This document shows positions 1 to 64,000 of a DNA stretch of 64,000 nt, piece after piece; the stretch's first letter is position 1; the number at the start of each line of letters is the position of its first letter. Source of the DNA: Cenococcum geophilum 1.58. Lineage: Eukaryota > Ascomycota > Dothideomycetes > Gloniales > Gloniaceae. Location of the stretch: the NCBI GenBank assembly GCA_001692895.1, contig KV748186.1:1417785-1481784 (forward strand). The letters are read 5' to 3'. The position numbers and the translations under genes were made by a program. Under the pieces are notes generated by a model. That model had not been told where the DNA came from. It saw only the letters and a program-made list of their open reading frames with translations, and did no database searches.

Positions 1-295
1 GCTACTATAGTGCCTATTGCTTTACTTGGAGACAACACCTAAATATCCCCTAAATGCCCTTATTCCATATACTGCTTAGCTTACTTCTTAGCCTAGTAAG
101 CCTTTTGCCTTAACTTCTTCTATTTTTACCTCTAATTATATATTTATTAAAAACACCTAGCCTACGTATAAGTACTCTATGGCTTAGGTTTTGGCTCTAT
201 ATTTATAGCGGTGCGGTCGCTTTCTTCTTAATTAGAATTAGAAATACTACCTATTGTATTTAAATCCTCTACTTCCTTAAACGCCTTATTATGCT
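1..295 (-). pseudogene. Degraded minus-strand coding remnant, distal part
   Basis: Read on the minus strand, this stretch keeps one frame for nearly its whole length if TAG/TAA are taken as mutated Gln or Trp codons. It contains EHNKAFKEVEDLNT and later INIEPKPKP, with stops spaced like former CAG/TGG codons. I do not recognise the family. It lies directly left of the LTR element at 301-2851, and a similar degraded minus-strand reading resumes right of that element at 2857-3110, so the element probably landed inside one older gene. The frames of the two halves are not clearly the same, so an intron or a frameshift may lie near the junction. The left end runs off the window. Confidence 0.35.
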
Positions 296-300
296 CTAGG

Positions 301-559
301 TGTAAGGCAGTATTGCTAGGGTGTACGGTAGGGAGCAGGCAAGCCGAGCATGAGTCACATAGGGAGTCGATGGAAGAGGACGATATGGTAATGAGGGTAG
401 GCAATAGCCTGAGTACAGAGACGAACCGATGGGGGAGGAAGGAGGCTGCAAGCCCGAGGAGCTTATAAGGGGTGGCCAAGGCCTAGCCGAAGGCTAGCCT
501 TGGCAGCCCCTGAGAGCTCCTGGGATGTAGCCGAGTAAGGGACCAAAAGTACCCTTACA
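301..559 (-). repeat. LTR of the small element (its 3' LTR)
   Basis: 259 bp with the 7-bp terminal inverted repeat TGTAAGG/CCTTACA. On the minus strand it holds a TATA-like CTTATAAGC followed by a pyrimidine-rich stretch and CATCGGTTCGTC (complement around 419-431). The 9 bases ATCGGTTCG recur in the priming site at 2582-2590. Minus-strand open reading here is incidental. Confidence 0.9.
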
Positions 560-2592
560 TTGCCCCCCCCTTGGTTAGGGCTGGCCCCCAGCCCGTATCC
601 CAATAGATTAATTCTATGTATAGAAAGGTAAGCAGTGCAGAAGCCTTGCTTGTATAGGGGAATAAAGAAATGGGGGAAAAGGACCAGCCAAGCAGCCTTG
701 ATAAAAACCTTAACCTATGGCCAAAACCTAGTGGGAAAAAGGGCCTATTTTAGGTAGGAAAAGAGCGTCTGCTGGTGGGGTAAGACTTAATCGTATACGA
801 TCAGTCTTAAAGAGACAATCGCCTGCGATTAAGTCTCGACAGCTCTATGGCTGACAGCCAGATAGTCTCCACTTGGAGCCGGCTTGATCGCAAGAATATC
901 CCTTANATNCCCCCCCCTTCTTGCGGTCAACCCCCTCCATTACCTTGCGGTAGCGGGAGATTATAGAGGGCTCGTCCCGGAAGGGGTTCGGAGAGATGTC
1001 GATAGGGTCTTGTGAGCTTTTGAAGCAAGCTGGAGCTCTTGGAGCAACCAAAGCTTTGCTAAGAGATCGCGTAGGATCTTTAAGCTGCTGCCATATCTTT
1101 TGGGCAAGCTGTAGCTCTTAATGCAAGCTGGAGCTCTTAGAGCAACCAAAGCTTTGTAGGGATGATCGCGTAGGATCTTTGAGCTGCTGCCATTCTCTTG
1201 GGCAAGCTGTAGCTCTTGATACAGGCTGGAGCTTCTTGGAGCGACCAAAGCCTTGCAGAAAGATAATCGCGTACGATCTTTGTAAGACGTAGCTCTTTTA
1301 GAGACTTTAAATTGACGTCTTAATTGCCTTCCTCCGCCCGCGCAACCAGTTTTTGTAAGGAAGTGATGGCCAAATAGCCATACGCGTGTCCCCTTCCTTC
1401 TGAATTACACTGTTATTACGGAGTAATATTGGCAATAAGAAGAGATCACGTAGGATCTAAGAGCTGCTGCCATTCTCTTGGGCAAGCTATAGCTCTTGAT
1501 GCAGGCTGGAGCTTCTTGGAGCGACTAAAGCCTTACAGGAAGATGATCGCGTACGATCTTTGAGCCGTAGCTCGAGGACGAGCCGTAGCTCTAGAGACAA
1601 TCGCCCTGCGATTAGGTCTCGGCAGCCCTATGGCTGACAGCCGGAGAGTCTCTGGGTCGGGCCGTAGCCCTAAGACGAGCCGTAGCTCTTGAGGCAAGCA
1701 GTAGCTTGCGAGACCAACCTACGATCTTGATGAGCCATAGCTCTTAAAGCAACAGTAGCTTGCAAGATCACATAGGATCTCTGAGCCGAAGCTCTTAGGT
1801 AAGCCGCAGCTTACGAGAGACAACCGCCTACGGTTTAGTCCTCGGCAGCCCTTAGGCTGACAGCCGGAGGATCTCCGGGTCGGGCCGTACCCTTGGACGA
1901 GCCGTAGCTCTAAGATGAGCCGTAGCTCTAAGCGAGCCGTAGCTCTACGAGACAATCGTCTGCAATTTAGTCTCGGCAGCTCTATAGCTGACAGCCGGAA
2001 GTTTCCGGGATGGGCCCTAGCCCTTAAGCGATCGCGAACGATCTAAGAGCCGTAGCTCTTTGCATCTCTTTTAAGGACGTTTAACCTTCCAATCTCTGTT
2101 GGTGGGACCTCTGTCGCGAGTGAACCGTGGTTGCCCTAGAGAGCGTTACTAATCTCCTTGGGAGGTGATCGCGTCCAATCTGGTCTCCCTTCTCTAATCC
2201 GTATTCCATAACCGTTATTAGCGGACGCAATCCCAGATATCTGCTAGTGTACCTGCTTGTTGCAGTGAACTGATCGCCTAGGTAAGAGGGAAAGGATTAA
2301 AATTCTTTTTTCTCCTAATCTGTATCTACCACCGTAAGCGGATGCGATCTGCCAAGACGTCTTGCTGGTGTAGCTGCTCTGTAGCATACGCGATCGTCCT
2401 AGGAAGGTAGAGGACCTGATCCGTATTCCAACACCGTTATACAGATGGCGATCTGCCAGGCGTCTTGCTGGTGTAGCTGCTCTGCAGCGTACGCGGTCGT
2501 CCTAGGTAAAATGGAGGATTGTGAAATGCTTGAGGGCGAAGCCCTCGGCTTGCTGCAGGCTACCACCTGTAAGGGTGTAGGATCGGTTCGAA
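560..2592 (-). repeat. Tandemly repetitive non-coding core of the small LTR element
   Basis: The core is built of degenerate repeats. A block of roughly 100 bp containing GATCGCGTAGGATCTTTGAG, then GCTGCTGCCATTCTC and GACCAAAGCCTTG, recurs around 1060, 1165, 1250 and 1440-1560. A second block with GAGCCGTAGCTCT and CTCGGCAGCCCTATGGCTGA, similar to 820-860, recurs around 1575-2000. Modules with GTCTTGCTGGTGTAGCTGCT repeat at 2360-2500. Short open stretches on the minus strand follow the repeats and show no domain; I treat them as chance. Two ambiguous bases lie at 906 and 909. Confidence 0.7.
2580..2592 (-). promoter_or_regulatory. Predicted self-priming site of the small LTR element
   Basis: The sequence abutting the 5' LTR on the minus strand is TTCGAACCGATCC. 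Its complement shares the 9-mer ATCGGTTCG with the LTR itself (minus strand of 2714-2722), about 40 bases downstream of the TATA-like CTTATAAG. That is what a Tf1-type mRNA that primes on its own 5' end would need. It also resembles a tRNA T-arm (GGTTCGAA), but no tRNA body is present. Confidence 0.6.
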
Positions 2593-2851
2593 TGTAAGGC
2601 AGTATTGCTAGGGTGTACGGTAGGGAGTAGGTAAGCCGAGCATGAGTTATATAGGGAGTCGATGGAAGAGGACGATATGGTAATGAGGGTAGGCAATAGC
2701 CTAAGTACAGAGACGAACCGATGGGGGAGGAAGGAGGCTGCAAGCCCGAGGAGCTTATAAGGGGTGGCCAAGGCCTAGCCGAAGGCTAGCCTTGGCAGCC
2801 CCTGAGAGCTCCCGGGATGTAGCCGAGTAAGGGACCAAAAGTACCCTTACA
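2593..2851 (-). repeat. LTR of the small element (its 5' LTR)
   Basis: 259 bp, same length as the partner at 301-559. The six differences are GAGCAGGCAAG versus GAGTAGGTAAG, GTCACAT versus GTTATAT, CTGAG versus CTAAG, and CTCCTGG versus CTCCCGG. Five are RIP-type transitions in this copy. It ends at 2851 and is followed by the target duplication CTAGG. Confidence 0.9.
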
Positions 2852-2856
2852 CTAGG

Positions 2857-3110
2857 TCGCTTACCTTTAACTTAAATATAGAGTTTAATAGGCTTTAGCC
2901 TGCGTTTATAGCGATCTTTAGGTAGTTAGGGCTAATAAAATTTATTAGAACTGTGTCGCCTTAGCTAGGCCAAGTGCTATATTCCTTTTGGCGTCTTCAA
3001 TATAGTAGAACCGCGGCTTATTAGGGGGTAAATGGTAGAGGCGAAGGCGAAGGCAAGGGGGTAACCTTTAGCTTAATAGGTTGAAGACTAGGGGAGCGAC
3101 GAAGCGCATT
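2857..3110 (-). pseudogene. Degraded minus-strand coding remnant, proximal part
   Basis: On the minus strand a frame reads YYIEDAKRNIALGLAKATQF and then continues with TAA/TAG replacing expected Gln/Trp codons. I do not recognise the family. It begins about 200 bp inside the terminal motif at 3322-3363 and points away from it, the same layout as the nuclease-like genes ending at 28083 and 55578. It probably continues beyond the LTR insertion as the remnant at 1-295. Confidence 0.35.
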
Positions 3111-3162
3111 ATTAGAGTTGTAGTATAAGCTAGACATAGAAGGACACAGAAACGTGAAATGG

Positions 3163-3363
3163 AGTCGGTTAGGAGGTATAGGTAGGAGAGGGGATCCTTA
3201 GGAGTATTCGCTTATTAAAATTGGCTTGTTGTTCGCTTAGGCGTAAACGTCCTACTTATACCTCCTTCGCAAAGTCGATTGTAGCTTTGACCGCGCTAAT
3301 GTCCGGGAAACGCCACCTCGACAAGGGTGTGGCATGAGCGGGTTGGCACCTCCCTGCTAGCGC
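3163..3363 (+). repeat. Inverted-repeat arm A with terminal motif
   Basis: This 201-bp stretch is repeated in inverted orientation at 16261-16456. Matching pieces include AGTCGGTTAGGAGG, the GAACAACAAGCC/GGCTTGTTGTTC pair, and GCCACCTCGACAAGGGTGTG. Its right end is copy A of the terminal motif found seven times in the window (AAGGGTGTGG ... CCTCCCTGCTAGCGC). CpG and CA content here is better preserved than in the surroundings. Confidence 0.8.
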
Positions 3364-4384
3364 AGCCGAAGCTGCTGCGGCAGCGCTTGACTTTGCTTTG
3401 GTATAAAGTAATTCCGTTACTTGAACGCGTAGTTAAGTTGCTTAGAACCGCACAGTCGCTTAAAAAACAGTAATAGTAATGAAATGAATGATATTGGAAT
3501 GAATTAAAAATGAGAATTAATTTAACTATAATAAATATAGGCCTTAATATAGGCCTATATCTATAGAGTCCGAAGTAATTGTTATAGATACCAACTAAAA
3601 AGGAATAAAGGGAATCTGCTTATATAAGCAGGAAATGTATATAGAGTTACCTCAGCGAGCTTAGACGTGATTTTGGTTGGCGCGGATATTTTATTAGTCC
3701 GCTACGCTGACTAACTCTTTATAGACGCGCCGCTAAAATTATATCTAAGCGCCTTTGTCAAGACTTATCAAACTTATTATTAATATCCGTACTATAGACG
3801 GTGCGGATATTTAATTTAGTTAACTATAATATATAATATTGTTTTAAAAAGTTTATTAATTATATACTGGTATATAGGCTTTTGGAAGAACTAATTATTA
3901 TATTTTAGTAATTACTTAGGCAAGTAATTAATTCTTTTAAAGTTAAAAAATATGTTATTAAGGATATTAACGTATTAACCCTCTATATAGCGCAATAAAA
4001 AACCCGCTAATATATATAAAATCTATATAGAATTATAACTATGCGCTATAAGTACCTATTGCTATATTATAAACCTACTACCTTTATGTTAGCGCGGGCC
4101 TTAGAGGGTCGACTAGCGTTATATTTGTGGTAAGGGCGGCGGTGCAATTATGTACTTAATAATCGCGAACTTAACGGTTATAGACTTAATAGCGCTTCCT
4201 GCTTAACGGCGCGGGCATAGTTAGGGCTAATATATTTATCAATTATATACTAGGCACTGCTAATTAATTTAGTAATATTTTTAAGAGCGTAGGTGTTATT
4301 AGAGGATAGATTAATTTCGTTTAAGTTGGTAACTACCTGCTATATAAGGTTGGTCGATAAGTTTTATAAAATATGCGAAAGTCC
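3364..4384. other. AT-rich spacer, no gene recognised
   Basis: Apart from the fold-back repeat at 3660-3749 I see only RIP-like AT-rich sequence with dense stops in all frames. Confidence 0.5.
3660..3749. repeat. Small fold-back repeat, copy 1
   Basis: CTTAGACGTGATTTT at the left is mirrored by AAAATTATATCTAAG at the right, a RIP-type decay of AAAATCACGTCTAAG. A cleaner copy lies at 38650-38720 with a perfect 15-bp inverted repeat. Both lie a few hundred bases or less to the right of a copy of the terminal motif. Confidence 0.55.
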
Positions 4385-4493
4385 CTTAGACTAAGGAATT
4401 GACCCCCTGTTTAAAAATGGTTTAGCGGATATCCGCGTAGTAGATGTTTAATTATCCGCAAAATAAATAGGGGTATTAATTCCTTAGTTTAAG
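4385..4493. repeat. 109-bp fold-back (MITE-like) element
   Basis: The left end CTTAGACTAAGGAATTGACC is matched by the inverted right end, whose complement reads CTTAAACTAAGGAATTAATA. The complements of the inner parts (CCCC) also pair. The centre holds GCGGATATCCGC. It has the size and shape of a MITE; the superfamily is unknown. Confidence 0.55.
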
Positions 4494-4869
4494 CTTGCTA
4501 AGGTAATATATAGAGGACTCTTCTAGAACCCTAAGATTAAGGCATTTCCCCTACCTAGTAATGGCCATGTTCTTTAAGGCACGTAATTGTTTGGCCGAGT
4601 TTATATATCCTTTATTTTAATATATTTAGACTTATTCTAGGGTAGGATTTACAGAGGTAGGAGTACTTAGGAATATCTATAGTTATTAAATTTCTTTACT
4701 TTCTTTAAATATTAGTCTCCTAGGCTTCTTAGTTTACGGCGTATAGCATATCTAATATTTTAGACTATTAGGCACAAAACATCTCTCTATATATTGTCGA
4801 CTGTTAAGGTCACTGTTAGGTATTACCTTATAACTTACTACCCTATTTCTTACTATCTTACCTACCCTT

Positions 4870-5030
4870 TAACTTAGTTATTAACTCGGTTATTAATATG
4901 GTTATTAACATGGTTACTAACTTAGTTACTAACTTAGTCTATTACCCCTTCCTTATATATATAAAGAGCTTCTAGAGCTAGCTTAAATCAATAGAGTTCT
5001 TATAAGTAACTTGTCCGTCCGATATATATA
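4870..5030 (+). promoter_or_regulatory. 12-bp minisatellite plus TATA-like region, shared with 56640-56770
   Basis: Repeats of the type GTTACTAACTTA / GTTATTAACATG (period 12) are followed by TTCCTTATATATATAAAG, a short TCTAGAGCT block, then GTTCTTAT and CGTCC. The same order occurs at 56640-56770 upstream of the secreted-protein pseudogene. Here no clear gene follows before the end of the HET pseudogene, which lies on the other strand. Confidence 0.5.
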
Positions 5031-5299
5031 TATAATATTAGTGTTACTATATTTACTTAGTTCCCTAATAGGCCGAATGGAAGTACTAATATTATTATAC
5101 ATTCTGTATCGACCTAAGAGAAGAGACCGTAAGAATAAATAAATTGTATTTAATTTCCTCTGTAGCTGCTTGCAAGATTGCCTTAATACTATAATTAACC
5201 TATAATTGACAGAGACATAGCGTATTAAAAGATTCGCATCTTAACTACCGGTCTATTAAATAATATATATCTCCTCTAGATAGACCTAACACCGACTCT

Positions 5300-7080
5300 T
5301 TTATATATGTTTTGTTCTAGATTTAATAGCTTAACAACTAATATATAATAATCCTACCTAAAGCCTATACCTCTTCCGATAACCATATAACTTAATCTCT
5401 AAATATCCGATCTGTTGTTTTTGTTGAAGATTAATAGTCCTTTTACCTTTTCTGAGAACCTTCTCGCCAGAGCTTTTAATTTAATGCTGACTGCATTACT
5501 CTCGCTTTGCGGGAAAGACTCAGATCTATTATATTAGACTGCGTCGCTCTATTTTACTAAATTAAATAGGATATCTATATAATGGATCTCTCCATTATAT
5601 GCTATCTAAGACTACGACGGCACGCCCTAAGACGAGGGGTGTTCTATCCGCTTTATTTTCTTATCCTCAAACCGTTACTATAGGAGGCTTTGATGTAGAT
5701 AGCGCTAGAGTATACCAAATTTTTTCTAGGTATTGAAACTGCTTATAAGGCGTTCCTCTAGTCTAGAGATCGTAATAAATCTATTAGTACTCTGCGTAAG
5801 GGCTCTCTTTAAATATCCTTTAAAGATATTTTTAAAAAGAGAGATCTTAGTGTAATCGGAATGCCCCTGGGCCACACTTAGAAATTAAAAGTCGGCTAGA
5901 AATGCACTTAGACTATATTAAAGTGTTAGATACTTCTAAATACGCGTTAAAGTATAATTACTAAACCCTATAAAGTTGCAGCTACTAGATAGACTTACTT
6001 ACTCACCCTAGTTAGGGTTTTGTAGCAAATCTAGCTTTTACATTCCTAGAATGTCTAAGTCGTTGTAAAATAAATTGTTTGCCGCGATAAGGCTCTTTCT
6101 TGTAACACCTATCCCCGCTAATTAAGTACTCCTTCCTCTATATCGCGATGATAATCGTTAATATTTTCGCAGATATAGAGCGGAATACCTAATGTATTTG
6201 GGATCTTTATATATTGTCGGGCTCGACGGGGACTAAGAAAGCCTCTGGTGGAATCTTTAGCCAAAGTTGCGGCAATCGTATAGTAGGCTAAACTGAAGTA
6301 TTGCCCTATTTTTTTAGACTCCTTATCCTAGTCCTTAAGTATGCTGTATCTGTTAGTGCATCTTTTATAAGACTAAATTATGCAAATTGAGTTAACTTAG
6401 AGGAATTGTACACCTAATTCTCGCGTAACCGTTACAGCATCTTAAAATATCGTTGGTAGATTACTATACTTAATACTTTTACATCTCTTTTTAATATTAC
6501 ACTTATAAGTGCAAAACGTTTCTTTAATACCTTTGTCGACCTTACCCTAGCGATAAGATAAAGTAATATATCTTCCTCGTTCTATTTCGCCCGGGCGGTA
6601 AAGACGCAAATTTGGGTTCTTATTATCTCCCACATTAAGAACCTTTGTTAGTAGTGTGACCTAGGATTTAAGGCGACAATTATACTCTTTATTGTAATAC
6701 TAAAGCTACTTTTAGAGCAATTTGAAATGGACTAGACCCCTAGCTTCCAGTAATGTCGGGAATCCAATTTATATATTATTAATATCTTTAGGAGAGTGTG
6801 TAGCTATTATCCGCATAGTAAAGGGTTAATTTCCTACTTTCTAGTGTTCTTTAAATTAGGATAAAGAACGTATACATTAATCTGGGTTAATATATATCCT
6901 AAGAATTGGTACAGAAGTATTGACAAACTTTAGGGTAGACCCATCTCTATAAACATCTATAACTTCTTAATCGCTTTTAATAGATAACTTAAAATGTTAA
7001 TAGACTATAGTGCAGAGCTTATAAGCCTCTACAGTTAGTTTTCGGAACTTAAAAGGGCTATTATTAGACATTATATTAAA
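5300..7080 (-). pseudogene. HET-domain (heterokaryon incompatibility) protein, RIP-degraded
   Basis: The minus strand reads the core HET motif order in one frame. From about 6636 downwards it reads LNVGDNKNPNLRLYRPGE, then YITLSYRWGK (6541-6570, where the tryptophan codon is now TAG), then LPTIF.DAVTVTRELG and VQFL.VNSICII (near 6400), then GQYFSLAYYDCR (near 6280). In intact HET proteins these correspond to Y(I)ALSYCWG, FQDAV, LWIDSLCI and the Y..A..TI block. Before the core, CRLKS.VTLL fits the usual upstream region. Dots mark RIP stops. HET proteins trigger programmed cell death on fusion of genetically different hyphae. The start and the C-terminal limit are approximate; the part below 5850 is read with less certainty. 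A better-preserved stretch lies at 5430-5660. Confidence 0.75.
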
Positions 7081-7263
7081 ATTGCTGCATTGCTAGCATA
7101 ATCGCGATAAGGCTAGCGGTTAAGGCAGTGCTACTAATATATTTCGCTAGTTAAAATATCCAAACGCGAACTAGTTATCTGTGCGGTAGGTCTAAAAATC
7201 TACCACCTTTTATATTTTAGGAGGGCCAGTTAATATAAACACGGCTTACTTAGGTTAGGGCGG

Positions 7264-7762
7264 GCCTACTTACTTACTATAGTACTGAATATAACCTCGT
7301 TAGCTGTAGTTATACTTACTCTCCGCTAAACAGCTTTACTTACTACCTATAGCTATAAATAGACTCTTGTTAGCTATAGTTATACTTACTCTTTACTAAA
7401 TAGCTCTATTTACGAACTATAGCCATAAATAGACTCTCGTTAGCTGTAGTTATACTTACTCTCTGCTAAATAGCTCTACTTACTTACTATAGCCATAAAC
7501 AGACTCTCGTTAGCTGCAGTTATACTTACTCTCTACTAAATAGCTCCACTTACTCGCTATAGCCATAAAAAGACTCTTGTTAGCTATAGTCATACTTACT
7601 ATCCGCTAGATAGCTTTACTTACTTACTATAGCTATAAATAAACTCTTATTAGCTATAGTTACGCTTACTCTCCGCTAGATAGCTCTATTTACTTCCTAT
7701 AGCTATAAACAGACTCTTATTAGCTATAGTTATACTTACTCTCTACTAGATAGCTCTACTTA
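7264..7762. repeat. 70-bp tandem satellite, left block (about 7 copies)
   Basis: The unit of 70 bp contains GACTCTCGTTAGCTATAG, TTATACTTACTCTCCGCTA, AATAGCTCTACTTA and CTATAGCTATAAA. Copies vary mainly by C/T and G/A. The array is interrupted after ...CTCTACTTA by the chromovirus at 7763 and resumes at 14106. No coding signal is visible. Confidence 0.9.
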
Positions 7763-7955
7763 TGTCACGGAACAAGGGTAGTAGCTATAGAGCGTATATA
7801 TTTAAGGAGTCTATAAGACGTTACATAATTAATTGTAAGGGTTAAGGGCGTAAGGAGGTAATATACCTACGCGTAGCTGATATAAGCTATACATAAGGTG
7901 TATATAAGAGCACGGGGCTCTTCTATAGAGGCCCCTACGGTGGGGTTCCGTAATA
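7763..7955 (-). repeat. LTR (3') of the first chromovirus
   Basis: 193 bp starting TGTCACGGAAC; the end has decayed to GTTCCGTAATA. Differences from the partner are overwhelmingly C/T and G/A transitions. Confidence 0.9.
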
Positions 7956-8110
7956 TTACCCCCCCTTTTATAGAGGCGGAGCTTTGGTAACGCTGTAGTT
8001 ACTATATATATATAAAAGGGACACTTAAGGTATAAAAAAGAAGAAAGGGGGGTATTGCTAAAGGTTTAAAACAACGTTATATAGTAAGGCTTAGCATTTA
8101 AGAATCCAAC

Positions 8111-8151
8111 TAATTAGACAACTTTAACCGCTGGTTAAAGTTCCTAGATAT
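8111..8151 (-). other. Conserved palindromic block, chromovirus 1
   Basis: TAATTAGACAACTTTAACC is followed by the mirrored GGTTAAAGTT (palindrome 8120-8142). The same block lies at 18366-18404 and 43204-43235 in the other two chromoviruses, each between the chromodomain and the polypurine tract. It may be an RNA hairpin of the 3' untranslated region or the remains of a conserved C-terminal peptide (minus-strand frame EL.PAVKVV). Confidence 0.6.
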
Positions 8152-11100
8152 TTTAATAATATTCCGGTTATATAATCGCACTTTACCGCAATTTAACGGT
8201 AATTTACCCTTACGTGGTAATATATAACGGTTTAACTCTATAAGGGCTCCTATAGAGGATTGGGTATAAAATCTCTACTTAAGCCCGGTTTCTGTAGGTT
8301 TACATAGTAAAAGTTACTAATTAGATCCTTTGCATTTTTAAAGTCTTTCTATAGTTACCATTCTAGCTAATTTATACCAAATCCTGTGTATATAGCTTTA
8401 TAGTAGAGCCGTTGTCCTCTACCTTTGCTAAAGTATTTAGAGTTAATAATTTGTTTAATAGTCCACTCCTTATAGTTCTTATTTTTGTTCTTATCTCAAA
8501 TTAGTATTAGTAAAGGTTTAGGCTATATCTACCCTAATAAGGGGTTAGGCTAATAGAGGTGTAGTAGCTATAGGTAAAATATAGGCTATATCCCATGGGT
8601 AGCTAGGGTAGATGGGAGTTCTAGCTTATATACGGCTCCTCTATTAATAACTTATTTAATTAAATAGGGGCTAAGGTTCTTATAATTAAGTAACTTTATA
8701 GGCCTTTGCGTAGAGATATTATATATATTTAGCTATACCTAGTTACTAACACACATCTCTGGTAGTGGCGTTTTATAATAGTTAGTAAAATAGGCCTACT
8801 TTACTTAAGCCCAGGCCATTTCTCCCTTATAGTAGTTGAGTAGATTTTTTATATAGTTTGCATGCTAGTTAGCAAGTAGTATCTTAAGGCGTTTTCTATA
8901 TGGTAGTTTCTTATTAATAGGTTCTAGTAGCTCTATGCCGGATTAGGGGTAATAACCCTTATTTGCGAAGAACGGGGTAAGTCCTATAGTAGTTAAGACG
9001 TAGTTATTTGCTGCGAATTTACCTAGTAGAAGGTAATCCACCTAGTTATCTTAACTATAGGCGACTACCTATTATAGGTACGCTTTTATATTGGCATTAG
9101 CGTTTTTTAGTTACCTAGCAGTTTTATAATAGAAGGATATAGATATCTTAATGGAGATGCTAAGGCGTTAGTAGATTTGTCTTTATACATTAGAGTTAAA
9201 TTATATGCCTTAGTTAGACGTAATTAAGTTAGGTAACCTATGTAGTTAGTAAACTTTATAAAGAAAGGCGTTAGTAACGTCGTTAACGGCTACGCCTTTG
9301 GTTAGGACGTAGTGGCGCTCTTTTATAAGTTGGTATATTATTATAAGGATGTTTTTATAGGTACGGCCGTGTCGTTTATAGGGTGGTAGGTTAATAATAA
9401 AATCTATAGTAATATCTGCCTATTATTATATAGGTACTAGTAGAGGGTATAGTAGTCCTTAGTACTTTATATTAAAGGCCTTAGCGCGTTTATAACTATA
9501 GCAGGCGCCTATAAAGTGTTTAACTAAGTCTATTATTTTTAGCTAGAAGTAGTATTAGCTAAAAAGCTCGTAGGTTCCTTCTCTGCTTAGGTAGCCGCTT
9601 AATTAGAGGTTGTAGGCTATTTAGATTAGTTGCCGTTATAGATTTTCTAAGTTAGGGAAAAATAGGCGACCTCTGTAATAGAGCCTATTCTCTTTTACTT
9701 TTAAGGCTACTATATTAATCTAGCCTAAGCTTTAGAGGTTAGTAGGTAGCGTATAGGCGCTAGCGGTCTTTATGGTAATAAGTTAATATAGTAATGGGTT
9801 AATAAAGGTGTTATATGCCGTAGTAATAAGCTCGTTAATTTTAAGAGGTAACTTTAGTTCTATAGTATAAAGCTAAGGTATAGTTGGCTCTATTATAGGT
9901 AATATGCCTAGGGCCAAATTTTATGCTTTTAGGATTATTTGTTATTAGAACTAATTATAAGGGTTATCTTTAGACTAAGGAAGGTCTTACAAGCGGTGTA
10001 TTAGGCTATTAGGTTTAGTACCTTATACTCCTAATCTATATATAATTTTAAAGTTAAAACTAGAGAGGAACTTGTTCTAACGTACTTAGCGTTAGTTTAG
10101 TTACTTTATAGTTATAAAGTACTTAAGGTTGCGATGGTCCGTAAGGACTTTAGTTAGCTAGTTAGGCTCTACTAAGAAGAGTTCTAGTTAAAATTCTTTA
10201 AACGCTTATATAATTGTAAGAAGTTCTTTATTATAGATCTTATAGTTATACTCTTATAGTATAAGCTTAGACAAGTAGAATGCGACTAGGTAAAGGAAAC
10301 CGTCGTTACCTATTTAGGAAAGAACGCCTATATTAATATGGTCTAAGGAGTTAGTTTTAAAATAGAGTTATTGTTTTAGTGTAAAGTAGGCTAGAATAGG
10401 TGCTTTAGTAAAGGTATTTTTAAGGTTTTAGAACGCCTTCTTGTATTTAGGCGTCTAGGTAAAGTATAGGTACGTTTTTCTTCCTTTTACGGAAAGGCCC
10501 TTTATTCGCATTATTGCTATAAGTAGTGCTACTATACCTAAGAAGTTATATATAAATTTTTAATAGAAGTTAGCGAAACTAAGGAAGGCTTATACGTTCT
10601 TAATGCAGTTAGGGGCTTACTATTTAGTAATTATATATACCTTCTTAGGGTTTATACAGATACCCTTAGTAGTAATAATTAGTTTAAGGTATTTTACTTC
10701 TATAACTAAGAATTTATATTTCTTTAAATTAATATAAAGTCCTACATCCCTAAGGCGCTGTAGGACCTTTTAAACGTGTTTAGTATACTTAGAAGGGTTA
10801 TTGCTATAAATAAGTATATCGTCTAGGTACGCGGAGTAGAAGTCATTAAGGTAGTCCTATAAGGTGTTATTAATATAGCTTTAGAAGGTGCCTGGGCCGT
10901 TATATACGCTAAAGGGTATAATAGTATATTTAAATTGGCCAAAGCGTAATGCAAATATGGTTTTCTATTTGTTACCTTCCTATATTTAGAAATAGTTAAA
11001 GGCGGCGATAATATTAAGCTTAGTATAGATTTTAGCTTGGCTAAGCCGCTTAAGGGTCTCCCGTATAAGTGGTACTGGGTATTAATTTTTAATTATAATA

Positions 11101-13902
11101 GTGTTAAGTCCTCTATAGTTAATATAAAATTAAATACCTCCTTTTAGCTTTTTAGTAAGAAGGATAAGGGCGGTTGCTAGTAATATGCTAGGATAAATAA
11201 ACTCTTTATTAAGGTACTTATTAATATACTTTCTTATAACTAAAAGTTTGTCTTTTAATATTAGGTAGGGTCTCTTATAAGGTAGCGTTTTTTCTTATTT
11301 AATATTAATAGTATAGTTATTAGGTTAATATAGGGGGAGTATATCTGCGCCCTTTTATAAGCATATATTAATAAAGTTATAGTACCTCTTAGGGAGGAGC
11401 TTGCGGAGTTCTTTGTTTGTAAGTCCTTTTTTAAGTTTTATAAACTTCTTAAAGTCTAAAGGTAAAAGTCTATAGAGTTCCGTAGGGGCGTTGTCTTCTA
11501 AAAGGTTAACTATATCTATCCTATTACTATAGAGGACGTAGTTTTATTCTTTATTAAACTTATATAGTTATAATTGGGAAGCTATAGTAACGGTTTAGCC
11601 TTTCCTATATGCTATACGGTAGAAGGCCGCGGTACTTATGTAGTAGTAGTTAGTTATAGGTGGGATAATAAGGGGTTTCTTAGGTTAATATCCTAGTAAG
11701 TAAATAGAGGTGGCTAGGCTATATCCTAGGCAAGTCTCTTTACAGTATTTAGAGTTAAAGGTTACTTTTCTCTTTTCCTAGTTAATAGTAGGGTTGTATT
11801 ATTTAAGCTAGCTCATTCTAAGAATAATAGGGTAGTTAGTAAGTAGTATAATATAGGCCTAGAGCTCTTTTTGGTGCCTATTTATATCTAAATAGAATTA
11901 TACTATATAGGCAATCTTTTATACGGTATAACTACCGTTAGTAAGTTATAGGGCGCGGGCTTTAGTAAGGGGTAAGGTAGGTAGGTTATAAGTACGTATA
12001 AGTTAGGTATTTATAAATTAGTTAATAACTCCGTAGTTAATTATAAAATAGCTTTTATATTATTTTATAGCAGTAGTTCTTATTATAGGTAAAACTATCT
12101 ATTTCCGTTCATTTATCTTTATTAAGTTATTTATTAAGTAGGCTAATATATAGATCCCTCTATTATTAGGGCGTCCTAACCTATGACTTAGGGCTAGGAC
12201 TTAGTGTTTTCCGCTTTTATATCTAATTCTACTACTATTACTGCGTCTTTATCTTGTACGGTAATAGCGTATAGCAACGTATTTAGTGTTTAGGGCATTA
12301 GGTTAGGTATTAGGTAGCGGGTACTAAACCTAGCTATTAGGTAGTTTGGGTTATTATAATAATAGCCTTTTTAATAGTATCTATAGTAGCGTCCTAATTT
12401 TTAGAGTAGCTCGCGCTTTCTATCTAGGAGTTTTTATAGAAAGGTTAGTATAGAAAGGTTAATATTAGCTCTAGTGGTACTTAAGGTAGTGGGCGTCGGT
12501 AGCTTAGTATATATAGGTTTAGTAGGCCCGGAGGGCTTTTATAGAGAGGTCTTTAAGTAAGGGTTAGTAGTAGCAATCTAATTTAGTTGTTGTTTAATCT
12601 TCTATAGGGCTGCTACCATGTTATAAATATTGTTATAGTTATAGCTAGCGGCTGCGTAACTAAGGCGATAAGTAACTTTTTTAAGGAGATCCTCCTAGTC
12701 TTTAGTATTATCTTAGGTAAGGGCTCCGGTATATTCCTAAAATTTAATATAGAACTTATTAAATAATTTAGTAGGGCTTATCTTTAGGGTATATAGTTTA
12801 GCTTAGTTAGTGGCTAGTAGGTCGTAGTTACGGTATATTAGGTTAAGATCGTTAAGGACTTCTTAGTAAGACTACTACTTTTAGGGGCTACTAGTCTTCT
12901 ATTAGGCGAAGAGTCTGTTAAATAGTATACCCTTTATTTACCTAATAATGTAGCTAATCTTAGTATCTTTTATAGGAAAAAGGTAGGCGCTCTAAGTTAG
13001 TTTCTTATAGATTTATATCTTCTAGTAGCTATATTCCTTACGGTCTCCTTAGAAGACTAGGGGATTAAGGTAGCATATATTAGATCTTACGGTAGCAGTT
13101 TAGGTTCAATTATTATAGCTTTTATTATTACTGCTTTAGTAGGGGTTTCTATTAGGTAAAGCTACTTAGCGCTAACCCTCTATTAAGCGTTAAGTAGGTA
13201 AAGTTACTAGGGGCGTAAAGACTTAGGTGGCGTTGTATATAGTAGAGAGGTATCTAGCGTTATTACAAATGTGCTTATTAAGCTAAGATTGTAAGTATTT
13301 AATTATGCCTTTTTTTTAGTGACTGTAGCAATTAGTATAATCTTATTCTTCTTTAACTGTTAAATGTTACGTTTAGACATACAGAGGTTATCTTCGGTTT
13401 CTTAATATATGTTATCCGCGAGCGCCTTATAAGCTTATAGGTCTTAGATAATATTACAATCTTAGGTAGTACGCATCTTAGCTTATATAAGCTTTAGGTG
13501 GTAGTTCTATAGAAGGCGGTAGTATTTATTAGGGTCTTGTACTACTATTTTTATAAACATCTTAGCGTCTTGTATTTCGATTTTAATAGGTAGTAGCCCT
13601 TCTATTTACTTATTCGTAGTTATATAGTTAATAAAAGATAAGATATTATTGGTGTCTATCTTCTTAGGGGTTAGGGCTAATAAATCGAATTCTCCTAGGA
13701 TTAATTGGCGTCGTAGGTTAAGTATAGGTATTAGATTATTCTTTAGGTTTAATATAATAGCTAGTAAGGAATATTGTCTTACTATTATGGGTTCCTTAGA
13801 AGTATAAAGTAAGGTAATTTATAGATACGCTGCTTTTAGTAGCGCGTACAGTATTATAGAGATGTAGAATTGGTTATAGGCTAAGCGTTAGTAGTAAGGG
13901 GG

Positions 13903-13912
13903 CGCAACGTAA
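13903..13912 (-). promoter_or_regulatory. Predicted self-priming site, chromovirus 1
   Basis: Two bases inside the 5' LTR the minus strand reads ACGTTGCG. Its complement CGCAACGT recurs in that LTR (minus strand of 13968-13975), about 45 bases downstream of a TATA-like GTATATTA. No TGG typical of tRNA priming is present. Confidence 0.6.
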
Positions 13913-14105
13913 TGTTATGGAACGAGGGCAGTGGCTATAGAGCGTATGTATTTAAGGAGTTTATAAGACGTTGCGTAATTAATTATAAGGGTTAAGGGTG
14001 TAAGGAGGTAATATACCTACGCGTAGCTAATATAAGCTGTACGCGAGGTGTATATAAGAGCACGGGGCTCTCCTATGGAGGCCCCTACGGTGGGGTTCTA
14101 TGACA
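13913..14105 (-). repeat. LTR (5') of the first chromovirus
   Basis: 193 bp, TGTTATGGAAC to GTTCTATGACA, same length as 7763-7955. It is followed by ACTTA and then by the resumed satellite. Confidence 0.9.
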
Positions 14106-14990
14106 ACTTATAAACTATAGCTATAAACAGACTCTTATTAGCTATAGTTATACTTTCTCTTCGCTAGGCAGCTCTACTTACTCCCTATAGCCATAAATAG
14201 GCTCTTATTAGCTATAGTTACACTTACTCTCCATTAGACAGCTCTATTTATAAGCTATAGCTATAAATAGACTCTTATTAGCTATAGTTATACTTACTCT
14301 CCGCTAGATAGCTTTACTTATAAACTATAGCTATAAATAGACTCTCGTTAGCTATAGTTATACTTACTCTCCGCTAAATAGCTCTACTTATAAACTATAG
14401 CTATAAAAAGACTCTCGTTAGCTATAGTTATACTTACTCTTTGCTAAATAGCTCTACTTATAACCTATAGCTATAAATAGACTCTTATTAGCTATGGTTA
14501 TACTTACTCTTTACTAAATAGCTCTATTTATAAGCTATAGCTATAAATAGACTTTTATTAGCTATAGTTATACTTACTCTCTACTAAATAGCTCTATTTA
14601 TAAGCTATAGCTATAAATAGACTCTCGTTAGCTATAGTTATACTTACTCTCCGCTAAATAGCTCTACTTATAAACTATAGCTATAAATAGACTCTCGTTA
14701 GCTATAGTTATACTTACTCTCTACTAAATAGCTTTATTTACTCCCTATAGCTATAGACAGACTCTTATTAGCTATAGTTATACTTACTCTCCGCTAGATA
14801 GCTCTACTTACGACCTATAGCCATAAAAGGACTTTTGTTAGCTATAGTTACACTTACTCTCTACTAAATAGCTTTACTTATAACCTATAGCCATAAACAG
14901 ACTCTCGTTAGCTATAGTTACACTTACTCTTTACTAGATAGCTTTATTTATGACCTATAGCTATAAATAAACCCTTATTAGCTATAGTAA
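14106..14990. repeat. 70-bp tandem satellite, right block (about 12-13 copies)
   Basis: Same unit as 7264-7762, with the 70-bp period checked at 14341, 14411 and 14481. The array decays after about 14990 into unrelated AT-rich sequence. Confidence 0.9.
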
Positions 14991-16260
14991 CACTTATTTT
15001 ACTTTATACTTACTTTCTAAATTTAAGTAGAATATAATTAGCTATAGAAACTTATATAGTATACAAAATTTTTACTTATTCTACTTATAGGCTTTAACTA
15101 AAATTAGCTATAATAATAAACGCGAGTCTAATACTGTAACTTACTATAAATGTTTCCATCTTCCTTAAAAATCTTAAATAGTCTTTAAGTCTAGAACAGT
15201 GTAAGCATGCATTAGATGCTTAGTTATAGTAGTAGGGTTAGTAGGTTAATAGATTTAATATAAATAAAAACTGTGCGAACCGTTACCTTCCTAAATAGCG
15301 GGCATTGGCTAAATTTCGAAGATTCGTCCTATAGCTATCTTTAGAGGTATTTTGCTATGTTCTAAACTAAACAATTCTGGAATAATTAATATAATATACT
15401 GTAGTAAAGACTATATTAGGTAAGGCGTATACTTATAAAAGCCAATTAGGCACTAAAGAGATTGACGCTAACTTATATGCCGTAGCGTGTAATAGGGTAG
15501 ATCCTAGAAAGGTAAGTATACTTTATTGGCATTACATACTTAATACTTCGCACTTAAGCCCTTGCGACTCTCTTTTGTAACGGATTTTAGATGCCTAATA
15601 GCTAAACCTATATGTAATGTATTACCTATTAGAACATAGGTTAAGATATAAGGCACTTGGCTAAGTCTTTATTTAAAATAAGTCCTCCTAGCCTTCTCTT
15701 CTCTTTACTTCTTTATAGAACACTATATGTCTTTTAATATACAGCCTATACGAGCTCTGGCTTTCCCCCCCTATATATACGCAGCGGTATATACGTAATT
15801 TCGCTTTCTTATATACTAAAGAACTTTAAGTTTAACTCTTACGATTAAGCTTAAAAATTAGAGACTTTACCTTTCTTGTAAGTGCACAGTGTCTACGCTA
15901 GATAGTGCACTTAATTAATTATTAGCAAAATTGCGTGTGTACGGCTGCGTGTATACGGGGGGGGGAAGCTGGAGCTCGTATAGGCTATATTACTAGTTTC
16001 CACCGAGTTTTAAGACCCTGCCTTAACACATCCTAATGCCGCATCGTCGCTTAAGGCTCTAAATAAGTGGATGGAGAACTTAAATATAGAACGCTAAAGC
16101 GATTTATAAAGCTAAAAAAAAATTATAGTACTTGGATTTTAGTCCTTAGAGGACCTAACGGATTGATAAAGTAGTGTAAGACTAATAATCTCTCTTGAGA
16201 CTCTTCAAATCACGTTATCTATGTTAATTGGTAAGGGCTGTCGCTTAATATCTCGCCCCG
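14991..16260. other. Degenerate spacer, no gene recognised
   Basis: No domain could be read on either strand. It contains a short GTGCAC-rich inverted stretch near 15882-15912 and a G-run at 15958-15966. Confidence 0.45.
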
Positions 16261-16456
16261 CGCTAGCAGGGAGGGTGCCGACCCGCTTATGCCACACCCT
16301 TGTCGAGGTGGCGTTTCCTAGACATTAGCGCGGTCAAAGCTACAATCTACTTTACGAAGGAGATAGGACGTTTATACCTAAGTGAACAACAAGCCGATTT
16401 TAATAAGCGAATACTTCTAAGAATTTCCTCTCCTACCTACACCTCCTAACCGACTA
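16261..16456 (-). repeat. Inverted-repeat arm B with terminal motif
   Basis: Inverted copy of 3163-3363, beginning with CGCTAGCAGGGAGGGTGCC, then CGACCCGCTTATGCC and ACACCCTTGTCGAGGTGG, and ending near CCTCCTAACCGACT. Differences between arms are mostly transitions. The arms are 13 kb apart; removing the chromovirus leaves about 6.6 kb between them. Confidence 0.8.
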
Positions 16457-17699
16457 TACTGCGAGCCTCTACCTTATGTGCCTCCGCTAGTGCGTTGCCG
16501 ATTAAGAAGCGCACGACGCTAAAACAGCCCCGCGGACACGAGGCGCCTTTAAACTCCGACTTTCTTCTAATAGTAACGTATTACTTTCCTTTATTTCCTT
16601 AGTTAAGTATAGTATTAAGCAATAGATATATAGTTCTTATAGTTGGCTTCTGAACTAGAGTAAGCATATTAGTGGTAGGAAGTATTTAGCTAGCGCTCCA
16701 TAACGACCTATACCCTAAATAGTGCAGCTATAATAGAATATATATATATATATATATATACGTAGGTTAAGAACTAGCGATAATTCTAGTGGTGGTATAG
16801 CTTAAAGAGATATAATAATATAAGTTTTAGCGTTAAAGTAAATATAAAAAGGGCCTTAACCGGAATATAGGGTGGCGTTTCTGCGACGGTTGCGTAACAT
16901 CTAATACGTATAGCCTCTTCTATATGGCACAATTATTATATAGGGTGTTATCTATTTAACTAAAGCCTCTTTCCTTAGCTAAAGAAAGGTGGCCGCTATA
17001 GAGTCGGCCGCTATAATTATAGGAGGTGGGTTCGTATTGCCCTATAAGGCTGATCTGAGCTAAGACCTATGCGTTAGTCTCTATAGGTAACTTTATTCTG
17101 CTACCTTCCGCTTATATATATAAGCGCAGTGTCCGCCTTTTAACTATAATCCCCTTACTTGCAATAAATCGACTTAAGGTATACTAATAGATACTATTAG
17201 TACCGAGATAGAAAATATATACCTTCTTTACTTCCCCTTTACGTTTAATTTTTATAACTAATGTAGCTATTATAGGAACTTACAATCCTTTAATATAATA
17301 TCTGCTTTAAGCTTAACTAGCTCTTAAATATAAATCTAAAGTATTTCTAGCTAATCTGTAATTAGGCGCTTATACTTTTTATAGCTATTAATTTTATAGC
17401 TATATACCATATTGCCACCAGAGACTTATTTAAAGAAGATTTATAGAATTATAATAGTGATTTTATTAATCCTAGTAAGCTCCTTTTAGCTTCTAGCTTA
17501 TCCCTTTTACCTATAGGTAAGCTAGCTAAACAGACCAAGGTAAGCACTGCTAATTAGTTTTCCTCTTATGACGGTGATTTAATGCTATCTTAAGGCGTCA
17601 ATATAACCCCCTAAAAGTCTCCCGCGGCTTCTCTTTAACACTCTTTATTCTATATAAAAAACTAGTTCCCCTTTATAGCTATAAACCTATTAATCTAAA
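16457..17699. other. AT-rich spacer with a (TA)n run
   Basis: A TA microsatellite lies at about 16738-16760. Plus-strand reading fragments are present between 17.2 and 17.7 kb, but I could not assign them or define exon limits. Confidence 0.4.
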
Positions 17700-17942
17700 G
17701 TGCGGAGATATTGTAGCAAAGTCCTAGTAGTTAACCCTATAATTATACGGATAACTAAAAAGAAGAGAAAGAACAGTCACTGTTTTAGGTAGACGAGTAA
17801 CGCCGTAAAGAGCCTTAATAATTAATTAACTATAATCTCTAATATATAAGGCGGGATAAGGTAGAGCTAGATAATATTTATAGATAGAATAACGTAGTGG
17901 AAGAACGTATAAAAGATGTGTCTCTTATTAAATGCGATCCTA
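17700..17942 (+). pseudogene. Unidentified plus-strand gene, part before chromovirus 2
   Basis: A frame reads KEEKEQSLF.VDE.RRKEP and then DKVELDNIYR, followed by NNVVEERIKDVSLIKCDP, with stops where CAG/TGG are expected. The frame continues across the insertion into 24137 onwards if one copy of the TCCTA target duplication is removed. The charged, helical composition suggests a coiled or DNA-associated protein, but I recognise no family. Confidence 0.45.
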
Positions 17943-18153
17943 TGTCACGGCTTAAATAAATACCTCTAAACCGAAGCTTGAACGAATGCTATATTACAAA
18001 GATACTAAGCTAAAGAGAAGGAAAAGGGGTTGCTAGGACCGATGTAAACAAATATATAGGGTGAGCCGCCAAGGCGCTAGCTTTAGGCGGGCTAATCGCA
18101 GGTCAGCAGAATATGACAGAATTTGGCAGGTAATGTACGATAGCACCGTTACA
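17943..18153 (-). repeat. LTR (3') of the second chromovirus
   Basis: 211 bp, starts TGTCACGGCTTAAA and ends CACCGTTACA. It contains GATACTAAGCTAAAG, the complement of the priming motif. Confidence 0.9.
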
Positions 18154-18365
18154 TTACCCCCCTCTTTAAAAGAAAGCCTGCCCTTAGGCTTAGTTAGAAA
18201 AAATAGGGTAGCACTAGGCTTATAAACGTAGGATTATAAAAATATAAGATAAGGAGATAAAGGGGATACGAGTCCGTCCTAACTAAGTATAAAGGGCGAT
18301 TGTGGGCTAAGTAGAAGCACTAGGCTAGAAAGAGTAGCCGCTAAAAGTCTTAGCACGGATCTAAC

Positions 18366-18404
18366 TAATTAGATAACTTTAACCGGCGGTTAAAGTTCCT
18401 AGAT
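18366..18404 (-). other. Conserved palindromic block, chromovirus 2
   Basis: TAATTAGATAACTTTAACC GGC GGTTAAAGTTCC, with the palindrome at 18375-18397; same block as at 8111 and 43204. Confidence 0.6.
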
Positions 18405-21400
18405 ATCTAAAATTTTATAGTACTAGCAGAAAACAGTAGAATATGGCAGAATTTGGCAGATAGCTATATTAGGGCTTTAGGGCGTTTTTGTCCCTATGTT
18501 CTTCCGGTAACTTATTATCTTTATTATACTAGCATTCTATCCATTTATCTAGGTACTTTAGGGGTCTAGGCGTATTAGGGTATTAGTTATAGAATTCTTT
18601 AAGCTTCTAGGGGCAGCCTATAAAGTTCCACATAGGGTACTAGGTTGGGTTAGGATTATAGCCCTTTCATTAAATACGGTATTTTAGCACTCCCTATACT
18701 ATCTTATAGGCTAGTATTTTGTTAACCTCCTATTTATTGTTACCGTTTACTTAAACTAGTAGGGGAGGCTTGTTCTTTTGTCTAGGTAATAGGTCGTTTA
18801 TAGCTTTCCGTAACTTATTTAGTAAGAAAATAGGGTGAACCCTAATTAAGTTTAGGAGCTTTATCTTATATAAGTTGCCTATCTTTTTAAGAACCTTATA
18901 TAGTCCTACTATCTAGTAGTCCAGCTTACGGCTAGGTTGTTCGGTTCTCTAATTCCTTGTTATAACCTAGACTATATCGCTAGGGGCAAAATCAGGCTCT
19001 TGACGGTGTTTGTTCGCCTGCTATTCTATTAACCTTTAAGCTTTTTCTAGGTTCTCGCGGGCTACCGTTTAGGCCTCCTCTAATTATTTAGCGTACTATT
19101 AGGCCTTAGTATAGGATAGCTTCTCTTATATAGTCTGGGGTTCTTTTAGCCTTTTCTAATTAAAGCTTATATAGGGTAAGTATTCCATTTCTAGCTAAAT
19201 TGGGGCAAACCCTATAAAGTTATGGGGTAGGGTTACTTGCGCGTAGTCTATTAAGGGTAGTAGTTTAGACTAGTTATCTTAGAAATAGTTAATAAAGGGC
19301 CTAAGCCTTTAGTCTAGGTACTAATTTATAATCTCTATCTAACCGTTTATTTGGGGGTAATAAGCTATAGAAAGCTTTAGCTTAATGCCTAAGATCTAGG
19401 TAAACTTATTTTAGAAGGCCGATATAAACTATAGCCTATAATCGGATATAATAGTATTTAGTAGTCTGTAGATTTGGTAGACGTAATAGATATATAGCCG
19501 GGCTGCCTCTTTAGTATTAATATTCTTATAATATAGAATTAAAAACGGGCGTTTACTAAAGCGGTTAACTATAACTATAACTATATTATATCCGTTATGG
19601 TCCTTAGGTAGTTTATAGAAGTTTATAAAAATATACTACTAAGGGCGCTCTAGTATTAAGAGTGGCTTAAGTAGTCCTAGGGTCTTATCCCGTGGGATTA
19701 TAGCTCTCTAGTAGTCTTTACAGTTCTATATATATTAATTGATATCTATAACCATTCTTAGCTAGTAGTAGCGGCAGTTAATAATTTTATAGGTCTTATT
19801 TTTGCTAGGGTATACCGTAGAGACTTAGCAATAAGCTTCGCGGATTAGTTTAGTCCGTAGATTATTAATATTAGAGACTATAAGCTACTCCTAGTATAGG
19901 AGCAATCCTTCCTCCGTCTTAAAATCGGGGTCTCCTTTTATAGCTTATTTGTGGAGGGCCCTTAGGGCGTTAGCCATATGGTTTATAGTTAGGAGGTGGT
20001 TAATTAGCCTTATTAGCTTATCTAAAGACTTCTCTATTAGTATTAGCTCGTTTTACTAGGAGTCTAGCTCCTTAAGAATCCGCGGGTTAAGCTATTCTAG
20101 ATAGAGGAGGGCGCGCGTCTAATATTAGGTCTTTAGCTTATCCTAGGGTTCTATATCTTATTCTCTTTAGGTTAGGGTATTAGCCTTAGAGTTTTGCTTA
20201 CTAGAATAATATATAATTATAAAGAAGAATTAGGAGAATATTTTAGCCTATTAGGCTTATCGCCCTATAAGCTGCTTTATAGTTATAAAGTACTCTAAGG
20301 CTTTGTAATCTATATATATCTTAATCCAGAAGTTCGTACCTTTAAGCTCTACGCGCTATTAGAAAAGTAATTAAATAATAGCTAGCATTTCTTTATTATA
20401 TATTTCATAGTTATACTTAGCTGGGTCTATTATCTTTAAAAAAAAAGCTATAGGGTATTATTTACCGTCTAGATATAACTGTAATAGGATTCCCGCTATA
20501 ACCCTATTAGAGGCGTCTGTTTCTAGCATTAATTTAAGGTCTAGGTTATAGTAATAAAGGATTAGGGAAGAGATAAGCCGATTCTTTACCTCTTTAAAGG
20601 CCTTTATATAGCTATTATTAAAGATAAAAGGCGTATCCTTCCTGGTTAGTTATATAAGAGGTTTTACTATAATTCCGTAGTTACGGATAAACTAGTAGTA
20701 GAAATTATAAAAACTAAGAAAGGACTAAATTCCTTTTACTATATAAGGGGGCTTCTAGTTACGGATTGCCTTTACCTTTTTAGGGTTAACCTTAATTCCT
20801 TCTATAGTTATAATAAACCCGAGGTATTTTATATGTTTTACCCCAAACTTGCATTTCTTAATATTAACTTATAAGCCCGTGTTCCGTAGTCTCTCTAGAA
20901 CCTTCTTAATATAAACTTAATACTTAAGTTCGTCGTCTAAGTATATAAGAATGTTATCTAGGTATACCGTATAGAATTTATTAAGGTAATTAAAAAGAAC
21001 GTTATTTATATACCTTTAGTACGTAGCCGGTTCGTTTATTAGTCTAAAAAAAAAAACTTTATATTTATAGGAACTATAGTAGGTATAGAATATTGTTAAA
21101 TCTTTAGATATAGGATCTATTCTAATTTGGTAGAAAGCTTAGCAGATATTAAGTTTAGTAAAGATCTTTACTTAGCTTAGGCGTATAAGGGTCTCATTAA
21201 TTAAAGAAATAGAATACTAGTTCTTTTAAGTAATAGCGTTTAGCTTTTAATAGTTAATATAAAAATAAAGGCCTCTATTAGGCTTTTTTATAAATAGAAT
21301 AGGGGAAGTAAAAGGGGCTTAACTTAGCTTGATAAACCCTTTATCCAAGTTATTAATTAAGTACTACTTTATTACTTTTAGCTTATCCGTTAATTAATAG

Positions 21401-23908
21401 TAGAGGGGGCTATAGCTTAGCGAGTTATTGGCCTCTAATTGAATTTTATAATTATATGTTTAGTAAGGGGGTAACTTATCTAAGGCCGCCTTTAAGAATG
21501 TATCCTTATAGCCTATATAAATAGTAGGAAGAAGGCGTTTAACTAGTTTCTTGTCGGTTTCCTTATCTAGCCTTTCCTCTCTATTATTAATAATTTAGTT
21601 AATCTTATATAGGCTTATTATAAAGACCTTATTATTCTTCCGGTATATATTAAAGTGGAACGCTATAGTACTAATTGCGGCGATATTTATAGTAGGGGGG
21701 TTAACTAATAATAGGGGCGTATGTAACTTTAGGGACTTCTAGGGTACTAGCGTTATCGTTACTCCTTTTAGCTCCTATTATATCTTTTAGAGGTTATCCC
21801 TTATATCCTATTAATACGTTCTTTTTTATAACGGTTAGATCTGTACGATTTAGATATTATCTATATTATTATTTGTCCTACTTCTATATATAGAGTCCTC
21901 TTTAAATATAGCACTTTAGGAGAGTATCTTTATTAGTATAGAGTTCTTTCTAGCTTTGCGGTAGGCGTTCTCTTAGGTAAAGGCTAGGTTATAGGCCCGG
22001 ATATTCTACTAGTAGGTAGGGTTAGCCCTTACGGCTAGTATCTTGCGGTTAGTTCGGATCTCCTTAATAAAGGAGGGTAACCTTAGTCTATCCTCCGGCT
22101 AGACGAACCGTCTTTTTTATATATTTAACTAAATATTAAAATAGGACATCTATTTTCGTCTAAGGATTATATTATAGGACCCTAGGTCTAGGATACAAAA
22201 GGGGATACTATATTAGCGTTATCCGTTAAGAGCGATATATAACTTTAAGACGTAGGTAACGGGCTAACCGGCTTGGCTATTATAGCCCTTTACCTAGATA
22301 GGCTTCTCTAGTTAGATAGCTTCTGCATTTAGAAACTTAGCAATATTATTTATATAGGTAGTATTTATAAAGGCGAAGCTATTTGCTCTAGTGTTAATAA
22401 GGGCAGTTATATTAACTCTATATCTATTTTAAGATACTATATATAGAACTATAAAATGCTTTCTACCCATTAACTAACTAAAATTAATCTCTTTAAGATT
22501 GATAGGGTACCCTAGGGGGGAGTCTTTCCCTAGGGTTCTTCTTTTCCTAACTTATTAAACGTTTCTCCTTCCTCTATCTCCTTAATATCGCCTATATCCT
22601 TTAGCTCTGGGTAGGATAAGGTAAAGTAACCTTGCTTATTGTAGTTAAAGCACATAGCCGAGGTAGGGTTAATTAGAGTATTACAGCAAATACTAGTTAA
22701 TAGCGTAATACGTAGCTGGTTAGGCGAGGCTCGCTAGTGCGTAGTTATAACCGCCTTTGGTATAAGAGTAGTCGTAACTTATCTTTCTGCTCTAGCTCCT
22801 ATAGGTATAGCTAGCGAGTTCCGATTATTACGGAGTTACTTCTACTAATTAGGGCGGGCGTTAATCCGCTTTAGTTTTAAGTCTAATAATAGGAAATAAG
22901 CTATAAGTCTTTTATAGGTTAGTAGGTTATCTAAGGTTATAGTAATCTTTTCTTATAGCCGGATTATTAGCTTATTGTACAGGTCTAATTAGTAATTCTT
23001 AAGGGGAACCTAGCCTTCTCCTATAAGGTATAAGAATTAAGTCTAGAATTTGGCAAAGGGTTAGTTTAGTTTTATTATTAGGTAATTATAGTTATAATAG
23101 GCATCCCGTACTTTATTTAGGTTAATATAAATAGCCGCTAGGTGCCGTATTATCTTATTAATAGATATAAATTGGATAGAGGAGTTGTCCTTAAACTTGG
23201 CTTAAAGGTGCCGTTAGGCGTCCCTAGTGGTTTAACTAAAGAGGTAGAGTATTTTGGCTTCTTTAGAAAGGAAATGGTTATAATTAACGCGGAGCTTTCC
23301 TTATACTTAAATCCTCTAATTCTTAAAGGTAGGGTCTATTCTATTAGATAATAGTAGGGGGTTAGGGAGCTTAACGGACTTTAATTACTTCGTTATTATA
23401 TCCATACTCCCTAGTGTATTGCATTTAGTAGAGTAAATAGGTTGGCTAGGGCTTTAAGAAGGGGAAGCTAGGCTATTTTATAGGGCCGTAAGGCTTTCTA
23501 GGATCTCTTATAGGGTCTCTTGTATATTTCTTACTTTAAGACAATTAGCTTCCTAGCTAGCTACAAGGGCGTAAATCTGCTTGCGTATGTCTATAATATT
23601 ATTATTATCTTTAATTTCTAATCCCAATTGGATCTTAGGTTCCTCTTAGGTAGAGGTAGCTCTCTTAAATAAGCTTACTTTAGGTGCTATTGTTAGCTTC
23701 CTAAGGTTCGTCGGTATTATATGCTTTAGTTTTAATTCTAGGGGTATAGGTCCAGTTCTGTCTAGCTTATAAGATAGGATATTATCCAGGCCTTCCCAGG
23801 TAATGTAGAGTTGTTTTGGTGTCTAAGTATAGTATATTAATACGTTGTTGCAGACAAAGTTTCTTTAGGGTGGGATATTATTAAGGCCTTCCCAGGCAAG
23901 GTAGGGAG

Positions 23909-23920
23909 AGCTTAGTATAA
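23909..23920 (-). promoter_or_regulatory. Predicted self-priming site, chromovirus 2
   Basis: The minus strand next to the 5' LTR reads TTATACTAAGCTC. The 10-mer AGCTTAGTAT (its complement, 23909-23918) recurs in the LTR on the minus strand of 23980-23989, about 47 bases after a TATATAT-type motif that is clearest in the left LTR. Confidence 0.65.
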
Positions 23921-24131
23921 TATCACGGCTTAAACAAATGCCTCTAAACTAAAGCTTAAACGAATGCTGTATTACAAAGATACTAAGCTAAAGAGAAGGA
24001 AAAGGGGTNGCTAGGACCGATGTAAACAAATATGTAGGGTNAGCCGCTAAGGCGCTAGCTTTGGGCGGGCCAATCGCAGGTCGGCAGAATATGGCAGAAT
24101 TTGGCAGGTAACGTGCGATAGCGCCGTTATA
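23921..24131 (-). repeat. LTR (5') of the second chromovirus
   Basis: 211 bp, better preserved than the partner (for example CGGCAGAATATGGCAG against CAGCAGAATATGACAG). Ambiguous bases occur at 24009 and 24041. Confidence 0.9.
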
Positions 24132-24136
24132 TCCTA

Positions 24137-24430
24137 AACCGTAAAGTAAAACATACTAGAGAGAAGGAGCACAATCGCCTATAAATAAAAAGCAACTATA
24201 GCGAGCTAAGCCTACTAAAACATTAAATATAGCAATTACTAGGTTTAGAAGGATAATATTAGAGCAGCTTTGGAGCAAATAAAAAGTTAATAATTAACAC
24301 TTCTATAAGGTTAAGAGGCTATAAAAATAAACTTTAAAGGAGATTCTACCTATTTATAACTGTAAATTTCTATTAATAGAGATATATTAAACCTTTACTA
24401 ACTATAGCTTGTTAGACAATTCTAATAGGC
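24137..24430 (+). pseudogene. Unidentified plus-strand gene, part after chromovirus 2
   Basis: Continues the frame from 17700-17942: AITRFRRIILEQLWSK, then HFYKVKRL and TLKEILPIYNCKFLLIEIY, with stops at former Gln codons. Further plus-strand reading to about 25.2 kb is possible but I could not follow it. No family recognised. Confidence 0.45.
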
Positions 24431-25849
24431 TCTAGCTCCTTACTCGCTTATTCTTTATAGTTGCTAGCTAAAACACTTTTATATAGCTATAGAATTCCTA
24501 TCTCACTATTTAGGAGAGTATAAGTATAGTTATTTTTCTTTTAGTAATATAGTATCTGCAAATATAGAGTCTCTGAATTAATTACATATTTTACTTACTA
24601 TAGCGTTTATTATAAAGCAATTCCACCTAATTAAATTGGTGGAAGCTTATACGCGGCTAGAATAGAATTACTAGCTTTAACCGGTCTGGTAGATTAGATA
24701 TTGGCGGAATAAAGAATAAATATTAGAACTAGGTTATTACGGCTAGGCTGCTTCTCGCGCTCTAAACAATATGCTATCCTAGGCGTATCCTAAACTTATA
24801 AGGTATATAGTTAAGTATAATAAATAACTAACTACCCTAAAAAATAGACTTAGTTAGGGACGCAACTGGGATATACTAGCAGCTTAATTTAGTACTAGTA
24901 TCCTTACTTTAGTCCCAACTAATAGTAATTTTAGTATCTACAACTGTAAGTAAGCTTTCTTTCTACTAGCAGAATCTATACTAGGCTAACTTCCTATAGT
25001 ATTAAAAGACTTCCAGTAGATGATTTTAAATTGCTTATTAATATTTTAGATAAAGAACGTAGTGGTTTTCTCTATAAATGCAGCTAATAGATAACTTACT
25101 TTCTTAATCTCCTCTCGGGACCAATTTTAGAGAGAAAATATATACTTAAGAATACGGATGGATCCCTCGTAAAGGAGGAGCTATTTAACTTACTAGGTTT
25201 AATAGAATACCTAAAACTAGATAGGTAAATATTAGCGTAAATTTTTGTAGTGTATAGGGATGTGTATTAATTATATATATAGATTATTATAACTAAAAAG
25301 CTTAATATAGCTCTTACTATATCTATTTATAAATTTTATATAAAGACAAATTTAATAGGCATTGTATTTAGGTTTAAGGCTTCTAGAAGGCTTTTAATCC
25401 TAAAAAAACTAATCTTAATTACCTATTCCTACCTTTATTTTCTAGTACAATTACTATAAAAAAAACCATAAACAGTATAGGTAGTAGTAAAAGAATAAAA
25501 GATTAGAGATATGGCAAAGTGTAAGAATTTACACGCCTAAGGTAACACCAAGCTAGGTACCCATACTACGCTACGCCACGCATAGGGCTAGGATAATAAA
25601 ATATATATCTTACTTCTTATAATAAGCAATAACTAAGGGAGCATCCGACTGACCCAAAAAAGGTCTTTTATTTAACGCCTAAAATTAGGTACTTAATTTT
25701 CAAGGTTTATTCAATCCCCTAAACCTCCTTAATATTATTGCCTCCTCTCTAGCGCTCTGCCCTGAGTTAAGCAGTAATGCTAATTATTTAAGCAATAGGA
25801 AATTCTACTAATAACTCTCTACTCTACCTAATTGCTTTTATAGCATCTT
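24431..25849. other. AT-rich stretch, no gene recognised
   Basis: Dense stops on both strands. The plus strand may hold further decayed parts of the gene split by the chromovirus. A patch near 25540-25590 (GGTAACACCAAGCTAGG) retains CA dinucleotides. Confidence 0.35.
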
Positions 25850-26440
25850 AAGTCCAAATAAATCTAGAATGTTTTCTTAATAGGCATTCTCGTCTTATCT
25901 TTACGCTGACTCTAGTTACTCTTATTTATATTAGCCCCGATCTTAATATAGCGCTTAACGGCCTTATTTCTAGTCTAACCGCTATACTTAATAAGAAAGG
26001 GAATAAGCCTTGCCATTTTGCTATAACGTATAGTCTTGCAAATATTATAATACTACTTAATTACTTTAAGCCCGGCGAGGATATACATCTCTAACTTCTA
26101 TAATTGCGCCTCTAAAGTGGCATACTTACGGTATACACTCTTAAAGATACGAAACTCTTAGGGCGTATTAACGACCAACTAAAAGTAATCTATAAATACT
26201 AACCAAAGCTAGAGGTTCCCCTTAGATGCGTTAAAAACTGGCGCGGATATAGACCTAGAGATTACCCTATTTATATATAAATAGTAAACGCTAATACCTC
26301 CCGGGATATCTAGTAAGAATTTAAAGCCGCTATAAGTACTCTTAATTAAAGGCTTCTCTAATAGACATTCGGCTAATAATACTAAGTTAAGGAAGAACCG
26401 TTTAAAGCCTAAGAAGGGGAAATGTCTATTATAGGCAGAA
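25850..26440 (-). pseudogene. Unidentified minus-strand gene, RIP-degraded
   Basis: One minus-strand frame stays coherent for nearly 600 bp, reading FKFLLDIPGGISVYYLYINR, later IFKSVYRKYATLEAQL, then KTIRYSKMARLIPFLIKYSG and KRYIKIGANINKS, interrupted only by TAG/TAA at plausible Gln/Trp positions. I do not recognise the family; the IKIGANIN stretch could be an ankyrin end but that is weak. It lies between the gene split by chromovirus 2 and the nuclease-like remnant at 27530. Confidence 0.45.
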
Positions 26441-27529
26441 GATATTAGCTAGAATAACATAATAAAGCGTTAATTGTAGATATATAGTAATTTAAGAGAT
26501 AGAGTTAAGAAATAATATTCTTAAGTTTTTCTATCCTAAGGCTAGAGGAATTTAGAAAGAGACTAAGGTTTTATTTAACTTGGCTATATTTATAACTATA
26601 AATAAAGAGTACTACGTTAGGCACTTCTAACTTTAAAAGGCTTATTCTATTAATTCCGGCGTCCTATACTCTAAATTACAGCCACATATACCCTACAATA
26701 TCTTTATATTCTAGATATTATTTAGATTATTTTCCGCACACTATACACCGTTTTGTCTAGCCGTATTACACTTACGCGTGCACTTATTAGAGTAAAAGTA
26801 ACCGTAACTATATGAGAGTGTTTCCCAAATATATATAGTATACCTTTAGAGACGAGTTAGCTGCTTTCTGTAGATAGTAAGAAACGATCTTATAAATTTA
26901 AGGTAGAATGCTGGCTCTTCTTTTATAGGAATTTATAGTTTTATAGCCTTTTACGGAGTAATATTTCTTAAAGCTATCGGTATAGAATAGAGCTAAGGAA
27001 AGTGGACTTTAGTAGGTATATAGACTATTAATACTTATCTCTATTTAAATAAGGCTGGATTTATATATATTAGTGCAGATATATTAGCAGCAAAGATATA
27101 TAAAAACAGCTATATACAGCAAGAAAATTCACTTAGATATTTAAACTATTCCATTTTAAGGTGCCTGCGGTAAGGCTCTAGATATTAAGTAGTAGTTTTA
27201 TAGGTGTTACCAACTGGTAAACATAGATCCTTTTATATTTTAGACATTAATATCTAGTAGGGCTACCTATAAGTCAGTGTCTAAAACGCAGTAAAAGTAA
27301 TAGTATCCTATAAATAAAATGAAGCAAGGGCGCTAAGCAGGCTATTCTACTATAGGCTTAGTGGGGGCATTCTAAGAGCGAGCTTGTATGGCATAAACTG
27401 CCAATTTAGCAGCGAGATAATAAATATATACGCTCCGGATACCGCCCTTTATCTAGCTCTTTTACCTATTACTATAAAGCCTTTATTTATACAGATGCTT
27501 AAAAGCGCTCTACTTTAGTGCAGCTAAGT
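26441..27529. other. AT-rich stretch, no gene recognised
   Basis: Possible upstream extension of the minus-strand pseudogene at 25850-26440; nothing assignable is visible. Confidence 0.3.
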
Positions 27530-27870
27530 AGGCATGTAAACAATAAGTTAATTCCTCCTGCCGTTATAGTTATATCTATCTGATTAGCATTATTAGCTAG
27601 TGCCTCTTCCCCGCCGGAGGCTATATACCGTATTATATCCTTAACAAACCTAAATAGCGACTTGTCTTGCCTAAGCCGACGCTCTATCTTATTATATTCC
27701 CCTTATACAAGCTAAAAGAATGTCTATAGATTTTAATTACTATGTCTCTAAGAAGCGCGATAACTCAGGGAGCTTAGGTAAAGGCTTTCTTGTTAGTTAG
27801 TGGAGGTGTTAAAGGCGCGCCTACAAAGCTTAAAGGTGGTATAATATGCTGAGATTCTTTTAGAGGAGGC
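27530..27870 (-). pseudogene. Nuclease-like fungal protein, N-terminal copy
   Basis: The minus strand reads APLTPPLTNKKAFT, VIALLRD, then in another frame RYLG/SLFRFVKD. It aligns along its length with 54900-55240, where VPLTPPLTDKKAFT, VIALFKNI and NESLFRYVKDKI are read. After about 27530 the similarity to that gene stops, so this is a 5' fragment. The upstream region (27820-28010, including AAAGGTGGTATAATATGCTG) is shared too. It ends about 210 bp inside the terminal motif at 28039-28083 and points away from it. Confidence 0.6.
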
Positions 27871-28038
27871 TATGATGTAAATATAGCCATATATTATGGC
27901 ATGAGATAGGCTATATCCTAAAATTAAACGGTGGTCATCTTAAGGACTGGTTGGGGTTTGGGGGTTTCGGCATACATTACCGCCACAACGCCATACTTAA
28001 AATAACACTAACTATAGTTCCCTAGGAAGTAGACCCTT

Positions 28039-28083
28039 AATAAGGGTATAGCTAGAGTGGGTTGGTACCCTCCCTACTAGCGC
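28039..28083 (+). repeat. Terminal motif, copy C
   Basis: AATAAGGGTATAGCTAGAG, then TGGGTTGGTACCCTCCC and TACTAGCGC. The sequence to its left is shared with the left side of copy E; the sequence to its right is not. Confidence 0.75.
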
Positions 28084-28299
28084 CGGTATAATGTTAAAGT
28101 AAATTTATATAGCGTTGGAACCCTTAATAGAGGGTAAGATAATTTTTAAGTCACTTATAAAAGGGATTAGTAGACATATTTTTTAAGCCCTAATTTAAGA
28201 AGCTTCTTTAAAGGAAAAGGGTAGTAATTGGAAAACCATTTCAGCAAATGTAGGCATAAAGTAGGTGCTAAGAAAGTACTAATAGTAGATATATAAAAA

Positions 28300-29200
28300 T
28301 GAAAATAACTTTAACACTATAAAGAAGAAGCTATTTCCGTATAAAGAGCCCTATAAACCTAGTATGCCGGACAAGTTCCTATATAATGGATCCTATAGGC
28401 TTAAAGAACTAGAGAAATTTCTATAAAAGAAGCCTAACGAATTTGGTAACAAGTAGAAGTCCTATTATACTTCCTCCTAACCCTTTCCTATTATACTAGT
28501 AAAGGTATACAATCCTACTTAGTAGATTGCAATAGATAGAATAAGCGCTAAAGAGTATATACTAGATATTATTCTTTAACTCTTTAATATATAAATCTAT
28601 AAGCCTACTAACCTTAAATATAACTGGTACTTACTTAGGATATAAGTGTTTAAGCTTAGAAAGAAACTTATAGAGTTTAGGGTTATTATTATATATTAGT
28701 TGTCCTTTATCAATAATACAGTAAATAAAATCTTCTGCCCGTGTTAAGAGACTTAAGAGATTATTATAAATTATATAGAGCTTAGAAGAGGTTAAGCTAA
28801 GAGAGATAAAAGCGTAGGTTTTAAAACGTAGATAAATTACTAGGCGTTCTACAGGCATTCTATAGGCATTCTATAATTTCTTATTAAATTTCTACTTTAT
28901 TTTTCCGTATAGCATTACACTTATAAAGTCTTGCCTGCTAAATTACGCTAAATCCCAAGTTCTCTATCGTCACTTAATAATCCATCATCGTTACTCCGGC
29001 TCGGTTTATCAATATTAGCAGTATAAATTCGCCCTTCTACTAGGTTACTCTAGCGTAATCTATTAATAGGGTGGCCAGAAGTCCGTAGCTCACTACTATC
29101 GTTTAAAACTACCGTCTCTTTATTACTATCTTTATTACTATCCTTTTTCTATCCTTAATTATAAGGTGTAAAATATATAACGCTAGGGTGGTATATATAG
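28300..29200 (+). pseudogene. Possible plus-strand coding remnant, unidentified
   Basis: A plus-strand frame reads FPYKEPYKPSMPDKFLYNGS, later SAKEYILDIIL and further on KLRKKLIEFRVIIIY, with TAG/TAA at plausible Gln/Trp codons. No family recognised. It lies between terminal motif C and the DUF3435 pseudogene and may be a companion gene. A short open stretch on the minus strand (28631-28858) overlaps and is judged a shadow. Confidence 0.3.
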
Positions 29201-31079
29201 ATCGTCTCCTAAGCTCTTCCTACAGACCTATAAGAATTATTAGCAATCTAATTTAGGTTTATCTAAGGTATATACATAATAGGACTTATTTAACAAGCAC
29301 AGAAAAGAACTATATTTTAGTAAGGCTTAGTATTTAGGGAAAGGCTAGCTTAATCTAAGGACATTTAGAGGCAAGGCGAATGCCGCCTTTATAACATTTC
29401 CTCTACTGCTTAGCTAAAGTAAGACTAAGTTTAAAAATAGAGATTAATATTGCCTAAATAAGGCGAAGTATATCAGCGGCCCCTTTATCCTAAAGCTGGC
29501 GCATAATATCCGTTGGCTATAATTACTCCTTACTTAGTGTACTATTTATACCTAAAAGCGTAGGCTGCTAAACTAAATCTAACGGTAGCTGTTTAAATTA
29601 AAGGAGGCATTGCTAGGGGTAATTATTAGCTAAGCTATTACTAAATATAAATACCTAACTAAAATATATTATATTAGTGCGGAAGAACTAACGCACCAGT
29701 CTCTAGCTTTATAAGCAGTACTTAGCTATTATTACTTATTAGATTATAAGTAGTCTTAATACTTTAGCTCTCGTTAGCATTAATATAAAGAAGCTTATAT
29801 AAACACCGCACACTTTAATGGCTAGAGAAGTTTATATAAATTTATTAACCGGGATCGTGTAAGTTACTTTAAGATTAATATTTCTGCCTAAATTTATATA
29901 ACGTAGGTAAAAGCAATGCCGCCTTCTAAGCGCTATACTACGGTTTTTAAGGCATATAGTATAAGTAAGAAGTTAGGAGATAAAGCTGCGGCGTATTTAG
30001 CCACCTCTAATATAACTAAAAAGAAGTTTAGAAATATAGTTTCCACTCTATCTAGAACTAGATAAGGGCTTCTATATACTAGTGTTTAGGGGTAGCCCTA
30101 ATAGTTAATTATTGTTTAAAGTTAATAATCTGGCTAAGCCAAGTTTTACGCTTAGAATTAAATAGGGGATTTATTTAATATTATAAGAAGAGGCTTAGAT
30201 ACTAGATACTAGTAGAGGTATTAGCCCCTTAAATTACCTAGAAGCTATAGGCGGTAAAGAGATTATCCTATAACTATTAATGTGACTTAATGTTGCGGCG
30301 AAGCAGCTTACGTGATTTAATATTTTTAGATTAGAGCTATGCTTTTAGCGTTAGTCCTATAAGGGCATAAAGGGCGCTATCGCGTAGTTTTTTTTGCTCT
30401 ATAGTACTTATAATTCCTAATTCTTTTATACTGGCCCTAAGCTCTTACTAGCTATGCTTTCTCTAGTTAAGGACTACTCGTAGCTGTCTAATTCTAAATA
30501 GGTAGGAATACTATCTTTACCTACCTAAATATCTGGAATAGAAATTTCGCATCCCTATAATACCTAATTATATATATATGGTGGTGGAAATGCATCCGTT
30601 TTTAGGAGTGTTTTACCACCACTTTTAGAGGCATTCTTACCTCGCTTATGCCCTATCACATCGCCGCTTTAAAGAGACTCTGCTTACTTAACATGCCTAC
30701 CCTACCTCCCCATTACCGTAAAGGAGCCAGAAACGTCAGCAACACTCCTTAGCGCTTCCTATAAATTAAGTATAGCGCGGCCCTTAAAGCCGGTTATGGG
30801 CCAGCGCCTACTTAAAGAAGTGGTCGGCCTATCCTCTTATCGCTCTCAGTACCTTTACTAAACCTTAGTCTTACCACCCTTTCTAACTATAGCTCTTTAT
30901 CTTCCTAATACTAACCACTTACCTACCCGTTACACTCGCTTATTAACACTAAAATGGCAGCACAAGAATTAAAATAGCTGCTCCTGCCCTAAGGACGGGG
31001 AAAAGAGGAGCACTATATACCGCCGCCGTTTAGTACGCTATCGCTAATTAAAACCTATACTTACTACCCTCTAGAAGCC
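29201..31079. other. Mostly degenerate, no gene assigned; less mutated patch inside
   Basis: Fragments of plus-strand reading occur around 29.3-30.3 kb but could not be assigned. At 30570-30760 CA and TG dinucleotides are clearly more frequent, with an imperfect palindrome TGGTGGTGGAAA/TTTTACCACCA. Confidence 0.35.
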
Positions 31080-33570
31080 CAGACTTTAATCTAGAGGTAA
31101 GCTATAAATTAAGCTTAGATATATATTTAGACCTAGACACTAATCTGGATATAGATATTAAACTAGGCACTAGTATTAATTTGGACTATAGCCTATATAT
31201 AGAATCTAACGCGGAATCTAATATAGAATTAGATTCCGAAGCTGAGGAAATACTAAAGGATATTGCTTAGTTAGGGAAGGAAGGACCTATAAAACTAAAC
31301 CACATTTCTTATACCCAGAAACTATAGAAGAGAAAAGGGGAGTTCTAGAAGGGGTAAGATTGTATATCCTCCGCCTACCCATAATTACGCTCTTCTAATT
31401 GCTATAAACTAGGTACTGTCTAAAGATTAAAAAGAGGACCTAAAAAACCTTAGATATCTAGCTACGTAAATATAACCTGAAGGTGTTTAAAGCGTATCTT
31501 TGCTAGCGGAAAAAACATTTTTAAATTAAGAAGGAGAGCTTAATGCGAAGCTATTAGAAATGAATTAGTATATGCTATAGAGACCTTACGCGCCATAAAA
31601 TGGACGGTAACGTGCTAACTAATGTTTATAATGTATGTCTTCACTATATCCTCTCTTATGTAAAGATATACTAATAGCTATAGAAGTAGATCTCGAGTCT
31701 AGGGCTTAATAAATTGGAAAAAGAGAAGTATGCTATATTTATCTAGGACCTTTACGCTATCCTATACGCTCTCTAGGTAGATAATACTAAGCCTCTATAT
31801 AGCTTTATTTAAGTCCAAATTTCACTTCTTCTCCTTCTTAGCGTAGCTATAGCTATAAGACTAGGAGCTTTTATCAAAAGCGCTAGTGCTAAAGGCAGCA
31901 ACAAGGCACTCTAGTTTAAAAACATTAACGTTATAATTGTTTGTAGCGAAAAAGACCCTAGCTAGAGTATAATTATAGTGAATATAAACCTAGAACATAT
32001 TAAGAATAAGGAAAAGGATAGTAGACCGTAAGTTCTATACCTAGACTGTACTATATCTCACTAACCAAATATAGGAAGAAATTTACTTTCCGCCTTAAAG
32101 GACTCCCTATATTCTATATCATCTTATATATCTTAGCTATTGGTATTAGGTAGAAGGCATTTCGAGATAACTTTATAAGTATTTAAGATATCTTCGGATT
32201 AAAGGTGTTGGTGTACTGAGACGTACTATATATTAAATAGAACGACGAAGTACTAGCTTAGCTATTCTTCTATAATATCAGATATATAACTAGGGGTGTT
32301 AATATTCTAAAAGATAAAGCCTTTTTATACGCAAAGTACCGTAATATATTTGTATAGTTAGGGCTTATTACTAGGTTTAAAATCGCGCTAGAGCTATACT
32401 AATTGCGACGGGCTTTGGGTAAAAATATTAATAGTAGGTTCACTCTACTATTATCCCTAAGCTCCGTTTATTCTATACTAATACTATAGATAGATAATAT
32501 CTCTCTAAAAGAGTGTAACTAGACTATAGGCCATCTTGGTAGTATATATAAAAAGTACTATATACCCACACATATTGCGCGTGATTACTAAAGTATTTAT
32601 TTTAGGAGTCCTTTATAAGATCTCCTTATTAAATCCGTCGTAAGAATAGGCCTATTATAAGATTAACGCGTACCTACTAAGCTTAGTAATAATTAGGTTA
32701 AAGAACTCCGGAACTACCCTAAGCTTAAAAAGCTTTATAGCGAGTAAGAAGAGCATAAGAACTAAATCCGTAATATAGGCTTCCGGCTTACTACTAAGGC
32801 CATAAAAACTAACTTATATTAGCAATATAAAGATACTAAATAAAAGATCGGCATAATATATTAAAGATTATATTGGGAACAATTAAATAAGGCTATTTAT
32901 AACTTCTATAATTCAGCTAATACAATTAAGATTGCCTAGCAGCTTAGTAGGAAGGGTCTAACGGAGGTGCTAATATTGCCACGAGTTAAGTTTAAAATCT
33001 AAAAGCGGGCCACTATCGCCAGTATGCTGTTTAAGCCATTTAAAAATGATAACGCTCGCGTTAAATTCATCTAAGCCTTAGCCTAACTATGCTATTAATA
33101 AGAAACGCCTTAACGCAAAATATTAAAACGAAAGAACGTAGATTTTGTTCTCTTTAATACCCCCAACTTATCTCTTATAAGTAAGCGAAAGAAAGCTATA
33201 TATGGCTTAGAGCGTATCTTAAACGAAATTTTATAAAAGAGTTAAAGTAATAAGACCCTAAAACGAAAGCGGATTACCCTAAAGCCTAACAAAATTAAAG
33301 CTATTTATTGTATACGCCTATTTCCTATAGCGCTTCCTTACGCGGTGTGCCTTATTTGTATTAGTAATAATAGGTTTATATATAAAGAAAGAATGCGCCT
33401 AAGACCACGAAAAGATATCCTTAAAAAATATATAGAAGGGCATTTCCGACACCCTAAGTATTAGGGAGAATTTAAATGTTGCCACCCTAAATATTTAACG
33501 TAGCTAGAGGGGATAATGCATTTTATAAGATATGCATATAATGTTTATAAGGTATCTTACTAATACCTGC
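31080..33570 (+). pseudogene. DUF3435 tyrosine-recombinase-like protein with C-terminal C2H2 fingers
   Basis: The plus strand reads the DUF3435 motif order across RIP stops. An acidic start (LDIYLDLDTNLDIDIKLG) is followed by NLEHIKNKEK, then LYHLIYLSYWY and LYKYLRYLRIKGVGVLR, then the catalytic region ELY.LRRALGKN (32403-32427) and IGHLGSIYKKYYIPTHIARD (32523 onwards). Further on come LYQQYKDT, LNKAIYNFYNSANTIKIA and RATIASMLFKPF, then C2H2-type spacing with CLIC (33350) and HFRHP, CCHPKY (33440-33490). The R...H..R-like arrangement fits tyrosine recombinases of the Crypton/Starship-captain relatives. About 20 residues seem inserted between LRRALGKN and the GH motif. Terminal motifs at 28039 and 34519 enclose it in inverted orientation. 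It is dead through many stops. Confidence 0.75.
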
Positions 33571-34518
33571 TAACTTTATTCCTATTTGCGATTATAAGGC
33601 TAACTGGAAGGATATAAATAGTATTAAAAATAAAAAGGTATATATTATCCCTAAATTGTTTATAGCTAGCCTTAATAATAGCTTTGGTAATTATATCGCC
33701 CCCCTTTATAGCTTTAGATACTATTATAAATATAAAAGGAAAGGTGGAATCTTGTAACTCTTAGGCTATAGGAATATTAGCAATTTATATAAAGCTATAT
33801 CCTAATATTAGTATGCCCCGTTCCCTTATTAGGATATATATAAACCTAATTTAAAGCCTAGATCCGGATTTTAACTCTATCTAATAGAAAAGGGTCTAGT
33901 TTTAGCTCTACTTAGGTGGTATAAGTCTTAATTAGACTTAGCGGGGCATCCTAATAAATAGCTCTTTTTTGGGATAGTAGTACTTTATATACTATAAATA
34001 CGGTCTCTTTTATGCACTTTTATGCACGTTACTTATAGTAACTTCTTACGAGCTTATAATTGTTATTGCTCTTAGACGCTCTATAAGGAATTAACCTTAT
34101 ATATAAAGTAAGCTGTATAAGCGCTGTATAAGTGCTATATAAAGGCAGATTCCTTACTAAGGGTCTAAGGCACCTAAGATAATTATTAAGATAGGTTTGC
34201 CCTCCGCTCTACTAGATAGCTAACGTAGACTGTATTATTTTATATATTGTCTATACTAGTCTTCTACTTGTAAGAGTAAGGGAAGGTTAAGCGGGTAAGT
34301 AGGGAATTAACGATATATAATATGGCTAGAGGAAGACTAAGAGAGTACGCTAGAGTGTTATAGGCTAAAGTAAACAGGTAGCTGCTATAGGGCTATAGGT
34401 AGGGCGCTTTACTTCTAGTCTGCTTTTACTATAGTGTGTAGTTGGTTATATAAGCATGATTATAATTATATATAACGGTAATTAAAGCGGCTTGCTATAG
34501 GATGCTGCCACTATAAGT
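33571..34518. other. AT-rich spacer, no gene recognised
   Basis: Only RIP-like sequence is visible between the recombinase end and terminal motif G. Confidence 0.4.
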
Positions 34519-34556
34519 AAAGAGGGTGGCCGACCCGTACCGGCCATACCCTTATT
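34519..34556 (-). repeat. Terminal motif, copy G
   Basis: AAAGAGGGTGGCCGACCCG, then TACCGGCCATACCCTTATT. Inverted with respect to copies C and F; it is the most diverged copy at the CTAG end. Confidence 0.65.
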
Positions 34557-37329
34557 TAAGAGTTGTTTAATTTTTAACGTAAATAAAGAGAGAAGTTAGC
34601 GTTTAAACGCGCTTTTCGCTATAAAATAGTAGAGGTAAAGGTTGGTGGGGTGGATACTAAGAGTTTCTAATAGTGGGGTAAATGCTAGCTAGGACTAGAT
34701 AAGGATCTTTATAAGGGAACTTTAGGGTAGAAAATTTGTTTCGCAATCCCTAAATATATAGCGCACTCTCTATAAATCGGCTAGTTTAAATAAGGGACCT
34801 GCCATAAGTAAAGCCTGGCAACGTAAATACTACCCTCCTTTATATTCGTCTTTATTACGGAGTCTATTATATTAATAAAGCGTCCGCGATCCCTTAGGTC
34901 GCATATTTAGTAGTTTTTTATCTTTCTATAAGCGTAGTTACCTTATTACTGTAGGGTATACCAACTAGTGTTTATACCTTATTAGCAGTAGGAAATAAAT
35001 TAACGCTTAACTTTCGTATGTTATCTTATTACATTTAATACAATTTTAACTTTAATTAAATATAGTATTAAGGTTATATAATTTAACCCCTTTTAACTTA
35101 CTTCCTAAGCAACGGTTGTTTAAAACTCTTATATAAGGCTAAGCTTATTATTACTATTACCATTATAAACCACGTCCGCGTCTAGGTTAATACCACCCTA
35201 TTATCTCTAGAGAACTTTAAAGAACCTATATATTAAATTTCCCCTTAATTTTATCTTAAACGAATGTGTTACTCTCCAAACTCCTATTAATAAGTCCGCC
35301 CTAAACCTAACCCGTCGTCGCAATTATCTGCGGTTAACTCTTTTAAGATAGACTCTATTACTAACGCCTCTTTTATTACTTTACTAAACGGTAGTTAACA
35401 TAGTACTAAAAATTTTCGGTATTAATAGTGCTAGTATTCTACCCCAGGTAAATAGCCCTTATGGCTATATTAAGAAAATATATACCAGCAGCAGCTACTA
35501 ATAGATAGCCTAGACTAGTTTAATAAATAACTATATATTAACCTATAGTGTAATAGAAAAATTAATTTACTAAGCTACTATTTTATTTTGCCTAACTAAT
35601 AAACCTTACTTTTTAGTTCTTTAAGGATAGCGGACTAAGTATCTTTAATAAGCTCTTTATATTCCTTAAGGTATTTTCTAGTAAATATAATATTGCCTAC
35701 AGACCTATACTAGTGTCAGCTTTAGTTTATATAAGTACGCCTTTAACATACAACGCAACATCTATTATCTTTATCACGATAGTAGATGTATATATTTTCA
35801 AAGTACGTATAAAGCTAAAGATATCCTAGCCTATATACTTAAATGTGGCCTAGTTATAAGCACCTAATTAAGCCGCCTGACTGATCTATTTATTAAGCTC
35901 TTTGTAATACTTGCTATAACTTTATAGAGGGAGCTCTAGTGCTGTAAATTCGGCATTTGTCGTGGTTAATATCTAGGCAAGCTTTTCCAATGCCGTGTTA
36001 AGGGCTTTAAGCAGTTCTATAAGTTTAGGTATAGGGCTTTAGCTTAGAAGGCCTCTGGCTATAAGGTATAGCGATTAACTTAACTAAAAAATAGATGTTA
36101 CTAAGTCCGCTAAATTAGAAGTATTTTTTATTAAACCTGTTATTTTATCGCTTATTGTATATTAAGATAGGGTATAACTTGCTGGATTTACCGCGTTAAG
36201 CTATATATATAAAGCACGCTCTTATCTTTAGTTATCGCATTATTTAGGCCAGACTGCCGTAAGAATAAGTTATACTAGATATAGAGATGGTAAGTACGGA
36301 AGCTATAAGAATAGCTAGCGGGGTTAAGTAGGGTTATGGTATAGATCTATGCCTATTAAGAGCGAATAGGAATGTATATATATAGCGTAAACAACATTCT
36401 ATAGGCTAGATAATTAAAAGATAGAGCTATTCTAAGAATGCTATGGCTGCGGTATAAATGGACCTTCTATATACTATTAAGTTGCGATAATAAATTAAGT
36501 AGCTCTAGGAAGCGATGCCGAAATATGAAGTAGTAGAAGAGTTTATAAAGACGTAGGTTATATAATTGTGTTTTTTAGGTATAGCTGCAGCAAAAACTTA
36601 TTTAGTAGATATAAAGTAAAAAATGTATTATAACCACCTATGTGCCACACAAATAATTAAGAGCCCCTTTTATAGCCTATCCTAAGTTGGCCTAATTAAA
36701 AAGCCTACTAGGCGCTGCTCTATTATAGCTTAAGGCTGGTATATACTAAGGGTCTTACTACTCTTCGTTATAAAAGGTTTTAAAGGCTATAAATTATACC
36801 AACTTAAAACTTAATTTGGTACTCTTTATTAATGTAATACCTTAATAATAGTAAGGCGTAAGCCTAGGTATATAATTGCTATTACCTAAGTAATTTAGTT
36901 AGCTGTTCCCTTAATTTTAGTTATAAAGTGCCTTTTATTATTCTTTAAAAAGATTAGAGGACGTTAGTATTGCAAAGCGACACTGTTCTTCTAACTTAGA
37001 TAAATCGCTAGATAAACTAGCGTGGTTTAAATAGGCGTATCGCGTAAAACTATTATATAGTAGAGCATTATATAACTAAGCGCCCCTTATAGCTGGGCGT
37101 TCCCCTTTATTAATAGTTCTCTTAATTCACTTACGGGTTTCTTAAGACTATATAGCATATTGAAACCATTATCCCACGTTGTTTAAGTAGTACGTCTTAG
37201 CTTAATCGGCTATAATCTGGATTAACGCTTTAAGACGCTTTAAGAACGACGAGGAAAGAAAGGTCGTAAGCTATAATGCTATGTTTTAATGACTTTAGCA
37301 CACATACTATCCTGGCTTAGAAGGCTGCA
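34557..37329. other. Degenerate interior of a possible 4.0-kb element
   Basis: Between motifs G and F. No domain recognised; the minus-strand pseudogene at 37330-38010 may extend leftwards here. Confidence 0.35.
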
Positions 37330-38010
37330 CTAACCTATTAAGTTTAGCGGGCTATAACAAATAATAGGTAGATCAGCGATTAACCCCGCAATTTTAGATT
37401 GCGTTATATAGTATATTATCTAATTAGTATCGTTAATTCGTTTTAACCCGGAATAAGTTATTTGCCCTTTTATTTATTCTATAAATGTAGAGGAGGGAAC
37501 TAGCTCTAAGCTATACGCTATATAGCTACTTTTAGCGGCTAAAACAGACTCTAATTTAATTAGTTAATTATGGCCGCCTAAATGGAGTAAAAATTTATGG
37601 GTTTATTCTTCCTTGTATGCTAACCACTACCTTTAATTAGATATATAAAATAACTTCTAACTTATCTTAAGACAATAGAGTCTCTAACCCCTCGCAGGAG
37701 CTTTATAATCTTAAGGTAGTAAAGGAATATCCCCTACGAGGATTATAGACGCTATATTAGCTTGCTTCGCCAATAAGCTTTATATGTAGTCATTGCGACT
37801 ATATTAAGAAGGCAAAGCTTGTAGCGACACGCGATAAAAATTGAAATGCTTTTTACTGTAATGCGTGTTATAGTTTACTTCTCTTAAAATATTAATAAGG
37901 TCTATAATACCTAAGCCCACTAGGCTTTTAAGACGTTTTAAGTATTTATAAGTTGCAGCTGTTAAATCGGTCCTCTTATGATTACCCTCGAACTTAAAAA
38001 GCTACACCTT
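37330..38010 (-). pseudogene. Unidentified minus-strand gene, RIP-degraded
   Basis: One minus-strand frame reads KFEGNHKRTDLTAATYKYLK, then SLVGLGIIDLINILREVNYN, then HFNFYRVSLQALPS and much later SYIAYSLELVPSSTFIE, IKGQITYSGLKRIND and SKIAGLIADLPIICYSPLN, with TAG/TAA only at plausible Gln/Trp codons. I recognise no family. It starts about 490 bp inside terminal motif F and points away from it, like the other genes next to this motif. Confidence 0.5.
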
Positions 38011-38498
38011 ATCTTATATTCGCCGCCACCGAAGTTAAACATTAGTTGGCCCCCTAACCGACTAGTAGGAATAGTTCTATTAGAAAGGTAAAGTTCTTAG
38101 CTATTTAGCAAAAATAGTTCAACTATATATTCCCTAAAATACTTTAGCTGGACTACGGTGGGATATATATAGGTTGATAATAAATTTAGGTTTTAGATTA
38201 GCTAATTGCTATAAAACATTTTCTAAGTATGCTTTAGAAGTGCAACTCTTTACCACTACCTTATATTAAAGATCTCGCGGCTAAGGATTTAGTACCTAGG
38301 CTATTATATACATTCTTATAGTATATGCCAGAAAAAATTATATTTTAAGTATTAAATAATAGTACTAGATAGTACCGGTAGCTCGTATATAAAATAGGCT
38401 AATTAAGTGGCGTTCTTTAGAGACTGGATTTTGCTATATATAGCTTAGTCTATCTATTAACCATTCTCTCCTATAGTCCATCTAATTTAGTATATCTC

Positions 38499-38541
38499 AA
38501 TAAGGGTATAGCCAGAGCGGGCCGGCCGCCCTCCCTATTAG
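38499..38541 (+). repeat. Terminal motif, copy F
   Basis: AATAAGGGTATAGCCAGAG, then CGGGCCGGCCGCCCTCCC and TATTAG. With copy G it forms an inverted pair 4.0 kb apart. Confidence 0.75.
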
Positions 38542-38649
38542 CCCTAGAGATACGCTAGGTATGCCGAACTAAGATTAGTAACTTATAGTCTGTTACCTTA
38601 GCGGGCTTAGATATAATTCCATTAGTGCGGATTTTCTTACCTTAGCGAG

Positions 38650-38720
38650 CTTAGACGTGATTTTTTAGCTAGTATTGGAATAACCTACGCCGTCTTCCAA
38701 ATTGCAAAATCACGTCTAAG
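38650..38720. repeat. Small fold-back repeat, copy 2
   Basis: Perfect 15-bp inverted repeat CTTAGACGTGATTTT / AAAATCACGTCTAAG; related to 3660-3749. It still has CA/TG dinucleotides, so it largely escaped RIP. Confidence 0.6.
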
Positions 38721-38889
38721 AGCGTTTGTTAAAAGTATAAGTAAAAATCCGCTAAATAGAGGTTACGGATATCTAATTCATTTATTTATATAACACGTTA
38801 TTATTACTATATATAGTTACTTTTTTTTTTAAGACTTAGGGCTTCTAAATAGTATAAATTTTATTATATAACTATCCATTAGTCCTAAT

Positions 38890-39108
38890 ATTAATTTTAT
38901 TAACGACTTAGTTAATTAAGGCATAAGCATGGTAAGAAGGTCGCGTAAGCCTATATAATTGGATTGTCTATAAACAAGAATCTAAAGCTAAAGAAAGGAA
39001 ATAAGAGGAATAGAAGCACCGCTTAGAGTTATATACAATCTTCTGGTCACGTGATAGCAATTTAGGGCAATCTGGGGCAATTTAGGGTAATGTGCTAGCG
39101 CCGTAATA
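38890..39108. repeat. Possible solo LTR related to chromovirus 2
   Basis: AATCTAAAGCTAAAGAAAGG and the end GTGCTAGCGCCGTAATA parallel the chromovirus 2 LTR (GATACTAAGCTAAAGAG ... GCGATAGCGCCGTTACA). AATAT follows at 39109 and also occurs at 38887, but the left end does not show a clear TG, so the limits are uncertain. Confidence 0.35.
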
Positions 39109-39188
39109 AATATCTGTTTTCCGTCTTTTCCTTTTTTAAAACCTTGCGTAATGTACAGAATCTATATATTATAGGCTGTAGCGGCTAT

Positions 39189-39727
39189 ACTTATCCTAAT
39201 AAAGTAATAGGCCTTATAGTACTAAAATTGTAAAGGCTTAGTCAAAAGAATAGAATCTATTAGTAGCCAGTAAATGATAATTCTAAGATAAGGACTAGAA
39301 GAAGGTCGAGGAAAGGATATATTTATCCCTTAATACGGCAAGGTCCTTTGCCAAGTTCGCTTATATTAACGACTAGATTTAATTAGATATTTATATTAAC
39401 CTAGCTTTTTTAATTAGTTAATTCTTATCAATAACCTAAGGACCTAAATTGCCATATTAAGGGATATATATAGCGCTAAGGCTTGGCCGAGCCCCTAATT
39501 AGGGTCTGTAACAGTGCTGTAACAAAAATCATTAAATCCATTACTCCGTATATTGTCTATATATATCTAGTACTTTATAAATTAACCTTCTATGTTGATT
39601 ACAGCTTAATAACGCTCTAGTGGAATATATAGGTACTATATAGAGCGTATTTTATATAGAACGTATATTCTATACGCGTTGAGGTAGATTTTAGTATTAT
39701 AATGCCTATTACTTTATTAGGATAAGT
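39189..39727. repeat. Terminal-inverted-repeat element of about 540 bp
   Basis: ACTTATCCTAATAAAGTAAT plus AGGCCTTATAGTACTAAAAT at the left is mirrored by the right end, whose complement reads ACTTATCCTAATAAAGTAAT and AGGCATTATAATACTAAAAT. It lies in the upstream region of the NLR pseudogene. No coding capacity is seen. Confidence 0.6.
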
Positions 39728-40039
39728 CGATTATAGTAGGGACCCCCCCTTGCTAGCGTTATTATAAACATTATACGCTATACCTCCGTACGTAATATAT
39801 ATATATTTAAAGGCGGTATATTATGCTAAGGCTTACCTAGGCGTAATAGATATAATTTAGGTAAAGTTTTAATGTTCCTTTTAGTTAAAACTAGGGTGTT
39901 AATTAAAACCCCGTTAACTATATTAGCCTATATAACTTCTCTTAAGTACTTATATTATAGCTTTCCTAGCTATACTATAAAAGAGCGTGTATATATACAG
40001 AGTCTCTTTACTTAGCACCGTGTTTATTAATTCTCTATA

Positions 40040-42769
40040 TTATTTATAGTACCAATTTTTAGGCACTCGCAGCAGCCTAGTTAAATAACGAGGATAGGCG
40101 TAATATAGACTTTAGTTACTTAGATAAACTTAAACCCCTTACGGACTTATACGCACTTACTAAAAAGTTAAAGCAAGAATGTATTAAGAAAAGGTAGAAG
40201 TATAGTCGTAAGAGCGAAGAGACTGTTATACTAAGGGACGTATTTAACAAGATTATTAGGTAGATTAACATTTTTAAGTAAGTGGGGAATATTGCAGTCT
40301 AGTACGATCCGGTTTATACTGCACTTCCCTAGGTAGGGATCCGCTTAGTATTACAGGTTTATATAGCACGGAGCTATTAAAAGAGAAAGTAGCTAACTTC
40401 CGTATAGATTGCAGTGAATAATTATAACAAGTTTAGTGGAGTAGTAGAAGGTTTAGCATAGATGGCGGAGCTAATCTATCGCCACGCCGTTCTTGAAGAT
40501 CTTTATCTTAGACAGATATCTAAAGCTGCGGAAGAGCTATAAAGGGCCTTAGTAACACTATATGTAGCCGTCTTAATCTATCTAACTAAAGCGAAACAAT
40601 ACCTCGAATAGGGCTTCGTAAGTTAGTATATCTCTTTATAAGCTTAAAATATTAACTAATAAGATTAATAAATAGAACGTATTTTTAAGAGCGGTCTCCT
40701 TACCAAACCAGAGTTTAATATATATTTAGATGACATTCGTATAGTATAAGACGGTGTCCGTCAATATATAGCTCTTATTAATAAATATAGTCGGTATAAA
40801 TGCTACTAAATTACCCCTATATACTAATAAGTGTATATTTAAATTAGTTCCACAATTACGCGAAATTAAAGCGTTTGCTAGTAGATATCGATACGCCCTT
40901 ATAAAGGATAGACAATAATCTAAAGGATATTTAAGATAACCTTTAAGGCGAGTGGTCCACTAAGGAAATAAAGCGCTTACTTATGGCCCCTAGCATCTAA
41001 GCGCACAGAGATTTTACTATAGGTATCGCCCGAACTATATATTTAATATCACGAGCAGATAAAGTAGGGCGTGCTTTTAGGAACCGGGTAATAGCTTCTC
41101 TTAAACCCCGTCTTTAAGAGATAAAAGAAGGAGAGTGTGTCCTCTATCCTATAGCTTTATAGAATTCCTAGGTCGGGTAAGAGTAAGCTAGTAAAAGTTA
41201 TTTATGCATTAACTTAAAGCCATTATAATAAATATTAACTTTTCCCAAGTTTGATCGTAATTAAAGACGCTCTTAATAGCTTCTATGCCGGCTATAATCT
41301 ATAACTGGTTTTCTTTTACTCTTTACGGAATAGGGCTAAACCTAGGCGTTTAGATCCCGCAGTAATACTTACTAGCTTTACTAGGTAGCTATCTTCTCTA
41401 AAACCTAGAAAGCCACTACTAAAGCCCACTCTTAATCTTTATAAGAAGAAAGAAGTTAAAGGATTTATATCTGGGTCGCTGCGGATAGAGGAGAGCTGCG
41501 TACTTATTATCTAGCTTATTAAGTAGTATCTACTAATAACTATAGTAATAGACGCCCTTAATGAATGCAACTTAGGGAAGCGGTGTAATCTGCTTAAGAT
41601 ACTAGAAAAGATTCTCCGGGAGTCCTCTAGATTAGTTAAGATGTTTGTCTTAAGTCGCAATAATTATAACATTATCTTTTGTTTATAGCGCTATTTAAAC
41701 CTAGGGATTAAGTCTAACAGAAACAGCGATAACATTGCGGTCTTTGTGAAGGATTAGGCAGAACGGCTTATTAAAGACAGAGAACTATTGTAATATAGTG
41801 ATTCTTAGACGGAGATGAAGGAGCTTATTATAAAAAAGGTAATTAAAGGTGCTAGCGGAATGTAAGTTTCTTGACTATAACTTAAATTAACAGTATATTA
41901 ATCTTATTTCTAGGTTCCGCTAGGCAAGTATGTAATTATAATACCTCTACTTGTTTAATATGGATGCTAATATCTATAAAAGTCTTAGTCGGCTTCCTTT
42001 AGACTTGGATACTCTCTATGCTAAACTTTACGACGTCCTTTTAAATAAGCCCGGTAAAAATTAAAGAATCGTTTTTAGGAACGTGCTTAGTTGGCTATTA
42101 TACGCCTAGAGAACGCTAAAGACTACGGAATTTCTAGTAGTAGTCTTAAAAATTCTATAAAGTAGCAATAACGCCTCTGTTCCTAAAGATCTGGTCCTTA
42201 AGCTTTACAATAACTTCGTTATCTTTAACGCCCAGTTAGACACATTTCGCTTCGCCTATCTATTAGTTAGGGAGTTTTTAGAAAAGCGGTAAGAATATAT
42301 ACCTATAGTAACTAATACTTTAGTAGCGGAAGTATATCTCTAGGACTTAGTCTCTATAAGTCGGAACCCTATAATTAACAAGTTTATTTCTATATGTAGC
42401 TAGCGCCTAACTGCGAAGTCACCTAAAACTAATAGACTTAGTAAATACTCCAATGTTTACTAGGCTGTACACTATTAACTAGCGGCTAATAATAGGACCT
42501 TAGGCAAACTAAAAAGCATTTTTCAGTATTTTATATCTAGTAATGGCGGTATACCTTCTCCTATTAGACTATGGAGTGCTTAACTCCTATACTTCTTACA
42601 GAAGTCTAACATTATATAGGAATTAAAGCGCTAACTAGAAGATACTGTAGTAATGCTAGCTTTAGCTCCTATAGCAGCTTAGTTTATTTTATATACCTTT
42701 AATCTTCTAGAAATACTAGAAGATTTAAAATATAGACCAATTTTATAAGCGCGCTTTATAAATAAGTAA
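40040..42769 (+). pseudogene. NACHT NLR (STAND) protein, N-terminal and NACHT part
   Basis: One plus-strand frame can be followed across RIP stops. The N-terminal region reads YLDKLKPLTDLYALTKKLKQ, then VFNKIIR.INIFK, NIAV.YDPVYTALP, NYNKFSGVVEGLA and RHAVLEDLYLRQISKAAEEL. The NACHT domain has the P-loop LYRIPRSGKSKLVKV (41155-41196; first Gly of GxxGxGKS now Arg), Walker B TIVIDALNEC (41539-41568) and RLVKMFVLSRNNYNII (from about 41630). Then follow DTLYAKLYDVLLNKPGK, DLVLKLYNNFVIFNAQLDT and FAYLLVREFLEK. Such proteins are cytosolic immune and allorecognition receptors that oligomerise on NTP binding. The frame runs up to the chromovirus at 42770 and resumes at 49690. A TATA-like TGTATATATACAGAGTC lies near 39989. 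The start codon is not identifiable. Confidence 0.85.
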
Positions 42770-42956
42770 TGTCACAATGCTGCAATAAAGTAGACTGAAT
42801 AACTACGTTATAGTATAAAGAGGGGAAGAAGGTGGAAAGGGGGTATTGTATATAAATAGTAGGGCCGGCCGCTAAGTCGCTAGTAGTGGGCCAGCTAATA
42901 GTAGGGAATAGTACAAGACAGTATAAAACAGTATGCGTTAGGTCAGTGCCGTAATA
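42770..42956 (-). repeat. LTR (3') of the third chromovirus
   Basis: 187 bp, TGTCACAATGCTG to GTGCCGTAATA. Minus-strand open reading across this LTR is incidental. Confidence 0.9.
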
Positions 42957-43203
42957 GTACTCCTCTCCCCTAGACGGTTTAGTCCCCAAACTAAATAGAT
43001 AACTTAAAAATAGGCAGTATACGGGGTTGCCTATTTTCTACCGCAAAGATATTAGTTCCGCTTACCGCCCTTAACTAAACTAATAGCGATTTTTTATGCC
43101 GGGCATGGAAAATCTTAATTAGTTAGTTTAGTAAGTAAGGTTAGTAGAACTCTATACCGCCACCTAAATTAGTCCGTATGGCGTTTTTTAGCAAGAATTT
43201 AGC

Positions 43204-43235
43204 TAATTAGACAACTTTAACCGCCGGTTAAAGTT
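43204..43235 (-). other. Conserved palindromic block, chromovirus 3
   Basis: TAATTAGACAACTTTAACC GCC GGTTAAAGTT, palindrome 43213-43235; same block as in the other two chromoviruses. Confidence 0.6.
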
Positions 43236-46200
43236 CTATAACATCTTAACCACCATAAATTTTAATACGGTGGTCGGCCGTAACCTTAGCGTAACTTTTC
43301 CTTATCTTGTACCTAGTTTAGGGGTTCTAGCTTCTTAGGGTGTTGCTTATAGAAGCGCTATATAGCTTATTCGCAACCCTTTAGGTCTTCCTCTAGCTGC
43401 CAGGTTATATCCTTATAATATTTCCATTTAATCTTATAAGTTAGGCCCTAGGGGTCTTCGTTGTATATATTAAGGATTTTCTTAAACTCCCATTTGTTTT
43501 CTATATTGCCGTTATTGTCTCTTTCTACCACTCGTCCTTATACATTACGGCGCTTTATAGTATTAATATTTGCTTAGCTAGGAATCTCTTTAGCAGCCTA
43601 GAGGCGAACCTTAGATATATAAAAGGATTTATTTACTTAGATATGGTCCGGGAGGTCTACTATAACTACCCCTTAGTATACTACGAGTACGGGGTATGGG
43701 CCGTCCCATTTATCGTCCCATTTCTTTTTAGGTCTATTTATCTTTATATTTTCTAAGCTAACTATAACTATGTTACCTTTATAAAATAACGCGCTCTTAT
43801 CCCTATGGATATTAGTATTATCTTTATAGCGTTACTATAAAATCCAGGCTAGGGCCTTAAGCTATATTAATATCCGCTTAAAATGGTTGGCCACAGAGTT
43901 TACGTGGAAGAACTCCTTCTTTACTTATACTAATAGTGTTAGTAGGTAGGGGCCAGCAGGCTCGATTCTAAGGCGAGGGTTAAAGCCATAGTTTGCAAAA
44001 AATAGGGAGATGCCTATACTCTTATTGACTTAGTTATTTATAGCAAACTCAGTGAGCAGTAGGTAGTTAACCTAGTTGTCCTATATAAAGCTAATAAAAG
44101 CATAAAGGTATTTATTTACGGCAGCGTTAATAATTTTAGTTTAGCCGTCCATTTCTAGGTACTAGGCTAAGCTTAATTGCAAGCTTGTCTTAAGGCGTTT
44201 ACTTAGTTATCGCTAAAAGTCGCTAATAAATTATATACCGCGATTGGAGATAATCGTGCTTAGTACACCGTAGAGCTTATATATATTATTAACAAAGCCA
44301 TTAACTAACTCCTCTATTAAGAGTCCTATTACTAAAACGAGGTATTACATTTTAGTTAGGCGGTCTATAATAATAAGGATATATTCGTATACCTTACTAT
44401 AGCGTTAGCATACTAGCAGCGTTATAATATAGTTAATTAAGATATTAGTCTATGGGCGGGTAGGTAATTTTAGTAGCTTTAGAAAACTAAGCGGGGCAAA
44501 ACAGGGGGTCTTAGTATAAAAGTATAGGGCATAGTCTTTAATGAAGGTAGCCGTAAACTAGGAGATTCCTAGCTACTAGTATATTCAGTTTAAGAGGTTA
44601 AGAGTTTTAACCTAGCTAGGGTAACTAGCGGGGCCGCTACTATAAGAGCGATAGGTAACTTTTAGGCGGAGGTCTAGGGCGTTAGGGATAAAGAGATGTT
44701 AGTAGAAGTAGATCTGTCCGTTAATAATACTATATTCTAACTTATCGCAATAGAGTAATTTCCTAATTTTCTTTAGCTAATGGCGAGCTTTTTAATTACG
44801 CAGGGCTGCTACTATATCTCTTGCGAGTTTGTTCTCCTAGTATCCTAGCCAGATTAACTTATTTAGTAACTTTTTGGCTATTTTAGGGTCTAGAGCGGCT
44901 ATAAACTCCGCGTTATTAGAGTTACGGGACTTATATAGTAATTCTTCTAAGATTATAGGGTTAACTTTTTAGGGCGGTATAACAACTTAGGCTTAGTGGC
45001 GGAGGCGTTTATTATTAGCGTCCTTGGGCCTTATTCCTAGTAGCCAGCTTAGGGCGTTAGGGAGCGTNGCTTTNCTNNTAGGTCTATATATAATTANAAA
45101 GTTAAACTATAAAAGGAACTCTGCCTACTAAACTTAGCGCTAGTTTAGCTGCTTAGTAGTTATAAACGTCTATAGGTTCTTATAGTTGGTAATAATTTTA
45201 AATAGCTCCTTAGTCCCTTATAGCTTAGGACGCCATTCCTCTAAAGTCTTAATAATAGCTAGAAGTTCTTTATTATAGATCTTGTAGTTATATTCTGGCG
45301 CGGAGTACTTTACAGAGAAGAATGCGACCAGTCTTAATTTTCTGTTATTATTATACTAGGAAAGGACTCCGCCGAAAGCCTAATTTAATACATCTATCTC
45401 TACCACTGTTTTCTTTATATAGTTATAGTATACTAGTACTAGTGCTAAAGTAAAGGCTCCCTTAAGGGCCTTAAACGATTTAGCTTGTTCTAGTCCCTAT
45501 AGCTATCTAATATCCTTCTTTAGAAGTTTTGTTATAGGTATAGCAATAGCAGAGTAGCCTTGGATAAATTGTTAGTAAAAGTTCGCAAAGCTGAGAAATT
45601 ATTATAGTTCTTTAATTAATGTTGGGTCCTTCTATTTTTATAAGGCCTGTATCTTCTTAGGGTCTATAGTTATGCTATTAGTTAAAATAATTAAGCCGAG
45701 GTATTTTGTTTTAGTAGAGTAGAACTTAGACTTATTAATATTAATCTAAAGTCCAGTATTGCCGAGTCTTTAGATGACTTTATTTACATACTTAGTATGC
45801 TTAGCGTATGTTTTAGAAAAGATAAGGACGTCGTTAAGGTAGGCAGTATAGTAGTTATTAAGGGCGTTATATAGAATATAGTTAATATAGTTTTGGAACG
45901 TAGCGGGTGCGTTATAGAGGCTAAATAGTATAACTAGTATCTTATAGAGTCTAAACCGGGTAATGAATGCTATAAGCTATTTATGGCCCTCCGTAATCCG
46001 GATCCGGTTAAATACAGCAATTATATTAAGTTTAGTAAAGTACTTGGCGCTATAAAGTGCGTTAAGTATCTCGCGGATTAGTAGTAGTAGGTATTAATTC
46101 TTAATAGTAACTGTGTTTAGGCCTTAGTAGTTATAGTAGATTTATACACCGCCGCCAGGCTTAGTAGTAAGGAGAAGTAGTACGGCAGCTAGTAAGGTTA

Positions 46201-49200
46201 ATTTGCGGATAAAACCCTTATCTAGTATTTTATTAATCCACTTCTTTACATACCTAAGTTTAGTAGGTAAGAGTAGTCTATTTTTATAGTACGGGGCCTA
46301 GTTTCCGGGGGTAATCTTAATTTTATGGTCCTATGGTTGGTAAGGGGGTAGCTTATCTATATTTTTAGGGAGAAAGTGCTTAATATATTTACTAAACTCC
46401 TTTAGTAGGCGTTATAAAATGTCTTTACGGGTTAATCCTAGTTTGCCTTTTAGGAATTTTTTAATATTAGTGTTAACTATCTTCTAACGTAAAAGCTCGG
46501 GTTTGGTTTTTAGATTTATCTTAAGGAAGTTATAGAAATAGGGGGGGAGCGCTTTATAGGCTTCCTTTATTATATAGTCGCCTTCTACTAGCTAGCGGAA
46601 AGACCTTTTTAATAGGTTCAGTACTTCTATTAGGCCTATAGGCAGCTCTTTAAGCAGCTATCGGTGCTTATCTTATTTAACTAGTTTTACTAGCTCCGCT
46701 ATATAGATCCTTATTACTTTTACGTCTTTTTATTTATAGAACTAGGTAAAATTAATAGCACGGGTATATTTAATATTGTCTAGGTTGGGGCATATCTAAC
46801 TCTTTAGTGCTACGGCTAGGCTAGCACAGCTTAGTTAGCCTAGGGGGGCGGAAATAAGGCGGCGGCCCTATATGGTACGCGCGGGAGACGGGTATAAGGT
46901 TAGGCGTTATAGTGGCGCGGTTTCTATTATCTGGGTCTCGGTAGTTCTATAGCCAGTCCTTACTATAACGCGAGCTATAGTGTGCGTATATAGTATATAG
47001 CTTAGTTCCGGGTGTTAGGCTAGGCGGCTAGGGTTTAAATAGTGCCTAGGTTGGGGTTGGTTTCTTAATAGTAGTGGCGCGAAGCGGACCTTCTTCCTTA
47101 GTCTCGGTAGGGCTAGCTAGCCCATTATTTTAGTCTTAAGTACTAGGTTAGTCCAGTCTTCTACTATTTCGTTTCTTTATAGCTATACGGGCTCCCCTTT
47201 ATCAGGAACGTCTTCTACTATTAGGGCTTTATATATAGTCTTAGGCACTAGGCTTAGTAGTGCTAAGTATTTACATAGGGCGTCCCTACTAACGTTGGCT
47301 ATCCCTTATAGGAGGTAGTACCTAGAGTAGTAGTCTAAGTTAAAGCGGATTTTAAGTTTTCTAAAGCTAGGACGGGGCTTATACTTCTAAAGCTAGGGTA
47401 TATCTAGGATAATTGGGGTAGTAGGCGAGAGTTTGGTAATGAAAAAGAGTATAGCTTTAGTATAGAGGCTAATTAATATTTAGGCGGTAAAGTAGTCCGT
47501 AATAAGCAAAGTTGGGATATTATCTATAAGGCGCAGTAGCCTAGGTGCCAGCAGCTTCTTAGTTATAACGTTATACTTTCTTATAATAGACTCTGCGTTA
47601 GTAAATACTATTATAGTACTACCGGAGTCTACTAAGCTTACTATATTAATATAAACTTAGGGGTATAGGTTACGTAATAAGGAGAGTTAGGTTTAAATAA
47701 GGATTAATTTCTTATTACTATTTGCTAATCTAAGATTAAGTAGTAGTTTACTAATAGAAAGGACTAATTAATCTAGTAATAGGGACCTAATCTTCTCGTC
47801 TTCCTCCTTATATAGTTTAGACCCTTAGGCACGACTTAGTCTAAGAGTTTGCCTTTTAACAACTAGGGTATAGGGCTGTCTTAGCGGGGTGGTTTAGTGT
47901 CCGTCTGGCTGGCGGTGTTTATCTCTATTTTAGTTAGGGTATAGGAAGATAATACCTTGCCGACGACGTGGCCGTGTTCGTATTTACTAGCGCGAAGTCG
48001 CTAATACTAGGCGTTGTTAACGGGTTAGGCTCCCATATAGGGTATAGTTTAAAGTAACTAAGCCGTAGGGTTAAAGGGGGGGGGTTGTCCGCCGCGGCTA
48101 TAATAGGCTCCGCGATCGCCACGTCTATAATAGACTCCACGGTTACCACGTCCGCGGTTATTTATTCGCATTATTTAATAGGGTAGTATTAGGACTAGGT
48201 TTGCTATCTTAGCGGGGTTATAGGCATCCTTTTAGTAGCCAGGTAGGCTATAGGCAAGGTATAATCTATTATTAATACGGCGCTTACGCTCCGTGTCTAA
48301 GATTCTATTAAGGTCTATAGGTTCTCTAGTTACTACTAGGGTTAGGGTTAACATAGGGGCAGGGGCTTAGGTAGGTAGGCGGTAGTTAGCGTTCTTCTTA
48401 AGGTTAGCTTAGTGTGTATAATTTGCGAGGTTTTTAGCAAACATATCTATCTGCTTACTCTAACCTATATAGTCGCTGTTGTTAATTTTATAGGCTAGTC
48501 TAAGTACCAGCTTTTCCATCTTTAGAGAGATAAACTTTTAGAGTAGGTCCACCTTCTATTTATTTATCTTTTTAGCGCAGACTATTAGCTTATTAAGCTC
48601 TCCCTTCTAGGACTAGTAATTACGCTTACCTTAGGGGAAATAGTTAAGCTTATTCTTTGCGACCTAGGTTATATTAAGGACCTTATAGTAGGCAGTAAGG
48701 TCTTTAAGCATATCTTCCTTAGTAGGCCATTTCTATATAGATATATTGTTTGGGTTCTCGTGTATAAGCTTTAGGCCCTACTTAATAAACTTATAGGCCT
48801 TATCCTCTAGTATATCCGAGATGTAAAGGATTTAGGATTAAACTATATTAAAGTAGTCCTAGTCCCGGTTAAAGACTTCCTTAATCTTAATATGCTAGGT
48901 CTTAAAATTAGCTTATTATTCTAGCGGGGTGCCTTTTCCACTAAATATTGGCGGGTCTTTAGATCTCCGTTTTTTCTGCTAGGTTACTACCGTTATTATA
49001 GGGGTTAATTATTTTAGAACGGTAATAGTCTCTGCCTAGGAGTTAATAGTTCCTATCTAGGAAGCGATAAAGGTACTAAGGTTTTTGTTAGCTTTTTTGT
49101 TAGCAGTGTTTGTATTATATATACACTATAGTCCTACTTTAATATTGTTAAGGAACTTATTAGTATAGTTAATAAGGGTAAGGTAAGCTTTGCTAGGCTT

Positions 49201-49486
49201 AAAGGTCTTAGGGTATAGTAGGGAGCGGCAGATTATCTATGCGATATTAGGGTATATCTCTATAAATAGGTCTATAAAAACGTTATAGGGGTTCTAAGTT
49301 TCGGCCATTTCGGCATCATTAGTGTCGCCTATCTAGGCGCTAGGTAAAAACTAAGGATTGTTCTAGAACTGTGCTAGGGACGTATTAGTTTCAGCAGAGG
49401 CGCGCGTAAGTCGCGATTACTTTAGGGCGGAGGTTAATTGGCTAGGGTACGGGGAATTAGTAATTGCGATGGGGCGTAAATTAAAG

Positions 49487-49497
49487 ATACTATAAAC
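49487..49497 (-). promoter_or_regulatory. Predicted self-priming site, chromovirus 3
   Basis: The minus strand after the 5' LTR reads GTTTATAGTATC. The 9-mer ATACTATAA (its complement, 49487-49495) recurs in the left LTR (minus strand of 42808-42816) and with one C/T change in the right LTR (49536-49544), about 42 bases downstream of a TATTTATATA motif. Confidence 0.55.
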
Positions 49498-49684
49498 TGT
49501 TATAGTGCTGTAATAAAGTAGACTAAATAACTACGTTATGGTATAAAGAGGGGAAGAAGGTAGAAAGGGGGTATTATATATAAATAGTAGGGCCGGCCGC
49601 TAAGTCGCTAGTGGTGGGCTAGCTAATAGTAGGGAATAGTATAAGACAGTATAAAATAGTATACGTTAGGTTAGTGCCGTAATA
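49498..49684 (-). repeat. LTR (5') of the third chromovirus
   Basis: 187 bp, TGTTATAGTGCTG to GTGCCGTAATA. It differs from its partner by transitions. Confidence 0.9.
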
Positions 49685-49765
49685 AGTAAGGTCGAAGCCT
49701 TCTATATATCTTAGTATTACACAAAAGTTATAAGTTACTTAAAGTTTTACTAAACCAATATATAA

Positions 49766-52700
49766 ATAAGATGTAGGTTATAAAAGAAGTAGTTAAGGTA
49801 GTAGTTAGGAACAGAAGCAGTGGTAAGGAGGTAATAGCGCTACTCCTTAATTAGCGTAGTGACGAAGTTAAGATTACTAAAGAGGTAGTTAAGGCAGTAG
49901 CTAGGAACTGGAGCAGTGGTAAGGAGGTAATAGTACTTCTTCTTAATTAGCGTAGTGACGAAGTCAAGATTACTAAAGAGGTGGTTAAGGCAGTAGCTAA
50001 GAACTTAAGTAGCGGCAAGGAGGTAATAGTACTACTCCTTAATCAGCGCCGCGATAGGATTATAGTTACCCCTTAGCTAGTCCAGGCGCTTATAAAATCA
50101 TTTAATGCGCTAGTTATAAATATACTTCTTATATAGTGCGGCGACGAAGTTAAGATTACTAAAGAGGTAGTTAAGGTAGTAGCTAGGAACTAGAGCAGTG
50201 GTAAGGACGTAATAGCACTACTCCTTAATTAGCGTAGTAACGAAGTTAAGATTACTAAAGAAGTGGTTAAGGTAGTAGCTGGGAATAGGAGTAGTGGCAA
50301 GTAGGTAATAGCACTGCTCTTTAATTAGCGCAGCGATAAAGTTAAGATTACTAAAAAGGTAGTTAAGGTAGCAGTTAGGAACTAAAGTAGTAGTAAGGAG
50401 GTAATAGCACTGCTTCTTAATTAGCGTAGCGACGAAGTTAAGATTACTAAAGAGGTGGTTAAGGTAGTAGCTAGGAACGAGATTAACGGCAAAAAGGTAA
50501 TAGCACTGCTCCTTAATTAGCGCAGTGACGAAGTTAAGACTACTAAAAAGGTGGTTAAGGCGGCAGCTAGGAACTTAAGTAATAGTAAAGAGGTAATAGT
50601 ACTTCTTTTTAATTAGCGCAGTAATAAAGTTAAGATCACTAAAGAGGTAGTTATAGTAGCAGCTAGAAACGGAAGCAGTGGTAAGGAGGTAATAGCACTG
50701 CTCCTTAATTAGCGTAGTAACGAAGTTAAGATTACTAAAGAGGTGGTTAAGGTAGCAACTAGAAACTAGAGTAGTAGTAAGAAAGTAATAGCACTGCTTC
50801 TTAATTAGCGTAGTAACGAAGTTAAGATTACTAAAGAGGTAGTTAAGGTAGCAGCTAGGAACCTAAAGCAGTAGTAAGGAAATAATAGCACTACTTTTTT
50901 AATTAGCGTAGTAACGAAGTTAAGATTACTAAAGAGGTAGTTAAGGTAGCAGCTAGGAACGGGAGCAGTAGCAAGAAGGTAATAGTACTTTTCTTAATTA
51001 GCGTAGCCGGCGAAGTTAAGAATTACTAAAGAGGTGGTTAAGGCAGCAGCTGGGAACTAGAGTAATGGTAAAAAGGTAATAGCACTACTTTTTAATCAGC
51101 GCCGTGACGGGATTATAGTTATCCCTTAGCTAGTCTTAGGCGCTGACGAAATTATTTAATACGCTAGCTATAATATACTTCTTACGCAGTATAGTAACGA
51201 AGTTAAGATTACTAAAGAGGTGGTTAGGTAGTAGCTAGGAACTAGAGCAGTGGTAAGGAGGTAATAGTACTTCCCCTTATTATGCGGTAGTAACGAAGTC
51301 AAGATCACTAAAGAAGTAGTTAAGGCGGTAGCTAGGAACTGGAATAGTAAGTAAGGAAGGTAATAGTACTGCTTTTTAATTAGCGTAGTAACGAAGTTAA
51401 GATTACTAAAGAGGTAGTTAAGGTAGCAGCTAGAAATGGGAGTAGTAGTAAAAAGGTAATAGCACTGCTTCTTAATTAGTGTAGTAACGAAGTTAGGATT
51501 ACTAAAGAGGTAATTAAGGCAGTAGCTAGGAACAGGAGCAGTAGCAAGGAAGTAATAATACTTTTCCTTAATTAGCGTAGTAACGAAGTTAAGATTACTA
51601 AAGAAGTAGTTAAGGTAGTAGCTAGAAACTAGAGCAATAGTAAGGAGGTAATAGCGCTGCTTTTTAATTAGCGCCGCGACGGGATTATAGTTACCTCTTA
51701 GCTAGTCTAGGCGCTTACGAAATTATTTAATACGCTAGCTATAAATATACTTCTTATATAGTACGGTAATGAGGTTAAAATTACTAAAGAGGTAGTTAAG
51801 GTAGTAGCTAGGAACGGAAGCAGTGGTAAGGACGTAATAGCACTACTCCTTAATTAGCGTAGTAACGAAGTTAAGATTACTAAAGAGGTGGTTAAGGTAG
51901 TAGCTAGGAACTAGAGTAGTAGTAAGGATATAATAGCACTACTCCTTAATTAGCGTAGTAACAAAGTTAAGATTACTAAAGAGGTGGTTAAGGCAGTAGT
52001 TAGGAACAAGATTAACGGTAAGAAGGTAATAGTACTGCTCCTTAATTAGCGTAGCGACGAAGTTAAGACTACTAAAGAGGTGGTTAAGGTAACGGCTAGG
52101 AACTTAAGCAGTGGTAAGAAAGTAATAGTACTGCTTTTTAATTAGCGCCGTGACGGGATTATAGTTACCCCTTAGCTAGTCTAGGTACTTATAAAATTAT
52201 TTAATGCGCTAGCTATAAATATACTTCTTATATAGTGCGGCAAGGAAGTTAAGATTATTAAAGAGGTAATTAAGGTAGTAGCTAGGAACTAGAGTAGTGG
52301 TAAGGAGGTAGTAGTACTTCTCCTTAATCGGCGTAGTAACGAAGTTAAAATTACTAAAGAGGTAGTTAAGGCGGTAGCTAGGAACGGGGGTAGTAGTAAG
52401 GAAGTAATAGCACTACTTCTTAATTAGTATAGTAACGAAGTTAAGATTACTAAAGAGGTAGTTAAGGTAGTAGCTAGAAACTTAAGTAATAATAAGGAAG
52501 TAATAGCACTACTTCTTAATTAGTGTAGTAACGAAGTTAAAATCACTAAAAAGGTAGTTAAGGCAGTAGCTAGGAACGGGAGTAGTAGTAAGGAGGTAAT
52601 AGCACTTCTTCTTAATTAGCGTAGCGGCGAAGTTAAGATTATTAAAGAGGTGGCTAAGGTAGCAGCTAGGAATTAGAGTAAGGAGGTAATAGCACTACTC

Positions 52701-52960
52701 CTTAATTAGCGCAGTAATAAAGTGAAAATTATTAAAGAGGTAGTTAAGGTAGTAGCTAGGAACTAAAGTAGTGGCAAGGAGGTAATAGCACTTCTTTTTA
52801 ATTAGCGTAGCGACGAAGTTAAAATCACTAAAGAGGTACTTAAAGAGGCGGTTTTTAATAAGCGTATAAGTTATAAGCTGGTTTAACTCCTCTATTAAAC
52901 TATTAGCATTAAAGTTACTACTAAAGTAATTAAGGTAGCTGCTACTAGTGGTTAGAAACA
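49766..52960 (+). repeat. 96-bp coding tandem repeat, about 33 copies
   Basis: Period 96 bp checked between GACGAAGTTAAGATTACTAA at 49861 and the next copy at 49957. A variant unit containing GGGATTATAGTTACCCCTTA, then AATGCGCTAG and ATATACTTCTTATATAGTG recurs near 50055, 51110, 51675 and 52150. This gives a higher-order pattern of roughly 11, 6 and 5 units. Open stretches on the minus strand (for example 52695-52961) are shadows of the repeat. Confidence 0.9.
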
Positions 52961-53307
52961 AGTCCTTAGTCTTATTAATTAGTGGGATTATATTAATAAT
53001 AGTAAAGAGTAATAGCTTAATATCTTACGCCTTTATAATGCCGCTAAAAATAGAGACGCCGTAACTGTTTGTTAACTTATTAATAATAGTATTCCTTTAG
53101 GCAAGCGAAATATCTACGGAATAACCCCTTTATAAAGGGCGTCGCAGTCTAGGTATAAAGAAGTGGTTAAAGTTCTTCTTATAATAACTACTATTAATAT
53201 TAATATGCGGAGCACAGCTGGGCAAACTCTATTATTCTAGGCTATAGCATATAGTTACTCTAAAGTGGTACGGTTACTCCTAAACTATAGTGCTATATAA
53301 AACTATA

Positions 53308-53457
53308 TCCCTTGCAACGTTGGGGTCCTACTAGAGGTAGTCCGTGCGGGAACACCAGAATCAAAAGTACGCGTATAGTCACGGAGCCTTAATCCTATTG
53401 ATTCTATTGGCCAACCCTTATCGATAAAAATAGGACCCAAATCAACGTTGCAAGGGA
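53308..53457. mobile_element. 150-bp MITE with TA target duplication, not RIP-mutated
   Basis: Terminal inverted repeats TCCCTTGCAACGTTG / CAACGTTGCAAGGGA are flanked by TA at 53306-53307 and 53458-53459, as in Tc1/mariner and Fot1/pogo derivatives. The inner part keeps CA and TG (AACACCAGAATC, GGCCAACCC) unlike everything around it. It interrupts the last ankyrin part of the NLR, whose frame reads LLLNYSAI before and DKDGRLPLFIA after. Confidence 0.85.
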
Positions 53458-53720
53458 TAGATAAGGACGGCAGATTACCGCTCTTTATCGCTTAGTTTTA
53501 CTAATAGGCCACTATAATAGCTATGCTTACTAAGTATAAAGCCTATTAGTCGCTACTAAAAGACACTTACTAGGTAAATAAATAGATTAAATAGGCTATT
53601 AAGCTGCTAGAGCACGCCGCTAGAATCGCACGGATTATATTAGCCGTAGACGGACCCCTAGCGGCTAGTATTAAAAGATACGCGTGCATCTACACACTAG
53701 GTAAGTAAGTTTGTTAAATA

Positions 53721-54104
53721 GCTAGTCGCGACTATAGGCTTTTTTTAGTTTCTTTTTATTTTTACTAGTTTTATAATAGATTATAAGTAAAAAAGCAGGC
53801 CGAGTAATTAAATAGGAGTGTCTATAATTAATGTGAGTTTTAGAGATTAAATAAGTATTAACCTAAGGCAGAGCCTTATCTACCAATTGTTCGTATTACC
53901 ATCCTCAATATCCTTTATTATAACTTAATATCCTCCTACTACTTAGAAAACAATCGTTACTGCTTTATATACGAGTTATTAATTAATGCTTTTATAATTA
54001 TATACTACTACCTAGTAGTGCACGTACCCACTAGTCTATATATATAGAGTTAAGCTTTTACTTAAATATCGTTTCTATAATTAGAAAGTTAGGCTAGGTG
54101 GGCT
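53721..54104. other. AT-rich spacer, no gene recognised
   Basis: 3' flank of the NLR and 3' flank of the convergent nuclease-like pseudogene. If the latter sits in a mobile element, its left end should lie in this stretch, but no clear terminal motif is visible. Confidence 0.35.
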
Positions 54105-55240
54105 AAACGGGATTATAGTTCGCTATACGCTTCGCGGCTCTCTCTTGCTTAATATACTTCGCTTTATTATTGGAAGCTATCCTCTTTAGGGGTGTTTCGG
54201 ATCTTTTACGCTTCTTAACTCTAAGAAAAATAGAGTGTTTAATAAGCCCTCTTCGTCCTTAGATCTTGTTCTCTGCAGCAGTAAGGTATTAGTATAATTT
54301 TTAAGTAAATAAGAGTATATCTTGATCTTCTTAATTGCCCCCTTTGTTAGCTCTTTACAAGCAAAGTTAGATAGTTGAAGTCGTAGACCTAGGTAAGTGG
54401 TAGGGTCTCTATTATTGTTGCGAAATGCCTAGTTTAGAATCTTAAAACACTATAATGCGAGAACATTAACCTTAAATACCTTATCTTTTATTTCTTAAAT
54501 TACTCCTAATTAATCCCCATTGTCGGTATAGAATGCACGAGTTCGCTATACTAATAACGTCGCCTTACGCGAACCTTTTTTGCCGTATTTAATATCCAGG
54601 CTAATAACAACCTGTACACTAGCATCTAAGTCTAGAAAATAGTCTTCCGCTAGCCAGCCTAACCTCTTTATCTTCTATAAATATACGACTTTAATTATAA
54701 CGCTAGGGTATTAAGTATTATCGTGCTAAAAGGAGGCGTCCGGCTTATATTTTAACTTTATACTAAGTAAAATATTATTAAGTAGAAAATATATCTCAGT
54801 TAATCGGGCTAGGCGTACTTTTTATATAAAGAGGGCTGCCCTATCTAATCCGCTGCGAATTGCTTTTAGCTAACTTTAAATTGCGTCCTTAATATTATTA
54901 ATAAAGAGCTTATATACGCCGGTCGGCATCTAAATAATAAGTTAATGGCTTCCTCCGCAGTAATTATATCTATTTAATCTCTATTATTAGCTACCGTTTC
55001 TATTATTCCTTAAATATATACACTGTATCTTGTCTTTAACGTATCTAAATAGCGACTCGTTTTACCTAAGCTAACGCTTTATCTTATTATACTCTCCTTA
55101 TATAAGCTGAAATTCCGTCTATAGGTGTTCCTTAATATATCTTCTAGCTTAGATATTCTTAAAAAGCGCAATCACTTGGTAAGCTTAGGTAAAGGCTTTT
55201 TTGTCGGTTAGCGGAGGCGTTAAAGGTACACCCACGAAGC
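54105..55240 (-). pseudogene. PD-(D/E)XK-nuclease-like fungal protein, RIP-degraded
   Basis: The minus strand reads, in order, VPLTPPLTDKKAFT, VIALFKNI.ARRYIKEHL, EYNKIKR.LR.NESLFRYVKD, MPTGVYKLFINNIKDAI, then YKPDASF.HDNT.YPSVIIKV, then LAEDYFLDLDASVQVVISLD, IKYGKKGSRKATLLV, GLRLQLSNFACKEL and, after one frame change, KRKRSETPLKRIAS and YIKQERAAKRIA. This matches the layout of a widespread uncharacterised fungal family in which PDASF.H followed by YPGVIIEV.YSQ looks like a PD-(D/E)XK core (as in Uma2-type nucleases); here the expected Glu is Lys, a G-to-A change. The nuclease assignment is inference. The gene ends about 300 bp inside terminal motif E. Related copies: 27530-27870, and flanks at 63890-64000. 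Confidence 0.65.
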
Positions 55241-55535
55241 TTAAAGGCGGTGTAATATGCTAATATTCTTTTAAAGGAGGCTGCGATGTAGATATAGCCG
55301 TGTATTATGCTATTAGAAGGCCCATATTATAAAATTAAACGGTAGTAGTCGCGAGAATTAATTATGGTCTGGAAGTTTCGGCATGGTTTAGTTAACTTAG
55401 TAACCGCGCTAAGCTAAACACTAAGCAGCAGTGTATTACCGCTATAACACTATACCTAAGATAGTTGGTTCTAACGCCTACTAGTTACCTATTTACTCTA
55501 TATTCTTTATTCCTTAATCTTAAATATACACCCTT
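55241..55535. other. Upstream region of the nuclease-like gene
   Basis: TTAAAGGCGGTGTAATATGC, then TAATATTCTTTTAAAGGAGG and ATGTAGATATAGCCGTGTAT. The same order occurs at 27825-27900 and 63895-63970. It is probably a promoter carried along with the repeat. Confidence 0.55.
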
Positions 55536-55678
55536 AATAAGGGTATAGCCGGAGTGGGTCGGCTATCCTCCCTACTAGGGGTAGTAAAATGCCACCTCTG
55601 CTGACGCCTTTACGCTAATAAATTATATCTTAGCTATAACTTCTCTAAGTACTCTTTATATATACCTTTCTTTATACC
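55536..55678 (+). repeat. Inverted-repeat arm E with terminal motif
   Basis: Terminal motif AATAAGGGTATAGCCGGAG, then TGGGTCGGCTATCCTCCC and TACTAG (55536-55578), followed by GGGGTAGTAAAATGCCACC, CTCTGCTGACGCC and ACGCTAATAAATTA. The whole is repeated inverted at 60781-60925. Confidence 0.85.
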
Positions 55679-55779
55679 CACCAAATGTTATAGTATTTAT
55701 TAGTAAGAATGTATAAGTAGGTAAATATTATCCTAATAGTATACGTGCCTTATAGATTACTATATAAGGAATAACTATT

Positions 55780-56290
55780 ACCTATACTGCGTCTCCTACG
55801 TTAGTGACGAGTAGTGCTTAAAGCACGCCGCCGTAGTAGGATGTTCTGGACTAAGTATATGCTAGTATCCGCTACTTGCCCTTTTATATAGTGCTAAAGA
55901 AGCTTTATATTAATGCTGTTAATAAAATAGGAAAGCTAAGTAGTAGATACTGGTTAGTATAGACGGGTGTTCTTTATTTAGCGCCTTCTTATATCCCTCT
56001 AGCGCTCGCCGGTTTATCTCCTTAGCCGCCTTATACTTCCCCTAATTTTATAGCACTATCGCTAGGTTGCTTACGCTAGTTAGCGTACCTAGGTACTCTT
56101 GCCCTACTACCTTCTCTCTTCCCTTTAGCGCTCGCCGGTTTATCTCCTCGGCCGCCTTATACTTCCCCTACCACCGTAATATTAAGGTAATGCTATTTAT
56201 ACTATTTATCGTGTCTAGGTGCACCGCTTTAAAAGTGGCCTCCCTTGCCTTATTTTACTGGAGAATGTCTATAATATAGACGAAAAAAGA
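55780..56290 (-). pseudogene. Kinesin-light-chain-type TPR fragment (NLR C-terminus)
   Basis: The minus strand reads KLC-type TPR units with few stops: GKYKAAEEINRRALKGREKV, then LGTLTSVSNLAIVL, GKYKAAKEINRRALEGYKKA, LNKEHPSILTSIYYLAFLF, and the closing unit YKASLALYKRASSGY with LSPEHPTTAACFKHYSSL. The direct repeat of about 50 bp at 55994-56045 and 56119-56172 is one TPR motif. Such arrays form the C-terminus of fungal NB-ARC-TPR proteins; no NB-ARC is visible upstream, so only the 3' part is present. A plus-strand open stretch at 56067-56279 is a shadow. Confidence 0.8.
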
Positions 56291-56639
56291 GTTATATTAA
56301 GCCTATTTAGTTAAAGTTCTAAACTAAGGATATAAGTGTTATTGTTTACCAACTATCTATAAGGGCAGATACAGCTATTTATAGTTATAGTAGCTCCTTT
56401 ATACTGCCTAACGTACTAACTACCTACTAGGTAGTTACCTTAATGGTATATAATTTAGGATCTAACTTACTTAGCTCCCTTAAAGTCTTAGTAGGTAAGG
56501 ATAACCTATAGACTTATAGAGGCGCGGGTGTTAAGTGGACAAATAGGTACTATAATTAAGTGCATTTCTATAAAGTATATGGGCTACGTACCTATCGAAC
56601 TAAATCAGACTTCCTTACTACCGTCTTACTACTATCTTA

Positions 56640-56770
56640 ATTACTATTAACTTGGTCACTAATTTGGTTATTAACTTAGTTACTAACGTAGTTTACTACC
56701 GTCTTTCTTATATATTTCCTTATATATATATAAAGGCTCTAGAGCTATATTTAATAGACAAAGTTCTTAT
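56640..56770 (+). promoter_or_regulatory. 12-bp minisatellite plus TATA-like promoter
   Basis: Repeats of the type GTTATTAACTTA are followed by TTCCTTATATATATATAAAG, GCTCTAGAGCT and GTTCTTAT. Same order as 4870-5030. It lies upstream of the secreted-protein pseudogene. Confidence 0.5.
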
Positions 56771-57699
56771 ACTTAATCGTCCGTTTAACAGTACCTTTAG
56801 ATGGCATTTTACGTGCTTCTAATTTGGATATACCAACTCTAAGATTAGCTTAGACTGGGTTAAATATATATTTAATCCCTAAACTAAGTTTCCTCCTTTT
56901 AAGGCGTTCTTGGTTGGCCCTATAATGGCATAAAGTTAGTAAGTTATTTAAAGTCGACCTTTATAATGCGCTAAGACGCCCCTAGCATTTAATTCGCAGG
57001 CCCTTTATAATCCCCCTCTACTTACTTTTTAGCTTAGCTATAAAGCATAACCTAATTACCAAAATCACGCCAATTGGTTGTTATAGTTTTGTTATAAGGT
57101 TTCGTCCTAAATAGCTGCCCGGTTTGCTAACGGTATATAATACTTATCTTCTCTAAGAGGCCAGTTTAAGAGGTCTAGATAAGTACATCTCGATTAATAC
57201 AGCTCGTTTATACTTTAATTAAGCTCTATCGCCAATGCTAAGGGACTTATTTAAGGTCATCTAAGGAACGCCTATATAAGGCTAAATAGTGGACTAGGTT
57301 AAAAGAAAAAATAACTAAGTCAGCCTATAATAGGTAAGCCCTAATATAATTAAAGCTATATTGTCTGTTTTTAATAAATAAGGCTCTTAAGGAGCAACTT
57401 TATTTGCTAGTATTAGCGAAGGCGCACCTGAAATTTCATTATAGCACTATAGTTAAAATTTCAATGGATGTAACTCATAACGATATAGCGCAAGACTCGC
57501 ACCCTAAGTACTCTTAGGAATTCGCAATTGGCCCTTTCTATAAGGGCTTACAGATTTTAGCAGTGTTAAGACCTTAACTAGCAAAATATTGCCAGAGTAG
57601 CTTGTTCTATAAAAGTATTAGGTCTTATAATTAGGAAATTTACTTAATTAAAGAGTGTTACGTCCACCACTTATTTAGCTAAATGCCCTATACTTATTA

Positions 57700-59960
57700 A
57701 TTGTTAAGCTATATTATATAGCGTCTCTATTAGATCTCTCTTAGGTTAAAATATTACCTTCTTTAAAAGGTCTCTTTATATCTTATAGCCCGAACTTAAT
57801 CTTCTCCTTTAATTATACCTGCTTGGGCTTAGAAAAATAGTGCGAATTTATAACCTTCTTCCCTAACGTTACCTATACTTTAATAAATAGTAGGATAATA
57901 TGCTTAAATAGAATTAAATGCAAAGAAATACTAGTATTCGTTTTGGAAACGGATTTTGTTCTTAATGGAACAGACTTCTTCCTAGATAAAATAATTAGTA
58001 TAAAGACTTGCGGATATAGTCTAACCGAAAACAATACCTAAAAAAATCTTACCGCTGTCTTTTAGGATAATACTTGCACTATAGCAATATCCGCTTTACT
58101 ACTACTAATAGGTGTTAACTATGGAACCTTAGTATTGGAAGGAATGACAGTTACCTATAAATACTTAATCGACATTAAAATCTATATAGATGTTTAGCAT
58201 GAGCACGCGACGCAAAACGCTACTCTTAGCGGCGTAGCTGTAACTAAAGCAACGCTAACTTAGAACTTTTTTGCTAGCCCTCTTACGCTAATAGCCTCTT
58301 AAGTAAGCCTAACGCAGAATTAGTCGTTGTTAGCGTCTTAAGCTAAACGACTAAGCGTTCTCGCACTTCTTCTCTATATACTCTTCGCGTTTTACTTCCT
58401 AGCGCCTAGTGTTTATAAGCTTAGGACAGACCTAGAGATACGCTAGATTAAACAACACAGTATAGAGGAAGCTGTAATTGCTAAGTTATTAACCTTATAG
58501 CCTTAAGCATTTCCTATGGAGTTTCTAGTACTAGAACCTACCGATGCTTAGGATAAGTATTAGATTAAATACTAAGCTCTATTATAGGATCTTTACGAGT
58601 TTTATAAGATCTTTTATTTATAGTTAACGCGAAAGACCGTTTTTAAAGTCGTTAATGGAGTCACCTGGTTTTAGCTAGGCGAAGATATTTAGAAGCGCCT
58701 AATAAACACCGTTTATAACAATATCTGCAAGATATTTATTAGAGGCGTCACTAACGAACTTAGTAAAGACTTTATTTTTAAGGAGAGTATTAAGGCGGAT
58801 ATAGATTTCTGTGTCTAGGAGCTGCGTATGGGTATTAAAAAGAACATACTAGAAGAGAAGGTGACGATTGCACTTAAAGAGGCAGTAGCGTACATCTTTG
58901 GGTTATACGCCGTTTGTAACTTTTTGGTTAATCTTGTATATTAGGTAGTAATTAGTAAGAGTCTATTTAGGGAGCTTTTAAAGGAGTTTTGCCCGGATCC
59001 TTGCAATAATAATAGTAAACTCTAACTGCTTAATCCTAATAATTGTGGGAAGTGTGGAAATAAGGTAAAGAATCCTGTTATAGCTTATTGCCGCAGCTTA
59101 TTATACTAATTAATCTTTAGTATAAATTGGGTTAATGTTTTAACGGCGCATATATTGTTTAAGCCTATAGCTATACTAGTGACTTTAAGTTTATAGATTG
59201 CTGCGGTTAAGGCGAGAGCTATAATACCTATACCTGCGTTAGTATAGACTAGGGCACTAGCTTCTGCGTATAGTATACTATAGCTAGTATAGAGGAGTTT
59301 GGGGTTACTTGCTAGTACTCTAATAAGTATACTAATAGTTTTATTTGCGTAAAACTTCCTAGTGGGAAACACAGCGTCTGTCTAGACGTGACGTCCTATT
59401 TAAACCAATATCGCCCTTTATATAATATAGAATAGCTACCTATAAACTTAACACCTAGCTTGCTAGTCTAGCTAAATATATATTGGCCGTGGCTCTTCCT
59501 AGTCCCAAATAGCAGAGGCAGCGGGTTTCTGTACTAAGAGAACCCCACCTATCTCTATAACCTTAACCCCAAATACCTTCTTATATAGAGCCTTAACAAT
59601 AAAATTATTGTTAATACCGCCTGTATCCTAATCTTAGGCACTAATGTCGATACCTATAACTTAGTTAGTAGTACTAGCGGTCTTTTAAGCGGCCATAAGT
59701 TCTATTTCGGATATGACTTGGATATAGATATTAATAGTGTGCAGAGCGATATCTGTTATATTTACTTCTATAATACGATTAATTGTTAGGAGACTGTTAA
59801 TGGGAGTTATAGTAGTTATGGGGTTTAGGATTATAATTTTCCGTTTAATGTGCTTGCTTTTTAGGTCACAACTTATAATATATTATATTCTTAAATTAGC
59901 GGGTAAGTGCTTAACGAAATTGCCTAGGAGTAGACCTACGTCTAGTATATTAGAAGAAAA
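57700..59960 (+). pseudogene. Secreted cysteine-rich protein, unidentified, RIP-degraded
   Basis: A plus-strand frame can be followed for over 2 kb with moderate numbers of stops. It reads FNYTCLGLEK, EFITFFPNVTYTLINSR, TDFVLNGTDFFLDK and VAVTKATLT, later LYEFYKIFYL.LTRKTVFKVV, then IFIRGVTNELSKDFIF and FGLYAVCNFLVNLVY. Near 58980-59070 comes FCPDPCNNNSKL followed by NPNNCGKCGNK, then CFNGAYIV, FKFIDCCG, YTCVSID and FICVKLPSGKHSVCLDV, and near 59740 SVQSDICYIYFYNTINC. Cysteine pairs, N-glycosylation sequons and the NNCGKCGN pattern indicate a secreted, disulfide-bonded protein; I cannot name the family. It lies inside the inverted repeat formed by arms E and D. Minus-strand (59106-59372) and plus-strand (59737-59985) open stretches overlapping it are shadows. 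Confidence 0.5.
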
Positions 59961-60780
59961 TCTAAATAGAAGTTGTTATAGTTAAATTAAGGCGATTGAT
60001 AATAGAATATAACTTTAATTAGCCTAATGTTTCTTCTTGTATATAGAGTATATTGTATTACCTAGGAGAGGTTAGATAGTTAAAAACTAAGATATATATA
60101 ATAAAACGCACTGACTAAACTTATAGTTTTTAATGTAGCGTAATGATATAGTTATATTATTATACGTAGTTGCGTATTACTAAAATTGTTTAAAGTTGTG
60201 CTAAAAAGGTGCCGACCTGCGCGGCGGATTTGCCTCCTATACCACGTATATTGTTAGCGATGGTTTAGAAGCATTATATACAGTATTAGATATTCCGACT
60301 TACTTAATTTCCAGTTTAAAATAGCGCTAAAATAAGGGTGGCGACGTTGTCCTAAAGAGGTTCTAATCGCGGCTATTAGAAATTAAAGGATCATTACCGT
60401 AGTTACGTAATGATTATATAATTATACTAGTATATGCCCCCGCATCCTTTATGCTTAATACAATTAACTTATATTATACTATATACCGCTTATATTCTAA
60501 TAGTGGCATTATTAGGTATAGAACAAGTTAAGTGACTAGATAACTATACTTATGTAATTTTATAGGTAATTAGCGTCTTAAATATTAAGGACTCGCTATA
60601 GAGTATAATGATTATAGCACTATGGAAGTATTAAGGTGTGCGTAGGTTTTAAGTTAGTTAAAAGTTAAAGTATCTCTAACTTCTTTCGGAATATGGAGTG
60701 TTCCGTTATACTAGGAGGGAGTTAGAGTAATACTTTCCTATTTATATATTCTAGTTAATAAATAGTATAGAAATTATTGG

Positions 60781-60925
60781 TAGTATAAAGAAAAGGTGTA
60801 TATAAAGAGTACTTAGGGAAGTTGTAGCCTAGATGTAATTTATTAGCGTGAAGGCGTCGGCAGAGGTAGCATTTTGCCACCCCTAGTAGGGAGGACGGCT
60901 GACCCGCTCCGGCTACACCCTTATT
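60781..60925 (-). repeat. Inverted-repeat arm D with terminal motif
   Basis: Inverted partner of 55536-55678: TAGTATAAAGAAAAGGTGTA, TAATTTATTAGCGTGAAGGC, GTCGGCAGAGGTAGC, ATTTTGCCACCCCTAGTAGG and then the motif GAGGACGGCTGACCCGC, TCCGGCTACACCCTTATT. Better preserved than arm E. Confidence 0.85.
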
Positions 60926-63889
60926 AAGATATAAGAAGTGGGAATAAAATGTAGAAATAAAAGGTTTTAAGAGTGCTAACTGATTTAAGCGGCGATTAAG
61001 TCCTAGCTACATATAGCGGATTTAGCTCGGGTACCCTATAATACCCTACTTTAGAAGTAAATTAACTCCTAGCTCTAGAGCTAAGAAACCCTATTAATAG
61101 GGTATGGGCATAGAACTATACTACTAATTGATTTGATATTATAATAACCCCTTAAGGTAGGAATCTATACTATAGTGCCTATTTTAAGGCTATCTAATAT
61201 AAAGATTACGAATTACGAGTAAAAACTTACGTTTTTACTTAGATAAAGAGCATCTCATTAATATATTCTTATAGTTTGGATTATCGTCCGCTATACGCTT
61301 CGCTGCTCTCTCTATGACTTGGCGTAATTAGGTAATAGTTCTACTATATCCTCTTTAGTTATATATCCCTAGTCGCTAATCCTTAAATTTAGGAAAATTT
61401 AGAGATATTATCGGTTCCAATTTAATTTTATAAAAATTGTAATTTGACATTAAAGCAGTAAAATTTAATACAATATTATGTTTATAAGCGAAATATTTCC
61501 TATATTCTAGATTTGAAAGCTAAGGTACTTAAGTACTTATCTAGTTCTAGTTATACGGGCATATATACTATATACAATTATCTAAATAATAAGCACTAGT
61601 ACGAAATATATATAGCGGTTAAATATAGGAAGAAATGGAAAATTTATTAGGCTAGCGGGCAGTAAAGGCTATATAAAGAGTGTAATAATTATCTAAAAGG
61701 GGGCCTATTAGGAACCGAACCAGGTAGCTAGATTTAAGATAATAAAGGAAATTACTAAAGCAATGGAAGGCACCGTGGCCCGATTTTGTGGGAGGAGTAT
61801 ATATAAAGTCACCTTAATGCGAAAACTTTTTAAATCAATTAATAGATATAACTAACGATCCCTAATCCTCTAATTTGTTATTTAGGAGATTATTAAGCCA
61901 CTTATATTTCTAGAGATCTATTTTATCTAATTATATCCTATCTAATAATGCCTAACTAAAAATATATTAGGTTGCAGACTAAGAGATTATCTTATTGCAT
62001 AAGACACTAAGTAGTGCCTATTAAGGCCTTGTTACGAAATTCCATATAAAATACTAGAGATATATCTATTAACGGCGAAGCTGCGACTAAATGTAAGCTA
62101 TCTAGAAGCGAAATTTTTTAAATAGCCTCTTATAATAATGCCTTCTTAATTAGAAGGTCATTCCGGAATTATATAGAGGCGGTTTATTCTCTAGTTGCTA
62201 GATCTATTAACTATAGACTAGCTAGTGCCCGTAGGTATAGTGCTGTTAGGCTTTAAATGCAGCGTTTTTTAGCTTAACTGCGCTAAAAGGTGACTATAAA
62301 CTAAGTGGCGGTAATGTATAATGCCTAGAACCTATATCTGTAATATAGAGAAGGCGGTATTTATCTTCACGACGAATATATTGTCGGCCTTTAATGCTCT
62401 TAAAAATCCGCAATTGCTAGTGAAATTGTAGGTCTATAAATGATTAAAAGGATTTAGTCTAAACTATAGCTTTTAAAGAGATTGGCGGTAAATGTTAACC
62501 GGTTATATTAAGTAACTTTAGAAGTAATCCGGTAATTGCTATGCCTAACTATAAGGGCGCCAAACTCGGCCAATAAGTGGCTATTATTTAGACAATTTTC
62601 TAATATTGCTCTTTTTTTTTAAGAGATAGAATAATTTCCTATAATATAGGATAGAGCTATTTGCTGGCGATATTATAGTTTACGCCTAGCTTCTAGAAAT
62701 ATTTAAATATAGAGGAGGATAACGCGTTTAGAATGCAGCTCAGTGCTATATAATGTGGAAGGTGGCTTATAGGTAGTATTCACTTAAAACTAATTAACTT
62801 CGCATGTTCCGGGAACCTAGTTATAGATTAGGGGCGAGGTAGTACGATATGCGCCCTAAACCTTCCTTGTCTTAGTAAGGTAAGAGCGGCGACAAATATA
62901 GCTAGAAGTTGGTTATAGATATAATATACCTTCGCAAATTTATAGAGATATTCCCGCGCCTTAATAGAGTTAGGGGGATCACCTAGCATATCTAATAACT
63001 AAGTTGCTGGATTATCTTAAAGAATATTAAAACGGTTCTTAAGGCTTAAGTAATATAACTATAGTAGATAGTACTAGTGACTTAACTGGTAAAGGATTAA
63101 TCGCCATCCGCATCCTAGTATAAGAATTGCCGCCTACTATCGGCACTTGTGTGTAGCTACATCTCCGATATAAACGGAGAAAGAGCTATCTTTAGATAGG
63201 GCCGGAGTAGTAAACACAGCCGCTTTGTTATTAGTGTAGAAAATCCTATCTTTTCCAGACTTCTTATACAATTTAAGGAGATAAGTAGAAAGGACGTATA
63301 ACTACCCCAATACGAGTATGGCGAGGTAGTTCCCTAAAAAGCCTATATTAAGTCTAGGCCTAAAGCTAGGCTAGAAAGGTAAGATGTTATCTACAATATA
63401 GTAGACGCCTAGTAAGTTTAAGCCAATTAAAACCTTCTAAGAGCGCGATCTCTTTGTTATAGTGTTAAGGTAGCAACCTTTTAATAATCCGATATTTTAT
63501 TATAAAGACCCCTCTAAAAATAGCGATTTATTCTCAATAATTTCTTTAATATTAGGATAATTGGGTATTAAAGGTGTCTAGTTTAAAAGTATGTCGATAT
63601 TGCTATAGGAAAGTAGATAACCATTTATTAAGCTAGCTAAGTATAATAGCTAATGCTAGAGACGACGGCTTTAGGACAGTATTTTTAACAATTATCGCAG
63701 AGTAGGCTAGACGTAATCACTATTATACTTTATTTAGTCTTCCTTAGGCATAAACCTATATTATAGTTAGTAAGGCAGTTACTATATATTAAAAAGGCAG
63801 ATTAGAGAATAGGTAACGTAAAGTGTACTTACTTCGCGGATAATATATCTACTTCCTACAAACTACTCGTAATTTCGTGGATTAGATTT
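60926..63889. other. Interior of a partial element related to the nuclease-like copies
   Basis: Its left end is motif D. Near 61283-61310 the stretch GTCCGCTATACGCTTCGCTG (then CTCTCTC) matches 54119-54145, the 3' end of the nuclease-like gene (minus-strand frame with ERAAKRIA). The middle does not match that gene and I recognise no domain in it. Confidence 0.4.
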
Positions 63890-64000
63890 AGAGGGTAAAG
63901 GCGGTATTATATGCTAATGTTTTTTTAGAGGGGTCTATAATATAGATATAGGGGTATATTATACCATAAGTGTTATTAGGCTGCATTGCGAAGTTTAATA
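63890..64000 (+). repeat. Third copy of the nuclease-gene upstream region
   Basis: GTAAAGGCGGTATTATATGC, TAATGTTTTTTTAGAGGGG and ATATAGATATAGGGGTATAT follow the order at 55241 and 27825. A right-hand terminal motif would be expected 150-250 bp beyond the window end. Confidence 0.6.

Follow-up and report, generated by a model that had tools for sequence, protein, structure and literature searches.

What is marked by the copies of a roughly 43-bp motif that lie in both orientations along this 64-kb window (the whole stretch of DNA analysed here)? An expansion of the HET, NACHT and WD40 families has been reported for Cenococcum geophilum, a repeat-rich fungus (PMC5023957), and if some of these genes are enclosed by a defined pair of ends, the mode of their expansion becomes testable. 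We consider it probable, at roughly 70%, that the motif forms the terminal inverted-repeat tips of a large, diverse and probably non-autonomous DNA-transposon-like family whose cassettes are enriched for NLR/HET genes. The geometry of the motif pairs, the matching inner arms of the pairs as a group and the enriched cargo carry this reading. If it is correct, the cassettes can be counted, dated and checked for presence or absence between isolates.

Seven copies were read directly (starts at 3320+, 16304-, 28039+, 34556-, 38499+, 55536+ and 60925-), and a weight-matrix scan that covered both strands with a fixed threshold matched nothing else in the window; the matrix was derived from family copies that include these seven, and the scan was run without a shuffled control. 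Their number and orientation groups agree with the preliminary description of this DNA. At 3 mismatches, window matches to the 15-bp head by itself did not significantly exceed expectation (14 observed, 11.4 expected). A genome search for the motif, as had been proposed, returned 157 + 176 = 333 copies of the 25-bp core at up to 3 mismatches versus 0 + 0 for the reversed pattern; the 15-mer head at up to 2 mismatches gave 1088 + 1122 versus 188 + 182 for the control. From the matches listed, 236 copies were compiled, 210 of them via motif searches. This 210-copy set took in all 100 places listed by two core searches, one of whose patterns was biased toward less mutated copies, and 76 of the ~100 places listed for the 15-mer, the others being discarded by eye as resembling other sequence. 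A core-searches-only set of 156 copies was used to repeat the neighbour counts without by-eye choice.

Among neighbours at most 14 kb apart in the 210-copy set, as listed, 35 were in +- order, 12 in -+, 7 in -- and 4 in ++, the excess of +- over -+ having a binomial p of 0.001. All 236 compiled copies gave 36, 17, 8 and 7, respectively, and the 156 listed copies of the core-searches-only set gave 23, 4, 5 and 2. The 36 listed +- intervals measured 2.9-13.2 kb (22 at 2.9-6.5 kb and 14 at 7.9-13.2 kb), and at least one long interval was lengthened by a nested LTR element. Conservation drops steeply outside AY|AAGGG and fades gradually beyond CTAG. From the +- geometry, the likeness of partners on the CTAG side, this conservation edge and the positions of NLR/HET matches, it follows that AATAAGGG is the outer tip and that CTAG points inward. 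The same evidence does not support the earlier view that CTAG was the outer end, and leaves 34519-38541, previously taken for a 4.0-kb element, outside the pairs, where it looks like a spacer. The pairing that had been offered as the alternative fits instead: 28039-34556 encloses a DUF3435 remnant, and a TPR match lies inside 55536-60925 (Table 1).

Table 1. Motif copies, repeats and domain remnants in the window
Feature	Position	Strand	Remarks
Left terminal motif, presumed cassette 1	3320..3360	+	GACAAGGG... sub-type; AAGGG outermost, CTAG inward
Degraded HET domain in presumed cassette 1	6097..6570	-	PF06985, E 9.1e-8, X at stops; coordinates derived from residues 344-501 in the minus frame that ends at 7599
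LTR retrotransposon nested in presumed cassette 1	7762..14098	-	187-bp repeats, 90%; RVT_1 and RNase H on minus strand
Right terminal motif, presumed cassette 1	16263..16304	-	Paired by orientation and common core variant
LTR retrotransposon, spacer between presumed cassettes 1 and 2	17942..24132	.	213-bp repeats, 91%
Left terminal motif, presumed cassette 2	28039..28080	+	
Degraded DUF3435 in presumed cassette 2	32499..33035	+	PF11917, E 7.8e-20; converted from residues 1200-1378
Right terminal motif, presumed cassette 2	34514..34556	-	Inner arms unlike, rank 12 of 13
Left terminal motif, possible fourth cassette	38499..38541	+	
LTR retrotransposon	42770..49684	-	187-bp repeats, 93%; RVT_1 and RNase H on minus strand
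About 32 tandem 96-bp (32-codon) repeats, CTAG side of 38499	49783..52843	+	Presumably a fungal NLR-type repeat
Left terminal inverted repeat, cassette 3	55536..55736	+	Motif plus ~159 bp
Degraded NLR-like TPR repeats in cassette 3	55964..56185	-	PF13374 E 2.4e-19, PF13424 E 7.3e-14; converted from residues 1472-1545
Right terminal inverted repeat, cassette 3	60722..60925	-	Motif plus ~162 bp

The pair test started from 31 +- pairs; leaving aside the window and the C13 duplicate of it, 27 remained, of which 20 were chosen and 10 taken in. Across the 13 pairs compared, the inner sequence of partner ends was more alike than that of non-partners (P 5e-5), which places terminal inverted repeats at both ends for the pairs as a group; the outer side gave P 0.20. 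The partner was the best inner-arm match in 5 of the 13 pairs, and in five others its inner-side rank among the 13 was between 8th and 13th (C1, C113, C43 and those at window 28039 and 3320). The clearest matches were C5b (181 bp, z 74) and window 55536/60925 (~160 bp, z 48), followed by C12 and C5a (~190-210 bp, z 24), and the subfamily-specific arm behind the motif was 27-210 bp long in pairs where it was detectable. Within the window, matching inner arms are found in 55536/60925 only, the other two of the three pairs having no arm support. The ends of presumed cassette 1 have unlike inner arms (rank 13 of 13) and similar outer flanks.

Such outer likeness bears on the possibility that the motif is instead the outer end of elements lying on the AATAAGGG side, so that the -+ segments, for example 34519-38541 and 16263-28080, would be the elements. 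Sequence on that side is indeed common to many copies; family A was present in 32 of 78, a biased sample because one search used family A as its query. The preliminary description had reported two copies with a shared flank; sharing on the AATAAGGG side held for 28039/55536 (z 41) and for 3320/16304 (z 50; 179-188 bp in common), and 55536/60925 shared the CTAG side instead (z 38). Part of 16263-28080 also recurs at C8:1527159-1532108 and breaks at CTAG. However, neighbours in -+ order are outnumbered 12 to 35, the facing ends of 6 -+ pairs were at background similarity (20-30 versus an off-diagonal median of 31.5), and the common outer sequence has one end fixed at the motif and the other variable, as in retroelement copies. 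None of the 12 -+ pairs contained a NACHT/HET/PNP match among the matches listed, and we regard elements on this side as very unlikely.

A different alternative is that the core is a lox/att-like tyrosine-recombinase site, with inverted arms on either side of the conserved central 8 bp, GWGCGGGT, and that a DUF3435-type recombinase exchanges cassettes between loci there without target-site duplication. As we read the copies, their arms are imperfectly palindromic and the centre between them is asymmetric and conserved; flank families on the left combine freely with those on the right, no convincing duplication was seen in 13 pairs and DUF3435 matches are abundant in the genome. Under a central crossover, the core's left half should follow the outer flank, whereas in a partial Mantel test on 68 copies (10 of 78 were left out as duplicates) it covaried with the inner flank (p 0.015) and not with the outer (p 0.83). 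Although this covariation was weak (partial r 0.09), its direction weakens the recombinase-site model. Of 95 listed DUF3435 loci, none lay within 7 kb of a listed motif on its inner side and 2 did so on its outer side, which is not a captain-at-one-end pattern. We consider a recombinase site of this kind unlikely. One DUF3435 remnant does lie between the 28039/34556 pair of the window, despite the count of 0/95.

The cargo differs between the two sides of the motif. Among the matches listed, 24 of 258 NACHT/HET/PNP loci lay on the inner side at no more than 7 kb, versus 5 on the outer, one locus being counted on both, and control families gave 0 of 326 on the inner side (Fisher 1.6e-9). A scored NACHT/HET/PNP match was present in 8 of 35 +- pairs versus 0 of 12 -+ pairs among the matches listed; the remaining 27 +- pairs held no scored match, from NACHT and HET searches that scored part of their candidates, and RIP hides others. 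The scored matches covered 88 of 162 NACHT candidates, 150 of 439 HET, 100 of 346 DUF3435, 150 of 585 hAT and 92 of 190 p450, and were complete for PNP_UDP_1 (51) and MULE (93). All 12 inner-side NACHT matches listed were free of stops. When 10 of 31 open ORFs were searched against Pfam, four at inner flanks matched HET, WD40, ankyrin and DUF7580 above the cut-off, one matched PNP_UDP_1 below it, and five had no match above it. Inner flanks of nine loci (54 frames) contained TPR_10 in 2 frames, TPR_12 in 1 and a WD40-type domain in 1; in outer flanks, taken from eight loci with the motif and one family-A locus without it, none of these was present. The cassettes are thus enriched for NLR/HET self/non-self recognition genes, in a subset. 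The dispersed element family first suggested for this DNA, with its conserved ends around varied cargo, is supported.

Pairs could also be the edges of segmental duplications, or of ectopic recombination between NLR loci that lie in TE-rich regions, with the motif a conserved repeat that is itself immobile. Large duplications do exist: C13:342182-352083 is 90.8% alike to window 64000-54110, and a 16-kb match at 92% links C16 and C62. They leave unexplained why inverted, conserved 43-bp tips surround genes of different architectures, and also the inner/outer asymmetry, since TE-linked controls (DUF3435, hAT) gave 0 inner and 3 outer among the listed loci. This explanation is, in our judgement, distinctly unlikely.

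Under the transposon-like reading, the motif would be the conserved outermost ~43 bp of terminal inverted repeats, with AYAAGGGTRTRGCC at the outer tip and CTAG inward, and +- pairs would bound cassettes with a subfamily-specific arm behind each tip. A transposase supplied in trans may recognise these ends and have moved or copied the cassettes, many copies of which RIP would later have ruined. Mobility is something we infer, because neither a convincing target-site duplication nor an associated hAT or MULE transposase was found. In 13 pairs, at offsets -2 to +4 and lengths 2-11, no duplication was convincing; among the best eight of 70 offset/length settings the top z was 2.0, and exact matches were 0/13 except for 3/13 at 2 bp. 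Boundary insertions may hide the duplication. Neither hAT (inner side, 0 of 150 listed loci) nor MULE transposases (inner side, 1 of 79 loci) were associated with the motif, and both were rejected as mobilisers. Helitrons lack inverted repeats and have a hairpin plus CTRR at one end only; a Helitron 3' end was ruled out, as the ends here are inverted pairs. Folding of four motif copies gave z -2.3 to -0.3. An RNA family was rejected: Rfam matched nothing at gathering scores across the window, and nothing up to E 1 within 55300-55800. A site-specific LINE that duplicates the motif's first half was likewise set aside, with one clear case only (the C113 right end); the 8 same-strand half-motif matches in outer flanks were otherwise neighbouring full copies or weak.

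Pack-MULE type elements have long inverted repeats and carry host genes, as do these cassettes; unlike them, no 9-11 bp duplication stood out here, MULE transposase was not associated with the motif and one functional class is enriched. The closest known system, as far as published descriptions extend, is ToxTA (formerly ToxhAT) of cereal Pleosporales, described as a single 14-kb, non-autonomous unit with 74-bp terminal inverted repeats, a Patatin-TPR gene of the NLR class among its cargo and RIP damage in some hosts; the first study reported no target-site duplication, and a TA duplication and Starship cargo status were reported later (PMC6737239, PMC12506042). Inverted-repeat ends, a non-autonomous character (probable for the cassettes), RIP damage and NLR-class cargo are common to both, as is the missing duplication of the first ToxTA study; by its description as a single unit and by the TA duplication reported later, ToxTA is set apart from the hundreds of end copies seen here, with NLR/HET genes in a subset and no convincing duplication. 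Starships of Pezizomycotina are described as having a DUF3435 captain, accessory NLRs, patatin-like genes and ferric reductases, and sometimes flanking inverted repeats (PMC12134995, PMC12506042). They resemble the cassettes in NLR cargo and in such repeats, and on these descriptions differ in their giant size, the pairs here having inverted ends common to partners only kilobases apart, and in their captain, none of the listed DUF3435 loci lying within 7 kb inside the motif. The cassettes probably form a multicopy family with inverted-repeat ends in which immune-type genes are enriched. This suggests that self/non-self recognition genes may spread as movable packages. More tentatively, and with the odds against it, the family could be a system devoted to dispersing fungal immune receptors, in which one trans-recognised end family packaged diverse NLR/HET genes and reshuffled the repertoire via its ends, not by local duplication.

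In the window itself, no right partner for the 38499+ motif was recognised before 55536, and a family search of the spacer at 24200-28000 gave no matches. Three stop-to-stop ORFs of at least 120 aa were listed in the 64 kb, and from 3.4 kb on TpA/ApT was 1.75 and (CA+TG)/(AC+GT) 0.45; judged by sequence, the 'genes' of the window are probably RIP-type ruins. The LTR retrotransposon between presumed cassettes 1 and 2 is missing from the C8 relative and is flanked, by eye, by a 5-6 bp duplication, ATCCT(A).

All seven motif copies claimed in the preliminary description were present in the window, and the genome search it had called for (177.2 Mb, 162 contigs) gave 157 + 176 matches to the 25-bp core with at most 3 mismatches; the reversed control gave 0. 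The alignment of 55 copies (column counts in 78) reads AAYAAGGGTRTRGCCGGWGCGGGTCGGCCRYCCTCCCTACTAG, with degenerate letters assigned by us, followed by a weaker YGGTGGCRA. The motif had no match in Rfam, and no strong fold was found in four copies.

Among the copies listed, neighbours at most 14 kb apart were arranged +- (plus copy, then minus copy), -+, --, and ++ in 35, 12, 7, and 4 cases in the motif-only set, 36, 17, 8, and 7 in the full set, and 23, 4, 5, and 2 in two core searches alone, for which every listed place was kept and none dropped. Flanking arms were compared in 13 +- pairs (ten fetched and three from the window). On the inner (CTAG) side, partner ends resembled each other more closely than they did non-partner ends (P = 5e-5), and the partner was the best match in 5/13 pairs; on the AATAAGGG side, partners were not more alike (P = 0.20). 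Inner arms extended beyond the motif for 181 bp in one pair on contig C5 (C5b; z 74), ~160 bp at window 55536/60925 (z 48), and ~190-210 bp in pairs on C12 and C5 (C5a; z 24). Against AATAAGGG being outer, the inner-side partner ranked 8th-13th of 13 in 5/13 pairs, including window 3320/16304 and 28039/34556, and 3320/16304 had the outer flank, not the inner, in common. Across 68 copies (10 duplicates dropped), the left half of the core tracked the inner flank (p = 0.015; small effect) and did not track the outer flank (p = 0.83). Conservation fell right outside AY|AAGGG in 48 copies without flanking family A, a repeat found on the outer side of many motif copies. Based on pair geometry, inner arms, core covariation, and this drop in conservation, we place the outer tip at AATAAGGG and regard 34519-38541 as a spacer; the preliminary description had placed the outer end on the CTAG side and taken that segment as an element. 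Its opposite reading, which enclosed the DUF3435 and TPR genes, agrees with the remnants found in cassettes 2 and 3.

Features of the window and of fetched loci (L; contigs, C)
Feature	Position	Remarks
LTR-type element, GC-richer	301-2851	259-bp repeats 98% alike; inserted in older family-A copy
Family A	2848-3319 and 16305-16458; loci L039-L068	
Presumed cassette 1	3320-16304	HET remnant, nested LTR element
70-bp tandem array	7266-7762 and 14106-14996	7 and 13 copies
Presumed cassette 2	28039-34556	DUF3435 remnant
Cassette 3	55536-60925	TPR remnant
(GTAT)n...TATTCTATTATAGCC element	L077:316-500 (C37)	Exactly at tip; 28-bp flank duplication
(GTAT)n...TATTCTATTATAGCC element	L085:383-503 (C12)	Exactly at tip; 13-bp flank duplication

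The window spans C11:1417785-1481784. Within it, RIP-type mutation was dense from ~3.4 kb onward (TpA/ApT 1.75; (CA+TG)/(AC+GT) 0.45), and three stop-to-stop ORFs of at least 120 aa were listed in its 64 kb. A 5-bp duplication, CTAGG, was read by eye at the 301-2851 element, and the tandem array appears to be split by an LTR element at 7762-14098. Genome size, repeat content, and gene families are consistent with Cenococcum geophilum, which reportedly has 81% repeats and expanded HET, NACHT, and WD40 families (PMC5023957).

Genes were assigned to motif sides using 210 motif-only copies. Among the matches listed, NACHT lay on the inner side in 12/86 cases (2 outer) and HET in 11/149 (3 outer); PNP_UDP_1 gave 3/36 (1 outer). 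The p450, DUF3435, and hAT controls gave 0/81, 0/95, and 0/150 inner and 0, 2, and 1 outer among the matches listed. Merged, inner NACHT/HET/PNP matches numbered 24/258 versus 0/326 for controls (Fisher 1.6e-9), and 8/35 +- pairs versus 0/12 -+ pairs held such a gene, again among the matches listed. Inner-only and outer-only loci differed in the 210-copy set (p = 3e-4), and the two core searches alone gave 24 inner and 4 outer among the matches listed. As 82/86 listed NACHT matches, including all 12 inner ones, were stop-free, some carriers look intact. A PNP_UDP_1 match at C7:443854-445134 departs from the inner-side pattern: it lies ~430 bp outside a motif and points away.

Pfam was searched with ten of the 31 open ORFs that reach at least 110 aa; five of the ten had nothing above cut-off. 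Inner-flank ORFs matched a HET start (C21), WD40 repeats (C6), and DUF7580 (C1), and a 4.4-kb pair on C113 carried a PNP_UDP_1 start (23.3 bits, below the cut-off of 25.1) at one inner flank and ankyrin repeats at the other. In 54 frames taken from nine inner flanks, TPR_10 matched in two and TPR_12 and WD40 families in one each; none matched in the outer flanks of eight motif loci and one motif-less locus.

The copies are most simply explained as a non-autonomous family with inverted repeats that would be mobilised in trans. No associated transposase was found when hAT and MULE were sought. Target-site duplications were also sought and none was convincing, the best of the settings listed reaching z 2.0. 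One possible reason for the latter is that the boundary is an insertion hot spot, since outer-flank families recur there, family A is anchored there, and (GTAT)n...TATTCTATTATAGCC is inserted at the tip. Family A had the same boundary end in all 30 loci fetched with it, followed by the motif in 25/30 and the (GTAT)n element in 5/30; its other end varied (similarity over 141-1502 bp among motif-bearing copies), as in truncated retroelement copies (29/30 copies). The (GTAT)n-start element, ~95-130 bp between flank and AAGGG tip with its other end differing between C37 and C12, looks like a retroelement targeting the cassette tip.

In published descriptions, ToxTA/ToxhAT spans 14 kb, is bounded by inverted repeats of 74 bp, and carries a Patatin-TPR NLR (PMC6737239, PMC12506042); the first study found no target-site duplication (PMC6737239), and the later one reported a TA duplication (PMC12506042). 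Starships are likewise described as carrying NLR accessory genes (PMC12134995, PMC12506042). No other NLR-carrying inverted-repeat family in fungi was found in literature searched by title or abstract start, with most subscription journals outside coverage.

Window 54110-64000 was 90.8% alike to C13:342182-352083 (reverse), and thus cassette 3 sits within a larger duplicated block, in which C13 has ~0.9 kb extra near window 54108. A 16-kb repeat with 92% identity was shared by C16:1093001-1109000 (L073/L074) and C62 (L075/L076), with FAD_binding_8 on the CTAG side of a motif copy and DUF6914 on the other; two further copies, on C21 and C35, were alike over the 3 kb compared.
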